This document shows positions 1 to 64,000 of a stretch of DNA of 64,000 nt, piece after piece. How positions within the stretch are numbered: position 1 is the first letter of the stretch; each line of letters opens with the position of its first letter. This DNA is from Achromobacter aloeverae (GTDB lineage Bacteria > Pseudomonadota > Gammaproteobacteria > Burkholderiales > Burkholderiaceae_B), in contig NZ_PYAL01000002.1 in assembly GCF_004121055.1 (NCBI RefSeq), forward strand, positions 434,001-498,000. The letters run 5' to 3'. The translations under genes and the position numbers were made by a program. The notes under the pieces are model-generated. The model searched no databases. It was not told the DNA's origin and saw nothing but the letters and a program-made list of their open reading frames with translations.

Positions 1-341
1 CGAGCCATGCGCGCCGCGACGAGCAGCATCACGGCCGCGAAGCCGGCGCTCAGCCACGCAGCGGGCAGTTGCTTGGCCAGCAGCAGGCCGGCCGGGGCCG
101 CGATCCCGCCCGCGAGGGCCATCAACGCGGCCGCCTTGTAGCGCACCAGCCCGTGTCGCAAGCCCTGCACGGCGCCTAGCGCGGCCGCCGAGCCCACGGC
201 GATGAGGGCCACCGGGGCGGCCTCGGCCAGTCCGAGGTGCAGCCCGAGCATCAGCGCCGGGACGGCAAGAATGCCGCCGCCCGCGCCGGTCAATCCAAGA
301 AGGGTACCGATAGCCAGGCCGAGGACAGTCGCAGTGAACAC
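1..341 (-). CDS. TauE/SafE family sulfite exporter-like permease (partial)
   Basis: Only the first 113 or so codons are present; the 3' part lies beyond the window edge. The N-terminus is a hydrophobic stretch with a Gly-rich turn (GLTGAGGGILAVPALM at about residues 17-32), which is the usual first repeat of the TauE/SafE (DUF81) permeases. These are inner-membrane carriers for sulfur-containing anions or organic acids. A GTG at 339-341 is taken as start because an in-frame TAA lies three codons upstream. The substrate cannot be told from this fragment. Confidence 0.75.
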   Translation of the reverse strand, partial: MFTATVLGLAIGTLLGLTGAGGGILAVPALMLGLHLGLAEAAPVALIAVGSAAALGAVQGLRHGLVRYKAAALMALAGGIAAPAGLLLAKQLPAAWLSAGFAAVMLLVAARMA

Positions 342-456
342 ACTAAATTACCTAATTGAATAAGCTTATTATCATAAGTCATTAAATAGGATTTGTGCAC
401 CCACACCACACCCCCACCCACACCCGCGCCGGCAGCCTCCGACCTCCGCCCCCCGC
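342..456. other. intergenic gap between two minus-strand genes
   Basis: 115 bases. An AT-rich part lies around 341-385 (likely promoter region of the TauE-like gene), followed by a C-rich stretch at 396-430. No hairpin or operator stands out. Confidence 0.4.
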
Positions 457-1461
457 TCACGACGGCGTGATCCCCGCCGCCTCCACATAACCTTTCCACC
501 GCGCCTTGTCCTGCAGCACGAACGCTTCCACTTCCTTGGGCGTGGCGGGCGGATACAGCAGGAACCCCTGGTCCGCATAGATCTGCCGCACCTTGGGCTT
601 GTCGATCGACTTCTGGAATTCCTGGTTCAGCAGCGTGACGATGCTGTCCGGCGTCTTGCGCGGCGCGAAGACGGCATGCCACGTGACGATCTCGTAATCC
701 GTCCGTGTGACGCTGGCGATGGTGGGCAGTTGCGGCGCCCACGGCAGCGCTTCCTTGCTGGACACCGCCAGCGCGACCAGCTTGCCCGACCTAACCAGCG
801 GATCCACCGCCGACCAGGCATCGATATGAAACGTATTGCGTCCGGCGGCCAGGTCGGACATGGCCGTCATGTCCTTGTACGGCACATGCAGGACGCCCGG
901 CGCGCCGATGGCGCGGGCGAACGTCGCGCCCGCGATGTGGCTGGACGCGCCCACCCCATAGGAACTGAAGCTGCGTTGCGTCGGGTCCTTGCGCAGGTAG
1001 GCGATGAAATCCTGGATATTGGTGATCCCCAGCGACGTCGGCGCCACCAGAACCAGCGGCAGCTTCGCCGTGCGGGAAATCGCCGCGAAGTCATGGTCCG
1101 GATCGAAGGGCAGCGTCTTGTAGACGTAGGGATTGATGCAGAAAGGCGTCGCCGTGGAATACAGCAGCGTCGCCCCGTCTGGCCGCGACACGGCTACCTG
1201 GCGTGTGCCGATGTTGCCGGCCGCCCCGGCCTTGTTCTCGACGATGAAGTTGCCATGCAGGCGGTCGCTGACATCGTTCACCAGCAGGCGGGCCAGGATA
1301 TCGGTGCTGCCGCCGGACCCGTAGGGCACGATGACGTTGACCGGGCCGGACGGATAGGATGGACCGGCACCCAGGGCCGGCCGGAAGGAGGAAAGCGGAA
1401 GCGCGGCGGCCCCGACCAGGCCGGACAGCGTTTTCAAGACATTGCGACGCGGATGGTTCAC
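457..1461 (-). CDS. Bug/TctC-family periplasmic substrate-binding protein
   Basis: 334 residues, the normal length for Bug receptors, which bind small carboxylates or related solutes in the periplasm for tripartite tricarboxylate transporters or signalling. The start is GTG, with CAGGAG about 7 bases upstream. The N-terminus has a twin-arginine-like motif (PRRNVLKTL) before a hydrophobic segment, so export may use Tat; this is inference. Family marks are VIVPYGSGGSTDILARLL near residue 43-60, a Gly-rich loop ENKAGAAGNIGT, and PDGATLLY. No TctA or TctB membrane subunits are nearby, as is common for orphan Bug receptors. Location before the FAD enzyme and HyuAB suggests it delivers their substrate. 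Confidence 0.88.
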   Translation of the reverse strand: MNHPRRNVLKTLSGLVGAAALPLSSFRPALGAGPSYPSGPVNVIVPYGSGGSTDILARLLVNDVSDRLHGNFIVENKAGAAGNIGTRQVAVSRPDGATLLYSTATPFCINPYVYKTLPFDPDHDFAAISRTAKLPLVLVAPTSLGITNIQDFIAYLRKDPTQRSFSSYGVGASSHIAGATFARAIGAPGVLHVPYKDMTAMSDLAAGRNTFHIDAWSAVDPLVRSGKLVALAVSSKEALPWAPQLPTIASVTRTDYEIVTWHAVFAPRKTPDSIVTLLNQEFQKSIDKPKVRQIYADQGFLLYPPATPKEVEAFVLQDKARWKGYVEAAGITPS

Positions 1462-1599
1462 GGATCACTCCTGATTCTCTTGTTTCCGTCCGGTCCCTTG
1501 TTCACGGCGACGGCTTGCTGCCCGTCGTCCGCACCGGACGGTCCGACATTTCAAGCTTGGTTGCGGGGTTGCCGCCTCTGCCTGCCTCGCGCCCGCGCT
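1462..1599. other. intergenic gap, no feature recognised
   Basis: 138 bases between the FAD oxidoreductase stop and the Bug receptor start, both on the minus strand. It contains the receptor's ribosome site and pyrimidine-rich sequence, but no convincing terminator or operator. Confidence 0.3.
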
Positions 1600-2934
1600 T
1601 CAGCGGGCTCTCCAGTGGTCATAGGCATCACGGGCCTGGTACCAGCTGCCGATGGCGAAGAGGAACCAGGTGTTGCCGGAATAGAAAGGATGGCCGGGTA
1701 TGTCTCCCATATCGAAGGCGTTGATGGGGTCGCGCGATTGCGCGGCGATCTTGCGTCCCAGGCTATGGCCCAGGTAGCTCATCATGGCCACGCCGCTGCC
1801 GTTGCAGCCGAGCGCGTAGTGCAGGCCGTCCGCGCCGCCGATGTGCGGCATGGCGTCCAGCGTCATCGCCACCTTGCCGCCCCAGCTGTGCGTGATGCGC
1901 GCTCCCGCCAGTTGCGGAAAGCGCTTGAGCATGGCGCGATACAGCAGGCGCGCCGTGGTCTCTTCGCTGGTCGGCGTGAAGCGCGCGCGCCCGCCGAACA
2001 GCAGGCGGCGGCCATCGGGCGAGAGCCGGTAGTGATTGACCACGCGGCGCGATTCGGACACCGCGCGATTGGTCGGCAGGATGTCCTCGGCCAGGCCCGG
2101 TGCCAGCTCGTCGGTGGCGATCATGTAGGTGGCGATGGGCACCACCCTGCGGTCCAGGCCGGCCATCTCGGGACCCGTGTAGCCGTTGGTGGCGATCACG
2201 ACCTCCCGCGCGCGTACGGTGCCGCGCCCGCTGGTGACGTCGTAGCCGCCCGGCACCCGCGCGATGCGCGCAACGGGCGCCTGTCCATGGATCTTCGCGC
2301 CGGCCGCGCGCGCCGCGGCCAGCATGCCGCCGTAGAGCTGCGCCGGATGCAGGTGCCCGGCCCGCTCGATCAGGGCCGCGCCATGGTAGACGGACGAACC
2401 GATTTCCGCGTCCAGCGCCTCGCGCGGGATCATGCGCGCACGCGACTGGGTATTCGCATTGAGCTGCGCCATGCGGCCTTGCCAGGCTTCATAGTGCTGG
2501 GGCAGCCACATGGTGGTGAGGCGGCCAGTGGGCCGCCAGCCGCATTGGATGCCATGCTTTTCGATCAGCCCCACCACATAGGTCATGGCCGCGTCGGCGT
2601 CGCGCAGCCGCGCGGACAGGCGCTCGGCCCGTTGCGCGTCGTTCTCGCCGACGGCTGCCAGGGCTTTCTTCTGGACGTTGACGCCGCCCGAGACCTGGCC
2701 GCCGGAACGGGTGCTGGCGCCGATGCCCGGCCTTCCGGCCTCCAGCACGATCGCCTCGATACCGGCCTCCCGCAGCGTCAGCGCGCAGCAGATGCCCGTG
2801 TAGCCGGCGCCGATGATGACGACATCGGCGCTGGCGGGCAGTGCGTCGTCGTCGGTCTCGGGCGGCGCATAGGCCTCCCACCAATAAGGCAGCTTGCGAA
2901 AGTCCGAAGAAAAGATCTCGGCGGACGTAGCCAT
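1600..2934 (-). CDS. FAD-dependent amine oxidoreductase (gamma-glutamylputrescine oxidase-like)
   Basis: 444 residues from the ATG at 2932-2934, chosen because AGGAG lies 8 bases upstream; a longer frame to 2979 lacks such a site. The DAO fold begins at residues 38-67 with a Rossmann motif (IIGAGYTG) and the acidic end of strand 2 (VLEAG). The N-terminal tail with YWWEAYAPPE and the C-terminal GGKVAMTLDAMPHIG region resemble PuuB/OrdL-type enzymes, which oxidise secondary amines with O2 in the cytoplasm. It lies 57 bases after hyuB on the same strand, so it probably acts on an amine released by, or fed into, the HyuAB reaction. The exact substrate is unknown. Confidence 0.82.
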   Translation of the reverse strand: MATSAEIFSSDFRKLPYWWEAYAPPETDDDALPASADVVIIGAGYTGICCALTLREAGIEAIVLEAGRPGIGASTRSGGQVSGGVNVQKKALAAVGENDAQRAERLSARLRDADAAMTYVVGLIEKHGIQCGWRPTGRLTTMWLPQHYEAWQGRMAQLNANTQSRARMIPREALDAEIGSSVYHGAALIERAGHLHPAQLYGGMLAAARAAGAKIHGQAPVARIARVPGGYDVTSGRGTVRAREVVIATNGYTGPEMAGLDRRVVPIATYMIATDELAPGLAEDILPTNRAVSESRRVVNHYRLSPDGRRLLFGGRARFTPTSEETTARLLYRAMLKRFPQLAGARITHSWGGKVAMTLDAMPHIGGADGLHYALGCNGSGVAMMSYLGHSLGRKIAAQSRDPINAFDMGDIPGHPFYSGNTWFLFAIGSWYQARDAYDHWRAR

Positions 2935-2991
2935 GCGATGCTCCTTGCTAGCCGTGGCTGCGCGTGCAGTGGCTGCCACGCGCCGGTACGT

Positions 2992-4998
2992 TTACCCGCG
3001 CGCCGCGAGGTCCGCCGGCCGGGGCAGGTCGGCGTACCGTTGTGCCAGCGTCGCGTAGATGCGTTCGATATCGGCCGCGCCGCCGTCCGGGGGCGGCGCG
3101 GTGTCCTTCAGCGCCTCGAACATCCGGTGCTTCACGAAATGGCGCCAGCTGACCGGGATGGCCGCCATGATGCGCGTCATCGCGTCGTACCGCGCGGGGG
3201 TCCAGATGCGCTCGAAGCGGCTGCGGCCCGGCCCGAAATCGAAATGCCCCGGCCGTGGCGGCTGGCCGGACCGCAGGGACTGCGTGGCTGCCACGTCAAC
3301 CGTCAGGTCGGGACCCAGCGCCACGCCATAGGCGTCGCGCGCGTGCGCGATCGACACGAAGCCGCAGCGCACATCCTCCACCACCTGTTCTATCGGCCGC
3401 TCGTACGGATGGCCGTAGCCCCCGCCGGCGGGCCCCTCCAGCCGGATGACGTCGCCGGGCGCGCAATTGACCAGATCGCTATTGCGCAGCTCTTCAGGCT
3501 GGGCGGAATCGGGATTCTTGATGAAGCGGGAGTTGGCCCCGGCCTTGCCGCCGACCACGCCCCACGCCGCCAGTTCCGACCGGTTGCGGTTGCGCGCGGT
3601 CACCACGCCATTGGGCGCCAGCAGCTTGAATTCCATGGTCGCCGCGTTGCCGCCGCGCAGGCGGCCTGCGCCGCCGGTATCCGGCACCAGACCGTAGCGG
3701 ATGATCTCGATGGGCACTTCGGCTTCGTTGATTTCGACGGGCGTGTTCTTCAGGAAGGCATTGTTGGCGCCGCAGCCTTCCACGCCGTCGAATTCCGGCC
3801 CGGCACCAGCCCCGCCCCCGCAAGGCCCGATGGAAGACAGCACCTGGCGTCCTTCGCGCGTCGCGGTCTTGACGTTGAGCAGCGTCGAGCCGCCGGCGGG
3901 GCATGCCGGCAGGCGCTCGGGCAGCGCGCGATTGAAGGCGCCGAACGTGCAGGCCTGGATCACCGCGGCCATCAGGCTGCGCATGCCCACCGCCGCCGGC
4001 GCATGGGGATTGACCACGGTGCCCTCGGGCAGCACGGCATGGCAGGGCCGCACGGAGCCGTAGTTCAGCATGTTGCGGGGAGCCAGGGAATGCATGACGT
4101 AGATCAGGCCCACCGTGATGACCGAGTGGTGCCCGTCGCCGCCGGTCGGCACGTTCAGCGAGGACGCCACCTGCGGATCGCTGCCGGTGAAGTCCAGCGT
4201 CAGTTCATCGCCGCGCACGCGCAAGGTGATGTGGATGCGGCAGGGATACCCGCCCACCGAGTCCTCGTCGGCATATTCGGAGAAGGCATAGTCGCCGTCG
4301 GGTATCTCGCGGATCAGCGCGCGGGTCTGTTGCTCCGCGTAGTCGAGGATGGCCTCGGCGCCCTGCATGAATTCCTCGACGCCGAAGCGGTCGATGATTT
4401 CATGCACCTTGCGCTCGCCGACGTTGAGCGCGGCGATCTGCGCGTTTAGATCGCCCTGGTTCTGGTCCGGCATTCGGACATTGATGGCCAGGATGCGCAG
4501 CAACTTCTCGTCGATGACGCCGTCGCGCATCAGCAGCATGGGCGGAATGCGGATGCCCTCCTGATGCACCTCGGTGAGGGTGCGCGACAGGGAGGCCGGC
4601 ACCGCGCCGCCCATGTCGGTGTTGTGGATGTGCGTGCCGACGAAGCACACCAGCCGGCCGTCGCGAAAGATCGGCTTCCAGACGTGCATGTCGGGCGTGT
4701 GAGTGGAAACGTAGCCGCTGTACGGGTCGTTGGTCAGGTAGATATCGCCTTCGCGGTAATCGTCCGTCATCTGGATCACCCGGCCATAGTCCAGGCCCGT
4801 GTACCAGGTGGCGCCGAAGGTCTTGGGCGACGCGAAGGTCTTGCCCGACGGCGTCATCAGCTGCGCCGAGAAGTCTTCCGTTTCCTTGACGAAGGTGGAG
4901 TAGGCCGTGCGCATCAGCGTGTAGCCCATGGCCTCGGCGGCCGCGGTGCAGTGGTTGGCCAGCACCTGCAAGCGGAAATTGTCGACGGTATGGCTCAC
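2992..4998 (-). CDS. hyuB: hydantoinase B / oxoprolinase family subunit
   Basis: 668 residues with a GTG start at 4996-4998 that overlaps the hyuA stop (GTGA), typical of translationally coupled subunits. HyuB proteins pair with HyuA to hydrolyse hydantoins, 5-oxoproline or similar cyclic amides with ATP; acetone carboxylase belongs to the same family. Signature stretches are NDPYSGYVSTHTPDMHVWK, GTHIHNTDMGGAVPASL and the Gly-rich C-terminal part ending around GPAGGGYGHPYERP. It is longer than the second HyuB in this window (540 residues) because of a C-terminal extension after that motif. Confidence 0.88.
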   Translation of the reverse strand: MSHTVDNFRLQVLANHCTAAAEAMGYTLMRTAYSTFVKETEDFSAQLMTPSGKTFASPKTFGATWYTGLDYGRVIQMTDDYREGDIYLTNDPYSGYVSTHTPDMHVWKPIFRDGRLVCFVGTHIHNTDMGGAVPASLSRTLTEVHQEGIRIPPMLLMRDGVIDEKLLRILAINVRMPDQNQGDLNAQIAALNVGERKVHEIIDRFGVEEFMQGAEAILDYAEQQTRALIREIPDGDYAFSEYADEDSVGGYPCRIHITLRVRGDELTLDFTGSDPQVASSLNVPTGGDGHHSVITVGLIYVMHSLAPRNMLNYGSVRPCHAVLPEGTVVNPHAPAAVGMRSLMAAVIQACTFGAFNRALPERLPACPAGGSTLLNVKTATREGRQVLSSIGPCGGGAGAGPEFDGVEGCGANNAFLKNTPVEINEAEVPIEIIRYGLVPDTGGAGRLRGGNAATMEFKLLAPNGVVTARNRNRSELAAWGVVGGKAGANSRFIKNPDSAQPEELRNSDLVNCAPGDVIRLEGPAGGGYGHPYERPIEQVVEDVRCGFVSIAHARDAYGVALGPDLTVDVAATQSLRSGQPPRPGHFDFGPGRSRFERIWTPARYDAMTRIMAAIPVSWRHFVKHRMFEALKDTAPPPDGGAADIERIYATLAQRYADLPRPADLAARG

Positions 4999-7046
4999 GA
5001 CGGCTCTCCTTCGGCGGTGATGCGCAGGTTGGCGTACTCATCGACCCGGCAGGCATGGCCTACCGGAATGACCGTGGTGCAATCGTCCTGGGTGACGATG
5101 GCCGGGCCCTGGAAGTGCTGGCCGGCGTGCAGCGACGCGCGGCTGTGGAGGTCCACGACGCGGAAGCCGCCGTCCAGCCAGACGCGCACCTGGCGGTCCG
5201 GCGTCGGCGTGCCGGGACGCGGCTCGTGGCGCGGAAAGCGCGGCTTGTCGTTGTTGCCGGAGATCACCACCCGCAGGCTGACGACCTGCACCGGCGCACG
5301 CTCGTCGGCGTGTCCGTAGAGGCGCCGGTGCATGGCATGGAAGGCCTGTCCCACCGCCACGGCGTCGCCCGCCGCCAGGTGCGCGGGATCCAGTTCCGTG
5401 TCGATTTCGTAGGATTGGCCGCGATAGCGCATCTCCGCCGAATAGACCAGCTCGGCCTGGTCGATGTGGCCCTGTTCCTGGCGCAGCCATTGTTCGGCGC
5501 GCGTGCGCAAGGCGGCGAATTCGTCGCGAATGGCGGGGAGGCTGGCGGGGGTGAGATCGGTGTAGACGGTCTTGAGGAAATCGCTCTTGAGGTCGGCGAT
5601 CAGGCCCCCGAGGGCGCTGAGCGTGCCGGGCGAGGGCGGCACGACGATTTCCTTGACCTTGATTTCGCGGGCCAGGAAGCCGCCCAGCATGGGGCCGGCT
5701 CCGCCGAAAGCGAGGACGGCATATTCGCGCGGGTCGATGCCGTAGCGCGACACCAGCCCGCTGACTTCCGTGTACATGCCCGAGACGGCGATCTGGATGA
5801 TGGCTTCGGCGGTTTCCTCGATGCCGCGGCCCAGGCGGATGGCCAGTTCGCCGACCGCCCGGCGCGAGGCATCGGCATCGACTTCCACCGCCTGGTAGCC
5901 GAGGTCGGAATGACCCACCAGCCCGCAGCAGACAAAGGCATCGGTGATGGTGGCGCGCGTGCCGCCGCGCCGGTAGCAGGCCGGGCCGGGACGCGAGCCG
6001 GCGCTTTCCGGGCCGACCTTGAGCACGCCCAGCGGATCGACCCACGCGATGGACCCGCCTCCCTCGCCGACCGAGGACACGGAGACCGACGGAATGTAGA
6101 TCTGGAAATCGCCGATCAGTTCGCCGACGCCGTATTGGGGCTTGCCGTCGATGATCACGGCGATGTCGGCGCTGGTGCCGCCGATGTCCAGGCTGAGGCA
6201 GCGCGCGATGCCGGCGGTGGCGGCGACGTGCGCCGCGCCGATGACGCCGGCGGCCGTGCCGGACAGGATCATTTGCACGCAGTCGCGCTTGCCTTGCTCG
6301 GCCGTCATCACCCCGCCGTTGGACTTGGTCAGGCGCGGCTCGGGCCGCACGCCGGCATTCTTCAGCGCGGCTTGCAGCGAGCCGAGGTAGTGCGCCACGC
6401 GCGGCTGGACATACCCGCCGATGACCGCCGTGATGGTGCGCTCGTATTCGCGGATGATGGGCCAGGTTTCGCTGGAGCACGACACGGGCAGGTCGGGCGC
6501 GAGGGCGGCGATGATTTCCTTGACCCGCAACTCGTGCGCCGGATTGCGATAGGCATGCAGCAGGGAAATGACGATGCCTTCGGCGCCCGCGTCCTGCGCC
6601 GCGCGCACGGCGCGAGTCACGCTGGCCTCGTCCAGCGGCTGGCGCACCGAGCCGTCCGGCGCCATCCGCTCGTCGATGCCGAAGACCATGCTGCGCTTGA
6701 TGAGCGGCGTGGGACGGCGCGACAGCAGGTGGTACATGTCCGGCGTCTTCAGCCGCGCCAGCTCAAGCACGTCGCAGAAGTTGCGGGTGGCGAACAGCGC
6801 CAGCTTCAGGCCCTTGCGCTGGATCACCGTATTGATGCCGACCGTGGTGCCGTGCGTGAAATAGCTGATCTGGCCGGGCTGTATGCCGTAGCGCTCGCCC
6901 AGCATGCGCACCCCGGCGATGACTTCCTCCCCCGGCTGGTCGGGGCGGGAGAATACTTTCAGGCTCTTGATTTCGCCGCTGTCTTCATCGAAGACCGCGA
7001 AGTCGGTGAACGAGCCGCCGATATCGACGCCTACTCTATACCCCAT
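4995..7046 (-). CDS. hyuA: hydantoinase A / oxoprolinase family ATP-binding subunit
   Basis: 683 residues from the ATG at 7044-7046. A longer frame to 7127 exists, but its extra 27 residues do not match the family, and MGYRVGVDIGGSFTDFAV is the expected N-terminus. The actin-like ATPase motifs are DIGGSFTD at the start, THGTTVGIN near residue 67 and a second phosphate loop LDIGGTSADIAV in the middle; FGGAGPM lies further on. With HyuB it should perform ATP-driven ring opening of a hydantoin or oxoproline-type compound in the cytoplasm. It is the first gene of the minus-strand operon and is divergent from the IclR gene. Confidence 0.9.
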   Translation of the reverse strand: MGYRVGVDIGGSFTDFAVFDEDSGEIKSLKVFSRPDQPGEEVIAGVRMLGERYGIQPGQISYFTHGTTVGINTVIQRKGLKLALFATRNFCDVLELARLKTPDMYHLLSRRPTPLIKRSMVFGIDERMAPDGSVRQPLDEASVTRAVRAAQDAGAEGIVISLLHAYRNPAHELRVKEIIAALAPDLPVSCSSETWPIIREYERTITAVIGGYVQPRVAHYLGSLQAALKNAGVRPEPRLTKSNGGVMTAEQGKRDCVQMILSGTAAGVIGAAHVAATAGIARCLSLDIGGTSADIAVIIDGKPQYGVGELIGDFQIYIPSVSVSSVGEGGGSIAWVDPLGVLKVGPESAGSRPGPACYRRGGTRATITDAFVCCGLVGHSDLGYQAVEVDADASRRAVGELAIRLGRGIEETAEAIIQIAVSGMYTEVSGLVSRYGIDPREYAVLAFGGAGPMLGGFLAREIKVKEIVVPPSPGTLSALGGLIADLKSDFLKTVYTDLTPASLPAIRDEFAALRTRAEQWLRQEQGHIDQAELVYSAEMRYRGQSYEIDTELDPAHLAAGDAVAVGQAFHAMHRRLYGHADERAPVQVVSLRVVISGNNDKPRFPRHEPRPGTPTPDRQVRVWLDGGFRVVDLHSRASLHAGQHFQGPAIVTQDDCTTVIPVGHACRVDEYANLRITAEGEPS

Positions 7047-7115
7047 GAATGCCCCCAACTCTGCTGATGACCGCGAACAGGGAGTAGCCGCTTGCGGGCA
7101 GCCGCAAGGTCGGCT

Positions 7116-7142
7116 ATTATTTTTCACTAGATGAACAATAAT
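7116..7142. promoter_or_regulatory. candidate IclR operator between hyuA and iclR
   Basis: A nested dyad sits midway in the divergent gap: ATTATT (7116-7121) pairs with AATAAT (7137-7142), and inside it TTCA (7123-7126) pairs with TGAA (7132-7135) across 5 bases. IclR regulators usually bind short palindromes of this size in the shared promoter region. Assignment to the neighbouring regulator is inference. Confidence 0.45.
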
Positions 7143-7158
7143 TTCACCCCGTGATCAA

Positions 7159-7806
7159 ATGAATGATAATAGGTCGGTCCAGCGGTGTCTAGCCATCCTG
7201 CGGGCTTTTCGCGGGGGCCCCGGGCAATCCCTTACGGCGCTTTCGCAAGCGGTGGATTTGCCGCACGCCACGGTGCTGCGGCTGCTCAATACGCTGTTGG
7301 GGGAGGGCTATGTGCGCAAGGAAGGGACGCGCTGGTCGCTCACGCCGCAATTGCTGGAGATCGGCTTCGCGGCCCTGGCCAATACCGGCGTCGACGATCT
7401 CATCCAGGCTTCCCTGCAGGCGCTGGCGGACCGTTGCGACGGCATGGTCAACATCGGCGAGCGCGCGAAGGAGGATGTCGTCATCATCGCGCGCGCCAGC
7501 TCGGCATCGGAACGCCGCAAGCTCATCGTGGTCAACCTGCGGGTCGGCAATGCACTGCCGCCGGGCAGCGCGCTGCATTCCGCGCTGGGCCTGTCGCCGG
7601 ACCAGTGGTCGACGGCCAGCTATCCGGAGCGCCGGGTGACGACGGTGGGCATTGCCCTGTTCACCAGCCCCACGCGCGCCTTGTCGCTGGGCCTGTCGGT
7701 CAATGACGACGATTACGACGCGGCCCGCATCAAGGCGGAGGTGTTGCCGCTGATGCGCGCCGAGCGCGACCAGATACTGCGACTAATGCATCTCGGCGCG
7801 GTCTGA
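7159..7806 (+). CDS. IclR family transcriptional regulator (short form)
   Basis: 215 residues, shorter than the usual 250 or so. An N-terminal winged helix-turn-helix (about residues 5-60; LPHATVLRLLNTLLGEGYV) is followed by a recognisable but reduced effector-binding domain that includes VNLRVGNALPPGSALHSALG. It is transcribed away from hyuA, with 112 bases between starts, and probably controls the hydantoinase operon in response to its substrate. The ribosome site is weak. The shortened effector domain could mean altered ligand binding or lost C-terminal contacts. Confidence 0.82.
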   Translation: MNDNRSVQRCLAILRAFRGGPGQSLTALSQAVDLPHATVLRLLNTLLGEGYVRKEGTRWSLTPQLLEIGFAALANTGVDDLIQASLQALADRCDGMVNIGERAKEDVVIIARASSASERRKLIVVNLRVGNALPPGSALHSALGLSPDQWSTASYPERRVTTVGIALFTSPTRALSLGLSVNDDDYDAARIKAEVLPLMRAERDQILRLMHLGAV

Positions 7807-7902
7807 GACGTAAACCGGCTTCGGGTTACTGACCTGTCGGCGCGATCACGACCGTGATGCGCCGGGACGGTCTTTATAACCTCGTCGCGGATGCCGGAAA
7901 AA

Positions 7903-8154
7903 ATGTCTTATCAGTTCAAACTTATCTATAACTTGCAGGATGCCACACGCCTTGAAAACCTGGCCGACGAGTTATTGCGATTGTTGAAGTACAACGGTTG
8001 CGAGCAAGTCGAGCTGGCATGGAAGCAGGGCAACCTGGTGGCACTGGCCTTCAATCGCGAGGCCCCCACCATGGACGATGCCGTGGCGCAGGCGGTGTTG
8101 GAAGTCAGCCGTGTCGTGCGCGTCGACCAGCTGGTGCGGGTTCAGGCGGGATAG
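7903..8154 (+). CDS. small protein of unknown function
   Basis: 83 residues from the ATG at 7903, which has GGAAA just upstream; an in-frame ATG at 7891 would add four residues. It is acidic and rich in Leu and Val, with no signal peptide or membrane segment and a predicted alpha/beta content (YQFKLIYNL, QVELAWKQGNLVALAF). I do not recognise a family. Its stop overlaps the 3' end of the convergent AraC gene by 13 bases. Frame length and codon use look like a real gene. Confidence 0.55.
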   Translation: MSYQFKLIYNLQDATRLENLADELLRLLKYNGCEQVELAWKQGNLVALAFNREAPTMDDAVAQAVLEVSRVVRVDQLVRVQAG

Positions 8155-9032
8155 GCGGGCGGCGCCGCGCTGTCTTGGGCATCGTCCCGCCGCGCGATGC
8201 CCGCGAAATACTTGCCGGGCGGCTTGCCCAGCGATTTCTTGAACATGCTGATGAACGCCGTGACCGAGTCATAGCCCAGGGCTTCGGCCACGCGTTGCAC
8301 GGACTGGCCCGCGGACAGTTGGTGCAAGGCCACGATCAAGTGCAGCTGCTGGCGCCAGCGGCCGAAGGTGAGGCCGGTTTCCTGCCTGACCAGTCGCGCC
8401 AGCGTGCGTTCGCTGGTGGCCACCACGTGGCCCCATTCGGCCAGCGTGCGGCGGTCGGCGGGATCATCGGACAGCATTTTCGCGATGCGTCGCAGGCGCG
8501 GTTCGGCCGATGTGGGCAAATGCAGTTGCTCCCGCGGCATGCGCGCCAATTCTTCCAGCAGGACCCGGGCCAGGCGGCCGGTGGCGCTGTCCGCCTCGTA
8601 CTCGGACGGCAGGTCCGCCAGGCGCAGCACCAGTTCGCGCGCGAGCGGAGAAATGGCCAAGGTGCAGCAATGGTCGGGCAGGTCGGAGGCGCCTGGCTGG
8701 ACGAACAGATAGCCCATGCGCGCATTCGCCGTGGCGCGGATGCTGTGCGCAAGCCCGCCCGGCACCCAGACCGCGCACGTCGGCGGCACCATCCAGACGC
8801 CGTCGGGAACTTCGCAGACCACGCCGCCGCGCAAGGCCACCACCAATTGGCCTTGCGTGTGGCGGTGGGCCGGCACCTCCGCCCGGTGGTCTGCCGCGCG
8901 CACACGCACGCCGAAGACCGGCCCCAGGCGAGGGCTTTCCTCGAAGATATCCAAGGGTCCCAGCAGCACGCCTTCCGGCGCGGCGGTGGGAAAGGAAGCA
9001 AGGCGCGGAGCGAGACGGACGCGAGGTGGCAT
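8142..9032 (-). CDS. AraC family regulator with cupin sensor (NimR-like)
   Basis: 296 residues. The N-terminal half is a cupin (HRHTQGQLVVALRGGVV; roughly residues 50-110) and the C-terminal half has the two AraC helix-turn-helix motifs (ERTLARLVRQETGLTFGRW and VAEALGYDSVTAFISMFKKS). It faces away from a CynX/NimT-type MFS carrier, the same layout as E. coli nimR-nimT, in which NimR represses nimT and 2-nitroimidazole export. Function is inferred from that arrangement and domain order. No strong ribosome site lies before the start. Confidence 0.82.
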   Translation of the reverse strand: MPPRVRLAPRLASFPTAAPEGVLLGPLDIFEESPRLGPVFGVRVRAADHRAEVPAHRHTQGQLVVALRGGVVCEVPDGVWMVPPTCAVWVPGGLAHSIRATANARMGYLFVQPGASDLPDHCCTLAISPLARELVLRLADLPSEYEADSATGRLARVLLEELARMPREQLHLPTSAEPRLRRIAKMLSDDPADRRTLAEWGHVVATSERTLARLVRQETGLTFGRWRQQLHLIVALHQLSAGQSVQRVAEALGYDSVTAFISMFKKSLGKPPGKYFAGIARRDDAQDSAAPPAYPA

Positions 9033-9231
9033 GGGGCGGGGCGCGACGCAGGTGGGGCCGGGGCCATGATGGGCGGGCCGCCCGACGGCTGGGCCGGTAT
9101 GGAACGATGGGGGCCGATGCCTGGATGGCAGGATTCAGCGATTTCCTGGCATCTTAGCTAAATTCATAACGGCCCATGGGCGTTAAGGTTACGAACCCCC
9201 TCGCGCATGGGGCCCAGACCATGTAGATGCC
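9033..9231. promoter_or_regulatory. divergent promoter region of the NimR/NimT-like pair
   Basis: 199 bases. It includes an AT-rich patch near 9150-9172 and the palindrome GCCCATGGGC (9172-9181), either of which could take part in regulator binding. No match to a known operator can be claimed. Confidence 0.3.
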
Positions 9232-10446
9232 ATGACCACACCTGATACCCCGCGCCGGTCGCTTGCCCGGCCCGTCCTGCTGATTGCCGGCCTGTTGCTG
9301 ATCGCCAGCAACCTGCGCGCTCCCGTTACCGGCCTGGCGCCGATACTCGGCGTTCTGCAGGCACACTACGACCTGTCGCCCGCGCAGGCTGGCATGCTCA
9401 CCACGCTGCCCTTGCTGGCCTTCGGGCTGATCTCTCCCTTCGCTGCCTTGCTGGCCCGCGAATACGGGTTGGAGCGCACCTTGTTCGGGGCCATGTGGCT
9501 GGTGGCGGGCGGCCTGCTGGTGCGTTCGGCGGGTCCGCTGTGGTGCCTGTACCTGGGCACGGCGATATGCGGTTCCAGCATCGCCGTGGGCAACGTGCTG
9601 CTGCCCAGCCTGGCGAAGCGGGACTTCCCGGCGCGGGTGCCCATCGTCATGGGGGCGTGCGCGCTGGCCATGGGCGGTATCGCCGCGCTGGTCTCGGCTT
9701 GCGTGGTGCCGATGGCGGCGGCGTGGGGATGGCAGGGGGCCCTGGCCGGCACCCTCGTCTTCCCGGTGGCCGCATTGGCCGTCTGGACCAGCCAGCTGGG
9801 CGCGCATACGGGCCCGGCCCGGGGCACGGCAAGCCCGCCGCATGGCGGTCCCGTCTGGCATTCCGCGCTGGCCTGGCAGGTGACGCTGTTCATGGGCATC
9901 AATTCCTTGCTGTACTACGTTTTGATCAGCTGGCTGCCGACCATCCTCGCCGATGTCGGCTATACGCCGGCCGAGGCGGGAGCGGTGCATGGCGGCATGC
10001 AGTTCGCGTCCGCCGTGCCGGGCATCGTGCTGGCGCCCCTGGTGGGACGCATGAAGGACCAGACCCGCGTGGCGGCGGCCATGGCGCTGATGATGGCTAT
10101 CGGCCTGCTGGGCCTGCTGTTCGTGCCCGCGGGCGCCACCGCGTGGGCCCTGTTGTATGGCTTCGGCTCCGGCGGCGGCATCTTGCTGGCGCTGATCTTC
10201 ATGGGCTTGCGTGCGTCGAATGCCCGCCAGGCGGCGGCCCTGTCCGGCATGGCGCAGGGCGTGGGCTACACCTTGGCCGCTTGCGGGCCCACCTTGACCG
10301 GCAAGCTGCACGACCTGGCCGGCAATTGGACCATCCCCTTGTCGATAGGCGTGGTCCTGTCCCTGGCGATGGCGGCTTTCGGCGCGCTGGCGGGCAGGGC
10401 GCGCCAGATCGGGGACCGTCCGGTGGGCGCCAAGCGCATGGCTTGA
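9232..10446 (+). CDS. CynX/NimT family MFS transporter
   Basis: 404 residues with about 12 hydrophobic segments. The family motif SNLRAPVTGLAPILG occurs near residue 25, just after the first membrane span, and a second-half SGMAQGVGYTLAACGP motif near 340. This matches the cyanate/2-nitroimidazole branch of the major facilitator superfamily (CynX, YeaN/NimT), inner-membrane proteins that export or import small anions and drugs. Divergent from an AraC regulator that probably controls it. Its stop codon (10444-10446) lies in the first unit of a 17-bp tandem repeat. Confidence 0.85.
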   Translation: MTTPDTPRRSLARPVLLIAGLLLIASNLRAPVTGLAPILGVLQAHYDLSPAQAGMLTTLPLLAFGLISPFAALLAREYGLERTLFGAMWLVAGGLLVRSAGPLWCLYLGTAICGSSIAVGNVLLPSLAKRDFPARVPIVMGACALAMGGIAALVSACVVPMAAAWGWQGALAGTLVFPVAALAVWTSQLGAHTGPARGTASPPHGGPVWHSALAWQVTLFMGINSLLYYVLISWLPTILADVGYTPAEAGAVHGGMQFASAVPGIVLAPLVGRMKDQTRVAAAMALMMAIGLLGLLFVPAGATAWALLYGFGSGGGILLALIFMGLRASNARQAAALSGMAQGVGYTLAACGPTLTGKLHDLAGNWTIPLSIGVVLSLAMAAFGALAGRARQIGDRPVGAKRMA

Positions 10447-10484
10447 GCAAGCGTTGGGCTTGAACAAGCGCATGGCTTGAACTG
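10434..10484. repeat. 17-bp tandem repeat, three units, spanning a stop codon
   Basis: Units at 10434-10450, 10451-10467 and 10468-10484 share the pattern gcgcatggcttgarcaa with few mismatches. The first unit holds the end of the CynX/NimT-like gene and its TGA. Confidence 0.85.
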
Positions 10485-10500
10485 CCTGGCTGGTTCAGCC

Positions 10501-10560
10501 GCGAACCGCTCGGCCCGCGAACCGCCCAGCGTGCGAACCGCTCAGCGTGCGAATGGCGCG
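10501..10560. repeat. 16-bp tandem repeat at the 3' end of the MmgE/PrpD gene
   Basis: Units start at 10501, 10517, 10533 and (partial) 10549, each beginning gcgaac or gcgaat; units 2 and 3 differ at one base. The stop codon of the minus-strand gene (10542-10544) lies in unit 3. Confidence 0.85.
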
Positions 10561-11933
10561 AAGTCCACCTTTGCACTGTCGAACACGTGGTCGATGTGCG
10601 CCAGCAGGGCCTCGCTATCGGCCGGCGCCAGGCCGCCATAGGCGCAGTTCGCGTGGAATTTGCGCGTCAGGTCGTCGTCGCTGAGCGGATGATCGACGCC
10701 GCCCTTGAAATAGCCCTGCCGGAACTCATGCACCTCGCCATCGGCCATGGTCACTTTCACATGCCCGGTGAACTGCTTCGGATAAGGGTTGGCGGGGTCG
10801 ACCACGTACTTCACCTTGCGCGCCAGCGCGACGATGGCCGGCGCCTTGACGATTTCGTCGTCGTATTCGCCCAGGCCGGCGTCGCCGCGCAGGATGGCCA
10901 CCGCGATGGCGTAGGGCACGCTGAACTTGGCGGCGTAGCCGTTGGGCGGGGCCTGCTTCAGGTCCAGGGGTTCCCACAGCCGGTGCAGCACGCCCTCGGC
11001 CGCTTCGCATTCGATGGCGGCGATGGCGGCCGGGTCCAGGCCCAGCTTGCCGAACTCACGCGCGCAGTCGATGTAGGGATGGCACATGGTGCCGCAGGCA
11101 TACGGCTTGAAGGCGATGGTGGGCCAGATCCATTTTTCACCGAAGCCGTCCAGCATGGCGGTGAAATCACCCTCCAGGGTGTTCGCGAAACCATGGAAGA
11201 CGCCGTGGCTGCCCTCGAATACCGTGCGCGGGCCCTTGAATCCGCCCATGGCCAGGCGCACCGCGCGATAGCCCGATTGCGCGGCCCAGCCGGGATGCAG
11301 GCGCTTGGTCCAGGAACCGTCGGCCAGGTATTCGATGATGCCGGACGCCAGGCTGCCGGCGATGCCGAAGGCATCGGTCAGTTGCTGGGCGCTCAGGCGC
11401 AGGGCCGCGCCGATGCCCGCCACCGCGCCGAAGACGCCGAACACCGCGGTCGGATGAAAGCCCGCCTTGTGGACCTTGGTCGGCGCGACGGCGCACAGGC
11501 GGCACATGACTTCCGCGCCGACGGCCAGGCCGCGCAGGAAATCCTGCCCGCCAAGGCCATGGCGTTCGGCGGCGGCCAGCAGCGCGGGCACGATGACCAC
11601 GCCGGCGTGCACGGGACCGCCTTCGTAGGTATCGTCGAAATCCTCCCCGTGCGCCGCGGTGCCGTTGACAAAGGCCGCGCCTTCGGCGCCCAGGCGCCGC
11701 GCATGGCCGAAGACCGTGCAAGGACCGTCCTGGTCCAGGGCGTCCAGCGCGGCACGCACATAGGGCTGCGCGCGCGCGGCCACCGCGATGCCGGCGATGT
11801 CCAGCAGCATGCGGCGGCCGGTGGCGCGCGCATCGCGTGATGATTCAGGTGATGATTCGGGGCGCGCGTTCACGATGACTTGCGCAAGGCGCTGCGACAC
11901 GGAGACTTCGGGTACGGGGTGCTTATCGGACAT
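10542..11933 (-). CDS. MmgE/PrpD family protein (2-methylcitrate dehydratase-like)
   Basis: 463 residues, the standard family length. MmgE/PrpD proteins include 2-methylcitrate dehydratase, cis-aconitate decarboxylase and iminodisuccinate epimerase, so the fold does not fix the reaction. Typical stretches are the helical N-terminal domain with FVNGTAAHGEDFDDTYEGG, the internal GSLASGIIEYLADGSWTKRLHPGWAAQ motif (shown here in two parts, about residues 190-220), and YACGTMCHPYID. AGGA lies 9 bases before the ATG. It is followed after 34 bases by a Bug receptor gene upstream on the same strand, a common pairing in Bordetella-like genomes that suggests uptake and dehydration or isomerisation of a carboxylic acid. 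Confidence 0.88.
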   Translation of the reverse strand: MSDKHPVPEVSVSQRLAQVIVNARPESSPESSRDARATGRRMLLDIAGIAVAARAQPYVRAALDALDQDGPCTVFGHARRLGAEGAAFVNGTAAHGEDFDDTYEGGPVHAGVVIVPALLAAAERHGLGGQDFLRGLAVGAEVMCRLCAVAPTKVHKAGFHPTAVFGVFGAVAGIGAALRLSAQQLTDAFGIAGSLASGIIEYLADGSWTKRLHPGWAAQSGYRAVRLAMGGFKGPRTVFEGSHGVFHGFANTLEGDFTAMLDGFGEKWIWPTIAFKPYACGTMCHPYIDCAREFGKLGLDPAAIAAIECEAAEGVLHRLWEPLDLKQAPPNGYAAKFSVPYAIAVAILRGDAGLGEYDDEIVKAPAIVALARKVKYVVDPANPYPKQFTGHVKVTMADGEVHEFRQGYFKGGVDHPLSDDDLTRKFHANCAYGGLAPADSEALLAHIDHVFDSAKVDFAPFAR

Positions 11934-11967
11934 GATGGGTTTCCTGCTCGGGGAATGGACGGACGGC

Positions 11968-12960
11968 TCAGTCCAGGGAAATGTTGTTCTCGTGGGCCAC
12001 GCGCTTCCACGTATCGATGTCGTGGGCGATGTAGTCGCCGAACTGCTGGGGCGTCATGGCCATGGGATCCACGCCCAGGTTGCGCAGGCGCTGGAGGAAG
12101 GCGTCGGATTTCAGCACGTCGTTGACGGTCTCGTTCAGCTTGGCGGTGACGGCCGGCGGCATGCCGGCAGGGCCGACCAGCCCATACCAGGTCAATGCCT
12201 GCATCTTCGGATAGCCCTGCTCGGCAAAGGTGGGCACGTCCGGGATGATGGGATTGCGCTTGTCTCCGGTGACCGCCAGGGGCAGGGCCTTGCCGGACTT
12301 GATGATGGCCAGTCCGGCGGCGACGCCGGGGAACACCGACTGCACGCGGCCGCCGATCATGTCGGTCTGCGCCTCCGTCATGCTCTTGTAGGGGACCGGC
12401 AAGTCCTTGAAGTCCGCCTCGGACTTGAATTCTTCCATGGCCAGGTGGTTGAGCGTGCCGTTGCCCGACGTGCCGTAGCTCACCGTGTCGCCGTGGGCTT
12501 TCGCATAGGCGACGAATTCCGGCAAGGTCTTCACCGGGAGCGCGGGGCTGGTGAGCAGCACATTGGCGGTCCCGCCGATCATGGCGATGGGGGTGAAGCT
12601 CTTGACCGGGTCATAGGGCGTCTTGCGCACGGCGGGATTGGTGCCGTGGGTGGCCACATAGGCCACCATCAAGGTATAGCCGTCCGGCTTGGCGCGCGCG
12701 GTGTCCGTGGCCCCTATGGTCCCGCCGGCGCCGCCCTGGTTGTCCACGTAGAACGTCTGGCCCAGCCGCTTGCTCAATTCCTCGGCCAGCGAGCGCGCCA
12801 TGATGTCCACGCCGCCGCCCGCGCCTTGCGGCGCGATGACGCGGACCTTGTGGTCGGGGTAAGCGGCCTGCGCCTGGGCCGCCAGCGGCACGATCGCCAG
12901 CAAGGCGAGCGTGGACAGGACGCGCGGCAGCCGGCGAGCCGGCGGAAGGGGCTTGTGCAT
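11968..12960 (-). CDS. Bug/TctC-family periplasmic substrate-binding protein
   Basis: 330 residues. A Sec signal peptide ends near AQA-AYP (about residue 33). Family marks are VRVIAPQGAGGGVDIMARSL, the DNQGGAGGTIG loop and PDGYTLMVAY. It is first in a two-gene operon with the MmgE/PrpD gene, so it probably captures the acid that enzyme handles. GGAG lies upstream of the start. No membrane subunits of a tripartite transporter are nearby. Confidence 0.9.
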   Translation of the reverse strand: MHKPLPPARRLPRVLSTLALLAIVPLAAQAQAAYPDHKVRVIAPQGAGGGVDIMARSLAEELSKRLGQTFYVDNQGGAGGTIGATDTARAKPDGYTLMVAYVATHGTNPAVRKTPYDPVKSFTPIAMIGGTANVLLTSPALPVKTLPEFVAYAKAHGDTVSYGTSGNGTLNHLAMEEFKSEADFKDLPVPYKSMTEAQTDMIGGRVQSVFPGVAAGLAIIKSGKALPLAVTGDKRNPIIPDVPTFAEQGYPKMQALTWYGLVGPAGMPPAVTAKLNETVNDVLKSDAFLQRLRNLGVDPMAMTPQQFGDYIAHDIDTWKRVAHENNISLD

Positions 12961-13053
12961 GGGTTGTCTCCTCTGGGTGCTCCATGGGGGGGCGGAGCGT
13001 TTTCAAGAAATGCTTCTCCGGTCCTGGAACTTGAAACCGGCCGGAGGTGTTGG

Positions 13054-13084
13054 TTGAATTGTCTGATCGTATACGAAATACAAT
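13054..13084 (+). promoter_or_regulatory. promoter and FadR-type palindrome in a divergent gap
   Basis: TTGAAT (13054-13059) and TACAAT (13079-13084) could form a sigma-70 promoter towards the MFS gene, though the 19-base spacer is long. Inside it is the perfect 10-bp palindrome TCGTATACGA (13067-13076), fitting the general GntR/FadR-family pattern TNGT-N(0-3)-ACNA. No GntR gene adjoins, so the regulator is unknown. Confidence 0.45.
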
Positions 13085-13163
13085 TTTCAAAAAAGGGGAG
13101 ATAACCCGTCCGGTCATGCTTCTGTGACATCATCGACACATTGCAGTCAGCATTTCCTTTTTC

Positions 13164-14354
13164 ATGAAAAGCAGCGAAAACGTCTTGCCGGGCGCTTCGG
13201 CGCATGCGGGCGCCCGGGCCGTGCGCCGGGCGACCTGGGCCACCATGGCCCAGTTCTTCGTCAACGGCGCCACCTTCGCCACCTGGGGCGTCTGGATTCC
13301 CGTACTGAAGACCGACTTCCAGGTATCCGACGCCGTGCTGTCGCTGGCGATGCTGGCCGTCTCGGCCGGCGCCATCCTGGCGATGAACGGGGTCGGCCGC
13401 TGGGTGGGGCGGGCAGGCAGCGCCCGCGTCCTGGCCATCAGCGGCCTGGCCTATTCGATCATGCTGGTCGTCATTCCGTGGGCGGGATATTTCCCCCTGC
13501 TACTGGTCATCCTCGTCCTGTTCGGCATGGGCATGGCCGCCTTCGACGTGGCCATGAACGTCCAGGCCGCCACCGTGGAAGCGCGGCTGGGCAAGCCCGT
13601 CATGTCCACGCTGCACGGCATGTTCAGCCTGGGCGGCATGGCCGGCGCGGGCCTGGGCGGCCTGTTGATGGGGGCGGGCGTGTCCTTGCAGGTCCACGGC
13701 TTCGCCATCGCCGCGATGACGGTGCTGGCCGCGCTGCTGGCGACATCCTATTTGTTGACCGACGCGCCATCGCACGTGGAGGAGGGCGCGGCTGCTACAC
13801 CCGGCATCCCGCGCGCATTGTGGATCCTGGGCACCGTGGCCTTTCTTGGGCTGGTTTGCGAAGGGGCCATGTACGACTGGGCCGCCGTGTACATGCGCGA
13901 CGTGGCCGGCGCGACGACCGCGCGCAGTGGTTATGGATACGCGACTTTCGCCACCGGCATGGCGGTCGGCCGCTTCGGCGCGGACCTGTTGCGGCGCCGT
14001 TTCAGCGACGAGCGCCTGATGACCGTCAGCGCCTGGGTGGGATGCGCCGGGATGACCCTGGTCATCGCCGCGCCGTGGCCGGTGTCCAGCCTGGTGGGTT
14101 TCACCTTGATGGGGCTGGGGGTGGCCAACCTGATGCCTTTCTTTTTCCTGGCCGGCGCCAGGCTGCCGGGCATGAGTCCGGCGGCCGGGGTGGCGGGCGT
14201 GGCGCGTTTCGCCTATGTCGGCATGCTGCTGGGGCCGCCGCTGATCGGCGGCATCACCCATGCGATGTCGCTGCGCGTGGCGTTGGCGCTGGTGGCGCTG
14301 ACGATGGGGTGGATCGCGCTGGCGGGGATACGGCGGGTGTGCCGTCTGGGATGA
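13164..14354 (+). CDS. MFS transporter (fucose permease/YbjJ-like)
   Basis: 396 residues with about 12 membrane spans and no signal peptide. The pattern FVNGATFATWGVWIPVLK in the first span and GAMYDWAAVYMRDV at the start of the second half resemble the YbjJ branch of the major facilitator superfamily, whose substrates are poorly known. It is divergent from the Bug-MmgE operon. No clear Shine-Dalgarno precedes the ATG at 13164; the upstream 12 bases are pyrimidine-rich. The true start could be slightly downstream, but the first residues before the first span fit. Confidence 0.8.
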   Translation: MKSSENVLPGASAHAGARAVRRATWATMAQFFVNGATFATWGVWIPVLKTDFQVSDAVLSLAMLAVSAGAILAMNGVGRWVGRAGSARVLAISGLAYSIMLVVIPWAGYFPLLLVILVLFGMGMAAFDVAMNVQAATVEARLGKPVMSTLHGMFSLGGMAGAGLGGLLMGAGVSLQVHGFAIAAMTVLAALLATSYLLTDAPSHVEEGAAATPGIPRALWILGTVAFLGLVCEGAMYDWAAVYMRDVAGATTARSGYGYATFATGMAVGRFGADLLRRRFSDERLMTVSAWVGCAGMTLVIAAPWPVSSLVGFTLMGLGVANLMPFFFLAGARLPGMSPAAGVAGVARFAYVGMLLGPPLIGGITHAMSLRVALALVALTMGWIALAGIRRVCRLG

Positions 14355-14393
14355 GGCCGCGCCGCGCGGCTTCTATCAACGAGGAGATGAGAA

Positions 14394-14873
14394 ATGATGG
14401 GAAAGAACAAGGTTTGCCTGTGGTTCGACGGCACCGCGCTGGATGCCGCGACGTTTTATGCCAGCACGTTTCCGGATAGCAAGGTAGTCGCCGTGCATCA
14501 TGCGCCGGGCGATTATCCGTCGGGCGAGCAGGGCAATGTCCTGCTGGTGGAATTCACGGTGCTGGGCATCCCTTGCATCGGCTTGAACGGCGGCCCGGCC
14601 TTCAAGCATACCGAGGCGTTCTCGTTCCAGGTGGCGACCGAGGACCAGGCCGAGACCGACCGTTACTGGAACGCCATCGTCGGCAACGGCGGCGAGGAAA
14701 GCGACTGCGGCTGGTGCCGGGACAAATGGGGCCTGTCGTGGCAGATCACGCCTCGCGTGCTCATGGAGGCGGTCACCGACCCCGACCGCGACGCGGCCAA
14801 GCGCGCGTTCGACGCGATGATGACGATGAGAAAGATCGACATCGCCGCGATCGAGGCGGCGCGCCGTGGCTGA
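14394..14873 (+). CDS. PhnB-like VOC family protein
   Basis: 159 residues with GAGGAG about 10 bases before the ATG. The protein is a vicinal-oxygen-chelate fold of the PhnB / 3-demethylubiquinone methyltransferase-like subgroup: KVCLWFDGTALDAATFYAST at the N-terminus, an FTVLGIPCIGLNGGPAF strand pair, and CGWCRDKWGLSWQITPRVL near the C-terminus. Its role is not known; PhnB-like proteins often lack demonstrated activity. It overlaps the following LysR gene by 8 bases, so the two are likely co-transcribed. Confidence 0.85.
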   Translation: MMGKNKVCLWFDGTALDAATFYASTFPDSKVVAVHHAPGDYPSGEQGNVLLVEFTVLGIPCIGLNGGPAFKHTEAFSFQVATEDQAETDRYWNAIVGNGGEESDCGWCRDKWGLSWQITPRVLMEAVTDPDRDAAKRAFDAMMTMRKIDIAAIEAARRG

Positions 14874-15798
14874 TTCGTCCTCCATGCAATTTCCTGACCT
14901 GAACCTGCTGTACGCGCTCGATATCCTCCTGGAAGAAGGGTCGGTGACGGCCGCCGCGCGTCGCATGAACTTGAGCACGCCGGCGATGAGCCGCACGCTG
15001 GCGCGCATACGCGAGACCGTCGGCGATCCCATCCTGGTGAAGGCGGGGCGGGGCCTGGCGCCCACGCCCCGCGCCGAGGCCTTGCGCGACGAGGTGCGCG
15101 ATGCCGTCGAACGATCGCGCCAGCTGCTGTGCCAGCGAACCGCCATCGACCCGCGCACGCTGGAGCGCAGCTTCAATCTACGCGCCAGCGATTTCTATAC
15201 CGGCGCATTCGGCCAAGCCCTGATCGAGCGGGTACAAACCGAGGCCCCTCGCGTGAGCCTGCGTTTCTCGCCGGACAATGACAGCACCGAGCCCGTGCTG
15301 CGCGACGGAACGGTGGACATCTATATCACCTCCATGCGCCCGCTGGGGCCGGACATGCATGTCCAGACACTGTTCTCGACGCGGATCGTTGGCGTGGCAC
15401 GCGAGGGCCATCCTATTTTTTCAGGCGATATCACGCCCGCCCGCGTGGCGGAGTTCGATCACATTGCCGTGTCGCGCATGGGACGCGCCCACGGTCCCAT
15501 CGATGCCGCGCTGGACGCGCTGGGCCTGTCCCGACGAGTGGCGGTGATCGTGCCGCACGCCATGGGCGGCCTGCTCATGCTGGGTGGCACGGACCTGATC
15601 GTGGCCGCACCGGAGCACATGGCCACCGCTGCGCGTCGCCAGGGGCTCAGGGTGCGGACCTTCCCCTTGCCGCTGCCCCTGGATCCGCTGGTCCTCGTGC
15701 AAGGCTGGCATCCTCGTTACCAGAACTATGCCGCGCATCGGTGGCTACGGACGCTGGTGCGCGAGATCTGCGAGACCTTGGCGGCGACAGCGCCATGA
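14866..15798 (+). CDS. LysR family regulator (NodD/PnbR-like)
   Basis: 310 residues from a GTG at 14866, inside the end of the VOC gene; an ATG at 14884 is an alternative start with a more usual N-terminus. The helix-turn-helix (LNLLYALDILLEEGSVTAAA) and wing (VKAGRGLAPTPRA) are of the NodD-like subgroup, followed by a periplasmic-binding-protein-like effector domain. Target genes are uncertain; the VOC gene just before it is the simplest candidate. Confidence 0.85.
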   Translation: MADSSSMQFPDLNLLYALDILLEEGSVTAAARRMNLSTPAMSRTLARIRETVGDPILVKAGRGLAPTPRAEALRDEVRDAVERSRQLLCQRTAIDPRTLERSFNLRASDFYTGAFGQALIERVQTEAPRVSLRFSPDNDSTEPVLRDGTVDIYITSMRPLGPDMHVQTLFSTRIVGVAREGHPIFSGDITPARVAEFDHIAVSRMGRAHGPIDAALDALGLSRRVAVIVPHAMGGLLMLGGTDLIVAAPEHMATAARRQGLRVRTFPLPLPLDPLVLVQGWHPRYQNYAAHRWLRTLVREICETLAATAP

Positions 15799-15988
15799 CC
15801 TCGCGGCGCGGGCCCGCGGGGCCGGCGCGATCGTTGCGTCCAATGCAAGCCTGGACTGCAAACTTGTCAATTTTCAAATGGATGGGGGTTATTTAAGCTG
15901 GGGCCTGCCGTATATGCAGCCGTATCCGTCATGCAGCCGTATCGCAGTCGCGTGGATCGGGACGGCTAGTTGTCGATGGAGGCCTTTT
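15799..15988. other. 190-base gap with a 17-bp direct repeat
   Basis: Holds a 17-bp near-duplication (15914-15930 and 15931-15947, first 12 bases identical) and an AT-rich patch around 15860-15900 that may contain the promoter of the next gene. GGAGG at 15978-15982 is the ribosome site of that gene. Confidence 0.5.
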
Positions 15989-16426
15989 GTGAAGACGTTG
16001 GATCACGCTTTGTTTACCGTTCACGATACGTCGCGCTTTCCCGCGGTGGTGGTGCGTCCTACCGCCATAGCACCGGGTTATGCCGCGCAGTGGGCGACGG
16101 AGATGGACATGCTGTTGCGCCATGGCGAACGGTTCGCGGTACTTTACCTGGAGACGCCCGTCGAGGAGTCCCACGAGGATTTCAAGCAGCGCGGCATCTG
16201 GCTCAAGCAGCATCGCGAGGCGCTGGCGCGCGTTTGCACCGCGCTGGTGGTGATTGAACCCGATGCCCGGCGCCGCGACGTGGCGGCGCAGCGTGGGCAG
16301 GGCGCCAGCAAGGCTTTCGGCATTGCCCACCATGCGGTGGCCAGCCTGGACGAGGGCCTGGCCATCGCGCTGGGCCATGCGGCGCGGCAGCCGCCGCAAG
16401 ACGATCGCGCGGTCGCCTACGGCTGA
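15989..16426 (+). CDS. conserved-looking protein of unknown function
   Basis: 145 residues from a GTG at 15989 that has GGAGG six bases upstream, so the start is well supported. It is a soluble alpha/beta protein: an N-terminal strand region (VHDTSRFPAVVVRPTAI), a helix around GYAAQWATEMDMLLRHGERF, a strand VLYLETP, and a C-terminal Ala-rich helical part. The overall pattern recalls small SpoIIAA-like or STAS-like folds, but I cannot assign a family. It lies on the plus strand, tail to tail with the siderophore-interacting protein gene. Confidence 0.65.
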   Translation: MKTLDHALFTVHDTSRFPAVVVRPTAIAPGYAAQWATEMDMLLRHGERFAVLYLETPVEESHEDFKQRGIWLKQHREALARVCTALVVIEPDARRRDVAAQRGQGASKAFGIAHHAVASLDEGLAIALGHAARQPPQDDRAVAYG

Positions 16427-16448
16427 TCCCTGGGCCGGTCGCGATCCG

Positions 16449-17207
16449 TCACTCCTCGAACTTTTCATGGGCGTCGGCCTGGCCCTTCTTCCAGTATCCG
16501 ACCACCTTCGTCCAGGCGCGCGGGTGATCGATCTCGTCGCGCAGATATCCGCGTATCGCCTTCGCCACGCCCGCTTCCGCCGCTGCCCAGACGTATCCGT
16601 CGCCCGGCGGCAGGGCCACCGACTTCAATGCCTGCATCACCGGCGCCGCATCGTCGGCGTGTTCGGGGGGGCGATGCACCCACAGCGCGGTGTGGTCGGC
16701 GCGGGTATCGAAGCGCTGCTCGTCTTCCGCGCCGGGAACGATGCCCACCGTAATGATGCGCGTGCCGGCAGGCGCTTCTTCCACGCGGCGTCCGATGGCG
16801 GGCAGGGCGGTCTCGTCCCCGATCAGCAGCCACCAGTCGTACGACCATTCAACCACCATGGAGCCGCGCGGTCCGCCGAATTCCAGGGAGTCTCCGGCCT
16901 TGGCCTGCAAGGCCCAGCGCGTGGCGGGGCCGGCATCGTGCAACGCGAAATCGATCGTCAGCGTCCGTGCCGCGGCGTCGTGGCGGCGCGGCGTGTAGTC
17001 GCGTCGTTCGACCTCGCCGCCCTCGGGAAAGAAAAGCTTGACATGGTCGTCCGGCGACAAGCTGGCGAAATCCGCCAGGTCCGGGCCGGCAAGCACGATG
17101 CGCTGCATGTGCGGCGTAAGCCGTTCGCTGTGCTGGACGACGACGCGGCGGCTCTTCAGTTCGAAACGGACGCGCCGGGTGGGATGGTCCATGGGATGGT
17201 GGTCCAC
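16449..17207 (-). CDS. siderophore-interacting protein (ViuB/SIP family ferric reductase)
   Basis: 252 residues; GTG start with AAGGAG 7 bases upstream. The FAD-binding beta-barrel carries RRDYTPRRHDAAARTLTIDF (about residues 71-90, an RxYTxR-type flavin motif), then the NADPH-binding lobe with WLLIGDETALPAIGRR. Such proteins reduce Fe3+ from imported siderophores in the cytoplasm. The gene is divergent from a TetR regulator, and the shared promoter holds several palindromes, so control is probably by that TetR protein rather than by Fur alone. Confidence 0.9.
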   Translation of the reverse strand: MDHHPMDHPTRRVRFELKSRRVVVQHSERLTPHMQRIVLAGPDLADFASLSPDDHVKLFFPEGGEVERRDYTPRRHDAAARTLTIDFALHDAGPATRWALQAKAGDSLEFGGPRGSMVVEWSYDWWLLIGDETALPAIGRRVEEAPAGTRIITVGIVPGAEDEQRFDTRADHTALWVHRPPEHADDAAPVMQALKSVALPPGDGYVWAAAEAGVAKAIRGYLRDEIDHPRAWTKVVGYWKKGQADAHEKFEE

Positions 17208-17245
17208 TAAGCATCTCCTTGCTTATTTGTTTACCCAAGGATCGG

Positions 17246-17291
17246 GTATTCGAATACTATACAGTATCCAAATACTGATTAGTATTCGAAT
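17246..17291. promoter_or_regulatory. palindromic operator array between SIP and TetR genes
   Basis: Three dyads within 46 bases: GTATTCGAATAC (17246-17257, perfect), CAGTAT and ATACTG separated by four bases (17262-17277, perfect arms), and ATTCGAAT (17284-17291). This is the kind of multi-site operator bound by TetR-type repressors that control themselves and a divergent gene. Confidence 0.7.
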
Positions 17292-17387
17292 TTCATGGAA
17301 TGGTATTGCAGGGCGTTGCAGGCCGCGCCCGCGGCGTCGATGTCCGGCATGTCCTGCCGCCATCCCCTACAAGGAGTTGACCTCGTC

Positions 17388-18008
17388 ATGACGATGCGTA
17401 TGTCCCGGGAAGAAAGCCAGGCGGCGACGCGATGTAAGTTGCTGGCCGCGGCCACGAAGATGTTCGCGCGAGAGGGCTATGCGGCCGCTTCGGTAGACCG
17501 CATCGCCGCCGCGGCCGGCTACAGCAAGGGGGCGTTCTACTCCAACTTCGAGAGCAAGGAGCAGATTTTCCTGGAGCTGCTCGAGGCGCATGGCGAAGCC
17601 AGCCTGGGTAAGTTGCTGGATGCGCTGGATGGCGCCAGCGATGTCCAGGCGGCGATAGAAGCCGTGTCCGCATGGGCCGATGCCAAGGCGTCGGAAGGGA
17701 ACTGGTCCCTGCTGGTCTTGGAACATCAACGCTATGCCAAGCCCGGCAAGCGCTTCGAGAAGTCGCAGGAAGCCGTCTTCCGGTCGCATTGGCGCCGCTT
17801 GGGCGGGCGCCTGGCCGCCTGGGCGCCGGACTGCGGCATCGATGCGGAAAAGCTGGGCGCCGTGGTATTCGAGTTGACCCACGCGCCCGCCATGACGTTC
17901 GTGCGGTCCCCGTCGGCGGGGGACCTGGTGCGTTATGCGCTGGACGCGCTGTTGGCGCCTGGTGGCCGGGCCCCCCGGGGACATGGGCCGGCTAAAGAAG
18001 GTCGATGA
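17388..18008 (+). CDS. TetR/AcrR family regulator
   Basis: 206 residues from the ATG at 17388, with AAGGAG 11 bases upstream; a longer frame to 17295 lacks a ribosome site and would run into the operators. The N-terminal TetR helix-turn-helix (SVDRIAAAAGYSKGAFYSNF, about residues 40-59) is clear, followed by a helical ligand domain. Likely represses itself and the divergent SIP gene through the palindromes at 17246-17291. Its last 17 bases overlap the 3' end of the convergent LysR gene. Confidence 0.88.
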   Translation: MTMRMSREESQAATRCKLLAAATKMFAREGYAAASVDRIAAAAGYSKGAFYSNFESKEQIFLELLEAHGEASLGKLLDALDGASDVQAAIEAVSAWADAKASEGNWSLLVLEHQRYAKPGKRFEKSQEAVFRSHWRRLGGRLAAWAPDCGIDAEKLGAVVFELTHAPAMTFVRSPSAGDLVRYALDALLAPGGRAPRGHGPAKEGR

Positions 18009-18846
18009 GGCGGCGAGCCCGCGCCGACAGCGGCCACTCGCCGCGCCAGGTCCACCAGAGCGTATCGACCACCGGCGCCCTGCAATCGACGACGTTGATC
18101 CTGTCCTGGCGCCTGAATACCTTGCGCGCGTATTGGGGCAGGACGGTGAATCCCAGGCCGCGCGCGACCGGTTCCAGGATCAGGCCGACCTGGTTGGTAT
18201 AACCGTTGCAAGGCAGGGACCGGATGCCGGGATTGCCGGGAAAATGCCGGCTTAGCAGCCGTGTCGCCATCGCCTGCCCATCGGGATGGTCGATATAGCC
18301 CAGCGCCTGCAAGTCGCTCCAGTCGTTCACCTCGACGCCCGCCGGCGTCACCATCTCCAGCGGCTCTTCCGTATAGCGTTGGGACGCCAGGCGCGGATCG
18401 TCCGGCCGCAGCGTCACCAGACCCAGTTCGTACTTGCGTTCGAGCACCGCCGCCAGGATCTCCGGGTCGGGAGCGAAGCGGTGGCGAATGATCAGGCCCC
18501 GATGGCGCTGTTGCAGGTCCAGCAGGCGCGGATAGAGCGCCAGTCCGACGCTGCCGGGCGTGACCAGGGTGACCTCGCCGGCAGTCGCGTCGGCGTCCGA
18601 GAGCCGCGCCCGCAGGCGCTGGTCGGCTTGCTCGATTTCCGCGCAATACGCCAGGAAGGTCGTGCCCGCCGGCGTCAGCTCCAGTTGGCGCGGACGGCGT
18701 ATCAGCAGCGGTCCCAGCTCGTCTTCCAGGGCGCGCACATGCTGGCTGACCGCGGCCTGGGTCAGTCCCAGCCGTTCGCTGGCGCGGGTGAAGCTGCCCA
18801 ATTCGGCCACGGCCGTGAACGTGCGCAGCCATTGCGGATTCAGCAT
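17992..18846 (-). CDS. LysR family regulator (ArgP-like length)
   Basis: 284 residues. The helix-turn-helix is WLRTFTAVAELGSFTRASER with LGLTQAAVSQHVRALE; the effector domain begins near residue 90 (EVTLVTPGSVGLALYPRLL). It is divergent from the Old Yellow Enzyme gene and may control it. A LysR-type T-N11-A dyad lies 10 bases before its own start. Confidence 0.87.
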   Translation of the reverse strand: MLNPQWLRTFTAVAELGSFTRASERLGLTQAAVSQHVRALEDELGPLLIRRPRQLELTPAGTTFLAYCAEIEQADQRLRARLSDADATAGEVTLVTPGSVGLALYPRLLDLQQRHRGLIIRHRFAPDPEILAAVLERKYELGLVTLRPDDPRLASQRYTEEPLEMVTPAGVEVNDWSDLQALGYIDHPDGQAMATRLLSRHFPGNPGIRSLPCNGYTNQVGLILEPVARGLGFTVLPQYARKVFRRQDRINVVDCRAPVVDTLWWTWRGEWPLSARARRLIDLL

Positions 18847-18855
18847 AAATATCTC

Positions 18856-18870
18856 TTATTGATTTGATAA
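18856..18870. promoter_or_regulatory. candidate LysR box (TTAT-N7-ATAA)
   Basis: TTAT at 18856-18859 and ATAA at 18867-18870 form a T-N11-A dyad typical of LysR binding sites, in the gap between the LysR gene and the Old Yellow Enzyme gene. Binding by this LysR protein is inference. Confidence 0.45.
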
Positions 18871-18915
18871 TCCGCCATTAGTTTACGCCGGGTCGACGGA
18901 AGGGTAGCCTGTTCC

Positions 18916-18939
18916 TTTTCCCAAGTTTTTTCCCAAGTT
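18916..18939. repeat. perfect 12-bp tandem duplication
   Basis: ttttcccaagtt occurs at 18916-18927 and again at 18928-18939, upstream of the Old Yellow Enzyme gene. Confidence 0.8.
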
Positions 18940-19024
18940 TCGTTCAAGGCGCGCCCGGTTCCAGGGTGAAGACTGCCCACGGCGCGGCTTGGTACTCCCA
19001 TTTCCTGAGATTTACTGGATCAAG

Positions 19025-20140
19025 ATGCCCGCTCTATTCACTCCCTTTTCCTTGAAGGACGTCACCCTGCGCAACCGCATCGCCGTGCCGCCCATGTGCC
19101 AATACCGCGCCGTCGACGGCATGGTCAATGAATGGCACGACGCCCACTACGCGGGCCTGGCGCGCGGCGGCGCGGGACTGGTGATCATCGAAGCCACGGC
19201 GGTGTCGCCGGAGGGCCGCATTACCCCGGGCTGCACGGGCTTGTGGAACGACGCCCAGGCGCAAGGCATGGCCCGCATCGCCGCGCGCATCAAGGCGGCG
19301 GGCGCGACGCCCGGCATCCAGATCGGGCACGCAGGCCGCAAGGCCAGCGCCAATCTGCCCTGGGAAGGCGACGATCACATTGCCGATGGCGACCCGCGCG
19401 GCTGGACGACCATTTCGCCATCCGCGCTGGTCTTCGGCGGCGGCCTGTCCAAGATGCCGCGCGAGATGACCCTGGCCGATATCGACCGCGTGCGTGGGGA
19501 TTTCGTGGCTGCGGCGCGCCGGGCGCGCGATGCCGGTTTCGAGTGGCTGGAATTGCACTTCGCGCACGGTTACCTGGCGCAGAGCTTCTTTTCGGCGCAT
19601 GCCAACCAGCGTACGGACATGTACGGCGGCAGCGCCGAAAACCGCGGCCGCTTCCTGCTGGAGACGCTCGCCGCCGTGCGTGAGGTGTGGCCGGAGAACC
19701 TGCCGCTGACCGCGCGCTTCGGCGTCATCGAGTTCGATGGCCGCGACGAGCAGACCCTGGCCGAGTCGATCGAACTCGTGCGCAAGATGCACGCGGGCGG
19801 CCTGGACATGCTGAACGCCAGCATCGGTTTTTCGACCATCGAAGGCCGTACGCCCTGGGGGTCCGGCTTCCTGGCGCCGGTGGCCGCCCGGGTGCGGCAG
19901 GAGACCGGCATGCCGGTGGCGTCGGGCTGGTGCATGGACGATCCGCAAGTGGCCGAACGCGCGATCGCCGACGGGCAGATGGACCTGGTCATGATCGCGC
20001 GCGCGCACCTGGCCAATCCGCACTATCCGTATGCCTTGGCATTGGCGCTGGGAAAGGAAGATCCGGCCTGGGTGCTGCCGCCGTCCTATGCGCACTGGCT
20101 GTCGCGCTACAAGGGGCCGGGCAAGGGCGCGGCGCAGTAA
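19025..20140 (+). CDS. NADH:flavin oxidoreductase, Old Yellow Enzyme (YqjM/XenA class)
   Basis: 371 residues from the ATG at 19025 (MPALFTPFSLKDVTLRNRI); a TTG/ATG extension upstream is not supported. FMN-dependent ene-reductase of the thermophilic-like class: VPPMCQYRAV carries the regulatory cysteine, QIGHAGRKA the flavin and substrate histidine, and the pattern HFAHGYLAQSFFSAHANQRT with MYGGSAENR follows. It should reduce activated C=C bonds or nitro groups with NAD(P)H in the cytoplasm. Divergent from the LysR gene. Its stop lies in a degenerate 12-bp tandem repeat. Confidence 0.92.
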   Translation: MPALFTPFSLKDVTLRNRIAVPPMCQYRAVDGMVNEWHDAHYAGLARGGAGLVIIEATAVSPEGRITPGCTGLWNDAQAQGMARIAARIKAAGATPGIQIGHAGRKASANLPWEGDDHIADGDPRGWTTISPSALVFGGGLSKMPREMTLADIDRVRGDFVAAARRARDAGFEWLELHFAHGYLAQSFFSAHANQRTDMYGGSAENRGRFLLETLAAVREVWPENLPLTARFGVIEFDGRDEQTLAESIELVRKMHAGGLDMLNASIGFSTIEGRTPWGSGFLAPVAARVRQETGMPVASGWCMDDPQVAERAIADGQMDLVMIARAHLANPHYPYALALALGKEDPAWVLPPSYAHWLSRYKGPGKGAAQ

Positions 20141-20154
20141 GCGGCGCGGCAAGC
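20131..20154. repeat. 12-bp tandem duplication spanning a stop codon
   Basis: ggcgcagtaagc (20131-20142) is followed by ggcgcggcaagc (20143-20154), with a weaker third copy after that. The first copy contains the TAA of the Old Yellow Enzyme gene. Confidence 0.55.
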
Positions 20155-20167
20155 GGCGCCGCGCGCC

Positions 20168-21544
20168 TCAGGGCGGAAACCCTTCTATCGTCTCGCGCAC
20201 GACGCGCAGCACGCCCGCCAGGTCATCCAAGGGTACCGAGCTCAGTCCCAGGCGCAGCGCGTGCGGGGCGTGGCGGGTGGTGGCATAGGCCTCGCCCTTG
20301 GATACCGCGATATCGCGCTGCGCGAGCGCACGGGCGATCCGGTCCATGCGCAACTCCTGCGGCAGCGGCAGCCATAGGAACAGCGACTCCGGATGCGCGA
20401 CCAGGTCCATGCCCTGGAAGACTTGGCGCGCGTGGTGCTGCCGTTGCCGCGCGTCGCCGCGTTGGCGTTCCTCCATGCGTGCCAGCGTTCCATCGGCGAT
20501 CCAGCGGGTGCCCAGCGTCGTGATCAGCGTCGGCAGGCTCCAGTGGCTGGCGCGGATATGCGCCTTCACGCGCCCGGCCGCATCCGGCGGCACGCAGACA
20601 TAGCCGTAGCGCAGGCCGCTGGCCAGGCTCTTGGACAGGCTGGAGACATAGGCCGTGCGCTCCGGCGCAAGCGCCGCCAGGGGCGCGGGCGCGTTCGCGG
20701 CCAGATGCGCGTAGACGCCGTCCTCGATGATCAGGCTGTCGTGGCGGCGCGCCAGCGCGACCAGGCGCTGGCGCTGCGCGTCGGTCATGATCCAGCCCAA
20801 GGGGTTGTGCAGGGTGGGCATGCTATAGATGGCGCGGATGCGGTGCCGGCGGCAGAGGGCATCGAGCGCGTCCAGGTCGGGCCCGTCGGCCCGCGCCGGT
20901 ACGGGATGCAGCGACAGCCCGCGCGCCTCGGCGGCCATCTTGAAGCCTGGATACGTCAGCGCGTCGACGGCCACGGCATCGCCGGGCGCCAGCAGGGCGC
21001 CTATCACGCAGTCCAGGCCGTGCTGCGCACCGTTGACGAGGAAGAGACTTTCCACATCGGCCTGGATGCGGCGTTCCCGCGCCAGGAAGTCGCGCAGCGC
21101 GGCGCGATCATGACGGCGGCCGCCGGGCGGTTGTTGATGCAGCAGGGCGGCGAGGTCGCCGCCGGCGGCCAGGTGGCGCAGGGCGTCGCGCAGCATCTCG
21201 CCCTGGCCCGGCCAGTCCGGATGGTTGAAGGACAGGTCCGCGGCGCCGGCATTGCGGCGCGATTCGTCGGCAGGATCCCACTCATGCCGCAGCGGCCGGT
21301 CGCGCACGAAGGTGCCGCGGCCGATTTCGCCGACGGCCAGGCCCATGGCCTTGAGCCGCGCATAGGCGCTGGTGGCGGTGGCCACGGCGATCCCGTGGCG
21401 CGCGGCCAGGTCGCGATGGGTGGGCAGGCGCGTACCGGGCGCCAGCCTGCCGGCGCGGATGTCGTCAGCCAGGAGCTGGGCAAGGGTATCGGCGCCCGGG
21501 GCCGGCGTCTCCGGGGCGGAGGACGCGCTTGCTTGATGAGCCAT
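20168..21544 (-). CDS. MocR-type regulator: GntR helix-turn-helix fused to aminotransferase
   Basis: 458 residues from the ATG at 21542-21544; an upstream in-frame ATG at 21577 would place the start in the promoter region of the divergent gene. Residues 15-85 form a GntR winged helix (LPTHRDLAARHGIAVATATS), and the remainder is a fold-type I aminotransferase with the PLP lysine in YVSSLSKSLASGLRYGYV. MocR proteins use PLP binding to sense amines, amino acids or vitamin B6. Divergent from the PaaI thioesterase gene, which is its simplest target. Confidence 0.9.
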   Translation of the reverse strand: MAHQASASSAPETPAPGADTLAQLLADDIRAGRLAPGTRLPTHRDLAARHGIAVATATSAYARLKAMGLAVGEIGRGTFVRDRPLRHEWDPADESRRNAGAADLSFNHPDWPGQGEMLRDALRHLAAGGDLAALLHQQPPGGRRHDRAALRDFLARERRIQADVESLFLVNGAQHGLDCVIGALLAPGDAVAVDALTYPGFKMAAEARGLSLHPVPARADGPDLDALDALCRRHRIRAIYSMPTLHNPLGWIMTDAQRQRLVALARRHDSLIIEDGVYAHLAANAPAPLAALAPERTAYVSSLSKSLASGLRYGYVCVPPDAAGRVKAHIRASHWSLPTLITTLGTRWIADGTLARMEERQRGDARQRQHHARQVFQGMDLVAHPESLFLWLPLPQELRMDRIARALAQRDIAVSKGEAYATTRHAPHALRLGLSSVPLDDLAGVLRVVRETIEGFPP

Positions 21545-21602
21545 GGTGCGTACCTGGGACAATTTTTTGATTGTCATAGTTTACGCCGGTAGGCTGGGCG
21601 CC

Positions 21603-21626
21603 ATCACGTCATCACCTCATCACCTC
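21603..21626. repeat. 8-bp direct repeat, three units
   Basis: atcacgtc, atcacctc, atcacctc in direct succession just before the GGAG ribosome site of the thioesterase gene. Confidence 0.7.
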
Positions 21627-21641
21627 GGAGACCGCCCGGCC

Positions 21642-22124
21642 ATGGACACGCCCGCGCCCCTGCCTATCCTCGACTTCCTGCGCCGCCAGATCGATGGCGC
21701 CTTGCCGGCCGGCGCCCGGACCTTCATGCGCTACCCCACCGCCATTTCCCAATTGCTGGATTTCCGCTTGGTCGATGTGGGACCCGCCATGGCGGTCATC
21801 GAGTTCGACGCGGACGCCGCGCTCCATGGCAACCAACAGGGCACGGTGCATGGCGGCATGTTGTGCGAGCTGGCGGACGCCGCCATCGGCACTGCGCATT
21901 CGACGCTGATGCAGGAGGGCGAGTCCTTTACCAGCATCGACCTGAAGGCGACGTTCCTGCGTCCGGTATGGAGGGAACGCCTGCGAGCCCACGCCCGCGC
22001 CGCGCATGGCGGACGCACCGTCAGCCACTATGTCTGCGACATCCTGCGGGAGGACGGCAAGCCCGTGGCCACCATCGCCAGCGTGGTGATGACGCTGCGC
22101 GGGGAGCGGGCGCGGGGGCGCTAG
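21642..22124 (+). CDS. PaaI family hotdog thioesterase
   Basis: 160 residues from the ATG at 21642, with GGAG upstream. The hotdog core shows GNQQGTVHGGMLCELADAAI (PaaI-type HGG motif, helix start) and FLRPVWRERLRAHARA on the following strands. Such enzymes hydrolyse aryl- or acyl-CoA thioesters. It sits alone, divergent from the MocR gene and convergent with the PheC-like gene. Confidence 0.87.
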   Translation: MDTPAPLPILDFLRRQIDGALPAGARTFMRYPTAISQLLDFRLVDVGPAMAVIEFDADAALHGNQQGTVHGGMLCELADAAIGTAHSTLMQEGESFTSIDLKATFLRPVWRERLRAHARAAHGGRTVSHYVCDILREDGKPVATIASVVMTLRGERARGR

Positions 22125-22140
22125 CGGGCCAGCCGGCTGC

Positions 22141-22917
22141 CTACTTGCCCAGCCACTTCGCGCTCATGCGCGCATACTCCCCATTGGCCTGCGTCAAGTG
22201 CAGCCACTGGTCGACGTAGCGCTTGAAGACCTCGTCGCCACTGGGCAGCAGATAGGCCATCTCCGCATATTGCAGCGGCTTGTCGGGATTGACCGCGCAC
22301 AGTTCGGGATGCAGCTTGCTCTGGACGATCGCTTCGGCCGCCTCCGTGACGAAGACGTCCGCGTTGCCCTTGATGATCTCGTCGAAGATGGTGACGTTCT
22401 CCCCGTGCAGGGTCAGCTTCGCGTGCGAGAGCTGGCTGCGGGCAAATTTTTCGTTGCTGCCGCCGGGGTTGAAGATCACCCGTACCCCCGGCTGGTCGAT
22501 CGCGGCGATGGTCTGGTACTTCGAGACGTTCTCGCAGCGCGTGATGGGGGTCTTGCCGTTGATCATGTAGGGCGCGCTGAAATAGGCCTGCTTCTGCCGC
22601 TCCAGCGACACGGAGATCCCGCCGACGGCGATATCGCATTTGCCCGCGACGAAGTCGGGCAGCAGGTTGGCCCAGGTGGTCTTGATGAATTGCGGCTTGG
22701 CATTCAAGGACGCCGCCAGTGACTGGGCCAGGTCGATATCCAGTCCTTCGAAGTCGCCGGGCGCGTGCTGGAAGCTGAAGGGCTTGTAGTCTCCCGGCGT
22801 GCACACGCGCAAGGTGGCGCTCTGCGTCACGCGCGCGAGCGTGGCGGGTGCCGACTGGGCCTGGGCGGTGACGGCGACGGTGGACAGCAGCAATGCGGCG
22901 ATCGTTCGGATTTTCAT
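22141..22917 (-). CDS. PheC-like periplasmic cyclohexadienyl dehydratase
   Basis: 258 residues from the ATG at 22915-22917, with GAGG a few bases upstream; the longer frame to 23229 is rejected because a signal peptide (residues 1 to about 22, ending AQAQSA) starts here. The fold is that of SBP family 3 amino-acid receptors. However, LRVCTPGDYKPFSF, SVSLERQKQAYFS, INPGG-type FNPGGSNEKFA and HPELCAVNPDKP match P. aeruginosa PheC from memory, including the Glu in VTEAAEA that aligns with the PheC catalytic region. PheC converts prephenate or arogenate to phenylpyruvate or phenylalanine in the periplasm. A plain amino-acid binding protein is the alternative; no ABC permease genes are adjacent. 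Confidence 0.75.
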   Translation of the reverse strand: MKIRTIAALLLSTVAVTAQAQSAPATLARVTQSATLRVCTPGDYKPFSFQHAPGDFEGLDIDLAQSLAASLNAKPQFIKTTWANLLPDFVAGKCDIAVGGISVSLERQKQAYFSAPYMINGKTPITRCENVSKYQTIAAIDQPGVRVIFNPGGSNEKFARSQLSHAKLTLHGENVTIFDEIIKGNADVFVTEAAEAIVQSKLHPELCAVNPDKPLQYAEMAYLLPSGDEVFKRYVDQWLHLTQANGEYARMSAKWLGK

Positions 22918-22946
22918 GGCCAGCCTCGAATGGGAGTATGGGGAAA

Positions 22947-22972
22947 CATGGCGCCGATCCATGGCGCCGACC
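22947..22972. repeat. 13-bp tandem duplication
   Basis: catggcgccgatc (22947-22959) and catggcgccgacc (22960-22972), 12 of 13 bases identical, in the gap between the PheC-like gene and the cyclase gene. Confidence 0.75.
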
Positions 22973-23105
22973 GATAGTAATCCAGGCCATCGCGCCACGA
23001 GAGAGGGGCAACCCTTGGTCCGTCGCCGGCTGGCGGATGACGCGCGGAAGGATCGTGCACGCTTTTTGCTAAATTGGAGCGTCCTATCCGTCAACAAGGT
23101 GAGTC

Positions 23106-24179
23106 TTGGACCGCATTCTTTCCCAACTTTCCAACGCGCTGCCGCGCGCCCGTTCGCTCGACGACCTGGCGCGCCCGATGCTGCAAATGCTGGGCGATGC
23201 CACGGGCCTGGAGTCGACCTTCCTGACATCGATCGACCTGGACCAGGGCGTGCAGGAAACCCGTTATGCGCGCAACGTCGGTGCGTTGACCATCCCCGAG
23301 GGCATGGTGGTGCCGTGGGAGGACACGCTGTGCAAGCGCGCCCTCGACGAGGGCGTGATGAACACGGACGATGTTCCCTGCAAATGGGGCGACTCCGAAG
23401 CCGCGCGGGCGCTGGGCATCAAGACCTACCTCAGCGCCCCGATCCGCAATGGCCAGGGCGAGTTGCTGGGCACCTTGTGCGCGTGCAGCGCCGAGCGCAA
23501 GCCCCTGGGACCGGACACAGAGGGATTGGTGAGACTGTTCTCGAACCTGGTCGGAATCTTCATCCAGCGCGAACAATTGGTGGAAGAATTGCAGGTCGCC
23601 AATGAGCGCCTGACATCCTATGCCTTGACCGATGCACTGACCGGATTGCCCAACCGGCGCGCGCTCTACGACGAACTGGAAAGACTGCTGGCGCAGGGAC
23701 GCCGCGCCAACCGCGGCGTGATCGTCGGCATACTGGACCTGGACGGTTTCAAGTCCATCAACGACACCCATGGCCACCAGGCCGGCGACATCTTCCTGCA
23801 GGAAGTCGCCCGGCGCCTGGCCGACGGCATCCGGTCGAGCGACATGCTGGGACGCATGGGCGGGGATGAGTTCCTGCTTGTCGGCCCGGGCCCCGAACTG
23901 GACCCGACCGCGCCGGCCACGCCCGCAGGCGACGGCTCGGCCGGCCTGGCCGCCACTGTCTTGGGCACCGCCCTGGCGGTGCAGGACCGCTTGGTCCGCG
24001 CCACGGTCGGGCGCTATCACATCGTCGCGCACGACATCGACTATGCGGGCGCCAGCGCGGGCGTGGTGGCGGTCAATCCGCATGACGTGGACGCGGAAGC
24101 GGCCGTGCGCCTGGCCGATCGCCGCATGTATGAAATGAAGCGCCTGCGCAAGGGCGGGGCGTCCGGGCACGACGCCTAG
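23106..24179 (+). CDS. GAF-GGDEF diguanylate cyclase
   Basis: 357 residues with a TTG start preceded by AAGG at a spacing of 6. A GAF-like sensor occupies about residues 15-155; the GGDEF domain occupies about 175-350. The active-site loop is intact (GGDEF at 252-256), the metal and substrate segment DLDGFKSIND is at 211-220, and RSSD at 243-246 is a correctly spaced product-inhibition I-site. The protein should make cyclic di-GMP in the cytoplasm under GAF control. A Pro/Ala-rich insert follows the GGDEF loop. No membrane segment is seen. Its stop overlaps that of the convergent phzF-like gene by 4 bases. Confidence 0.9.
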   Translation: MDRILSQLSNALPRARSLDDLARPMLQMLGDATGLESTFLTSIDLDQGVQETRYARNVGALTIPEGMVVPWEDTLCKRALDEGVMNTDDVPCKWGDSEAARALGIKTYLSAPIRNGQGELLGTLCACSAERKPLGPDTEGLVRLFSNLVGIFIQREQLVEELQVANERLTSYALTDALTGLPNRRALYDELERLLAQGRRANRGVIVGILDLDGFKSINDTHGHQAGDIFLQEVARRLADGIRSSDMLGRMGGDEFLLVGPGPELDPTAPATPAGDGSAGLAATVLGTALAVQDRLVRATVGRYHIVAHDIDYAGASAGVVAVNPHDVDAEAAVRLADRRMYEMKRLRKGGASGHDA

Positions 24180-25045
24180 AGGGTCACCGTTCCGCGTCCG
24201 ATCTCGATCACGCGTCCGCCCACCTGCACCTGCCCGTCCTGCGTCACGTGCAGGCGCAGCGTGCACGGCCGGCCGACCGCCTCGCCCTGGCTGACGAGGT
24301 AGCGCGCCGGCAAGGCGCGCCCCTGTTGCAGCAGCCAGCCGCCCAGGTTGGCACAGGCCGAGCCGGTGCCCGGGTCTTCCACCACCGCGCCGCCCTTGCT
24401 GAAGAAATAGCGCGCCAGCACCTGCCCGGGCTGATCGCCCGCAGGCTCCTTCTCGAAGGCGAATACATACGCCGTCTTGCGTCCCAGGCTGCTGGCCGGC
24501 CATGCATCGAAGCGCCCACTGTCGGGCGCGGCGCGGCGCACGGCCTCGGCGCTGCGCAAGGGCACCAGCAGTTGGTCGGCGCCGGTGTCGATCCAGCGTG
24601 GCGCGTCCAGCAGATCGTCCTCGCGCAGGCCCAGCATGGCCGCCAATTGCGCGGGCGGCATGGGTTCGGCGCGATGCTTTGGCGGTCCGGATTGCGGGGC
24701 GGTGAACGTCCATACGTCTTCCTGCGCCCACACCGGCACGACACCGGCCAGGAATTCCAGTTTCAGCGACGGACCCGTCGCGCGCAGGTCGCGCACGACC
24801 TGCGAGGTGCCCAGCGTCGGATGTCCGGCAAAGCGCATCTCATACCCGGGGGTGAAGATGCGCACGCGCGCATCGGCCTGGTCCGAGGGCAGGATGAAAG
24901 TGGTCTCGGACAGATTGAACTGCAGGGTCAGCGCCGCCATGGTGGCGTCGTCCAGGCCACGCGCATCCTCGAATACGCATAATTGATTGCCGCCGAACGT
25001 TGATTCGGCGAAGACGTTGAGCAGACGAAACGCGTAGGAAGCCAT
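24176..25045 (-). CDS. PhzF family isomerase/epimerase
   Basis: 289 residues from the ATG at 25043-25045 (MASYAFRLLNVFAESTFGGN); the frame extends to 25093 but the extra residues do not match the family. Marks are GGNQLCVFEDA, the catalytic glutamate in FNLSETTFIL, RFAGHPTLGTSQ and DPGTGSACANLGGWLL. PhzF proteins isomerise small ring acids or act as epimerases; the phenazine pathway itself is absent here, so the substrate is unknown. Confidence 0.88.
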   Translation of the reverse strand: MASYAFRLLNVFAESTFGGNQLCVFEDARGLDDATMAALTLQFNLSETTFILPSDQADARVRIFTPGYEMRFAGHPTLGTSQVVRDLRATGPSLKLEFLAGVVPVWAQEDVWTFTAPQSGPPKHRAEPMPPAQLAAMLGLREDDLLDAPRWIDTGADQLLVPLRSAEAVRRAAPDSGRFDAWPASSLGRKTAYVFAFEKEPAGDQPGQVLARYFFSKGGAVVEDPGTGSACANLGGWLLQQGRALPARYLVSQGEAVGRPCTLRLHVTQDGQVQVGGRVIEIGRGTVTL

Positions 25046-25366
25046 GTCGGAGTGCCGGTAAATGTTGGGACGAGTGATTGTAGGATGGATCACGTTCCTT
25101 CACCGGAAGTGAATCAGTCCGCCTGCTTGCATCGCGCATCGACCTCCCTGCCCGGCGTGCCAGTCGCCATCTGTAATGCTAGAAAACCGAAGTCGTGCGA
25201 TCCAGGCATATCAAGGCTCGCAGGACGGTCGTCGAAAAATCGCCGGTGGTCGCGTGAGTCCCAAATAGCGTAAAAAGCGGAGCAAAACCAGAATCACACT
25301 GATTGAAGTCCACGCGCGAAGCTGGTAATAGAATCGCCTTTTTTGCCGGCCCAACCTTGGAGCGAT
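25046..25366. other. 321-base divergent gap with the NCS2 permease promoter
   Basis: Apart from the promoter at 25303-25331 and a GGAG ribosome site at about 25359, I see no hairpin, operator or convincing small gene here. Base composition is lower in GC than the flanks between 25170 and 25330. Confidence 0.4.
25303..25331 (+). promoter_or_regulatory. sigma-70-like promoter of the NCS2 permease gene
   Basis: TTGAAG (25303-25308), a 17-base spacer and TAATAG (25326-25331), 35 bases before the ATG at 25367. Confidence 0.5.
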
Positions 25367-27136
25367 ATGTCCACAACCTTGTTGCCACCTGTCGTTCCAC
25401 CGCCCCGCCGACGTCCCACCGATCTCATCTATGGCTCCGACGACCGCCTCCCGCGCGCCACCTTGGGCCTGCTCGCCCTGCAACACCTGGCCACGGCGCT
25501 GGCGCTGGTTGCGTACCTGCTGGCCGCCGCGCGCAGTGCGCAGCTCAACACGGCGGACACCCAATCGCTGCTGTCCGTGACGCTTGTCGGCATGGCGATC
25601 GCCACCGCCATGCAGGCCTGGGGCGGCAGGGCGGGCGCGGGCCGGTTGCTGGTGCACATGCCCAATCCTTTCATGATTACCTTCGCGGCCATCGCCATGC
25701 AGCGTCATGGCATGGGCGGGATGGCCACGCTGACCTTTGTCGGCGGCGTGGTGGCCCTGGCGATCAGCCCATTGATGCAGCGGCTGCGGGCGGTATTCCC
25801 TCCTACCGTGGCCGGCGTGGTGGTTTGCTTCGTCGGTATTTCGCTGGTCGGCGTGTCGGTGCGCCATGCGCTGGGGCTGGATGCGGACGGCGTCATCGAC
25901 GGCACCAGCCTGACCATCGCCGGCGTGACCTTGGGCGCCATCATCCTGTGTTCGGTATGGGGCACGCGCAGCGTCCGCTTGCTGGCCCTGTTGATCGGCA
26001 TCGGCGCGGGCGTGGCGACGGCGGCGATGTGCGGGCAGATGCATGGCGGCGCGGCCTTGTCGCAAACGCCATGGATGGCCTTGCCGACGATACATCCCCC
26101 CGATTTCTCGGTGACCTCCGACCTGCTGATCGCGGTGGGCTTGATCTCCGTGCTGTCGCAGCTGGACACCGTCGGCAGCGTCATCATGATGGAAAAAATC
26201 GAGGATGCAGAATGGCGGCGCGCGGACATGCGCAGTATCGGCCGTGGCGTCCAGGCCAACGGCCTGGGCGATGTCCTGGGCAGCCTTCTGGGCGGATACC
26301 CGACGGCCATTTCCTCGGCCAATATCGCGCTGTGCCACGCCACGCGCTCGACCGCGCGCCGCATCGGCTTACTGACCGCGGCATTGATGGCGGCCATTGC
26401 CTTCCTGCCCCAGGTGACGCTGGCGCTGACCTTGATTCCCACCGCCGTGCTGGGCGCGGTGGAATTGTATGCGGCGGCGTTTCTCATCGTTTCGGGCATA
26501 GAGTTGATTGCGTCGCGAGCGGTGGACAGCCGGGGCATCTTCACGGTGGGCTTGTCCTTGTGCGCGGGGCTGGCCGTCATGTTCCTGCCGGCCCTGCCCA
26601 GGCACGCGCCGCATTCGCTGCAATTGCTGGTGGGCAGCGGGTTCATCGTCGCGGGGATGACCGCCATCGTCCTGAACCTGTTTTTTCGCCTGGGTACGGC
26701 GCGCCAGGTGCAGCGCGCGTTCGAGCCGGGCGCCACGCCGATCGGAGAGCAGGTGATCGCCTTCGTCGAGCGCCAGGGCGGGGCCTGGGGCGCGCGGCGT
26801 GATGTCGTGCAGCGCGCCGCCATGGCCGCCCTGGAGGCCGTGGACGTCCTGCAGCAGGATGAACGGCGCTGCTTGTGCGGCCTGCGCGGCATGTTCGACG
26901 AGTTCAATTTCGATATCGAGCTGCTTTACGACGGCCCGGCGCTGGTGCTGCCCAGCAAGCAGGGCGGCGCCACGCCGCCACTGTCCGTCGACGATCTGGA
27001 CGACCAGGGTTTCGACGCCGCCATCGAAGCGGCGGTGACGCGGGTGTCGAACACGCTGGTGCGGCACTGGGCCGATCGCGTGGTCGTGGGTGCGCGCGGC
27101 GGCGAAGGGCACCTGTTGCTGCATTTCGATCATTGA
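25367..27136 (+). CDS. NCS2 (uracil/xanthine) permease with a C-terminal soluble domain
   Basis: 589 residues from the ATG at 25367; GGAG lies 4 bases upstream, closer than usual. Residues 1-440 form the NCS2/UraA-type transporter with about 14 membrane segments, seen in LGLLALQHLATALALVAYLL, the PNPFMITFAAIAM region and the substrate-site region SVIMMEKIEDAEW with NGLGDVLGSLLGGYPT. It should move a nucleobase or urate-like compound with protons. Residues 441-589 are an extra hydrophilic domain not found in UraA or UacT, with AALEAVDVLQQ and FDIELLYDG segments that faintly recall GHKL/anti-sigma ATPase folds but lack clear nucleotide motifs. Confidence 0.82.
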   Translation: MSTTLLPPVVPPPRRRPTDLIYGSDDRLPRATLGLLALQHLATALALVAYLLAAARSAQLNTADTQSLLSVTLVGMAIATAMQAWGGRAGAGRLLVHMPNPFMITFAAIAMQRHGMGGMATLTFVGGVVALAISPLMQRLRAVFPPTVAGVVVCFVGISLVGVSVRHALGLDADGVIDGTSLTIAGVTLGAIILCSVWGTRSVRLLALLIGIGAGVATAAMCGQMHGGAALSQTPWMALPTIHPPDFSVTSDLLIAVGLISVLSQLDTVGSVIMMEKIEDAEWRRADMRSIGRGVQANGLGDVLGSLLGGYPTAISSANIALCHATRSTARRIGLLTAALMAAIAFLPQVTLALTLIPTAVLGAVELYAAAFLIVSGIELIASRAVDSRGIFTVGLSLCAGLAVMFLPALPRHAPHSLQLLVGSGFIVAGMTAIVLNLFFRLGTARQVQRAFEPGATPIGEQVIAFVERQGGAWGARRDVVQRAAMAALEAVDVLQQDERRCLCGLRGMFDEFNFDIELLYDGPALVLPSKQGGATPPLSVDDLDDQGFDAAIEAAVTRVSNTLVRHWADRVVVGARGGEGHLLLHFDH

Positions 27137-27157
27137 GCCGGCAAGGCGTTGGACTGC

Positions 27158-27179
27158 CTGTCAGTGTTCTGTCAGCGTG
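27158..27179. repeat. 11-bp tandem duplication
   Basis: ctgtcagtgtt (27158-27168) followed by ctgtcagcgtg (27169-27179), shortly after the NCS2 permease stop. Confidence 0.55.
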
Positions 27180-27305
27180 CTGCCGGGAACGCGCCCGGCG
27201 ACACGCGCCCGCATCCCGCAGTCGGGCGAGAGTATTGGCGCGGGCTTGCCGCATTGAACTTCCTGCCTTTGCCCTTATCTTACGGGGGTTATGGGAGGGC
27301 TCACC

Positions 27306-28283
27306 ATGTACCCCGCTTATTCGAGATCCATTGCAGGATCGTTCCTGCTGGCCGCCTGCCTGCTCATCGGCGGCAATGCACTGGCCGCCGACGCGACGCC
27401 GGACCAGGTCTACCAGGCCGCACAGGCCGGAAACTATCGTCAGGCCCAGGAGATGATGGACCAGATCCTGCGCGACCATCCGAATAGCGCCAAGGCGCAT
27501 TTCGTGGAAGCGGAGCTGCTGGGCAAGCAGGGCAAGCTGCAGCAGGCCCAGGAGGAGTTGAGCACCGCGCTGCGCCTGGATCCCAGCCAGCGCTTTGCCA
27601 AGCCCGGCGCCGTGGATGAACTGCGTTCGCGGATCGCCTCGGGTAGCGCATCGCGGGCGGGCGGCGCGTCCGGCGGCATTCCCTGGGGCATGGTGCTGGG
27701 CATCGCGGGGCTGGCGATCATCGTGTCGCTGGTCCTGCAAGCCCGCCGCCGCGCCGCCTATGCCGCGGCGGGGCCCGGTCCCTATGGCCAGGGCGGCGGC
27801 GTGCGCACGTCATCGCCCTATGGCGGTCCGCCGCCTGCGGGCCCCCAAGGCGGATATGGCTATCCCGGCGGGCCTGGCTCTGCCCCTGGCTCCGTGGCCG
27901 GCGGCGCGGGCTCCGGCATCTTGGGCGGCCTCGCTACCGGGGCCGCCGTCGGCGCAGGCATGGTCGCGGGCGAGGCGCTGATGAATCGCGTATTGCACGG
28001 CGGGGCCACGGCGTCGGGCAATGTCGCCGACGGCGGCGTGGCGCGCGACGCCGGCGCACACGATGCCACGCAAGCAGGCTATGACATGGGCGGCAGGGAC
28101 TTCGGCCTGCGCGATGCGGATTCATGGGACGATGACGACCCCACCCGCAAGCTGAAGAACGGCGACGATGGCGGTGGCCAGACCTGGAATATCGACTATC
28201 CCTGGAACAATGGCGACGCGTCGGGCGACGGCGGTGATTCCTGGGATGGCGGTGGCGGCGGATCCGACGACGATTGGACCTGA
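27306..28283 (+). CDS. TPR-containing, Gly-rich membrane protein of unknown function
   Basis: 325 residues from the ATG at 27306, which has GGGAGGG six bases upstream; an in-frame ATG at 27291 would cover that site. A signal peptide (about residues 1-27, NALAADA) precedes two TPR-like helix pairs (DQVYQAAQAGNYRQAQEMMD, then AELLGKQGKLQQAQEELSTA). Next come a Gly/Ser linker, a membrane segment (about 128-150, WGMVLGIAGLAIIVSLVLQ) and a long low-complexity tail rich in Gly, Asp and aromatic residues. The tail carries a Gly-zipper-like stretch (GGLATGAAVGAGMVAGEAL). Probably an inner-membrane protein; role unknown. Confidence 0.7.
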   Translation: MYPAYSRSIAGSFLLAACLLIGGNALAADATPDQVYQAAQAGNYRQAQEMMDQILRDHPNSAKAHFVEAELLGKQGKLQQAQEELSTALRLDPSQRFAKPGAVDELRSRIASGSASRAGGASGGIPWGMVLGIAGLAIIVSLVLQARRRAAYAAAGPGPYGQGGGVRTSSPYGGPPPAGPQGGYGYPGGPGSAPGSVAGGAGSGILGGLATGAAVGAGMVAGEALMNRVLHGGATASGNVADGGVARDAGAHDATQAGYDMGGRDFGLRDADSWDDDDPTRKLKNGDDGGGQTWNIDYPWNNGDASGDGGDSWDGGGGGSDDDWT

Positions 28284-28311
28284 TCGGGTCATCGCTGCGG
28301 GCGTCCTATCC

Positions 28312-28353
28312 CTTATGGCAGGCCACTTATGGCAGGCCACTTATGGCAGGCCA
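28312..28353. repeat. perfect 14-bp tandem repeat, three units
   Basis: cttatggcaggcca at 28312-28325, 28326-28339 and 28340-28353, starting 29 bases after the stop of the TPR protein gene. Confidence 0.9.
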
Positions 28354-28446
28354 CGCATCATCGGCCGCTGCAGTCCGTCGCATTGCCGCGGCTGGGCCCG
28401 GAATGTTCGAATAGACCTACCGGTTCACCGACGAATAGCCTGAGGA

Positions 28447-28983
28447 ATGTTCATGCCGTCTTTATCCCTTGCTCCGGGCCGCCGCCCGCGCGTACGAACC
28501 CATGCCTGCATGGGGGCCGTCCTAGCGGCCGCCCTGGCCTTGTCGTCGGGGGCCGCCCACGCCAGCGATGCGCGCGAATGCCGGGCGGCCGGCGGCAAGC
28601 TGCTGCTGGGCCAGGTCGTCACCGCGCCGAAGTTCAAGCATGGGATGTACAAGAAGGGCGTCGAACTGTCGCACACGCACCTGACGTTGAAGGACCAGGC
28701 CGGACAGACCTACGACGTCGCGATCGACAACGTCTTCGCGTCGGGTTATCGGCCCAACTCCAAGGCGGTGCCTGCGCCGCTGGACGCGATCGCGGTCGGC
28801 GACCGGCTGGAAGTCTGCGGCATTCCCTTCGAAGGCGGCATCCACTGGGTCCACAACAATTGCGGCGATACGCCGACGAAGTCGGATCCCAACGGTTGGA
28901 TCAAGGTAGTCCGGGCCGATGGCAGCGTGGGTCCCAATCTTGAGGACAGCCAGACGTATTGCCGACTCTGGCCGCGACGATAA
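28447..28983 (+). CDS. small secreted protein (DUF3465-like)
   Basis: 178 residues (or 176 from the in-frame ATG at 28453). A signal peptide of about 40 residues ends at SGAAHAS. The mature part is a small beta-rich domain in which FEGGIHWVHNN and DPNGWIK resemble the conserved IHWTHxD...GW(I/L)K pattern of DUF3465 proteins; four cysteines could form disulfides. Function of that family is unknown. The gene is alone between two unrelated units. Confidence 0.65.
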   Translation: MFMPSLSLAPGRRPRVRTHACMGAVLAAALALSSGAAHASDARECRAAGGKLLLGQVVTAPKFKHGMYKKGVELSHTHLTLKDQAGQTYDVAIDNVFASGYRPNSKAVPAPLDAIAVGDRLEVCGIPFEGGIHWVHNNCGDTPTKSDPNGWIKVVRADGSVGPNLEDSQTYCRLWPRR

Positions 28984-29142
28984 GCTGGGGAGGCCTCCGT
29001 GCAAATTGGTGACCTAGCGTAAACCCGTGGTTGTAAGATAACTTGATATACGGATAAGCTGTGCGCCATGACGTTCTCCATAGGCGCGCTACCTGGCCCC
29101 CGCGGCGGACGTCTCCAATAATTCCTACATACGAGACAGGCC
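28984..29142. other. promoter region of the dehydrogenase operon
   Basis: 159 bases with GGAGGCCTCC (28990-28999, perfect palindrome) and an AT-rich segment at 29030-29060, where the operon promoter probably lies. No certain -35/-10 pair or GntR operator can be named. Confidence 0.3.
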
Positions 29143-29934
29143 ATGGCGATTTCCGAGGAGGCGGCCGGCAAGCATGCCGGCCGGGTCGTATTGTGTACCG
29201 GCGCGGCGCAAGGAATAGGACGCGCCATGCTCGATGCCTTTGCCGAGCAGGGGGCCCGCCTGGCCTTGCTGGACATCGACGCCGCCGGGCTGGCCAATGC
29301 GCGCGAGCAGCTGCAACAGGACCATCCCGGCGTCGAGGCATTTTGCGTCGTCGCTTCGGTGTCCGACGATGTCCAGGTCGCGCGGGCCTTCGACGCCGTG
29401 CGCGCGCATTACGGACGCCTGGATGTCCTGTTGAACAACGCGGGCATTTCGATGAACAAGCCGGCGCTGGACCTGGCGCCGGCCGATTGGCGGCGCGCCA
29501 TCGATATCGATCTTTCCGGCGTGTTCTATTGCTGCCAGCAGGCCGCGCGGCTGATGTCGGCATCCGGCGGCGGCGTGATCGTGAATACGGCGTCGATGTA
29601 TGGCGTGGTGGCCGCGCCGGAGCGGGCGGCTTATTGCGCGGCCAAGGCCGGCGTGGTGGCGTTGACCAAGTCGCTGGCCGTGGAGTGGGCCGCGCTGGGC
29701 ATACGCGTCAATGCGCTGTGCCCGGGCTACGTCCGGACCGCGTTGGTGGATGCCTTGATAGCGCGCGGCGCCCTGGATGAAAGCCGCATCCAGGCTCGCA
29801 CGCCGGCCGGGCGCCTTGGTACGCCCAAGGAGGTGGCCGGCGTGGCCTGCTTCCTGGCCTCGGATGCCGCGGCTTACGTGACCGGCCACGCCATGCTGGC
29901 CGACGGTGGCTGGACCGCCAACGGATACTTGTAG
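29143..29934 (+). CDS. short-chain dehydrogenase/reductase
   Basis: 263 residues. Classical SDR: cofactor motif CTGAAQGIGRAML near residue 27-39, LNNAGIS near 104, catalytic Ser in NTASMYG, YCAAK, and PGYVRTALVD. An NAD(H)-dependent alcohol or ketone oxidoreductase acting in the cytoplasm. First gene of the dehydrogenase operon; 8 bases separate it from the E1 gene, so it probably makes or removes the 2-oxo/diketone substrate of E1-E2. Confidence 0.88.
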   Translation: MAISEEAAGKHAGRVVLCTGAAQGIGRAMLDAFAEQGARLALLDIDAAGLANAREQLQQDHPGVEAFCVVASVSDDVQVARAFDAVRAHYGRLDVLLNNAGISMNKPALDLAPADWRRAIDIDLSGVFYCCQQAARLMSASGGGVIVNTASMYGVVAAPERAAYCAAKAGVVALTKSLAVEWAALGIRVNALCPGYVRTALVDALIARGALDESRIQARTPAGRLGTPKEVAGVACFLASDAAAYVTGHAMLADGGWTANGYL

Positions 29935-29942
29935 GAATCGCC

Positions 29943-32132
29943 ATGCCTCAACTGACGCCCCTGACCCCGCGCTCTTCCTGGACCGCGCTGACGACCACCG
30001 ACCAGGACTGGGAGAACGCGGCCCCCGCCTTGCTGGGCACCCTGTTGGCCCATTGCCACCTGATTCGCGGATTCGAGGAAACTGTCCTGGACCTGGCCGC
30101 GCGAGGACTGGTGCACGGACCGGCGCATTCCAGCATCGGGCAGGAGGGCGGCGCGGCGGGATCCATCGTGACGCTGCGCGCGCAGGACGGCGTCAACGGC
30201 TCGCATCGCGGCCATCATCAGTTCCTGTCGAAGTCGCTCGCTTACCTCTGCCCCGACGGCATCGACCCGCGCGCCGAACTGGCGCCCGCTGTCCAGGGCT
30301 TGCTGCAACGGACGCTGGCCGAGATCCTGGGCCTGGCGCAAGGGTTCTGCAACGGCCGGGGCGGTTCCATGCATTTGCGCTGGACCGAAGCGGGGGCCCT
30401 GGGTACCAATGCGATCGTCGGCGGCGGCGTTCCCATGGCGGCGGGACAGGCCTGGGCACAGCGCCATGCCGGCAGCGACGCGGTGATGATCAGCTATTTC
30501 GGCGACGGCGCGGTGAATATCGGCTCGGTGCTGGAGACGATGAACCTGGCGGCCGCCTGGAAGCTGCCCTTGTGTTTCTTCATCGAGAACAACCGTTACG
30601 CGGTATCCACCCATGTGGAGGAAAGCACCGCCGAGCCGCGCCTTTCCGCACGCGGCCTGGGCTTCAATATACCCAGCTGGCAGGTCGACGGCATGGACCC
30701 GTTGGCGGTCCACCTGGCAATGCAGGCGGCGCTGGATCATATGCGCGCCGGCAAGGGACCCACGGTGATCGAGGCCGATGTCTACCGGTTTTTTCACCAG
30801 AACGGACCCTATGCGGGCAGCGCCTTCGGGTACCGGACCAAGGAAGAGGAGCAGGCGTGGCGCGCCCGCGATCCGCTGGTCCTGATGGCGGTCCGCATGC
30901 AGGCGCGCGGCCTGATCGATGAGGCGGGCGTGCAGGCCTTGCGCGAGCGCGTGCGGCAGTCGATGCGCAATGCCGTGGCGGCATTGACCGAGGACGATCC
31001 CCAGGCCGGGGAGGGCAAGCGCCGCATCCGTCCGGCCTTGTGGCCGTCCACCGATTTTCGCGACGTCGGCATCCTGGGCGACCTGTCGGAGATGCAGGGC
31101 TTGCGTTATGCGGATCACGATAGCGGCCTGGTGCGGCAGGCCGAGCGCCCATTCATCGATGTGGTGGCCGATGTCATGGACAGGCGCATGAAGCAGGATC
31201 CGGGCATCGTGGTGATGGGCGAGGACGTGCACCGCCTGAAGGGCGGAACCAACGGCGCCACGCGCGGGCTCGCCCAACGCTATCCGGACCGCTGCCTGGG
31301 AACGCCCATCAGCGAGAATGCCTTCGTGGGGCTGGCGGGCGGCATGGCGCTGGATGGCCGCTATCGGCCGGTGGTGGAGTTCATGTATCCGGACTTCATG
31401 TGGGTGGCGGCCGACCAGGTGTTCAACCAGATCGGCAAGGTACGCCATATGTTCGGCGGCCGCGACGACGTGCCGCTGGTGCTGCGCACGAAAGTCGCGA
31501 TGGGGACGGGATATGGGTCCCAGCATTCGATGGACCCAGCGGGGATTTTCGCGACGTGTCCGGGATGGCGCATCGTGGCGCCGTCCAATCCCTACGACTA
31601 TGTGGGATTGATGAACTCGGCATTGCAATGCCGCGATCCCGTGCTGGTCATCGAGCACGTCGATTTGTACAACAGCCAGGGACCCGGCCCGGTCGACGAC
31701 TATGACTATTTCCTGCCGGTGGGCAAGGCCGCGCTGCGGCGCAGCGGTCCCGACGTGACGGTGGTCGCCTACCTGTCGATGGTGGGGCATGCCGCCGAGG
31801 CGATGGACCGCTGCGGCCTGCGTGGCGACCTGGTGGACCTGCGCTGGCTGGACCGCGCCAGCCTGGATTGGGAGACGCTGGGCGCCAGCATACGCAAGAC
31901 CAATAACGTGCTGATCGTCGAGCAGGGCGCGCGCGGGACATCCTATGGCGGGTGGCTGGCGGACGAGATCCAGCGCCGCTACTTCGATTGGCTCGATCAA
32001 CCCGTGCAACGGGTGACGGGCGGGCTGGCGGCGCCCAGCATCTCCAAGGTGCTGGAACGGGCGGCCGCCGCGCGCACCGACGAGGTCGTCGCCGCGCTGC
32101 GCGAAGTCATGGCCAACCAGGGAGCCGCGTGA
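29943..32132 (+). CDS. fused E1 alpha-beta, thiamine-diphosphate 2-oxoacid/acetoin dehydrogenase
   Basis: 729 residues. The first 370 or so form the E1 alpha part with the thiamine-diphosphate motif YFGDGAVNIGSVLETMN (about 184-200) and FIENNRYAVST. From about 395 the E1 beta part follows (VVMGEDVHRLKGGTNGATRG, PISENAFVGLAGGMAL, ending with SYGGWLADEI). Acetoin dehydrogenase and branched-chain oxoacid dehydrogenase E1 are usually separate alpha and beta chains, so this is a fusion form. It should cleave a 2-oxoacid or acetoin-like compound and pass the acyl group to the E2 encoded next. The stop overlaps the E2 start by one base. Confidence 0.9.
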   Translation: MPQLTPLTPRSSWTALTTTDQDWENAAPALLGTLLAHCHLIRGFEETVLDLAARGLVHGPAHSSIGQEGGAAGSIVTLRAQDGVNGSHRGHHQFLSKSLAYLCPDGIDPRAELAPAVQGLLQRTLAEILGLAQGFCNGRGGSMHLRWTEAGALGTNAIVGGGVPMAAGQAWAQRHAGSDAVMISYFGDGAVNIGSVLETMNLAAAWKLPLCFFIENNRYAVSTHVEESTAEPRLSARGLGFNIPSWQVDGMDPLAVHLAMQAALDHMRAGKGPTVIEADVYRFFHQNGPYAGSAFGYRTKEEEQAWRARDPLVLMAVRMQARGLIDEAGVQALRERVRQSMRNAVAALTEDDPQAGEGKRRIRPALWPSTDFRDVGILGDLSEMQGLRYADHDSGLVRQAERPFIDVVADVMDRRMKQDPGIVVMGEDVHRLKGGTNGATRGLAQRYPDRCLGTPISENAFVGLAGGMALDGRYRPVVEFMYPDFMWVAADQVFNQIGKVRHMFGGRDDVPLVLRTKVAMGTGYGSQHSMDPAGIFATCPGWRIVAPSNPYDYVGLMNSALQCRDPVLVIEHVDLYNSQGPGPVDDYDYFLPVGKAALRRSGPDVTVVAYLSMVGHAAEAMDRCGLRGDLVDLRWLDRASLDWETLGASIRKTNNVLIVEQGARGTSYGGWLADEIQRRYFDWLDQPVQRVTGGLAAPSISKVLERAAAARTDEVVAALREVMANQGAA

Positions 32133-33529
32133 TGCCCACCTTGATACGCATGCCGGAGATTTCGGCGAATGCCGCCGCCGCGCAATTGGTCGAGTGGCTG
32201 GTGGAGGAGGGCGCTGCGGTGGCGGCTGGTGACGCCGTGGCCAGTATCGAGACCGACAAGGCCGTCGTGGACCTGGAGGCCGGCGCGGCGGGGACGCTGG
32301 CGCGCCGCCTGGCGCGCGCCGGGGAGCAGGTGGCGGTGGGCGCCGCCGTGGCGGTGGTGCTGACGCCGGGAGAGTCGGCGGATGCGATGGAGGCCTGGCT
32401 CGCGCAGCAAGCGGGAGGCGGCAATGGGCACGCAGTCGCGCCCGCGGCTACCTCCGCGGCTGTATCCGTGCCGCTGGCCCCTGCAATGGAATCGACATTG
32501 GCGGCACCCGCAACCACACCCGTGGCACCAGCACCTGCACCGGCACCCCCACCGGCACCTGCACCGGCACCCCCACCGGCACCTGCCCCGGCAAGCCATG
32601 CCTCGACGCCATCGTCACAGGCTCCGGCCCCGACGCCGGAGCGCTTCTTCGCCAGTCCCCTGGCGCGCAAGCTCGCCCGGCAGGCCGGCATCCCGCTGGA
32701 GGCATTGCAGGGCAGCGGTCCGGCGGGCCGGGTGATCAAGCGGGATATAGAGCGGGCCCAGGCAGAACGGGACCAGGCGGAACAGGCCGGGTCCGTCGGC
32801 CGGAACGCGGCCGCCGCCGCGTTCGAAACCCTCCCTCACTCCCCCATGCGCGCCACCATCGCGCGGCGGCTGACCGAAAGCAAACAGCACATCCCCCATT
32901 TCTACCTGCGCGGGACCTGCCGCATGGAGGCCTTGTTCGCCATGCGCGAACAACTGAATCATCGCGAGCATGGCGGGCACGACGAGGACAGCCACGCCGT
33001 CCGCAAGTTCTCGGTCAACGATTTCATCATCAAGGCCGCCGCCTGCGCCTTGCGGGACTTGCCCGACACCAATGTCATCTGGACGGAGACGGCCATGCAG
33101 CGCTATCGCCAGGTCGACATCGCGGTCGCCGTCGCCACGCCCGGCGGGCTGATCACGCCCGTGTTGCACGCGGTGGAATCCATGTCGTTGACGCAGCTGA
33201 GCGCGACCATGGCCGAGCTGGCGTCCCGCGCTCGCGCGTCCCGCCTGCTGCCCCGCGAGTACCAGGGAGGAACGTTCGCCATCAGCAACCTGGGCATGTA
33301 TGGCGTGACGGAATTCGCCGCGATCATCAACCCGCCTCAGTCGGCGATCCTGGCCGTGGGCGCCAGCAATCGTGTTCCGGTGGTCGACGCCGACGGCCGG
33401 CTCGATACGGGTGTGGTCATGACGTATACGCTATCCGTCGATCACCGCGCGATCGACGGCGCTTTGGCGGCCAAGTGGATGGGACGGTTCCAGCAGTACA
33501 TGGAACGCCCGGCGACCATGCTTGTATGA
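32132..33529 (+). CDS. E2 dihydrolipoamide acyltransferase
   Basis: 465 residues from the ATG at 32132, with GGGAG upstream. Domains in order: lipoyl domain with the modified lysine K43 (SIETDKAVVDLEAG), an Ala/Pro linker encoded by a 24-bp repeat, an E3-binding domain (SPLARKLARQAGIPLEALQG, about 175-210), and the catalytic domain ending with the HxxxDG active site (H438, D442). Partner of the fused E1. No E3 lipoamide dehydrogenase gene lies in the window, so the complex must borrow one. Confidence 0.92.
   Translation: MPTLIRMPEISANAAAAQLVEWLVEEGAAVAAGDAVASIETDKAVVDLEAGAAGTLARRLARAGEQVAVGAAVAVVLTPGESADAMEAWLAQQAGGGNGHAVAPAATSAAVSVPLAPAMESTLAAPATTPVAPAPAPAPPPAPAPAPPPAPAPASHASTPSSQAPAPTPERFFASPLARKLARQAGIPLEALQGSGPAGRVIKRDIERAQAERDQAEQAGSVGRNAAAAAFETLPHSPMRATIARRLTESKQHIPHFYLRGTCRMEALFAMREQLNHREHGGHDEDSHAVRKFSVNDFIIKAAACALRDLPDTNVIWTETAMQRYRQVDIAVAVATPGGLITPVLHAVESMSLTQLSATMAELASRARASRLLPREYQGGTFAISNLGMYGVTEFAAIINPPQSAILAVGASNRVPVVDADGRLDTGVVMTYTLSVDHRAIDGALAAKWMGRFQQYMERPATMLV
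32531..32578 (+). repeat. 24-bp coding tandem repeat in the E2 linker
   Basis: Two perfect copies (32531-32554 and 32555-32578) and the start of a third encode an alternating Ala/Pro stretch between the lipoyl and E3-binding domains. In-frame copy change would lengthen or shorten the swinging arm. Confidence 0.85.
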
Positions 33530-33551
33530 ACCAGGGATAGCCCCGCACGCG

Positions 33552-33568
33552 GCGCCGGCGGCCGGCGC
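33552..33568. terminator. GC-rich hairpin after the E2 gene
   Basis: GCGCCGG (33552-33558) and CCGGCGC (33562-33568) form a 7-bp stem with a 3-base loop, within CCCCGC...GCGGGG flanks. There is no T run, so it may be a weak terminator or an mRNA-stabilising hairpin inside the operon. Confidence 0.35.
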
Positions 33569-33612
33569 GGGGATCATTCCCGCAACGACAGACCCGTTCT
33601 GGATGAAATGCC

Positions 33613-34413
33613 ATGACCAAGTATGACTTCAAGGACCGCGTCCTGGTCCTGACCGGCGCCACGGGCGGCATCGGCAGGGCAGTGGCGCGCTTGTTCCATG
33701 ACAACGGCGCCCGCCTGTACCTGATCGACCGCGACGCGTCCGTCCTGGCCGACCTCGCGCGCGAGCTGGGCGCGGATCCGGAGCGCGCCGCCGCCGACAA
33801 GGTCGAGGACGTCCTGTCGCGGGACCTCGCCGCCGCCCGCGTACTGACCCATGCGATGGACGTCGCCTCGCCCCGCGACGCGGAAGCCGCCGCCGCGCGC
33901 GTCGGCGCCGCGTGGGGAGGGGTGGACTTCCTGGTGCCCGCGGCGGGCATCTACCCCGCCGATCCGCTGGCCGACATGAGCGACGAGCAATGGCGCAAGA
34001 CGCTGGCCATCAACCTGGACGGCGTGTTCTACCTGACGCAGCGGCTGGTGCCCTTGCTGCGCGCGGGCAGCGCCATCGTCAACCTGAGTTCCATGGCAGC
34101 CCACCGTGGCGCCTTGCGCAACGCGCATTACAGCGCGTCCAAGGGCGCCTTGCTAAGCTTTACCCGCAGCATCGCCCGCGAACTCGGCCCCGGCACGCGG
34201 GTCAATGCCGTTTCTCCAGGTATCATCGAGACCCCCATGGTGGCGGAGCTGCTGAAGACGCGGGCCGACGAATCGGTATCGCAGTCCATGCTGAAGCGCC
34301 TGGGCCGCGCCCAGGAGGTCGCGACAGCCATCGCCTTCCTGTGCAGCGACGACGCCAGCTTCATTACGGCGCAAGTGCTGCACGTGAATGGCGGGCTGTA
34401 CGTGCCCGGCTAG
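33613..34413 (+). CDS. short-chain dehydrogenase/reductase
   Basis: 266 residues. SDR marks: LTGATGGIGRAVARLF at the N-terminus, VNLSSMAAHRG with the catalytic serine, HYSASKGALLSF with the YxxxK pair, and VSPGIIETPM. The usual NNAG is replaced by PAAG at about residue 112-115. An NAD(P)-dependent oxidoreductase likely acting in the same route as the E1-E2 enzymes. It sits 83 bases after the E2 gene and 21 bases before a GntR regulator. Confidence 0.87.
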   Translation: MTKYDFKDRVLVLTGATGGIGRAVARLFHDNGARLYLIDRDASVLADLARELGADPERAAADKVEDVLSRDLAAARVLTHAMDVASPRDAEAAAARVGAAWGGVDFLVPAAGIYPADPLADMSDEQWRKTLAINLDGVFYLTQRLVPLLRAGSAIVNLSSMAAHRGALRNAHYSASKGALLSFTRSIARELGPGTRVNAVSPGIIETPMVAELLKTRADESVSQSMLKRLGRAQEVATAIAFLCSDDASFITAQVLHVNGGLYVPG

Positions 34414-34434
34414 CCCGTTGACCGAGGAACCCCG

Positions 34435-35193
34435 ATGACCGATGCCGCGAAGAAACCCCCCTCGTTCGCCGCGCTGCGCGCGGAGCCGCCGATCGCGCGC
34501 GCGGCGACGCTGCCGGCGGAAGTGGCCGAGCGCCTGCGCGGCGCCATCGGCCGGCGCGATATCGTCGACGAGGACAACAAGCTGCCTTCCGAGGCCGAGC
34601 TGGCCCAGGTCTATGGCGTCAGCCGTCCGGTGATCCGCGAGGCCATGTCGCTGCTTAAGGCCGACGGCCTGGTGATCGCCCACCAGGGCCGCGGCCAGTT
34701 CGTCAATCCCGCCGGCAGCAATGTATTCCGGCTGGAGCCCAACGTCGAAAGCAGCGAAGACCTGCGCGAACTGTTCGAGTTCCTGCTGTCGGTGGAGGTC
34801 CCGGCCACCCGCCTGGCCGCGGAACGCCGGGGCGCGCGGGAACTGCGTGACATCCAGCAGGCCTATGCGCGGCTCTACGATGTGACGCGGGACGCGGGTG
34901 ACGGCGCCGACGAGGACGGCGAATTCCACCGCGCCATCGTCCGCGCCAGCGGCAACCGCTATTTCATGGCGTTTTCGGACTTCCTGGATGCTCGCGTACG
35001 GCGCATGATCCGCCTGGCGCGCAAGAACACGCGCACCCGGTCGGCGCAATGGGTCCTGCAGGTGCAGCAGGAGCATGAAGCCATCCTGCGCGCGATCGAG
35101 GCCGGCGATGCCGACGCGGCCAGCGCGGCGGCCGCCGCCCACCTGAACAACGCCGCCACCCGGTTGGCCTTGTACCAGGGGCGGGGCGGCTGA
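34435..35193 (+). CDS. GntR family regulator, FadR/FCD subgroup
   Basis: 252 residues. The winged helix-turn-helix lies at about 24-90 (LPSEAELAQVYGVSRPVIRE) and the all-helical FCD ligand domain at about 100-240, with metal-ligand-type residues in DEDGEFHRAIVRASGN and a C-terminal EHEAILRAIEAGD. As the last gene of the SDR-E1-E2-SDR operon it probably represses that operon until the substrate or an intermediate binds. Convergent with the SDR on the minus strand. Confidence 0.88.
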   Translation: MTDAAKKPPSFAALRAEPPIARAATLPAEVAERLRGAIGRRDIVDEDNKLPSEAELAQVYGVSRPVIREAMSLLKADGLVIAHQGRGQFVNPAGSNVFRLEPNVESSEDLRELFEFLLSVEVPATRLAAERRGARELRDIQQAYARLYDVTRDAGDGADEDGEFHRAIVRASGNRYFMAFSDFLDARVRRMIRLARKNTRTRSAQWVLQVQQEHEAILRAIEAGDADAASAAAAAHLNNAATRLALYQGRGG

Positions 35194-35213
35194 ATCAGCA
35201 GCGGCCTATCCCG

Positions 35214-36020
35214 TCAGGTCATCAACCACCCGCCCGCCACGTCCACCACCTGGCCGGTGATGAAGCGCGCCTGGTCCGACGCCAGGAACAGGCAGGCATC
35301 CGCCACTTCCTCCGGCGTTCCCAGGCGTCGCAGGGCGGTAATCTCCGCCACCGCGTCATTGATTTCGCGCGGCACGCTCTTGAGCAGCGGGGTGGCGATG
35401 CGCCCCGGCGCCAGGCCATTGACGGTGATGCCGTACTCGCCCAGTTCTCCCGCCCAGTGCCGGGTCAGTCCGATCAGCGCCGCCTTGGTGGCCGCATAGT
35501 GCCCCGCGACGATGTCGCAATAGGCCTTGCCCGCGACGGAAGACATGTTGATGATGCGTCCGCGCCGCTGTTTCACCATGTGCGGGGTGGTCAGGTGCGC
35601 CATGTAGTACACGCTGTTGAGGTTGACCGCCATGACGGTCTCCCATTCCTTCGGCGGCATTTCCCAGACCTTGAGGGCGCGGCCATTGGTCTTGGGCGAG
35701 ATGCCGACGTTGTTGACCAGGATATCGGCGCCGCCCAGCGCCGCGCCCAGCTGGTCGCAGGCCGCCCTGCACGCGTCGAAATCCTGCACGTCCGCGTTGG
35801 CGTACAGCACACGGTGGCCGGCGGCCTGTAGCTCGTCCTGCAGCCGGGCCCCGCCTTCGGGGTCCCGGTCGATGAGGCCGACGGCGGCGCCTTCGGCGGC
35901 AAGCGCGCGCACGATGGCCGAACCGATGCCGCCGACCGCGCCCGTCACATAGGCTGTCTGCGCGGCGAAGCGCGCGCCCGCGGCCGCGCCGTTCCCAACA
36001 CCACCGCCGGCCGTGCTCAT
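35214..36020 (-). CDS. short-chain dehydrogenase/reductase (FabG-like)
   Basis: 268 residues; the ATG at 36018-36020 overlaps the stop of the quinone reductase gene (ATGA), so it is translationally coupled. Marks: YVTGAVGGIGSAIV, LVNNVGISP, INMSSVAGKAY, HYAATKAAL and PGRIATPLL. Last gene of the liv-type operon. It resembles 3-oxoacyl-ACP reductases, but the context (ABC importer and quinone reductase) suggests a catabolic dehydrogenase. The substrate is unknown. Confidence 0.87.
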   Translation of the reverse strand: MSTAGGGVGNGAAAGARFAAQTAYVTGAVGGIGSAIVRALAAEGAAVGLIDRDPEGGARLQDELQAAGHRVLYANADVQDFDACRAACDQLGAALGGADILVNNVGISPKTNGRALKVWEMPPKEWETVMAVNLNSVYYMAHLTTPHMVKQRRGRIINMSSVAGKAYCDIVAGHYAATKAALIGLTRHWAGELGEYGITVNGLAPGRIATPLLKSVPREINDAVAEITALRRLGTPEEVADACLFLASDQARFITGQVVDVAGGWLMT

Positions 36021-37009
36021 TCCTGCACCTTGAGGGCTATCTTGCCGATATGCTGGCTGCTCTCCATCAGCGCATGGGCCTGAGCCGCCTCGGCCAGGGG
36101 AAAGACCTTGTGGATCACCGGCAGGCATTTGCCCTGTTCCATCAACGGCACCACCTTCTCCGCCAGGGCCTGGGCGATGAGTCCCTTGTCCTCGTCGCTG
36201 CGCGGTCGCAAGGTCGAACCCGTGAAGTTCAGCCGCTTGACCATGATGGGCGTGGCGTCGATCTGGGCCTTGCTGCCTTGCAGGAATGCAATCTGCACCA
36301 GGCGGCCATTCACCGCCAGCGAGCGGATGTTCCGATTGATGTAGTCCCCGCCCACCATATCCAGGATGACATCCACGCCTTGCTTGCCGGTGCCGGCCTT
36401 GATGGCGTCTTCGAAATCCTGTTCCTTGTAGAGGATCACGTGGTCGGCCCCGGCCTTGCGGCAGGCCTGCGCCTTTTCCTCGTTCCCCACGGTGGTCCAG
36501 ACCTCGGCGCCGAATGCATGCGCGAGCTGGATGGCCGTCAGCCCGATCCCGCTCGATCCGCCGTGCACCAGGAACTTCTCGCCCTTGGCCAGCCGCGCCC
36601 GGTCGAACACATTGGTCCACACGGTGAAGTAGTTTTCCGGCACGCAAGCCGCGGCCAGCAGGTCCATGCCCTTGGGCACGGGCAGGCAATGCCGCTCGTC
36701 GGCCAGGGCGTATTCCGCATAGCCGCCTCCCGGCGTCAGGGCGCAGACTTCATCGCCCACCTTGCGTCCCCGCACGTCCGGCCCGATGGCGACGATGCGC
36801 CCGGCCACTTCCAGGCCCAGGTAGGGGGACGCGCCCGGGGGCGGGGGATAGGCGCCCGCGCGTTGCAGGCAGTCGGGGCGGTTGATGCCCGCATAGGCCA
36901 CTTGGATCAGCACCTGCCGTCCGGCGGGCTGTTCCCATTCGCGCTCGGCGAGCGTCATGCAGGCGGGCGCGCCGCCCTGGCCGTGATCGATGTACTTGAA
37001 TTTAGCCAT
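36017..37009 (-). CDS. NAD(P)H quinone oxidoreductase / MDR family
   Basis: 330 residues, zinc-free medium-chain dehydrogenase of the quinone oxidoreductase (PIG3/TP53I3-like) type: YAGINRPDCLQRAGAYPPPP near residue 40-59, LVHGGSSGIGLTAIQLA with the NADPH-binding AXXGXXG-like turn, and RPRSDEDKGLI typical of the PIG3 branch. Likely reduces quinones or enones. Fifth gene of the minus-strand operon, 14 bases after livF. Confidence 0.88.
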   Translation of the reverse strand: MAKFKYIDHGQGGAPACMTLAEREWEQPAGRQVLIQVAYAGINRPDCLQRAGAYPPPPGASPYLGLEVAGRIVAIGPDVRGRKVGDEVCALTPGGGYAEYALADERHCLPVPKGMDLLAAACVPENYFTVWTNVFDRARLAKGEKFLVHGGSSGIGLTAIQLAHAFGAEVWTTVGNEEKAQACRKAGADHVILYKEQDFEDAIKAGTGKQGVDVILDMVGGDYINRNIRSLAVNGRLVQIAFLQGSKAQIDATPIMVKRLNFTGSTLRPRSDEDKGLIAQALAEKVVPLMEQGKCLPVIHKVFPLAEAAQAHALMESSQHIGKIALKVQE

Positions 37010-37023
37010 GATGAATTCCGGTT

Positions 37024-37728
37024 TCAGTGTCCGAGGTAAGCCTTCTTGACGTGCGGGTCGTTGAGCAGCTCCGGGCCGGTGCCGCTACGCACGATTGCGC
37101 CATTTTCCAGCACATAGCCGCGATCCGCCAATCGCAACGTCCGGAAGACATTCTGCTCGACCAGCAGCACGGTGACGCCGACGGCGGTCACCTGGCGGAT
37201 GACGTCGAACATCTGCTGCACCAGCAGGGGCGACAGTCCCAGGGACGGTTCGTCGAACATCAATAATCTGGGATCCGCCATCATGCCGCGCGCGATCGCC
37301 ACCATCTGCTGCTCGCCGCCCGACAGCGAACCGGCGAACTGGCCCAGCCTTTCGCGCACCCGGGGAAAGATGTCCAGGACCTCGGCCATCTTGCGCTGGG
37401 CGCCGGCCCGCGCCGCGCGCTTGAACGACCCCATCAGCAGGTTGTCGCGCACGGTGAAATGCGGAAACAGCTGACGCCCCTCCGGGATCATGGTGATGCC
37501 CGCGTCGACGATGTCGTAGGGGTTGCGGTTGGTCAGGTCCTGGCCCATGAATTCCACCTTGCCGCCGGTACTGCCCATGACGCCGCACAAGGTCTTCAAC
37601 GTGGTGGTCTTGCCGGCGCCGTTGGCGCCGATCAGCGTGACGATTTCTCCCGCATGCACCTCGAAGTCCAGGCCGTTGAGCACCTGGGTCTTGCCATAGC
37701 CGGAGCAGAGTTTGGAGACTTTAAGCAT
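37024..37728 (-). CDS. livF: ABC transporter ATP-binding protein LivF
   Basis: 234 residues. Walker A GANGAGKTTT, the LivF-type LFPHFTVRDNLLMG, signature SLSGGEQQMVAIARG and Walker B RLLMFDEPSLGLSPL. Powers a branched-chain amino-acid-type importer. It overlaps the fused LivM-LivG gene by 8 bases. Confidence 0.92.
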   Translation of the reverse strand: MLKVSKLCSGYGKTQVLNGLDFEVHAGEIVTLIGANGAGKTTTLKTLCGVMGSTGGKVEFMGQDLTNRNPYDIVDAGITMIPEGRQLFPHFTVRDNLLMGSFKRAARAGAQRKMAEVLDIFPRVRERLGQFAGSLSGGEQQMVAIARGMMADPRLLMFDEPSLGLSPLLVQQMFDVIRQVTAVGVTVLLVEQNVFRTLRLADRGYVLENGAIVRSGTGPELLNDPHVKKAYLGH

Positions 37729-39502
37729 CTTGGTAGTCCTTGCCCAGGTAGGCCTCGATCACGGCCGGATGTTCGACCACCTCGCGCGGCGTGCCGCTGA
37801 CCAGCACGCCGCCCTCGTTGATGACGATGATGCGGTCGGACAGGGCCATGGTGGCCTGCATCATGTGCTCGATCAGCAGGACGGACACGCCGCTGTCGCG
37901 GATGCCGCGAATCATGCGGATGGCCTCTTCGATGTCGGTGGGGTTGAGTCCGGCCATGACCTCGTCGAGCAGCAGGATGCGCGGACGGGTGGCCAGGGCG
38001 CGCGCGATCTCCAGCCGCTTCATGCCGCCCACCGTGAGGTTGCGCGCCTCGGTATCCAGGAAGCGGGTCAGGTGGGTGCGCTCGGCCACCTCGCGGGCGA
38101 TCTGCTCGGCCTCGTCGCGGTCGGCGGTGTTGATGAACGCGCCCAGCATGATGTTTTCCAACACGGACAGGCCGGTGAAGGGCTTGGCGATCTGGAACGT
38201 GCGGCCCAGCCCCTTGCGCGCGAACTGGCTGGGCGTGGCGCACTGCACCCAGGCGCCGCTGGCGTCGCGCATCGAAACCCGGCCCTGGTCGGGCGCCAGG
38301 AAGCCCGACAGCAGGTTGAACACCGTGGTCTTGCCCGCCCCGTTGGGTCCGATGACGCCGAGGATTTCGTGGCGTCCGAGTTCCAGCGAGACATCGTTGG
38401 TGGCGCGCAGGCCGCCGAAATTCTTGAACAGGTTCTCGGCCTTGAGGACAGGCGTTGCTTGCGCGTCGCCGGTGGCGGACCCGGCCGGGGTCGCGCGGCT
38501 TGCCGCCGGCCGCCGCGTCCCCAGATAGGGCAGGCGGTCCAGCAGGCGTTCCACCATCGGCCCGAAGGCGCCGGCCAGGCCGCGCGGGATGGTCAGCACC
38601 ACGCCGACCAGGATCAGGCCGTAGACCAGGCCATGCATGCCGTTGCCCACGCCGCTCAGCCAGCCGCGCGCCAGTTCGGCGATGGGCAGCACCAGGAAGG
38701 TGCCGGCGATGGGACCGCTGACCGTGCCCAGGCCGCCGATCAAGGCGAACATGGCGATCTGGATGGACAGGTCCAGCGAGAACGCCGAGCCCGGGTCGAC
38801 GAAGGTGAGATAGGTGATGTGGAAGCTGCCTATGATGCTGGTCAGGGCGGCCGAGATCACCGCCGCCAGGATCTTCATGTTGACGGTGTTGATGCCCACC
38901 GCGCGCGCCGCGTCCTCGCGTTCGCGGATGGCGATCAGGTAATGCCCCATGCGCGACTTGCGGATCATCCACGAGGCCCACACCACCACGATGAAGAGGC
39001 CGTAGGCGATGATGACGTAGTTCATCTTTTCGCGGAACACCATCCACGTCCAGCCGATGTTCAGCGGCAGGCTGATGCCGCTGGAGCCCCCGGTCCAGCT
39101 TTCCTCATGGATGACCAGCAGGCGCACCACTTCCAGGATGGCGATGGTGGACAGTGCGAAAAAAGGGCCTTTCAGGCGCAGGGTGGGGTAGCTGATCACC
39201 ACCGCCACCAACGCGGAAATCACCGCGCCGGCCAGCATGCCTATCCAGGGCGTGATGCCGAAGTTCTGCGTCAGCAGGGTCGCCGTGTAGCCGCCTATGC
39301 CGTAGAACACGGCATGGCCCAGCGACAGCTGGCCGGCGTAGCCGCCGACGATGTTCCAGGCCACGGACATGGCGGAGAACACGAACAGCAGCACGAAGAG
39401 ATTGGTCCAGAACGGCGTGCCCAGGATGGCGGGCACGAGGAACATGGCGACCAGAAGTATCAGGCTGACATAAGCCTTGGGACTGCGAAAATCCGGAATC
39501 AT
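37721..39502 (-). CDS. fused ABC permease-ATPase (LivM-LivG)
   Basis: 593 residues. Residues 1-310 are a LivM permease with about 9 membrane segments (IVGGYAGQLSLGHAVFYGIG motif near 50-70 and VGINTVNMKILAAVISAA near 200). After a linker, residues about 350-593 are a LivG ATPase: Walker A GPNGAGKTTVFN, GLGRTFQIAKPFTGLSVLEN, signature NLTVGGMKRLEIARAL and Walker B RILLLDEVMAGLNP. LivM and LivG are usually separate; fused forms occur in beta-proteobacteria. It works with LivH, LivF and LivK of this operon. Confidence 0.92.
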   Translation of the reverse strand: MIPDFRSPKAYVSLILLVAMFLVPAILGTPFWTNLFVLLFVFSAMSVAWNIVGGYAGQLSLGHAVFYGIGGYTATLLTQNFGITPWIGMLAGAVISALVAVVISYPTLRLKGPFFALSTIAILEVVRLLVIHEESWTGGSSGISLPLNIGWTWMVFREKMNYVIIAYGLFIVVVWASWMIRKSRMGHYLIAIREREDAARAVGINTVNMKILAAVISAALTSIIGSFHITYLTFVDPGSAFSLDLSIQIAMFALIGGLGTVSGPIAGTFLVLPIAELARGWLSGVGNGMHGLVYGLILVGVVLTIPRGLAGAFGPMVERLLDRLPYLGTRRPAASRATPAGSATGDAQATPVLKAENLFKNFGGLRATNDVSLELGRHEILGVIGPNGAGKTTVFNLLSGFLAPDQGRVSMRDASGAWVQCATPSQFARKGLGRTFQIAKPFTGLSVLENIMLGAFINTADRDEAEQIAREVAERTHLTRFLDTEARNLTVGGMKRLEIARALATRPRILLLDEVMAGLNPTDIEEAIRMIRGIRDSGVSVLLIEHMMQATMALSDRIIVINEGGVLVSGTPREVVEHPAVIEAYLGKDYQDA

Positions 39503-39514
39503 GTCTCGCTCCTA

Positions 39515-40381
39515 TTATTCCGTGCCGACGCCGAACAGCCCGGTCGGACGCAAGACGAGGATCAGCAGGAAAATGCCGAAATACACCACCTCCTTGAGGT
39601 CGGGCGCGATGTAGTAGCCGGCCAGCGTGTCGACCACGCCGATGATCATCGACCCCGCCACGGCGCCATAGAGGCTGCCCATGCCGCCCAGCACGACGAT
39701 GACGAAGGCGGTCAGCACGAAATAGGTGCCCACGGTGGGGAAGACCGGATACTGCGGGGCCAGCAGCCCCGCCGCGATGCCGACGAAGGCCGTGCCCAGG
39801 CCGAAGGCCAGCACGTAGACCGCCTTGACGTTGACGCCCATCAGCATGGCCGCGTAGCGATGCTGGGCGACGGCGCGCAGGGCGCGGCCCAGGTAGGTGC
39901 GGTGCATGAACAGGTGCAGCAGGATGGCCAGCGCCAGGGCGGCCAGGAAGGTGACCAACTGGCCCGTCACCATGGCGTAGTTGCCGACCGATATCGAGTC
40001 GGTGCCCAGTTCCACCGGCGCGCGCAGCACGTTGGCGCCGAAGACGACCAGGGCCAGGTTCAGCAGGATGGTGGAAATGCCCACCGTGGCGAAGATCTGA
40101 ATATGTTCGTCGGCATTGAGCAGCGGCTGTATCACCAGCCGCTGGGTCGCCGCGCCAAGCGCGAACAGGATGATGGCCACGGGCACCAGGCCCACATAGG
40201 GGTGGATGCCGAAATGGCTGGCGGCCAGGTACACGAGGTACATGCCCACCATCAGGAATTCACCGTGGGCGAAGTTCACCACGCGCACGACACCGAAGAT
40301 CAGCGTCAGGCCCAGGCTGATGATCGCATAGGCGCCGCCCAGCAACAGGCCATTGATGATGAGTTGAATCAGGATATCCAT
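39515..40381 (-). CDS. livH: ABC transporter permease LivH
   Basis: 288 residues with about 8 membrane segments. GLLLGGAYAIISLGLTLIFG and VVNFAHGEFLMVGMYL at the N-terminus and the LRAVAQHRYAAMLMGVN coupling helix are LivH signatures. Partner of the LivM half of the next gene. A strong hairpin separates it from livK, which usually lets the receptor be made in excess over the membrane subunits. Confidence 0.92.
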   Translation of the reverse strand: MDILIQLIINGLLLGGAYAIISLGLTLIFGVVRVVNFAHGEFLMVGMYLVYLAASHFGIHPYVGLVPVAIILFALGAATQRLVIQPLLNADEHIQIFATVGISTILLNLALVVFGANVLRAPVELGTDSISVGNYAMVTGQLVTFLAALALAILLHLFMHRTYLGRALRAVAQHRYAAMLMGVNVKAVYVLAFGLGTAFVGIAAGLLAPQYPVFPTVGTYFVLTAFVIVVLGGMGSLYGAVAGSMIIGVVDTLAGYYIAPDLKEVVYFGIFLLILVLRPTGLFGVGTE

Positions 40382-40471
40382 GGAGCAGCCTCGCGGATGA
40401 AGGACGGGGCGAGCGCCTCCCGCGGGCGCCCGCCGTCGCGATGCGACCCGTCCTTCCTACAACTTGTCTCG

Positions 40472-40505
40472 GGGTTCCCGGCGCCGCGCGGCGTGCCGGG
40501 AACCC
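40472..40505 (-). terminator. strong hairpin between livK and livH
   Basis: GGGTTCCCGGC (40472-40482) pairs perfectly with GCCGGGAACCC (40495-40505), with a further self-pairing GC loop. Read on the minus strand it follows the livK stop by 14 bases. It lacks a long U run, so it probably acts as a partial terminator or 3' stabiliser for livK. Confidence 0.65.
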
Positions 40506-40518
40506 AGCCCGGGTTTTC

Positions 40519-41718
40519 CTATTTATTGAAAACGGGCTTGCCGAGGGCGAGCTTGCTGGGCGCGATGGTGACCAGCTGGCCGTTCTGCCACTGCATGACG
40601 TAGAAGTCCGAAGCCTTGTTCTGGCCATCTTCGCCGAAGTCGAAGCCCCAACCGTTGGCCGATTGCCCGGCCGGTTTCTTGTAGGCCAGCACGGCCGCGC
40701 GGATCTTGTCCTTGTCGGTCGACTTGGCGTTGGCGATGGCCTCGAAGAAGACCTTGGCGCCGACGTAGTTGGTCAGGCTGTGGCCGGATTGCGGGTCGCT
40801 CTTGTACGTGGACTTGTACGCTTGCAGGAACTTGTCCAGGCCCGGCGCGCCGGCCGGGTTGATGGAGGATTGCGGGAAGTCCAGGTCGAACACGCCGTTC
40901 ATGCCCGCGCCCACGGCCTTGGCGGTGTCGGCCAGCGAGTACCCGCCGCCGGCGCCGATGACGACCTTGGGCTTGAAGGCCGCGGCCTTGGCCTGGTTGA
41001 AGTACAGGATGGCGTCGTTCTGGTAGGCGGTCTGCAGCACCACGTTCACGCCGGCGCCCTTCAGGCGCAGGATGAGCGAGGACAGGTCCACGGTCTTGGC
41101 CGAGTAGGGCAGCACCTCGGCGACGGTATAGCCCAGCTCCGCGGCGCGCTGCTTTTCGGTGGCCGCCACGTCGGTGCCGTAGGGGCCGTCTTCGTGGATG
41201 ATGCCTATCTTGATGTCCTTGGGCGTCAGGCCCATGCCGGGCGCGACGATGTCGTGCAGGGCGTTGACCACCGAGACGCCGTACAGGGCGGTGTTGGGAT
41301 TGCTGCGGAACAGGTACTTGTAGCCGCGCGTGGTGATCTTGTGCGCCGTGGCGCCCAGTTCGAAATAGGGCACGCCGGCCAGTTCGGTGACCGGCGACGC
41401 GGCGTAGGAAATGCCGGAGGCATAGCTGCCGAACACGCCGACGACGTTGGCGGAGATCAGGCGCTTGGTTTCCGAGACGGCCTGGTTGGGATCGACGGCG
41501 TCGGCCTTGACCAGCTCGATCTTCTCGCCATTGATGCCGCCGGCGGCGTTGATTTCATTGACCGCCAACTCCAGGCCGCGGAAGCTTTCCTGGCCCAGCA
41601 AGGCCAGGGCGCCGCTGAAGGGAAACAGCGCGCCGACCTTGATGTCGGCATGCGCCGCCGCGCTGGCCAGTACGCCGCAGGCGCCCAGTGCCAGGGCGAT
41701 TTTCCTGATCTTGAACAT
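40519..41718 (-). CDS. branched-chain-type ABC substrate-binding protein (LivK family)
   Basis: 399 residues from the ATG at 41716-41718, with AAGGAG 8 bases upstream; an upstream frame to 41862 would read through the operator. The signal peptide ends at AHA-DIKVG (about residue 24). Type I periplasmic-binding fold: GALFPFSGALALLGQESFRG, the middle GSYASGISYAASPVTELAG and GIIHEDGPYGTDVAATEKQR. First gene of the importer operon. LivK-family receptors bind amino acids, amides or aromatic acids; ligand unknown. Confidence 0.92.
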   Translation of the reverse strand: MFKIRKIALALGACGVLASAAAHADIKVGALFPFSGALALLGQESFRGLELAVNEINAAGGINGEKIELVKADAVDPNQAVSETKRLISANVVGVFGSYASGISYAASPVTELAGVPYFELGATAHKITTRGYKYLFRSNPNTALYGVSVVNALHDIVAPGMGLTPKDIKIGIIHEDGPYGTDVAATEKQRAAELGYTVAEVLPYSAKTVDLSSLILRLKGAGVNVVLQTAYQNDAILYFNQAKAAAFKPKVVIGAGGGYSLADTAKAVGAGMNGVFDLDFPQSSINPAGAPGLDKFLQAYKSTYKSDPQSGHSLTNYVGAKVFFEAIANAKSTDKDKIRAAVLAYKKPAGQSANGWGFDFGEDGQNKASDFYVMQWQNGQLVTIAPSKLALGKPVFNK

Positions 41719-41835
41719 ATGTCTCACTCCTTGTTGATGGTCTGATCGCGACGCCTTGCCGCTTGTGAGGTGCTTGTTTTTGGTGCCCGTAGGTCCCCGG
41801 TGGGATGGCCTTGGGTGCGGCGTTGGATGGTACAT

Positions 41836-41849
41836 AATATATGATATAT
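41836..41849. promoter_or_regulatory. AT-rich near-palindromic operator upstream of livK
   Basis: AATATATGATATAT, whose core ATATAT-G-ATATAT is a near-perfect palindrome, lies 118 bases before livK. The same 14-mer on the other strand lies at 46812-46825 next to the GntR gene. It overlaps possible -10 elements, fitting repression. Confidence 0.6.
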
Positions 41850-42004
41850 TTTTTAAAAACACACACCGGCACGTGATTTATTCTAGAGGGCGACCCGGGC
41901 GCGTGCATGGGGGATTTCCCCAAGGCCACGGGCGCGGCCACCCCAGGATCGCGGGCGACGGCGAGGCGCCATCCAGGGCTCCCGCGGCGACACGCGGCGA
42001 TATA

Positions 42005-42064
42005 AAGGGCGACCCCAAGGACGACCCCAAGGGCACCCCAAAGGGCAACCCAAAGGGCGACACA
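42005..42064. repeat. 12-bp tandem repeat, five units, before an SDR gene
   Basis: Units of the form aagggcgacccc start at 42005, 42017, 42029, 42041 and 42053, with one to three changes each. The last ends 11 bases before the ATG at 42076, so it lies in the leader of that gene. Confidence 0.85.
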
Positions 42065-42075
42065 GGAGACTGAGC

Positions 42076-42858
42076 ATGTTCGAGGATTGCAGTTTGCAGG
42101 GCCGCAAGGTATTGATTACCGCCGGCGCCGATGGCTTGGGACTGGAGATGACGCGCCTGTTCCATGCCGCCGGCGCTTCCTTGTTGGTGTGCGACATCAA
42201 CGCGGCGCGGCTGGAAGAACTCAGGCGCGATTTGCCCGGGGTGGCGACGGCCGTCGCCGACGTGGCGGACGAGGCCAGCGTCGCCGCATTGTTCGAAGAG
42301 GTCGGCGCGACGCTGGGCGGCCTGGATATCCTGGTCAACAACGCCGGCGTGGCCGGCCCCACGGGCTACGTCCAGGATCTGTCCAAGGCCGACTGGGACC
42401 GCACGCTGGCGGTCAACATCACGGGGCAGTTCCTGTGCGCACGCCTGGCGGTGCCGCTCTTGAAGGCATCCTCCGCGGGCGTGATGATCAATCTGTCTTC
42501 GGCCGCCGGCCACCTGGGTTTCGCGGGGCGATCGGCCTACTCGGCATCCAAGTGGGCGGTGGTGGGCTTCACCAAGTCGCTGGCCATCGAGCTGGGGCCC
42601 TACGGGATCCGGGTCAACGCGATCCTGCCCGGCGCGGTGGAAGGGCCTCGCATACGGGCGGTGATCGACGCCAAGGCGAAGACGCTGGGGCGCCCGGTCG
42701 AGGAGATCGCCGCGCAGTACGAGAACCAGGCCGTGCTGGGACGCATGGTCACGGCGCGCGATATCGCCAACATGGTGCTGTTCAACGCCAGCGACGCGGC
42801 GCGCAGCATCACCGGCCAGGCCATCGTCATCGACGGCCTGACGCAGAAACTCTATTGA
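42076..42858 (+). CDS. short-chain dehydrogenase/reductase
   Basis: 260 residues. SDR marks: ITAGADGLGLEMTRLF, LVNNAGVAGP, LSSAAGHLGFAGRSAYSASK and LPGAVEGPRI. The GADGLG turn differs slightly from the usual TGxxxGIG. GGAGAC lies before the ATG. First gene of the plus-strand SDR-3HAD-BKACE operon; it probably oxidises an alcohol group of the substrate. Confidence 0.88.
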   Translation: MFEDCSLQGRKVLITAGADGLGLEMTRLFHAAGASLLVCDINAARLEELRRDLPGVATAVADVADEASVAALFEEVGATLGGLDILVNNAGVAGPTGYVQDLSKADWDRTLAVNITGQFLCARLAVPLLKASSAGVMINLSSAAGHLGFAGRSAYSASKWAVVGFTKSLAIELGPYGIRVNAILPGAVEGPRIRAVIDAKAKTLGRPVEEIAAQYENQAVLGRMVTARDIANMVLFNASDAARSITGQAIVIDGLTQKLY

Positions 42859-42875
42859 ACCCGGAGGATGCCAGC

Positions 42876-43814
42876 ATGGGAACCGCCGCCATCATCGGCT
42901 CGGGCCTGATCGGGCAGGGCTGGGCCATTGTTTTCGCGCGCGCCGGCTGGTCGGTGCGCCTGTACGACAGCGACGCCGCCAAGGCCGAGGAAGCGCGCAC
43001 CCTCGTTGCGCGGCAGTTGCGCACCTTGCACGACCATGGCCTGGCGGGAGACCCCCACGCCATCCTGGCGCGGGTTGCCGTGGCCGGCACGCTGGAAGCC
43101 GCCCTGGCGGACGTCGATTACGTGCAGGAGAACACGCCCGAGGACCTTGCCATCAAGCAGGCCCTGTTCCTGCGGCTGGATGCCCTGGCGCCGGCCGGCG
43201 CCATCCTTGCCAGCTCCACGTCCAGTATCCGCGCGAGCCTGTTCTCGCGCGATGTGCCGGGGCAGGCGCGCTGCCTGGTGGCCCATCCCGTGAACCCGCC
43301 TTACCTGGTGCCCGTTGTCGAGCTGAGCGGCGCTCCCTGGACGACGCCGGACGTAATCGAGCGCTGCGCCGCCATCCTGCGCGACGTCGGACAGAAGCCC
43401 GTGGTGGTGCGGCGCGAGATCGAAGGGTTCATACTCAATCGCCTGCAGGGCGCCCTGCTGCAAGAAGCCTTGCGCCTGGCCGAGGAGGGCTACGCCAGCG
43501 TCGAGGACATCGACGCCACGGTGAAGGACGGATTGGGATTGCGCTGGTCCTTCATGGGGCCGTTCGAAACCATAGACTTGAATGCGCCGGGAGGCATCGC
43601 CGACTACTGCGCGCGCTATAACGGCATGTACCGGTCCATCGGCGCCAGCCAGGTGCGCGAGCCTGCGTGGCAGGGGCCGGCGGTGGCGGACCTGGAGGCG
43701 CAGCGGCGCGAGCGCCTGCCGGCCGCGGACCTGCATGAACGCCGCTTCTGGCGCGACGAACGCTTGATGCGGCTGCTGCGGCACAAACAGCAGGCCGAGG
43801 AAGAAGGCAGGTAG
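42876..43814 (+). CDS. 3-hydroxyacid dehydrogenase (carnitine dehydrogenase/lambda-crystallin type)
   Basis: 312 residues from the ATG at 42876; GGAGG ends 9 bases upstream. The NAD-binding motif is AIIGSGLIGQGWAIVF (residues 5-20), with the family's SSTSSI, catalytic-region HPVNPPYLVPVVE and GFILNRLQ motifs, and a helical C-terminal domain. L-carnitine dehydrogenase and L-gulonate 3-dehydrogenase belong to this group, oxidising a beta-hydroxy acid to a beta-keto acid. Its location before a BKACE gene fits that role: make the beta-keto acid, then cleave it. Substrate unknown. Confidence 0.86.
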   Translation: MGTAAIIGSGLIGQGWAIVFARAGWSVRLYDSDAAKAEEARTLVARQLRTLHDHGLAGDPHAILARVAVAGTLEAALADVDYVQENTPEDLAIKQALFLRLDALAPAGAILASSTSSIRASLFSRDVPGQARCLVAHPVNPPYLVPVVELSGAPWTTPDVIERCAAILRDVGQKPVVVRREIEGFILNRLQGALLQEALRLAEEGYASVEDIDATVKDGLGLRWSFMGPFETIDLNAPGGIADYCARYNGMYRSIGASQVREPAWQGPAVADLEAQRRERLPAADLHERRFWRDERLMRLLRHKQQAEEEGR

Positions 43815-43834
43815 CCGGTCCGGGGAAGTTCGCC

Positions 43835-43862
43835 GGCACATGAATCAAGGCACATGAATAAA
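43835..43862. repeat. 14-bp tandem duplication after a stop codon
   Basis: ggcacatgaatcaa (43835-43848) and ggcacatgaataaa (43849-43862), 13 of 14 identical, between the 3HAD stop and the BKACE start. Confidence 0.75.
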
Positions 43863-43887
43863 TACAGCACCACCACGGAGAAGACAT

Positions 43888-44823
43888 ATGGCCAGCAAGA
43901 GGAAAGTCGTCATCACCTGCGCCGTTACCGGCGCCATCCATACGCCCAGCATGTCGCCGCACCTGCCGGTGACGGCCGATGAGATCGCCGAGGCGGCCAT
44001 CGGCGCCGCCCGCGCGGGTGCGGCCATTCTGCACCTGCACGCACGCGACCCCGAGACGGGCAAGCCGTCGCAGGATCCGGCGCTGTTCGAACCCTTCCTC
44101 AAGCGCATCAAGGCCGAGACCGACGCGGTCGTCAACATCACCACCGGGGGCAGCCCGCACATGACGGTGGCCGAACGCATGCGCCCGGCCTCGACCTTCA
44201 AGCCGGAGGTCGCGTCGCTGAACATGGGTTCAATGAACTTCGGCCTGTTCCCGATGCTCGACCGCTTCAAGGAGTTCAAGCACGACTGGGAGCGCGAGCA
44301 CCTCGAGAACAGCCGTTCGCTGATCTTCCGCAATACATACCAGGACATCGAGGACATCCTGACCATAGGCAATGCCAACGGCACGCGCTTCGAGTTCGAG
44401 TGCTACGACATCAGCCACCTGTACAACCTCAAGCACTTCATGGACCGCGGCCTGATCAAGTCGCCGCCCTTCATCCAGTCGGTCTTCGGCATCCTGGGCG
44501 GCATCGGCCCGGATCCGGAGGACCTGATGCACATGCGGCGCACGGCCGACCGGCTGTTCGGCGTGGGCGGCTATGAATGGTCCATCCTGGGCGCCGGCCG
44601 CGCGCAGATTCCGCTTGCGACCATGGGTGCGGCGATGGGCTCGAACGTGCGCGTCGGCCTGGAGGATTCGTTGTGGATCGGGCCGGGGCAACTGGCGCAG
44701 TCCAACCGGTCGCAGGTGGAACGCATACGCACCATCATCGAAGCGCTCAACCTGGACGTAGCGACGCCGGACGAGGCCCGCGAGAAGCTGGGCCTGAAGG
44801 GCGGCGACAACGTCGCGTTCTAG
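43888..44823 (+). CDS. BKACE (beta-keto acid cleavage enzyme, DUF849)
   Basis: 311 residues, normal family length. BKACE enzymes condense a beta-keto acid with acetyl-CoA and split it to acetoacetate plus a new CoA ester, using Zn2+. The metal-binding histidines H49 and H51 sit in AILHLHARDP; other family motifs are VNITTGGSPHMTV, ASLNMGSMNFG and AMGSNVRVGLEDSLW near the C-terminus. It follows the carnitine-dehydrogenase-like gene, the known partner type in carnitine degradation; however, no carnitine-specific thioesterase or betaine genes are visible, so the keto acid may be different. Confidence 0.9.
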   Translation: MASKRKVVITCAVTGAIHTPSMSPHLPVTADEIAEAAIGAARAGAAILHLHARDPETGKPSQDPALFEPFLKRIKAETDAVVNITTGGSPHMTVAERMRPASTFKPEVASLNMGSMNFGLFPMLDRFKEFKHDWEREHLENSRSLIFRNTYQDIEDILTIGNANGTRFEFECYDISHLYNLKHFMDRGLIKSPPFIQSVFGILGGIGPDPEDLMHMRRTADRLFGVGGYEWSILGAGRAQIPLATMGAAMGSNVRVGLEDSLWIGPGQLAQSNRSQVERIRTIIEALNLDVATPDEAREKLGLKGGDNVAF

Positions 44824-44829
44824 CCGGCC

Positions 44830-44886
44830 GGGGCGGCGCTGCAACGACAATGGCAATGGCGGGGCGGCCGGGACGGGCGCCGCCCC
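44830..44886. terminator. possible stem between convergent BKACE and GldA-like genes
   Basis: GGGGCGGCGC (44830-44839) is complementary to GCGCCGCCCC (44877-44886), separated by 37 bases. A long loop and no T run make it a weak candidate for a bidirectional terminator. Confidence 0.35.
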
Positions 44887-44893
44887 AAGACCT

Positions 44894-45964
44894 TTATCCC
44901 GCGCGGCGCTTCAACGCGCCGGCCAGTTCCTCGACGGTAAGCGCATGGCCGAAGTTGGCGGCATGACGGGCGTTCAAGGTGAGTTCGGCGGCCGTGCGCA
45001 ATTGGCCGTCGTCGATGCCGCTGGCGCCCAGGTCCTTCAGCGTGACGGGCAATCCGACGGCGGCGTACCAGTCTTCCAGGCCCGCCAATACCGCATCGTC
45101 GCGCCTTTCGAGCTCCAGTTGAACCAGCAGCCCCACGGCCACCTGCAAGCCATGCAGGGCATGACCCACGCCGGCGATGCGCGGCAGGCCGCGCGTGAGC
45201 GCGTGGGCGATGGACAGGCCGCCGCTTTCGAAACCCAGGCCGCTCATCAGGATCATGGCTTCCACCGCACGCTCGAAAGCCGGCGTGGGCTGGCCGCTGC
45301 CGGCCGCGGCCAGCGCCGCGGCGCCATCGGCCAGCAGGGTGCGATAGCAGCCGTCGGCGATCAGTTGCGCGGTAAGCGTGGACGTACCGTTATACATATT
45401 CGGGCCGCCCGCGGCGTGGCATTGCGCGGCCTCGAACTTCTTGGAAATCGCATCGCCCAGGCCGGCGCGAAAGAAATTCGCGGGCGCGGTGGCCACCAGG
45501 GCCGTATCGACGAGCACCATGGTCGGGTTGAACAGCATGTGTTCCACCGCCACCAGGTTGTGACGGTCGTCATAGAGCACATAGTTCTTGCTGGTGGGGG
45601 CATCGTTGGAAGCGACCGTCGGCACGGTGACCAGGTGGCAGTGCAGGGCGCGCGCCACGGCCTTGCCGGCGTCCAGCGCCTTGCCGCCGCCCACGGCGGC
45701 GACGGCGCGGGCCGGGGTCGCGGCGGCACGCCGGCACAGGTCCTGGATGGACGCCGGGGTCATTTCGCCTTCCACTGCCAGCACATGCGTGTCGACGCCG
45801 CTGGCCGCGCACAGGTCGCGCAGCCGCGCGCCATGGACGTCAAGGACATAGCTGTCGATGACCAGCGCGGCCTGCGGACCGAACAGCGCCATCGTTTCGC
45901 CCAGGTGCGCGATGGCATCCGGTCCCTGGATGTAGCGGCTGGGACCGCCGAATATTTTCAGCAT
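44894..45964 (-). CDS. iron/zinc-type alcohol dehydrogenase, glycerol dehydrogenase-like
   Basis: 356 residues, as for GldA. Marks: N-terminal FGGPSRYIQGPDAI, NAD-binding AVGGGKALDAGKAVA, TVASNDAPTSKNYVLYDD, and metal ligands Asp in GLGDAISKKFEA and His in LSIAHALTRG and VGHALHGLQVAVG. Oxidises glycerol or another vicinal diol, or reduces an aldehyde. Downstream of, and in the same direction as, the GntR gene (60 bases), so they may form one unit. Confidence 0.87.
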   Translation of the reverse strand: MLKIFGGPSRYIQGPDAIAHLGETMALFGPQAALVIDSYVLDVHGARLRDLCAASGVDTHVLAVEGEMTPASIQDLCRRAAATPARAVAAVGGGKALDAGKAVARALHCHLVTVPTVASNDAPTSKNYVLYDDRHNLVAVEHMLFNPTMVLVDTALVATAPANFFRAGLGDAISKKFEAAQCHAAGGPNMYNGTSTLTAQLIADGCYRTLLADGAAALAAAGSGQPTPAFERAVEAMILMSGLGFESGGLSIAHALTRGLPRIAGVGHALHGLQVAVGLLVQLELERRDDAVLAGLEDWYAAVGLPVTLKDLGASGIDDGQLRTAAELTLNARHAANFGHALTVEELAGALKRRAG

Positions 45965-46024
45965 GCTGTCTCCTCGTCGTATTGCGCGCGCGCCGGGGCG
46001 TTTTCGCGCCTCGCCCGGCGGCGG

Positions 46025-46738
46025 TCATTTTTTCGCCGACATGGCGGCTGTTTCGAGCGCCTCCTGCTCTTTCTCTTTCTCGACCAGCCAATCGATCATG
46101 ATCTTGCCGCCCCAGGTGATGTCGGCCTGCAAGGCGGCGCGCGCGGCCTCGGGGTCGCGCGCCTTCAGGGCGTCCAGCACGGCTTCATGCCGGTGCTGGC
46201 CTTGCGAATAGTCCAGGCCGGACGTCTTCACGTGGAAGACTTTCAGGATGGGACCGGTAATGACCCAGAACGATTCCACCGTGTTGCGCAGGACCGGCAT
46301 GCGGCTGGCTTCGAGGATCGCGAAATGAAACTTGCGGTTCAGGTAGCTGGCGCGCTTGGGATCGGTGGCCGTGCAGCCGATGAACTGGGCTTGCAGGGCA
46401 ACCAGGTTGTCGAGTTGCTTGGTCGTAATCTGCCGCGCGGCCTCCGCTGCGCCCATGCCTTCCAGGTGGAAGCGGATCTGCTGGATCTCGCTGAGCTTGG
46501 CCGAATTGACGTAGGGCACATAGACGGCGGTGGCCGCCTGCATCTCCAGGCCCTGTTCGCTGATGAGGCGGAAAATGGCTTCGCGCACCGGCGTGATGGA
46601 GACGCCCAGTGCGTGGGCAAGTTCGCCGATGATCAGGCGTTCGCCCGGCTCGTACTGGCCGTTGATCAGGGCTTCGCGGATTTCGTTGTAGACCCGGACA
46701 GAAAGATTTTCCTTCTTGACCGGCTTCAGGTTGACCAT
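46025..46738 (-). CDS. GntR family regulator, FCD subgroup
   Basis: 237 residues. The winged helix-turn-helix is at about 12-75 (PGERLIIGELAHALGVSITP, then VREAIFRLI) and the FCD ligand domain at about 85-220 (LNRKFHFAILEASRMP with a metal-type His). The AT-rich 14-mer at 46812-46825 lies 74 bases before its start and recurs before livK, so it probably represses both itself and the importer. The ligand may be the imported compound. Confidence 0.87.
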   Translation of the reverse strand: MVNLKPVKKENLSVRVYNEIREALINGQYEPGERLIIGELAHALGVSITPVREAIFRLISEQGLEMQAATAVYVPYVNSAKLSEIQQIRFHLEGMGAAEAARQITTKQLDNLVALQAQFIGCTATDPKRASYLNRKFHFAILEASRMPVLRNTVESFWVITGPILKVFHVKTSGLDYSQGQHRHEAVLDALKARDPEAARAALQADITWGGKIMIDWLVEKEKEQEALETAAMSAKK

Positions 46739-46811
46739 GTCTCGCGCGTCGAAAAAAGGGGAGAGGAAATTTTAGCGTGCGATGCGCTTTTCTCGGCTCA
46801 GTCGCTATATT

Positions 46812-46825
46812 ATATATCATATATT
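46812..46825. promoter_or_regulatory. AT-rich near-palindromic operator, second copy
   Basis: ATATATCATATATT is the exact reverse complement of the site at 41836-41849 and sits between the GntR gene and the AroE-like gene. On the minus strand it overlaps a TATAAT-like -10 sequence. Confidence 0.65.
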
Positions 46826-46979
46826 TTATTGCCGGACCGGCAACCGGATCGCCGTCGCCGCGGCCGCCGCTGTGGTTGTCGCTCTGGTTGTCGCCATGCC
46901 GGAAGGCCTGGCGCGCCAGGCTCCCACGCCCGTCATCGCCCGGCGCCGCGCACGCGGCACGGGCGTCGGTGTACCACGC

Positions 46980-46999
46980 TACAAGGGAATACAAGGGAA
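46980..46999. repeat. 10-bp duplication carrying the ribosome site
   Basis: tacaagggaa occurs at 46980-46989 and 46990-46999, followed by aggacg and the ATG at 47006. Each copy holds an AAGGGAA purine tract. Confidence 0.75.
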
Positions 47000-47005
47000 A
47001 GGACG

Positions 47006-47818
47006 ATGAAGATCATTACCGGTGTAACCCGGGTCTACGGCATCCTGGCCGACCCCATCCACCACGTGCAGACGCCCCAGCGGATGAACGAGCATTTCGC
47101 CGCGCTGGACCACGATGGCGTCCTGGTGCCGCTGCATGCGGGCGCGGATACGCTGGCGCGCGTGGTGGAGGGATTGCGCGGGCTGCGCAACCTGGGCGGC
47201 GTCATCGTCACCGTGCCGCACAAGACCGCCATCGTCGAGCTGTGCGACGAGGTCACGGACAGCGCGCGCCTGATCGGCGCGGCCAACGTGGTGCGGCGCG
47301 AGGCCGATGGCAGGCTGGTCGGACATATGCTCGATGGCGAAGGGTTCGTCGGCGGCCTGCGCGATGCCGGCGTGGATCCGCGCGGCCGCAGCGCTTACCT
47401 GGCGGGGGCGGGCGGCGCGGCCAACGCCATCGCCTTCGCGCTGGTGCAGGCCGGCGTGTCGCGCCTGACCATCGCCAACCGCACCCGTGCCAAGGCGGAG
47501 GACCTGAAGCAACGCCTGGCGCGCCTGGACCCTGCCGCCGTGGTCAGCGTGGGCACGCCCGATCCCTCCGGCCACGACCTGGTGGTCAACGCGACCTCGC
47601 TGGGCCTGCGCGAAGACGACCCGCTGCCGCTCGACACGACGCGGCTCGCGCCCGGCCAGCGGGTATGCGAGATCATCATGCAGCCGCGTGTAACGGCGCT
47701 GCTGCAAGCGGCCGCGCAGCGCGGCTGCGCCATCCACCATGGCGCACCCATGCTGGCCGCGCAGATCGCCCTGATGGCGCGCTTCCTGGGCGTGCGCGGG
47801 CCGACGGCCGTGGCTTGA
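47006..47818 (+). CDS. AroE-like dehydrogenase with atypical substrate site
   Basis: 270 residues from the ATG at 47006; AAAGGA lies just upstream. The fold is that of shikimate/quinate dehydrogenase: catalytic lysine K73 in IVTVPHK, N94 in GAANVV, D110, NADP-binding GAGGAAN (134-140) and NRT (158-160). The N-terminal motif that binds shikimate is usually SxSPxxHN, but here it is HVQTPQRMN (residues 20-28), and the usual NTD before D110 is MLD. It therefore probably acts on a different hydroxy or keto acid. Next gene is a GMC oxidoreductase, 10 bases on. Confidence 0.8.
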   Translation: MKIITGVTRVYGILADPIHHVQTPQRMNEHFAALDHDGVLVPLHAGADTLARVVEGLRGLRNLGGVIVTVPHKTAIVELCDEVTDSARLIGAANVVRREADGRLVGHMLDGEGFVGGLRDAGVDPRGRSAYLAGAGGAANAIAFALVQAGVSRLTIANRTRAKAEDLKQRLARLDPAAVVSVGTPDPSGHDLVVNATSLGLREDDPLPLDTTRLAPGQRVCEIIMQPRVTALLQAAAQRGCAIHHGAPMLAAQIALMARFLGVRGPTAVA

Positions 47819-47828
47819 GGTCAGGGCC

Positions 47829-49415
47829 ATGGCGGATTTCGATTTCATCATCGCGGGCGGCGGCACGGCCGGCTGCATCCTGGCCAACCGCCTGACGGCC
47901 GACGGCCGCCATCGCGTGTTGCTGATCGAAGCGGGCGAGGACGCCGCCAGCATGTGGATAGGGATCCCCGCCGGTTTCAGCAAGCTGCTGGTCGACCCGC
48001 GCTTCAACTGGCGCTTCGCCACCGAGCCGGAGGAGAACACGCTCGGCCGCGTGATTTCCGTGCCGCGCGGCAAGGGCCTGGGCGGTTCGACGCTGATCAA
48101 CGGCGGCATCTACGTGCGCGGCCAGCGGCAGGACTACGACGCCTGGGCCGCGGCGGGCGCCACGGGCTGGAGCCATGCGGACGTCGAGCCTTATTTTCGC
48201 CGCCTGGAGTGCTATGCGCAGGGCGGTCCGTCGCGCGGCAAGGACGGACCCATGCACCTGACCCAGGTGCGCGAGCGCTACCCGATCGCCGAGGCCTTTC
48301 TCGCCGCCGCGCGCGAGGACGGGCAACGCATCAACGAGGACTACAACGGCGACAGCCAGGAAGGCTTCGGCTATTACCAGGTGCTGCAAAAGGACGGCCG
48401 CCGCTGGAGCGCGGCCGATGGCTACCTGAAGCCGGCGCGTGGCCGCGCCAATCTGCAAGTGGAGTCCGATGCGCGGGTGCTGCGGCTGGTGTTCGAGGGC
48501 AAACGTTGCGTGGGGGTGGTGTACCGCCAGCGGGGCCAGGACGTCACCGTCCGGGCCGCGCGCGAGACCTTGCTGTGCATGGGCGCGGTGCAGTCGCCGC
48601 AAATGCTGGAACTGTCCGGCATCGGCGATCCGCAACGCCTGCGGGCGCTGGGCATCGCGCTGGTGCATGCGGCGCCGCAGGTGGGCGAGAACTATATCGA
48701 TCACTACGCCACGCGCATGAATTGGCGTGTCAAGGGAACGGTGACCTTGAACGAGATGTCGCGCGGCTGGCGGCTGGCGCGCCAGGTCGGGCTCTACTAC
48801 GCCGCCCGGCGCGGCATCCTGACCTTGGGGACGGGCCTGGTGCATGGCTTCATCAAGTCGCGGCCGGACATGGCCGAGCCCGACGTGCAGTATTTCTTCG
48901 TGCATGCCAGCTATGCCAACGCGGCCGAGCGCATACTCGACCGTCATCCCGGCATGACGCTGGGCGTGGCGCAGTTGCGGCCGCGATCCGTGGGCAGTAT
49001 CCACGCCAGGACGCCCGATCCCGCCGATGCGCCGGCCATCCGGCCCAACTTCCTTGCCACCCAGGTCGATCGCGATGCGCTGGTGCATGGCATGGAGGTG
49101 GCGCGCCGCATCGTCGGCCAGCCCGCGATGGCGCCGTACATCGATGCCGAGACCAGCCCCGGCGCGGCGGTGCGCACCTATGACGAGTGGCTGGACTTCG
49201 CGCGGCGCAACGGGCAGACCATCTACCACCCGATCGGCACTTGCCGCATGGGCGAGGACGACGCGGCGGTCACCGATCCGCGCCTGCGCGTGCGCGGCGT
49301 GCAGGGCTTGCGCGTAGTCGATGCGTCGGTGATGCCCAGCATGGTCTCGGGCAACACGCAGGCCGCGGTGATGATGGTGGCGGAGAAAGCCGCGGACCTG
49401 ATCCTGGCGGACTGA
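47829..49415 (+). CDS. GMC family FAD oxidoreductase (choline dehydrogenase-like)
   Basis: 528 residues. FAD motif IIAGGGTAGCILANRL (residues 7-22), GMC signature around GKGLGGSTLINGGIYVRG, a second signature near GAVQSPQMLELSGIGDP, and the active-site region YHPIGTCRMG with the final SGNTQAAVMMVAEKAADLI. Such enzymes oxidise alcohols, feeding electrons to the respiratory chain or O2. Likely co-transcribed with the AroE-like gene. Its stop (49413-49415) lies in the second unit of a 14-bp tandem repeat. Confidence 0.9.
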   Translation: MADFDFIIAGGGTAGCILANRLTADGRHRVLLIEAGEDAASMWIGIPAGFSKLLVDPRFNWRFATEPEENTLGRVISVPRGKGLGGSTLINGGIYVRGQRQDYDAWAAAGATGWSHADVEPYFRRLECYAQGGPSRGKDGPMHLTQVRERYPIAEAFLAAAREDGQRINEDYNGDSQEGFGYYQVLQKDGRRWSAADGYLKPARGRANLQVESDARVLRLVFEGKRCVGVVYRQRGQDVTVRAARETLLCMGAVQSPQMLELSGIGDPQRLRALGIALVHAAPQVGENYIDHYATRMNWRVKGTVTLNEMSRGWRLARQVGLYYAARRGILTLGTGLVHGFIKSRPDMAEPDVQYFFVHASYANAAERILDRHPGMTLGVAQLRPRSVGSIHARTPDPADAPAIRPNFLATQVDRDALVHGMEVARRIVGQPAMAPYIDAETSPGAAVRTYDEWLDFARRNGQTIYHPIGTCRMGEDDAAVTDPRLRVRGVQGLRVVDASVMPSMVSGNTQAAVMMVAEKAADLILAD

Positions 49416-49439
49416 TCCTGGCGGACTAATCGTGGCAGG
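49398..49439. repeat. 14-bp tandem repeat spanning a stop codon
   Basis: ctgatcctggcgga occurs at 49398-49411 and 49412-49425, with a degenerate third copy to 49439. The first copy is coding (Leu-Ile-Leu-Ala); the second contains the stop of the GMC gene. Confidence 0.85.
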
Positions 49440-49548
49440 GTACGGCATCCCGTGCTTTTCGGCGAAAAACCACAAGAAAGCCACCCGCGGCAAGCCTCGC
49501 TGCCCATCCAGGGCGTTGTGGATCCGGCTCTGCCGGTCCGCCAACGCC

Positions 49549-49564
49549 GCCCCCTCGAGGGGGC
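49549..49564. repeat. 16-bp perfect palindrome of an intergenic repeat type
   Basis: GCCCCCTCGAGGGGGC is a perfect palindrome followed by CCGCGCAGCGGG and a G-rich tract. Elements of this look are frequent between genes in Bordetella and Achromobacter genomes (recall, not searched). Confidence 0.55.
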
Positions 49565-49652
49565 CCGCGCAGCGGGTAGGGGGTGGGCTTTCCTGGCCTA
49601 GAATGGCGGGAATAAGGGGCGCGCCAGCGTCCTGCCGTATCTGGAGTCCCCC

Positions 49653-50366
49653 ATGTCCCTATCCTCGGCGCCGTCGGGCGCGCTTGAACTGCTTGCCCAG
49701 GAGGGGCCTGCGCGGCAGTTGTTCATCCTGCTGCATGGCGTCGGCGGCACGGCCGACCCCATGAAGCCGCTGGCCGTGGCCTTGCGGCAGGCGTTTCCGC
49801 AGGCGGCCATCCTGGCACCCGCGGGTTTCGAACCTTACGATGGCGGCGGGGACGGGCGCCAGTGGTTCTCGACGCGGGGCGTGGACGACGCCAACCGGCC
49901 GCAGCGCGTGGCGGCCGCCTTGTCCCCGCTGGTCGACTACATACGCGCCAGCCAGGCGCGCTTCCACCTCTTGCAGAGCGACACCGCGCTCGCGGGATTT
50001 TCGCAAGGCGCGATCATGGCGCTTGAAGCCGTGAGCGCGCATGACGGGCTGGCGGGCCGCGTGCTGGCCTTCAGCGGCCGCTATGCCCGCTTGCCGCAGT
50101 GGGCGCCCCAGTACACGACCATCCATCTGCTGCATGGCGCGGCCGATGCGGTCATGCCCGTCGCCCATGCCGAACAGGCGCAGGCGCGCCTGAACGAGTT
50201 GCACGGGGATTCCACCATAGACGTGGCCACGCGCGTCGGCCATGAGCTGCACCCGGCCCTGATCGAGCGCGCCATCGTGCGCCTGCAGACCTGCGTTCCG
50301 CTACGCAGTTGGGAAGCCGCGCTGGGCCTGAACCAGCACCCGCCCAGCGGATCGATCATTCATTGA
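49653..50366 (+). CDS. ypfH: YpfH-like esterase (alpha/beta hydrolase)
   Basis: 237 residues. Alpha/beta hydrolase of the phospholipase/carboxylesterase group: ILLHGVGGTADPMKPLAVAL, RQWFSTRGVDDANRPQRV, nucleophile serine in AGFSQGAIMALEAVS, and HLLHGAADAVMPVAHA with the acid and GHELHPAL with the histidine. The motifs RQWFS and FSQGAIMALE and the length match E. coli YpfH, an esterase of unknown physiological substrate. Single gene, convergent with the efflux operon. Confidence 0.87.
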   Translation: MSLSSAPSGALELLAQEGPARQLFILLHGVGGTADPMKPLAVALRQAFPQAAILAPAGFEPYDGGGDGRQWFSTRGVDDANRPQRVAAALSPLVDYIRASQARFHLLQSDTALAGFSQGAIMALEAVSAHDGLAGRVLAFSGRYARLPQWAPQYTTIHLLHGAADAVMPVAHAEQAQARLNELHGDSTIDVATRVGHELHPALIERAIVRLQTCVPLRSWEAALGLNQHPPSGSIIH

Positions 50367-50367
50367 A

Positions 50368-50389
50368 GCCGTCCCCGCGCGGGGACGGC
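50368..50389. terminator. 22-bp perfect palindrome between convergent genes
   Basis: GCCGTCCCCGC (50368-50378) is followed directly by its reverse complement GCGGGGACGGC (50379-50389). It begins 2 bases after the ypfH stop and faces the NodT gene end, so it may stop transcription from both sides, although no T run is present. Confidence 0.55.
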
Positions 50390-50393
50390 GCGG

Positions 50394-50441
50394 CGCTCAC
50401 TTGACCGCTCACTTGATCGCGTACTTGATCCCTTACTTGAC
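50394..50441. repeat. 12-bp tandem repeat, four units, spanning a stop codon
   Basis: Units start at 50394, 50406, 50418 and 50430, pattern cgctcacttgac, with increasing changes towards the gene. The NodT-type gene's TAA (50433-50435) is in the last unit. Confidence 0.85.
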
Positions 50442-51971
50442 GTTGACCGGCAAGGACACGGGGCCGCCGGACGCCTGGCCCGCATCCGGCCCTTGCGCCG
50501 GCTTGTCCGCCGCTTCCTGCTCCCAGCCCCCACCCAGCGCCAGGAACAGCTTGATCTGGTCTTCGACCACTTCTGCCTGCGAGGCGGCCAGCGCGCTTTC
50601 GTTGTTGGCCAGCGTGCGCTCCGCGTCCAGCACGGTCAGGTAGTCCGTCTTGCCGTACTGGTACAGCTTGCGGGCCTGTCCGGCCGCTTCGGCGCTCTGG
50701 TCGCGGGCGGCCTTCAAGGCGTCGTCGCGGTCCAGTTCGCGAGCGTAGACGGTTAGCGCGCTTTCGGTTTCGCGCAAGGCGTTGAGCACGGTCGCATCGA
50801 AGCGGGCATAGGCGGCCTTGGTACTGGCTTCGGCCTCCGCGATGCGGGCCTGGACCGCGCCCGTGTTGGGGATGGTCCACGAAATCAGCGGACCGATGCT
50901 GTACCCGAAGCTGCCCTTGCCGCCGAAGCGGTCGAGGAAGCTGCCGGAGTCGGCCGACAGGCCCAGCGTGATCTTGGGGTAGAGGTCTCCCGTGGCCACG
51001 CCGATGCGCGCGGTGGCGCCGGCCAGCGCACGCTCCGCTTCCCGGATGTCGGGGCGGCGGCGCAGCAGGGCCGCGCCATCGCCAACCGGAATGGGCTGCT
51101 TGAGCTCGGGCGGCGTCTTGCATTGCGCGAGCTGCTGCGGGAACTGGTTGGGCGTTTCGCCGGTCAGCGTGGCAAGGCGGTACAAGGCGACCCGGCGCCG
51201 GGCTTCCAGCGGCGGCAGGGCGGCGCGCAACTGCTCCAGCTGGCCGCGGGCGCGGGTGACGTCCAGGGCCGTGCCGCGGCCCAGGTTCTGCAGCTTCTCG
51301 TTGACCTTGACCGATTCGCTCTGTACATCCACCGAGTGCTGCGCCGAGGCCAGCTGCATGCCGGCCGTGCAGGCGGTGGCATAGGCCAGCGCTGTCTGCG
51401 CGGCGACGTTGGCGCGCATGGCGTCGTAGGCGGCTTGCACCGACGCCTGGTCGGCGTTGGCGGCCTCGATGGCGCGGCGGATCTGGCCGACCAGGTCGAC
51501 CGTGTACGAGACGCCGGCGCCCATGCTGTAGAACCATTCGCTCGGAGGATCGTAGCCGGGCGCGAGCTCCTGGAAGCCGGAAGGGTGGCCGAACCAGGGC
51601 TGGGCGTTGACATTGAACGAGGGCTGCGTCGCCGCTTGCGCCTGGCGCGTGACGGCGGCCGCGCGGTCCATGTTGGCGGCGGCCACGCGCAAGTCCGTAT
51701 TGGCGTCCAGCGCCTTGGTGATCAGCGCGTCGAGCTGCGGATCGTCATACAGGCGCCACCATTTGCCGGGCACGGCGGCCTGGGCGTAGGCGGCATTGTC
51801 GGCGCCGCTGAACGGCGCGGAGGCTTCGGGCCGGTGCACGGCGGCGTCGGCCGGCACCTTGTAGTCGGGGCCAACGGTGGTGCATCCCGCCAGGGCGGCG
51901 GCGACCAGCAGCATCGGCAGCCTGGGGAGACGAGCGGTATGTAAGGTATGAAAGACGCGAAGGGGACTCAT
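50433..51971 (-). CDS. NodT/OprM family outer-membrane efflux lipoprotein
   Basis: 512 residues. A lipoprotein signal peptide ends with LAGC (lipid-modified C30). Two outer-membrane efflux repeats follow, with long coiled-coil helices (for example SVDVQSESVKVNEKLQNLGR and ELDRDDALKAARDQ). RRRPDIREAERALAGATARIG in the second half is the typical family stretch, shown here in part. Trimeric channel that completes a tripartite pump with the HlyD and FUSC proteins of this operon. Its end lies in the 12-bp repeat. Confidence 0.92.
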   Translation of the reverse strand: MSPLRVFHTLHTARLPRLPMLLVAAALAGCTTVGPDYKVPADAAVHRPEASAPFSGADNAAYAQAAVPGKWWRLYDDPQLDALITKALDANTDLRVAAANMDRAAAVTRQAQAATQPSFNVNAQPWFGHPSGFQELAPGYDPPSEWFYSMGAGVSYTVDLVGQIRRAIEAANADQASVQAAYDAMRANVAAQTALAYATACTAGMQLASAQHSVDVQSESVKVNEKLQNLGRGTALDVTRARGQLEQLRAALPPLEARRRVALYRLATLTGETPNQFPQQLAQCKTPPELKQPIPVGDGAALLRRRPDIREAERALAGATARIGVATGDLYPKITLGLSADSGSFLDRFGGKGSFGYSIGPLISWTIPNTGAVQARIAEAEASTKAAYARFDATVLNALRETESALTVYARELDRDDALKAARDQSAEAAGQARKLYQYGKTDYLTVLDAERTLANNESALAASQAEVVEDQIKLFLALGGGWEQEAADKPAQGPDAGQASGGPVSLPVNVK

Positions 51972-51986
51972 GGCGGGTCTCGGGAA

Positions 51987-52985
51987 TTAAGAGCGCGGCG
52001 CCGGGGATTGCGTCGTGGTGGAAGTGTTGGACGATGTGGAGGGCGCGGCGGCGGCGCCGGGGTTCGCAGCAGGCGCTGTGCCGCCGCCCTGTTTGCCGCC
52101 GTCCTGCGTGCCGTCATCCACCACGACCGTCGCGGTCTGGCCCGACACCAGCCGCACGCCGGCGGGCACGTCGTCGATGTGCACGCGCACGGGGATGCGC
52201 TGGGCCAGCCGCACCCAGTTGAAGTTGGGGTTGACGTTGGGCAGCATGTTGGCGCTGGTGCTGCGGTCGCGGTCCGCGATGCCCAGCGCGATGCTGTCGA
52301 CGTGGCCCTGGATGGTGCGCGCCTCGCCCATCAGTTGGACCGAGACGCGATCGCCTTCCTTGATGCGCGGCAGCTTCGTTTCCTCGAAATAGCCTTCGAC
52401 GTAGAACGAGTTCGAGTCGACCAGCGCCATGACGCCACGGCCGGCGGCGGCATAGGAGCCGACGCGCAGGTCCAGGTTGGTGACGCGGCCGTCGGTGGGC
52501 GCCACGACGCGGCTGCGCTGCAGGTTCAACTTGGCGATGTCCAGGGCGACCTTGGCCTGCGCCAGCGCCGCCTCGGATTGCTCGACCTTGGTCTGGCTTT
52601 GTTCACGCGCTTCGGCTGACACCAGCTGCCCAAGGTCGCGGTTGCGGCGGGCATCGCGCTGCGCCTGGTCGCGGGCCACGGTCTGCGAGGCGACGGACGC
52701 CTGCGCCTGGTCCAGGGCCAGCTGATAGCGGGCGCGGTCGATTTCGAACAGGACGTCGCCTTTCTTGACGTCCTGGTTGTCCTGCACCGGCACGGCGGTG
52801 ACCAGGCCCGAGACATCCGGCGCGATCTGCACGACGTAGGCGCGAACGCGGCCGTCGCGGGTCCAGGGTTCGACTTCGTAGTGATCCCACAACTGCCAGC
52901 CGGCATAGGCCGCGGCGACGACGATGATGGTCGTCACGGCATACCGGGCCAGGGCGGCGGGGCGTAATGCGGAGGGGAGCTTCAT
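51987..52985 (-). CDS. HlyD/EmrA-type periplasmic adaptor
   Basis: 332 residues. One membrane segment near residues 13-31, then the barrel and lipoyl halves (VSGLVTAVPVQDNQDVKKGD, APTDGRVTNLDLRVGSYAAA) and a coiled-coil hairpin between them. The tail after about residue 300 is low-complexity Ala/Ser/Thr. It links the FUSC pump to the outer-membrane channel; AaeA of E. coli is the closest well-known type. Confidence 0.9.
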   Translation of the reverse strand: MKLPSALRPAALARYAVTTIIVVAAAYAGWQLWDHYEVEPWTRDGRVRAYVVQIAPDVSGLVTAVPVQDNQDVKKGDVLFEIDRARYQLALDQAQASVASQTVARDQAQRDARRNRDLGQLVSAEAREQSQTKVEQSEAALAQAKVALDIAKLNLQRSRVVAPTDGRVTNLDLRVGSYAAAGRGVMALVDSNSFYVEGYFEETKLPRIKEGDRVSVQLMGEARTIQGHVDSIALGIADRDRSTSANMLPNVNPNFNWVRLAQRIPVRVHIDDVPAGVRLVSGQTATVVVDDGTQDGGKQGGGTAPAANPGAAAAPSTSSNTSTTTQSPAPRS

Positions 52986-52989
52986 GGTG

Positions 52990-53202
52990 CTATCTCGAAA
53001 AAATGTGCGGTGAAATCAGGACGACGCCGTACAGCAGCACGACATACAGGGCAAGGTCGAACAGGGCCGGGTGCCACACCACGCGGTAGATGCCGACGCG
53101 GGCGAGGATGCGGCGCACGATCCAGGACACGCCTAGCGTGAGGAACGCCAGGACCAGCAGCCAGGGCATGTAAATGCCGTAGATATTGAATTCGCCTATC
53201 AT
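52990..53202 (-). CDS. DUF1656 small membrane protein (AaeX-like)
   Basis: 70 residues with two membrane segments (YMPWLLVLAFLTLGVSWIV and the C-terminal ALFDLALYVVLLYGVVLIS). DUF1656 proteins such as AaeX always sit in operons with FUSC and HlyD efflux genes, and here the start overlaps the FUSC stop (ATGA). Probably a pump accessory subunit. Confidence 0.9.
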   Translation of the reverse strand: MIGEFNIYGIYMPWLLVLAFLTLGVSWIVRRILARVGIYRVVWHPALFDLALYVVLLYGVVLISPHIFSR

Positions 53203-55274
53203 GATGCGGACGGGACGTTAGGGGTTGCGGATGGCGCCGCGGCCAGCACCGGCCGATAGGCCGGCGCCTGCGGGAACAGCGAGCGGCGCAGGCCCACCAG
53301 GGCGACGATGGCGCGATGGCGAGGAACACCCGGCGTGGCGCCGTTGACCCGTTCCAGGGCATGGTCGATTCCTTGCAGCACGCCTTCGCGCCGTTCGGCC
53401 GTGCCGGCGGCGCGGGCGCGGAAGCAGGCCGCGAGGCCGTCGAGCACCGGGCGTATCGCGGCGTCGGCGACGGGAAGTTCGCGGCGCGCGCGTTGCAGTT
53501 CCGCGATTTCGTTGCCGATGCGCAGGTCCAGCAGGGTGTCTTCCTCCACCTGCTCGCCGTCCTTGGCCCGTTCGGCCAGGCGCGTGTGCAGCAGGCCGAT
53601 ACGGTCCAGCATGCGCACGGTGAAGCTGGCGCGCGCCGGCGGGCCCTCCGCGCCAGCCATGCTGGCCAGTTCCTTCCAGTTGGCTTCCTGGATGCGGCGG
53701 GCGCTGTATTCGGCGCTGATCTTGCGGAATAGCGCGGCGATGATGGCGGCCGCGGCCACGCCGATGTTCTGCGCGATGGTGCTGTCGATGAAGGAAACCA
53801 GGTCGGCGGTATTGGTGTCGTGCAGGGCCAGCGTGCCGGTCCAGCCGAACAGCATGGCCATGGCCTTGCCGAAGGTGGTCGGCCGCGCCACGAAGATGCC
53901 CAGGACGAAGGCCGTCGGGAAGATGGCCAGCGCCACCATCTCGAAGGAATGCAGGGCCGGCAGGATGCCCAGCAGGTAGATCGCCGAGAGGGGAATGGAG
54001 AGCGTGATGTAGATCAGGAACTCCATGATGCCCGGCACCGGGTTGTCCTGCGTGGCGAAAAAACAGCTGAAGATGACGGCGAACAGCGCGGCGTTGGCGC
54101 CGTAGGTCCAGGCCGTGCCTATCCAGAATGCGCAGCATATGGCCAGCGCGAACGCCGCCGCCAGCGCCGACAGCAGGGCGATGCCATGGTCGTGGTGCAG
54201 GGCGCGGTTGGAAGTCACGGGCATGCGCGGCATGGGTGGGGGCGCCCCGTTCAGGCCGGCCTGGATGTCGCGCCGCAGCGCCAGGCCTTCCTCGAAGTGG
54301 TCGACCAGTTCACGCAGCCGCGTGCACAGGCTGACTATCAGCATGGTGTTCCAGTCGGAAGCGGCATCCACGGTGGGCATCGCTTCCTTGATGCGGTGGC
54401 GCAGCGCGGCGGCGGTGGCCCGGTTCGCGTCGTCGCCGCTGGTGCGTCCCGCTTCGGTCCAGGCGGCGATGTCGTCGAGCAAGGGTTCCAGGTCCGCCGG
54501 CAGGGGCGCGCCGTCGGCACGCAGGGCGCGCAGGCGGTCGTCCAGCGATGAGACGATGGGGGTGAGCCCGGCCATGCGATCCTGCATGGCCGCGATGGAG
54601 CGCGCCGTCCAGCGGATGTTGCCGGTGTCGTAGGGAACGTGGGTGGAGAGCAGTCGCAGTTGCGTGATGTCGTTGGCGATGGCGCGGCGGTCGCGCGCGG
54701 TGCGGGCCTGGGTGTCGCCGCGCAGCACGGCCTGTACCCACAGGCGCGCGTCGCGCACGGCGGCGTCGAGGCGGCCCATCACCACGGGGGCGATGCCGCG
54801 CGGCAGGATCAGGCTGTGCACGAGCGTGGCGCACATGATGCCAAGGCTGATCTCTTCCACGCGCGCCAGGGCCGTGTCGAAGACGGTGCCGGCGTTGGTG
54901 ACGCTGGGCAGTGCGATCATGCCGGCGGTGTAGCCGGCCAGCATGAACATGTAGGACCGCGGCGTGCGGTCGAGCACGGCGATGTACAGGCAGGCGCCTA
55001 TCCATAGCGCCAGCGCGCCGACCATGAGTACCGGGTAGGCCGACAGGCGCGGCACGACGAAGACCATGGCCGTGGAGCCGATGAAGGTGCCGCCGAGACG
55101 GAAGACCGCCTTCGAGCGCACGGCGCCGGCCCAGTTCTGCGACACGATGTAGGCGGTGGTCACGGACCAGAACGGCCGCGGCAGGTCGATCATCAACGAC
55201 AGGTACAGCGCCGCCATGGCCGCGACATAGGCCTTGAGGGAAAACAGCAGCTCATCGCCGGTGGGCGCTTTCAT
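53199..55274 (-). CDS. FUSC family efflux membrane protein (AaeB-like)
   Basis: 691 residues with two clusters of membrane segments (about 15-150 and 365-500), each followed by a cytoplasmic helical domain, as in AaeB and other fusaric-acid-resistance proteins. Motifs: SVTTAYIVSQNWAGAVRSKA with RLGGTFIGS near the N-terminus and GPxxR-like turns in the second half. Likely exports aromatic carboxylic acids. Overlaps the marR stop by 4 bases. Confidence 0.9.
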   Translation of the reverse strand: MKAPTGDELLFSLKAYVAAMAALYLSLMIDLPRPFWSVTTAYIVSQNWAGAVRSKAVFRLGGTFIGSTAMVFVVPRLSAYPVLMVGALALWIGACLYIAVLDRTPRSYMFMLAGYTAGMIALPSVTNAGTVFDTALARVEEISLGIMCATLVHSLILPRGIAPVVMGRLDAAVRDARLWVQAVLRGDTQARTARDRRAIANDITQLRLLSTHVPYDTGNIRWTARSIAAMQDRMAGLTPIVSSLDDRLRALRADGAPLPADLEPLLDDIAAWTEAGRTSGDDANRATAAALRHRIKEAMPTVDAASDWNTMLIVSLCTRLRELVDHFEEGLALRRDIQAGLNGAPPPMPRMPVTSNRALHHDHGIALLSALAAAFALAICCAFWIGTAWTYGANAALFAVIFSCFFATQDNPVPGIMEFLIYITLSIPLSAIYLLGILPALHSFEMVALAIFPTAFVLGIFVARPTTFGKAMAMLFGWTGTLALHDTNTADLVSFIDSTIAQNIGVAAAAIIAALFRKISAEYSARRIQEANWKELASMAGAEGPPARASFTVRMLDRIGLLHTRLAERAKDGEQVEEDTLLDLRIGNEIAELQRARRELPVADAAIRPVLDGLAACFRARAAGTAERREGVLQGIDHALERVNGATPGVPRHRAIVALVGLRRSLFPQAPAYRPVLAAAPSATPNVPSAS

Positions 55275-55864
55275 GGTTGCTGCTCCGAGGACGGCCGTGG
55301 GGGGACGCCGCCGTTTTCATTCTGCTTGTCCGGGGCGGCGGAAGCAATGCCCGCGACCGCCGCGGTGCTGCCCGGGGTGACGACGGGGGGCACGGGTTCA
55401 TAGGCCGTGCCGGGTTCGGACTGGTGATGGGCCAGTGAGGATTTCAGGCTTTCGAATACCCGCAGGCAGGCGTCCAGGTCGTCCGGGGCGATGCCGGCGA
55501 ACAGGCGGCGGCGCAGGTGCACGAGCATGGTTTCGACCTGTTCGCGCAGGTCATGGCCGGCCTGGGTCAGGTGCAGGGTCTTGGCGCGCCGGTCCAGCGG
55601 GTCTTCGCGGCGCTCTATGAGGCCGGCGGCGACCAGTTGGTCCAGGACGCGGACCAGGGAAGGGCCTTCCACGCCCATGGCTTCGGCAAGCACGCCCTGG
55701 CGGACGCCATCGCCCAGGCGGCCGGCGGTGATCACGGGCCATGCCGTGGCCTGCGAGAGGCCGTAATCGGCCAGGGCCTTGTCGGCCGCGGCGCGGTAGG
55801 CGCGATGGATCACCATCAGGTGGGCCGTGAGGGCCATGAGGCGGGAGTCGGCGGGAGTATTCAT
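55271..55864 (-). CDS. MarR family regulator of the efflux operon
   Basis: 197 residues from the ATG at 55862-55864. An ATG nine bases further upstream lies inside the -10 element, so it cannot be transcribed from the promoter described next. The winged helix occupies about residues 40-110 (LAEAMGVEGPSLVRVLDQLV, then LIERREDPLDRRAKTLHLT), as in MarR proteins that sense phenolic compounds. The C-terminal 40 residues are Pro/Ala-rich low complexity. First gene of the marR-FUSC-DUF1656-HlyD-NodT operon, which it probably represses. Confidence 0.86.
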   Translation of the reverse strand: MNTPADSRLMALTAHLMVIHRAYRAAADKALADYGLSQATAWPVITAGRLGDGVRQGVLAEAMGVEGPSLVRVLDQLVAAGLIERREDPLDRRAKTLHLTQAGHDLREQVETMLVHLRRRLFAGIAPDDLDACLRVFESLKSSLAHHQSEPGTAYEPVPPVVTPGSTAAVAGIASAAPDKQNENGGVPPRPSSEQQP

Positions 55865-55871
55865 GAAGCTC

Positions 55872-55901
55872 ATTATAAGTTAACTATTAGGATCCTATCA
55901 A
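55872..55901 (-). promoter_or_regulatory. near-consensus promoter with palindromic operator for the efflux operon
   Basis: On the minus strand, TTGATA (55901-55896) and TATAAT (55877-55872) are separated by 18 bases. The palindrome TAGGATCCTA (55888-55897) overlaps the -35 end and spacer, and AGTTAACT (55878-55885) lies next to the -10: a likely MarR repressor site. The -10 ends 7 bases before the ATG. Confidence 0.7.
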
Positions 55902-56383
55902 TTAGTTTTTTATCTAATTCTGAGAGATTCCTGAATAGGGGGACTGGCTCCTCGCCACCGGGCGAGGGAGCACGGGCGGCCGGCGGTGCCGGCCGCCCGT
56001 CGCTGGTGAAGAGGGGGCGTAGGTCCTTGCCTCCGGAGGAGTACAGGCGGCGGGGGGAGCGGTCGCCCGTTGCTGGGTGAAGAGGGGCCGTAGGTCTTTG
56101 CCTCCGGAGGAGAGGACAGGCGGCGGGTGGAGCGGCCGCCCGTTGCTGGGGAATAGGGGACGTAGTTCGTTGGCTCAAAGGAGCAGCAGACGGTGCGGGG
56201 AGGGGGCGGCGTGGGGCATGGCCGGCGTGGGGTATGCCGGAATCGATGGTGCGGTGCATAAAAAAACATTGGCTCAATGGCCGAGGATCCAGCAGAATCA
56301 CGGCGGCCGGGTTTGCCGGCATGCAGCATGTATCCCTGAACACCGCCTTGATCCCTGCCTTGAACACTGTCGCACTGGAAATT
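55902..56383. other. 482-base gap with a degenerate 70-73-bp tandem repeat
   Basis: Between the marR promoter and the VOC gene. It contains the repeat at 55994-56206 and then 177 bases with no recognised feature other than the weak ribosome site of the VOC gene. Confidence 0.5.
55994..56206. repeat. 70-73-bp tandem repeat, three units
   Basis: Units begin with cgcccgt at 55994, 56064 and 56137. Each continues with ctggtgaaga-type sequence, gtaggtccttgcctccggag and a G-rich end; the third is diverged. A weaker copy may precede the first (about 55930-55993). Confidence 0.8.
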
Positions 56384-56821
56384 ATGGACACCCCCGTCGC
56401 CGCACCCCCGAATGCCTTTCACCTTGCCCTGAATGTGTTGGACCTGGACGAAGCGCGCCGCTTTTATGGCGATGCCCTGGGGTGCCGGGAAGGCCGCAGC
56501 ACGGACACCTGGGTGGATTTCGACTTCTTCGGGCACCAGTTGTCCCTGCACCTGGGCGAGCCCTTGAAGACCGCGCGCACCGGCAAGGTGGGCGACAAGC
56601 TGGTGCCCATGCCGCATTTCGGCCTGGCCTTGATGCTGCCCCAATGGCAGGCCCTGGCCGAGCGCCTGAAGGCGAACAGCCGCATCGATTTCGTGCTGGC
56701 GCCCCAGGTACGCTTCGAAGGCGAGCCAGGCGAGCAATGGACCATGTTCTTCATGGACCCGTTCGGCAACCCCATCGAAGTCAAGGGTTTCCGCACGCTG
56801 GAAGCGCTCTACGCCATCTGA
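56384..56821 (+). CDS. VOC family (glyoxalase-like) protein
   Basis: 145 residues from the ATG at 56384. The frame is open upstream to 56234, but MDTPVAAPPNAFHLALNVLD is the usual beginning. Marks: FHLALNVLDLDEARRFYGDA, WVDFDFFGHQLSLHL, and the C-terminal FFMDPFGNPIEVKGF. A metal-dependent vicinal-oxygen-chelate enzyme or binding protein; substrate unknown. It is convergent with the enoyl-CoA hydratase gene, 54 bases apart. Confidence 0.85.
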   Translation: MDTPVAAPPNAFHLALNVLDLDEARRFYGDALGCREGRSTDTWVDFDFFGHQLSLHLGEPLKTARTGKVGDKLVPMPHFGLALMLPQWQALAERLKANSRIDFVLAPQVRFEGEPGEQWTMFFMDPFGNPIEVKGFRTLEALYAI

Positions 56822-56875
56822 ACGCGCGCGCCATCCCGCGCGTTCGATGGCGAGCGCGTGGGCCCGCGATATCCC

Positions 56876-57667
56876 TCAGCGGCCGCCAAAGCGCGGCTTG
56901 CGCTTCTCGGCGAATGCCGCCTTGCCCTCCCGATAGTCCTCGCTGTCGTAGCAGGCGCCGATCAAGGCATGCGCGGCGTCCATGTCGCGTTCGCCCGGCG
57001 CTTTCTCCAGTTCCAGGAAGACCCGCTTCAATGCCCTGATGGTCAACGGCGCGTTTTCCGCGATGGCGTCCGCATAGGCACGTACCCGCGCCTCCAGGCC
57101 GTCCGGCTCCACCACTTCATGCACCAGGCCCGCCGCCAGCGCCTCGGCCGCGTCATAGCGGCGCCCGGTGAAGTAGAGGTCACGCGCGCGGCTGGCGCCG
57201 ATCAGCCGGTTCAAGCGTACCTGGCCCTGGTAGCCATAGCCCAGGCCCAGCCTGGCGGCGGGAATGGCGAAGACCGAGTCCGCGGAGCAGATGCGGATGT
57301 CGCAGCTTGCCGCGTAGTCCATGCCGCCGCCCATGCAATAGCCCTTGATCATGGCGATGGTCGGCTTCGTGCAGTTGTAGACGGCGTCGTACGAGCCCTG
57401 GCTGATCTCCTGGTACTTGCGGTTGGCTTCGGGATTCGCGCGCACGGCGTCGAAGTTGGAGATATTCGATCCGGCGATGAAGGACCGGTCGCCCGCTCCC
57501 TTGACGATGACGACGCGGATCTCGGGATCGGCGTCGAACGCCGCGATGACGGGCGGCACGGCCGCCGACATTTCCAGGGAGACCGCGTTGTGCTTCTCCG
57601 GATGGTTGAAGACCAGCCAGCCAATGGCGCCGGTTTTGTGGGACAGGATGTGTTGCGATGTCGTCAT
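56876..57667 (-). CDS. enoyl-CoA hydratase/isomerase family protein
   Basis: 263 residues from the ATG at 57665-57667; the frame extends upstream to 58198 but MTTSQHILSHKTGAIGWLVF is the expected start. Crotonase marks: FNHPEKHNAVSLEM, oxyanion-hole segments FIAGSNISNFDAV and MIKGYCMGGGMDYAASCDI, and SVFAIPAARLGLGYGYQG. Last gene of the HyuBA-CoA-transferase operon. Probably hydrates or isomerises the CoA ester made by the CoA transferase. Confidence 0.9.
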   Translation of the reverse strand: MTTSQHILSHKTGAIGWLVFNHPEKHNAVSLEMSAAVPPVIAAFDADPEIRVVIVKGAGDRSFIAGSNISNFDAVRANPEANRKYQEISQGSYDAVYNCTKPTIAMIKGYCMGGGMDYAASCDIRICSADSVFAIPAARLGLGYGYQGQVRLNRLIGASRARDLYFTGRRYDAAEALAAGLVHEVVEPDGLEARVRAYADAIAENAPLTIRALKRVFLELEKAPGERDMDAAHALIGACYDSEDYREGKAAFAEKRKPRFGGR

Positions 57668-57681
57668 GGGATGTTCCAGAT

Positions 57682-58128
57682 TCAAGTGGCGTCGAACGCC
57701 GCCGTGCAGGCTGCGCGCAAGACGGAAGGCATGGGGCGCGGGCGCTTGTCCCCCCGATCGACCCAGACCCAGGTGATGGCGGCGCGCGCGTACGCCACGC
57801 GCTCGTCCGCCGCGTCGCGCAGATCGAAGACCAGGCCCACGCTGCTGTTGCCGACATGGCCGCAGCGCAGGGTCACGGCCAGGCGTGCCGGATAGCCGAC
57901 CGGCGCGCGATAGGAGCAGGCCTGGCTGGCGACCACGGACATCAGCCCGGGGGCCGATCGTCCCAGCGCCAGCGCGGCCGACCATTGCATGCGCGCCTCT
58001 TCCGCGTAGCCCAGTAGGGTCGCGTTGTTGACGTGCCCGTCCGCGTCCAGGTCGCCCCAGCGGACATCCACGTACGCGGTATGCAGCGGCGCCGACAGCG
58101 GGTTGCCGTCGTCGATGATTTTCAGCAT
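57682..58128 (-). CDS. 4-hydroxybenzoyl-CoA-type thioesterase (hotdog)
   Basis: 148 residues. The hotdog marks are YVDVRWGDLDADGHVNNATL (4HBT-type WGDxDxxGHVNN active site with the acidic residue, about 19-38) and YAEEARMQW. It hydrolyses acyl- or aroyl-CoA. 14 bases from the enoyl-CoA hydratase gene and in the same direction. Confidence 0.9.
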   Translation of the reverse strand: MLKIIDDGNPLSAPLHTAYVDVRWGDLDADGHVNNATLLGYAEEARMQWSAALALGRSAPGLMSVVASQACSYRAPVGYPARLAVTLRCGHVGNSSVGLVFDLRDAADERVAYARAAITWVWVDRGDKRPRPMPSVLRAACTAAFDAT

Positions 58129-58193
58129 ATGGCCTCCAGGATGCGGGACGGGGCGAGCGGGACGGGACGCGCAAACGCCGGCCGCTGTCCCGC

Positions 58194-58230
58194 TTCATGT
58201 GTCCCGATTCATGTGTCCCGATTCATATCA
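58194..58230. repeat. 14-bp tandem repeat spanning a stop codon
   Basis: ttcatgtgtcccga at 58194-58207 and 58208-58221, then a degenerate copy. The CoA-transferase stop (58223-58225) is in the third unit; each unit carries TGA on the minus strand. Confidence 0.85.
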
Positions 58231-59482
58231 CGCCCTCCCGTCGCAGGCGCGCGATGTCCTCCTCGGTGTGGCCCAGTTCGCGCAGCAGCGCATCGGTATC
58301 GTCGCCGCGGTCCGGCGCCGCCGTGCGCATCTGGCTGGGCGTGCGACTCAGGCTGAAGGGCTGGCCTACCATTTCCACGTCGCCCAGGCGGCGATGCCGG
58401 ACCGGCGTGGCGATGCCCAGGTGCTTGACCTGCGGGTCGGCGAACACTTCGTTCATCCGGTTGATGGGGCCGGCCGCGACCTGGCCTTCCTCCATGCGCT
58501 GCATCCATTCCGCGGTGGTCCGCTGGCGGGTCAACGCGCTCAGTTCGGCGTTCAGGCTTGCTCGATTATCCGATCGTCCTTGCTCGGTGCTGTATTCCTC
58601 GCGTTCCATCAGCTCGGGCACGCCCATGGCGTTGACCAGGCGGCGGAACATGGCCTGCTCGCCCGCGGCGATGTTGATGTAGCCGTCGGCCGTGGGGTAG
58701 ACGCCGGTGGGGATGGACGTGGGGTGGTTATTACCCGGCTGCCCGGGAATCTCCTTGAGGAACAGCCAACGCGCGGCCTGGAAATCGCACATTGCGATCA
58801 TCGCCTGCAGCAGGGAAACCTGCACCCACTGTCCCTGGCCCGACACTTCGCGCTCCAGCAGCGCGGTCATGATGGCCATGGCGCAATAGAGGCCCGCGCC
58901 CGTATCCGCCACCGCGATGCCGGTACGCATGGGGCCATGCGCGGGGTCGCCCGTGACGGACATGAGGCCGCCCATGCCCTGCACGATATGGTCGAAGCCG
59001 GGACGCTTGGCGTAAGGACCATCCTGCCCGAAACCGGAAATGCTGGCGTACACGATGCGCGGGTTGATGGCCTTCAGGGTCTCGTAGTCGATACCCAGCC
59101 GGAACTTCACGTCCGGCCGGAAGTTCTCGGCAACGACATCCGCGTCCTTGACCAGGTCCAGGAATATCCGTCGGCCCTGGGGATCCTTCAGGTTGATGGT
59201 CAGCGACCGCTTGTTGCGATGCAGGTTCTGGAAGTCGGGGCCGTCGCGCAGGCCGCCCCAGCCGTCGCTGACTTCCATGTATTCCGGACTTTCGATCTTG
59301 ATGACATCCGCGCCCCAGTCGGCGAACTGGCGGATGCAGGTCGGGCCGGCGCGCACGCGCGTCAGGTCCAGGATCCGGAATCGCTTGAGCGGCCCTTTAC
59401 GTTCATCCTGTTGGTCCTGTCGCGCCTGTGAGTCCTGTGGCTCCTGGCCGCTGGGGACGGGCATTTCAGTTTGCGCATGCAT
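58223..59482 (-). CDS. CaiB/BaiF family III CoA-transferase
   Basis: 419 residues from the ATG at 59480-59482. Marks of the family: RILDLTRVRAGPTCIRQFAD, GADVIKIESPE, NKRSLTINLKDPQGR, ISGFGQDGPYAKRPGFDHI and VADTGAGLYCAM with the catalytic aspartate. Moves CoA between carboxylic acids in the cytoplasm. The N-terminal 30 residues are a Gln/Asp-rich tail not seen in most relatives. Overlaps the end of hyuA by 17 bases; activates the acid released by the HyuAB reaction, by inference. Confidence 0.9.
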   Translation of the reverse strand: MHAQTEMPVPSGQEPQDSQARQDQQDERKGPLKRFRILDLTRVRAGPTCIRQFADWGADVIKIESPEYMEVSDGWGGLRDGPDFQNLHRNKRSLTINLKDPQGRRIFLDLVKDADVVAENFRPDVKFRLGIDYETLKAINPRIVYASISGFGQDGPYAKRPGFDHIVQGMGGLMSVTGDPAHGPMRTGIAVADTGAGLYCAMAIMTALLEREVSGQGQWVQVSLLQAMIAMCDFQAARWLFLKEIPGQPGNNHPTSIPTGVYPTADGYINIAAGEQAMFRRLVNAMGVPELMEREEYSTEQGRSDNRASLNAELSALTRQRTTAEWMQRMEEGQVAAGPINRMNEVFADPQVKHLGIATPVRHRRLGDVEMVGQPFSLSRTPSQMRTAAPDRGDDTDALLRELGHTEEDIARLRREGVI

Positions 59483-61625
59483 CTTGTTTCTCGCTTTCCT
59501 CGGTGGCGGAAGAGGGGGCCTGCCAGCGTGCGGAGGCGGCATCCAGGTTCACGATCAGGCTGCCGCTGTCATCGACCTCGACGGTCGCGCGCGGCGGCAC
59601 GATGAGGGTGGACGAGGCTTCCTGCACGATGGCGGGGCCGTGGAAGACCTGGCCGGCCGTCAGCGCGCCGCGCTCGTAGACGGGAACGTCGGCGTAGTCC
59701 TTGCGTTCGGCCAGGTACATGCGGCGCGTTCCGCGCGCGGCGCTGGCGGCCGAGATGGCGCCGGTGTCCACGTCCAGGTTGCCTTCGCCGCCGCCCGCCG
59801 ACACCGCCGCGCGGATGTTGATGATTTCGATGTCGCCGCGCGGCGGCACCTGGCCGAAGGTCTTGGCGTAGGTGGCGAGGAAGGCTGCGCGGATGGCCGC
59901 GTAGGTGTCCGCGGTATAGGGGCCGGCCGGCAGTTCGGTGATCACTTCGAAGCCCTGGCCGACGAAGCGCAGGTCGGCGGCCCGCTGGCTTTTCGCCGTC
60001 GCGCCCTGGCCCGGCAGCGTGGCGTCGATGACGGCGCGGGCGTCGTCCTCGATGCGCTGGTAGCCGGCTTCCAGCGCGGCCCAGTCCACGGTCTCCAGCT
60101 TCCAGCCGACGCTGACCATGCGGTCGATCCGCGCGGGCGCCATCAGCAGGCCCAGGGCCGACGCGACGCCCGCGCCGGGCGGGCAGATGGCGCGCGTCAT
60201 GCCCAGCCGGCGCGCCACCTCGCAGCCATGCAGGGGGCCGCCGCCGCCCGTGAGCAGCAGGGCGAACTTGCCGGCGTGATGGCCGCGTTCGGCGACGTGC
60301 ACGCGCGCGGCGGCCGCCATGTTCTCGTTGACGATGGAGTAGATGCCCCAGGCGAATTCCGGCACCGACAGGCCCGATTGCGCGGCCAGCGGCCGCATGG
60401 CGTCCTCGGCCTTGCCGACATCGATGGACAGCGTTCCCCCCGCGAAGGCGGCGGGGTCCAGGAAGCCCAGCACCAGGTTGGCGTCGGTCACCGTGGGTTG
60501 CGTGCCGCCGCGGCCGTAGCAGGCCGGGCCCGGCAGGGAGCTGGCGCTCTCGGGCCCGACCTTCAGCAGGCCCAGGGCATCCAGATGCGCGATGCTGCCG
60601 CCGCCGGCGCCGATCTCGATCAGTTCGATGGTGGAAATCGAAATCGGCAGTCCGCTGCCTTCGGTCAGGCGTTTTTCGCGGCTGGCCTCGAAGTGATGGG
60701 CTATGAGCGGCCTGCCGGCGTCGATGATGGCCAGCTTGGCGGTGGTGCCGCCCATGTCGAAGGCCAGCACATCCTGCACGCACGAGCGCTTGCCGAAGAA
60801 GGCGCCGGCCAGGGCGCCCGCCGCGGGGCCGGATTCCAGCAGCTGGATGGGCACGCGCTTGGCCTCGTCGACGTGCGTCAGGCCGCCGTTGGAAAGCATC
60901 ATGAAGAGCGGCGCGCGGATGCCCAGCTGCTTGATCTCGGCGGTCATGCGGTCCAGGTAGCCATCGGCCAGCGGCTTGACGTAGGCATTGGCCACCGTGG
61001 TGGACGTGCGTTCGTATTCGCGGATCTGCGGCGAGACGTCGGAGGAGATCGAAACGAACAGCCGCGGATGGGCCGCGGCGATCGCGTCGCGTGCCATGCG
61101 TTCATGGACGGGGTTGGCGTAGGCGTGCAGGAAGACGATCGCCACCGACGTTACGCCAGCCGCCGCCAGTCGGCCCGCCTGCTCGACCACCTGCGCCACG
61201 TCCAGCGGCTGCTGCACGACGCCGTCCGGCCCCATGCGCTCCGCGGCCTCCAGGCGCAGCCGGCGCGGCACGATGGGTCGCGGCAGCTCGATGTGCAGGT
61301 CGAACAGCTCGTACTTGTGCTCGCGCGCCATCTCCAGCGTGTCGCGAAAGCCGGCGGTGGTGACCAGGCCGGTCAGCGCCCCCTTGCGTTCGATCAGGGC
61401 GTTGGTGAAGAGCGTCGTCGCGTGGATCACCCGGTCCACGTCCGCATAGGACAAGGCCTCCCGCTCGAACAGCGTGCGCACGCCCCGGATCACGCCCTCG
61501 TAGGGGGCCTTGGGGGTGGTCAATTCCTTGTGCGATGTCGACGTGCCCTTGCGGGAGTCGTAGACGACGATATCGGTGAAGGTGCCGCCGATATCGATAC
61601 CCAGTGCATAGTTGCCTGTTTGCAT
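59466..61625 (-). CDS. hyuA: hydantoinase A / oxoprolinase family ATP-binding subunit
   Basis: 719 residues from the ATG at 61623-61625, with AGGA 7 bases upstream; a longer frame to 61727 is rejected because LGIDIGGTFTDIVVYD should lie near the N-terminus. Motifs: DIGGTFTD, THGTT-type HATTLFTN region, FDMGGTTAKLAII and LLTGGGGPLHGCEVAR. Note that the usual HGTT is here HATT. Second HyuA of the window. Partner of the HyuB encoded 13 bases upstream. Confidence 0.9.
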   Translation of the reverse strand: MQTGNYALGIDIGGTFTDIVVYDSRKGTSTSHKELTTPKAPYEGVIRGVRTLFEREALSYADVDRVIHATTLFTNALIERKGALTGLVTTAGFRDTLEMAREHKYELFDLHIELPRPIVPRRLRLEAAERMGPDGVVQQPLDVAQVVEQAGRLAAAGVTSVAIVFLHAYANPVHERMARDAIAAAHPRLFVSISSDVSPQIREYERTSTTVANAYVKPLADGYLDRMTAEIKQLGIRAPLFMMLSNGGLTHVDEAKRVPIQLLESGPAAGALAGAFFGKRSCVQDVLAFDMGGTTAKLAIIDAGRPLIAHHFEASREKRLTEGSGLPISISTIELIEIGAGGGSIAHLDALGLLKVGPESASSLPGPACYGRGGTQPTVTDANLVLGFLDPAAFAGGTLSIDVGKAEDAMRPLAAQSGLSVPEFAWGIYSIVNENMAAAARVHVAERGHHAGKFALLLTGGGGPLHGCEVARRLGMTRAICPPGAGVASALGLLMAPARIDRMVSVGWKLETVDWAALEAGYQRIEDDARAVIDATLPGQGATAKSQRAADLRFVGQGFEVITELPAGPYTADTYAAIRAAFLATYAKTFGQVPPRGDIEIINIRAAVSAGGGEGNLDVDTGAISAASAARGTRRMYLAERKDYADVPVYERGALTAGQVFHGPAIVQEASSTLIVPPRATVEVDDSGSLIVNLDAASARWQAPSSATEESEKQDACAN

Positions 61626-61638
61626 GCTTTTTCCTCGA

Positions 61639-63261
61639 TTACTGGTTGGCGGCGGCGCCGACGTAGCCGTCCTGCGCGTCGCGCAGCGTCGCGGCGGGGT
61701 CTCGCTGGCCGGCCGGGCCGAAGCCACCGCCGCCTGGCGTGAGCAGTTCCACCACTTCGCCGGGATTCAGGACGTGCTGGACCTTGGGATTGACCGTGAC
61801 GCCGTTCAGGATGACGGCGCCCGGGGCGCCCGGCTGGCCGCCCGCCAGGCCCTGCGCCGCGGCTTCGTCGCGGGTGCGTTCGGCCATGAAGCTGACGACG
61901 ATGGGCGTCTTGTTGCGGTTCTCGAAGGCGATGGCCTGGCCCGTGCCGCCGCGGTGCATGCCGGCGCCGCCGGTACCGGTGCGCAGCTGGCGGTGGCGCA
62001 CATGCAGGGGGGACATCTTTTCTATCATCTCCACCGGCGTGGACGAGATATTGCTGGGCCAGGAGAGCACGTTGGCGCCGTCCTGCTTGTGCGAGCCGCC
62101 ATAGCCGCCGTTCATGAAGAACAGGTTGGTGAAGGGCGTGCCGGATTCCCGCACGCCGGACAGGTTTACGCACCACAAGGGCGAACCGACCGCCGCGATG
62201 GCGCGCTCGGGCATCGCATCGGCCAGCGCGCCGATGACCATCATGGGAACGAAATGGCCGATCAAGGCGCGCGCGCCGCCCGCGGCGGGCGGTTGCGAAT
62301 TGAGGATGCAGCCTTCCGGCGCCTTGACGTGGATGGGCGCCATCACGCCTTCGTTGTTGGGCACGTTGGGCAGCAGCACGGCGCGCAGGCCATAGCAGGT
62401 GTAGGCGATGGTGTAGGCCAGGCACACATTGATGGAACGGGGAACCTGGGCGTCCGTGCCGGCGTAGTCGACGGTGATTTCCCCGTCCTTGATCGTCAGC
62501 GTCAACGCCAGCTTGATCGGGTGGTCCAGGCCGTCGCTGATGGCGCTGCGGCGGTACACGCCTTCGGGCAGGCCGCGGATGGCCGCGCGCATGGCTTTTT
62601 CCGAACGGGCGTGGATTTCGCCCGCCAGCGTATCGATCTCGGTCAATCCGCGTTCCGCCATCAGCGCCAGCATGCGCGATTCGATCATGCGCAGCGCGGT
62701 GAATTGCGCGAAGAGGTCTCCCATGACCTGGTCGGGTTCGCGCACGTTCTTGCGGATGATGCGTTCGAAGGTTGCATCGATCTCGCCCTTGCGCATGACC
62801 TTCATGATGGGGATCTGCAGGCCTTCTTCGTAGACTTCGCGCGCGTCGGCCGAACGGATGCGCCCGCCGATGTCGGGCGCGTGCGCCACCGACCCCGCCC
62901 ACGCCACCACCTTGCCGCCCTGGAAGATGGGCTTGGCGACCGAGATGTCGGGCAGGTGGCCGGTACCTTGCCAGATGTCGTTGGTGATCAGCACGTCGCC
63001 CGGTTCCAGCTGGTCCAGCGGAAATGCTTCCAGGAAATGCCGGATGGTGCGCGGCATGGTGTTCATGAAAGAGGGGATGCTGTTGGTTGCCTGCGCGACC
63101 GAGCGGCCGTCGGCCGTGGTCAGCACGCACGCGAAATCGTTGGATTCGCGCACGATGGTGGAGAAGGACGTGCGCACCATGGCGGCGGCGGCTTCGTCGA
63201 CGATGGAGATCATGCGGGTCCAGAGCAGCTCCAGCGTGATCGGGTCTAGGGTCGGGTTCAT
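61639..63261 (-). CDS. hyuB: hydantoinase B / oxoprolinase family subunit
   Basis: 540 residues. Marks: DPITLELLWTRMISIVDEA, ITNDIWQGTGHLPDISVAKP, GSVAHAPDIGGRI, and C-terminal LLTPGGGGFGPAGQRDP. First gene of the HyuB-HyuA-CoA-transferase-thioesterase-hydratase operon, the reverse subunit order from the first cluster. It should form the hydrolytic or carboxylating complex with HyuA. Divergent from a LysR regulator. Confidence 0.9.
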   Translation of the reverse strand: MNPTLDPITLELLWTRMISIVDEAAAAMVRTSFSTIVRESNDFACVLTTADGRSVAQATNSIPSFMNTMPRTIRHFLEAFPLDQLEPGDVLITNDIWQGTGHLPDISVAKPIFQGGKVVAWAGSVAHAPDIGGRIRSADAREVYEEGLQIPIMKVMRKGEIDATFERIIRKNVREPDQVMGDLFAQFTALRMIESRMLALMAERGLTEIDTLAGEIHARSEKAMRAAIRGLPEGVYRRSAISDGLDHPIKLALTLTIKDGEITVDYAGTDAQVPRSINVCLAYTIAYTCYGLRAVLLPNVPNNEGVMAPIHVKAPEGCILNSQPPAAGGARALIGHFVPMMVIGALADAMPERAIAAVGSPLWCVNLSGVRESGTPFTNLFFMNGGYGGSHKQDGANVLSWPSNISSTPVEMIEKMSPLHVRHRQLRTGTGGAGMHRGGTGQAIAFENRNKTPIVVSFMAERTRDEAAAQGLAGGQPGAPGAVILNGVTVNPKVQHVLNPGEVVELLTPGGGGFGPAGQRDPAATLRDAQDGYVGAAANQ

Positions 63262-63438
63262 CGAGGTTTTCCCTGGTTTGCGCCGCGATGCATGGCTGCG
63301 GCGATATGGATGGCACGGAATGATTCTGGCGGTTTAGACTATGTCTTCCTAATATTTATTTCGCCACAGGGCATACCAAACGAACATACATTGCCGGCGC
63401 GACAGGCCCTGTGTACGTGGCGGTGTAGGGGAAGTTTC
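63262..63438. promoter_or_regulatory. divergent promoter region of hyuB and lysR
   Basis: 177 bases. An AT-rich part (63330-63365, with TAATAT at 63350) probably holds the promoters, followed by a GC-rich leader and GGGGAAG before the LysR start. No definite LysR box can be named. Confidence 0.35.
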
Positions 63439-64000
63439 ATGAAGACGACGGCGATGTCCGGTACCAGCGGCGCGCAGACACTGAAGATCCACGAGGTGGA
63501 GGCCTTTCGCGCGGTAATGATCCGCGGGACGGCCACCGACGCGGCGGTGCTCATGCACACGTCGCAGCCCGTGATCAGCAAGCTGATTTCGCGCTTCCAG
63601 CGCCACATCGGCATCAAGCTGTTCGAGCTGCACAAGAGCCGGCTGGTGCCCACGCCGGAAGCGCGCGTGCTGTTCAACACCATCGAGCGCACGTACGTGG
63701 GCATGGAGCACATCGCGCAGACCATCGCGGAGCTGCGCGGCGGGCACAGCGGCAAGCTGATCGTGGGCAGCCAGCCGTCCTTCGGCATGGGGCCGCTGGC
63801 CAGCATCGCCACGGCGTTCCTCAAGGAAAGGCCAGGCATCCAGATCCAGATCGAAACCGTGACCTCCGGCCTGATCCGCCACAGCGTTATTTCGGGCAAG
63901 GCCGACCTGGGCATCGCCGAGCGGTCGATCGATGTGACGGGGGTGAACGCGGTGCCGCTGGTGCAGGTCAATACGGTCTGCGTCATGCACAAGGATCATG
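63439..64000 (+). CDS. LysR family regulator (partial, CysB-like order)
   Basis: The first 187 codons are present; the gene runs off the window end. GGGGAAG precedes the ATG at 63439. Helix-turn-helix: VEAFRAVMIRGTATDAAVLM with SQPVISKLISRFQRHIGIKL, followed by the wing FELHKSRLVPTPEARVLF, then the start of the effector domain (KLIVGSQPSFGMGPLASIAT). Divergent from hyuB and probably its activator. Confidence 0.88.
   Translation, partial: MKTTAMSGTSGAQTLKIHEVEAFRAVMIRGTATDAAVLMHTSQPVISKLISRFQRHIGIKLFELHKSRLVPTPEARVLFNTIERTYVGMEHIAQTIAELRGGHSGKLIVGSQPSFGMGPLASIATAFLKERPGIQIQIETVTSGLIRHSVISGKADLGIAERSIDVTGVNAVPLVQVNTVCVMHKDH

Follow-up and report, generated by a model that had tools for sequence, protein, structure and literature searches.

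Short tandem arrays in the window

The window, the whole 64,000-nucleotide stretch of the Achromobacter aloeverae genome analysed here, carries genes whose intergenic gaps hold many short tandem duplications, several of them spanning a stop codon (Table 1). An earlier note on this DNA had listed 16 such repeats. Twelve are recovered by a lag-match detector with periods of 8-20 and a minimum score of 9 (neighbouring matches merged for array counts), while the remaining four, at 15914, 22947, 27158 and 43835, are weaker partial repeats absent from both the detector output and the list of Tandem Repeats Finder. The stop codon of a called gene indeed lies inside all six sites for which it had been claimed (10434, 10501, 20131, 49398, 50394 and 58194), and the repeats at 28312 and 43835 start 29 and 21 bases past a called stop, as described. 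The detector gives two further matches, a weak one at 59407-59446 and one at 32525-32593, which is probably in an uncalled coding linker because the open reading frame 31952-33529 spans it. Genes were called with a codon model built for the analysis; its starts are approximate, and some gap arrays, probably including the one at 32525, may be coding.

Table 1. Tandem arrays found by the detector in the window, with their gene context and the state of the site in relatives (G001, G004, G005).
Position	First listed at	Array	Context	State in relatives	Found by
10434..10482	10434	about 17 bp x 3, diverged copies	holds stop of + gene 9232-10446 (MFS transporter)	aligned length 122 bp, versus 34 bp (G005)	detector
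10499..10553	10501	16 bp x 3.3	holds stop of - gene 10542-11810 (MmgE/PrpD)		detector
18916..18940	18916	perfect 12-bp duplication, two copies		single copy in G005 and G004, slightly altered single copy in G001	detector
20129..20159	20131	12 bp x 2.6	holds stop of + gene 19052-20140 (FMN oxidoreductase)	about equal or greater length	detector
21602..21626	21603	8 bp x 3.1	upstream of called gene start	length almost equal	detector
28312..28354	28312	perfect 14-bp unit x 3.1	past stop of + gene 27306-28283		detector
42005..42061	42005	12 bp x 4.8	upstream of short-chain dehydrogenase gene	aligned flanks adjoin in G004 and G005, zero sequence between	detector
46868..46894	46873	12-bp duplication, 2.2 copies			detector
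46980..46999	46980	perfect 10-bp duplication	directly upstream of called start 47006		detector
49398..49436	49398	14 bp x 2.8	holds stop of + gene 47829-49415 (GMC oxidoreductase)		detector
50394..50440	50394	12 bp x 4	holds stop of - gene 50433-51914 (outer membrane efflux protein)		detector
58186..58226	58194	14 bp x 2.9	holds stop of - gene 58223-59356 (CoA transferase III)	14-bp array of different sequence in same gap of G004	detector
59407..59446		weak 18-bp array	gap next after 58186..58226 array	aligned length 42 bp, versus 13 bp (G005) and 21 bp (G004)	detector

The observation of many short tandem duplications in gaps is confirmed by comparison with shuffled sequence, which does not explain them. 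The window gaps contain the centres of 14 matches, 11 of which lie entirely within them, whereas 50 dinucleotide-preserving shuffles average 0.54 and never exceed 3; after merging, 13 arrays are centred in 6.6 kb of gap against 0.40 in 5 shuffles. The coding DNA of the window holds 10 matches, against 5.4 in codon-shuffled genes.

Several window sites have one copy or no array in relatives. At several others the relatives are as long or longer, so that the length comparison does not support insertion there. Window gaps with an array exceed the relative's by a median of 16 bp (G005, 11 gaps), 36 bp (G004, 9) and 42 bp (G001, 5), while in gaps without one the median difference is 4 (G005, 23 gaps), −24 (G004, 15) and 13 bp (G001, 8), a contrast between aligned gaps that is suggestive only. 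The AAGGGA part of the duplication at 46980..46999 looks like a ribosome site. At 49398..49436 the stop of the gene, as read from the sequence, is supplied by the second copy in a shifted frame; since G004 has a single copy and a different stop, this duplication altered the protein end, an observation in tension with reading gene-end arrays as tolerated copies.

Density across the genome and in congeners

The same excess is found outside the window. A further 53 stretches of 20 kb, drawn from scattered places on contigs C1 and C5-C8 only, yield 138 arrays in 143.4 kb of gaps against 8.8 in shuffled sequence. Five congeners, sampled at 100-240 kb each with one genome per species, together hold 25 arrays in 109 kb of gaps. 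Of 64 named loci, the analysis used 63 and left out L041. The density here is 4.2-fold higher than in the pooled congeners (p = 2e-14), although the intervals of single genomes overlap (G078, 2.1-12.5; G012, 1.2-8.4; G005, 2.0-8.3; own genome, 8.1-11.4), and the excess lies mainly in gaps. Satellites, counted by an approximate re-implementation of a published criterion (four repeats of a decamer within 800 nt, after PMC6749651), number 9 in 1.12 Mb (8.0 per Mb, 8 of them in gaps), above the 4-per-Mb mark. By the same criterion 2.5 Mb of relatives hold 5 satellites, all coding, and the Caballeronia group reaches up to 4.7 per Mb. More than 4 per Mb were present in 18 of 119 bacteria, according to an excerpt of that survey (PMC6749651).

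The pooled density, together with the absence of a 5-mer common to the units, argues for the lineage mutational process that the earlier note had put forward. An explanation with no raised rate would be ordinary slippage at a normal bacterial pace, between short repeats already in place, its products being kept more often here through weak selection on gap length. Weak gap selection predicts a larger gap share, and the 143 of 1060 kb in this genome is not above the 28.4 of 200 kb in G002 or the 20.7 of 140 kb in G005.

Unit length, sequence and junctions

Under the strict score, arrays of period 12, 13, 14, 15 and 16 number 13, 13, 21, 5 and 4, with a peak at 14 bp and a drop at 15; the contrast between 14 and 15 (p = 0.0025) was picked after the data were seen. 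Under the loose score period 12 leads with 24 arrays, followed by 14 with 21. The lower size limit is not a result, because periods below 8 bp are outside the main detector and reach the strict score only with at least 3 copies. The units are mutually unrelated, as had been noted from the window: no 5-mer stands out in 417 tests. They match the gaps in GC, and unit GC, for which a melting limit predicts a relation with length, gives rho −0.17 (p = 0.07). Folding z-scores fall below −1 in 30% of units (about 16% expected), and the mean shift against shuffled units is small (−0.31). A shared motif or hairpin driver was rejected or left weak, and so was an origin from a heptamer or hexamer, with a slight half-period signal in period-12 and period-14 units. 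Periods divisible by 3 are found in 61 of 155 gap arrays versus 213 of 252 coding arrays, which indicates that frame selection operates in genes and is slight or absent in gaps.

Several transposon families make target-site duplications whose lengths overlap the range of 8-14 bp, and the arrays might accordingly be footprints of mobile elements, duplications left after excision. The unit lengths vary continuously, however, many arrays have more than two copies, and no 5-mer is common to the units, which are what the search covered. Such footprints are a highly improbable source.

The junctions bear on slippage. Of the 61 perfect duplications in gaps, 16 have exactly two copies and a period of at least 10; junction homology is nil in 8, one base in 4 and at least 2 bases in 4. 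The last figure compares with 1.2 expected (p = 0.025), and slippage predicts such an excess. That explanation also gains from the 66 of 142 scored arrays with at least 2.8 copies and from the half-period signal, but half of the strict two-copy duplications offer no homology at all. As the origin of the arrays, slippage at the usual rate is a serious contender that we nevertheless judge unlikely.

Position relative to stops and starts

An excess near stop codons, proposed from the window, holds weakly for the genome as an approximately twofold enrichment within 60 nt past stops; a peak at the stop does not appear. In the other stretches the near-stop-only zone has 39 arrays in 24.9 kb versus 89 in 110.6 kb of start-only plus far gap (p = 6e-4); gap close to a stop and a start alike (7.8 kb, 10 arrays) was kept out of this test. 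The bias of the window is stronger than the genome's, with 7 arrays in 1.1 kb of near-stop-only gap. In a distance profile of the first 660 kb, where a gap base may count for both flanking genes, the first 100 nt past the stop show an even density of 15.5-19.2 per 10 kb; the corresponding values are 3.2 for the final 30 nt of genes and 2.2 for the 20 nt preceding starts.

Selection for a function at gene ends, whether as backup stops, protection of the 3' end or transcription termination, could draw on this enrichment, on the 14-bp array of different sequence that G004 carries at the same gene end as the 58186 site, and on the next in-frame stop being closer in array genes (median of 19 codons versus 33 in controls). 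Against it, the zone is flat with no rise in the last 30 nt of genes, 99 of the 138 gap arrays fall outside the near-stop-only class, the units share no motif and their folding is barely above that of shuffled units. Backup stops in particular find no support: of 26 stop-spanning arrays, 7 have a period divisible by 3, copied stops are in frame no more than expected, and a second in-frame stop within 10 codons, seen in 8 of 29 array-gene pairs versus 19.2% of 619 control genes, is not clearly commoner. The role at gene ends suggested earlier is thus not supported, and we hold it to be very unlikely.

In 18 of 29 array-gene pairs the whole stop falls inside the first period, and most stop-spanning duplications should leave the protein unchanged. 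Gene-end arrays are probably an effect of tolerance, harmless copies rather than functional ones, because a stop in the first copy leaves the protein as it was, 3' flanks are signal-poor and the 20 nt before starts are protected. Repeats at stop codons require no function; a neutral duplication model predicts them.

Repair genes and topoisomerase

No repair-gene loss was seen in this lineage among the genes searched: all six genus genomes have the PolA 5' exonuclease domain, Y-family polymerases, the ExoVII large subunit, RecJ and MutS. SbcC turned up in 54 of 150 genomes of the order (44 above the cut-off) but in no member of the genus sample, so it does not single out this lineage. Ku is encoded here and in all five congeners, and its presence was rejected as the sole cause because congeners that carry it are array-poor. 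Outside the genus, Ku-bearing genomes have 19 arrays in 74.7 kb versus 6 in 43.8 kb for Ku-free ones (p = 0.22). The one type IA topoisomerase found in the genome, topoisomerase III, has 5 private substitutions versus 4-19 in congeners; this is not unusual for a count of private changes, as distinct from the residues that correspond to E. coli R35 and R168. No causal gene for the excess was found among the repair genes and type IA topoisomerase examined.

Proposed origin of the arrays

The explanation we favour as probable is that the arrays arose de novo, each on its own, as short tandem duplications from a mutational process elevated in this lineage; purifying selection filtered them, and some were later amplified to many copies. 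The duplication process would be more active here than in congeners and visible mainly where purifying selection tolerates the copies. Less surely, duplications may begin at closely spaced breaks in both strands, from abortive topoisomerase or nick events, which would be filled in and rejoined with no need of a prior repeat; Ku-type end joining is available in the genome. If nicks more than about 14 bp apart stayed annealed, the size limit would be explained. Ordinary slippage could afterwards add or remove copies. A more specific and rather doubtful proposal is that this is a natural duplication-mutator lineage, in which paired nicks at most about 14 bp apart, made by the type IA system with topoisomerase III as the sole member found, are filled and rejoined and so seed repeats. 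If true, the laboratory topA mutator would have a counterpart in nature, one that supplies new minisatellites directly.

According to an excerpt of PMC6954433, it is still not known how unrepeated DNA gives rise to tandem repeats. A density about four times that of congeners, a drop above 14 bp and some array-free sister sites make this a natural system in which seeding could be told apart from later slippage.

Comparison with known systems

The spectrum of duplications resembles that of the E. coli topA R168C mutator, which makes de novo tandem duplications of 2-19 bp independently of repeats (Bachar et al. 2019, PMC6954433, in excerpt). Both systems give short head-to-tail duplications without a common motif. 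As to formation without prior repeats, the trait of that mutator, 8 of the 16 strict cases here lack junction homology, and there is a slight excess of longer homology. The topA R168C allele is a laboratory one with hotspots in coding reporters (PMC6954433), whereas the present lineage is natural, has accumulated diverged multi-copy arrays and has no matching topoisomerase lesion that we saw.

Three other systems, each taken from excerpts of its source, share parts of the pattern. Bacterial VNTRs and satellites are likewise tandem arrays of species-specific abundance, and repeat lengths of 12, 14 and 16 nt occur in those of Burkholderia mallei and pseudomallei (Subirana and Messeguer 2019, PMC6749651). 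The Burkholderia satellites, however, derive from 6-8-nt microsatellites and form families (PMC6749651), unlike the motif-free units described here with their slight half period. Borg repeats also formed independently, lie in gaps and in some cases begin at a gene end, and they are virtually missing from the compared host genome (PMC9879509). They are perfect, A-enriched and about half inside genes, with example units of 18-21 nt (PMC9879509), while the copies here often differ, match gap GC and are in excess mainly in gaps. Finally, the TAACTGA repeats of Beggiatoaceae are abundant intergenic direct repeats of one lineage, as the present arrays are, but consist of one heptamer where the units here are unrelated (PMC4679880).

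Tandem duplications in the gaps of A. aloeverae

In the window, contig C6:434001-498000 of the 6.49-Mb, 13-contig A. aloeverae genome, 58 genes were called with a codon-usage model trained on that genome. A lag-match detector (period 8-20) finds 14 gap-centred repeats; when those gaps are dinucleotide-shuffled 50 times, it finds 0.54 on average and never more than 3. Twelve of the 16 repeats listed in the earlier note pass this detector; those at 15914, 22947, 27158 and 43835 are weaker, and all six sites claimed to hold a stop codon do contain one. The called gap 32132-32732 is probably coding. An open reading frame, 31952-33529, continues across it, and the alignment with relatives extends to 32407; a low-complexity linker is therefore the likely identity of the array at 32525. 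Three copies of a 71-bp unit (55964-56176, 84% matches) lie in the 447-bp gap that precedes 56321 and belong to a size class unlike the short arrays.

The window is denser in gap arrays (19.7 per 10 kb) than the genome average. The 53 20-kb stretches sampled outside the window total 1.06 Mb and contain 916 called genes. Their gaps, 143.4 kb in all, hold 138 merged arrays, or 9.6 per 10 kb (95% interval 8.1-11.4). Shuffling these gaps yields 8.8 arrays. Genes in the same stretches carry 242 arrays versus 113 after codon shuffling, and the period is divisible by three in 213 of 252 coding arrays versus 61 of 155 gap arrays (window and stretches together).

Unit length, sequence and junctions

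At strict score, the 96 arrays, window included, have periods of 8 (7 arrays), 9 (8), 10 (3), 11 (7), 12 (13), 13 (13), 14 (21), 15 (5) and 16 (4), with 15 others across 3-37. Perfect gap duplications show the same length edge, 13 at 14 bp and 2 at 15 bp; at loose score, period 12 is commonest (24), 14 follows (21) and 15 has 8. The units are indeed unrelated, as first proposed: none of 417 tested 5-mers stands out. Their GC content is 0.633 (near gaps, 0.619), and they fold slightly better than shuffled sequence (mean z -0.31; 30% below -1). Junction homology in 16 strict two-copy duplications of period at least 10 is 0 in eight, 1 in four and at least 2 in four, a count that retains two of the last four that resemble partly repeated units.

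Comparison with relatives

Gap arrays per 10 kb number 1.0, 2.1, 1.3, 3.4 and 4.4 in congener genomes G001 to G005, respectively. Pooled, these have 25 arrays in 109 kb, making A. aloeverae 4.2-fold richer (p = 2e-14), in keeping with the suggested lineage process. In eight other family members, of which five have the end-joining protein Ku and three lack it, the gap density ranges from 1.0 to 5.7 per 10 kb. The density intervals of G005 and of G078 and G012, sampled genomes outside the genus, overlap that of A. aloeverae. A stricter score gives 5.9 per 10 kb in A. aloeverae, 1.6 in congeners, 0.7 in Achromobacter, 1.7 in the Caballeronia group and 0.5 in other family members. Named loci around one efflux gene give unmerged hits per 10 kb of 4.8 in Achromobacter (12 loci), 3.1 in the Caballeronia/Paraburkholderia group (33 loci), 1.4 in sphingomonads (8 loci), 5.7 in Variovorax, 3.4 in Iodobacter and 13.8 in LUAb4 (2 hits in 1.5 kb); at these loci HZ34, the Schauerella pair and Erwinia have zero hits.

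By an approximate version of a published criterion, A. aloeverae has 8.0 satellites per Mb, with gaps holding 8 of the 9, and relatives have five in 2.5 Mb, all coding. In the published survey, 18 of 119 bacteria have more than 4 per Mb (PMC6749651). Among the open-access matches listed, the titles and opening lines of abstracts report neither the phenomenon for this genus nor stop-spanning tandem duplications in prokaryotes, which is weak evidence of absence.

Several aligned sites have fewer copies, no sequence or shorter sequence in relatives, so at least some arrays are, judging from these alignments, insertions that arose within the A. aloeverae lineage. The array of different sequence at 58186 in a congener, G004, shows that arrays have formed independently.

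Array sites in the window and the topoisomerase III gene
Feature	Position	Strand	Comparison or basis
Array	18916		12-bp unit single in 3 relatives, double in A. aloeverae
Array	42005		54 bp in A. aloeverae; zero sequence between aligned flanks in 2 relatives
Convergent stretch	10434-10553		122 bp in A. aloeverae, 34 bp in G005
Arrays	50394, 59407		both aligned relatives shorter than A. aloeverae
Array	58186		14-bp array of different sequence in G004
Arrays	20129, 21602, 28312, 46868, 46980		relatives about as long, longer or too different
Topoisomerase III (L216)	G000:C7:39369-40706	-	PF01131 search, NF006032

Position relative to stop and start codons

Gap lying only near a stop (up to 60 nt after it) holds 15.7 arrays per 10 kb, start-only gap 8.9 and far gap 7.7 (53 stretches). 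The anticipated excess near stops over start-only and far gap is weakly supported (p = 6e-4; last 400 kb alone, p = 0.04). In the first 660 kb, the 100 nt after stops have densities of 15.5, 19.2, 15.9 and 15.7 per 10 kb in successive bins, falling to about 6 beyond; the 20 nt next to a start have 2.2 on the upstream side, and positions farther upstream, as far as 200 nt, have 10.5-13.4. The stop-side trend has the same direction in congeners and the Caballeronia group, in small numbers, and is mixed in Achromobacter.

Backup stop codons, a role the earlier note had offered, fare poorly: stop copies are in frame in 7 of 26 cases, no more than chance, and a second stop lies within 10 codons in 8 of 29 versus 19.2% of 619. 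The next stop is nearer in array-bearing genes (median 19 versus 33 codons). Of the 29 array-gene pairs with a stop-spanning array, 18 have the stop wholly inside the first period, which is what the survival of mainly harmless duplications would produce. An exception is 49398, where the duplication altered the protein end. Since stops favour the first period and their copies are not in frame above chance, we infer that the pattern at stops reflects tolerance.

Mechanism

The sole PF01131 match in A. aloeverae is topoisomerase III (NF006032, 1537.7 bits; cut-off 1058), and the search found no topA there. This enzyme has five private substitutions versus 4-19 in aligned congener enzymes. PF01131 matches are single in four of five congeners; G003 has two, the second shorter. 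Because every congener has a type IA enzyme, topoisomerase III is at most a permissive background for the duplications. A search for SbcC (PF13558) gave no match in the six genus genomes and matches in 12 of 14 control genomes. A. aloeverae encodes Ku; outside the genus, genomes that have Ku do not clearly exceed those lacking it in array density (p = 0.22). In the seeding step we prefer, close nicks would be filled in and then rejoined. The observed spectrum resembles that of topA R168C, an E. coli laboratory mutator allele that produces de novo, repeat-independent tandem duplications of 2-19 bp (PMC6954433).
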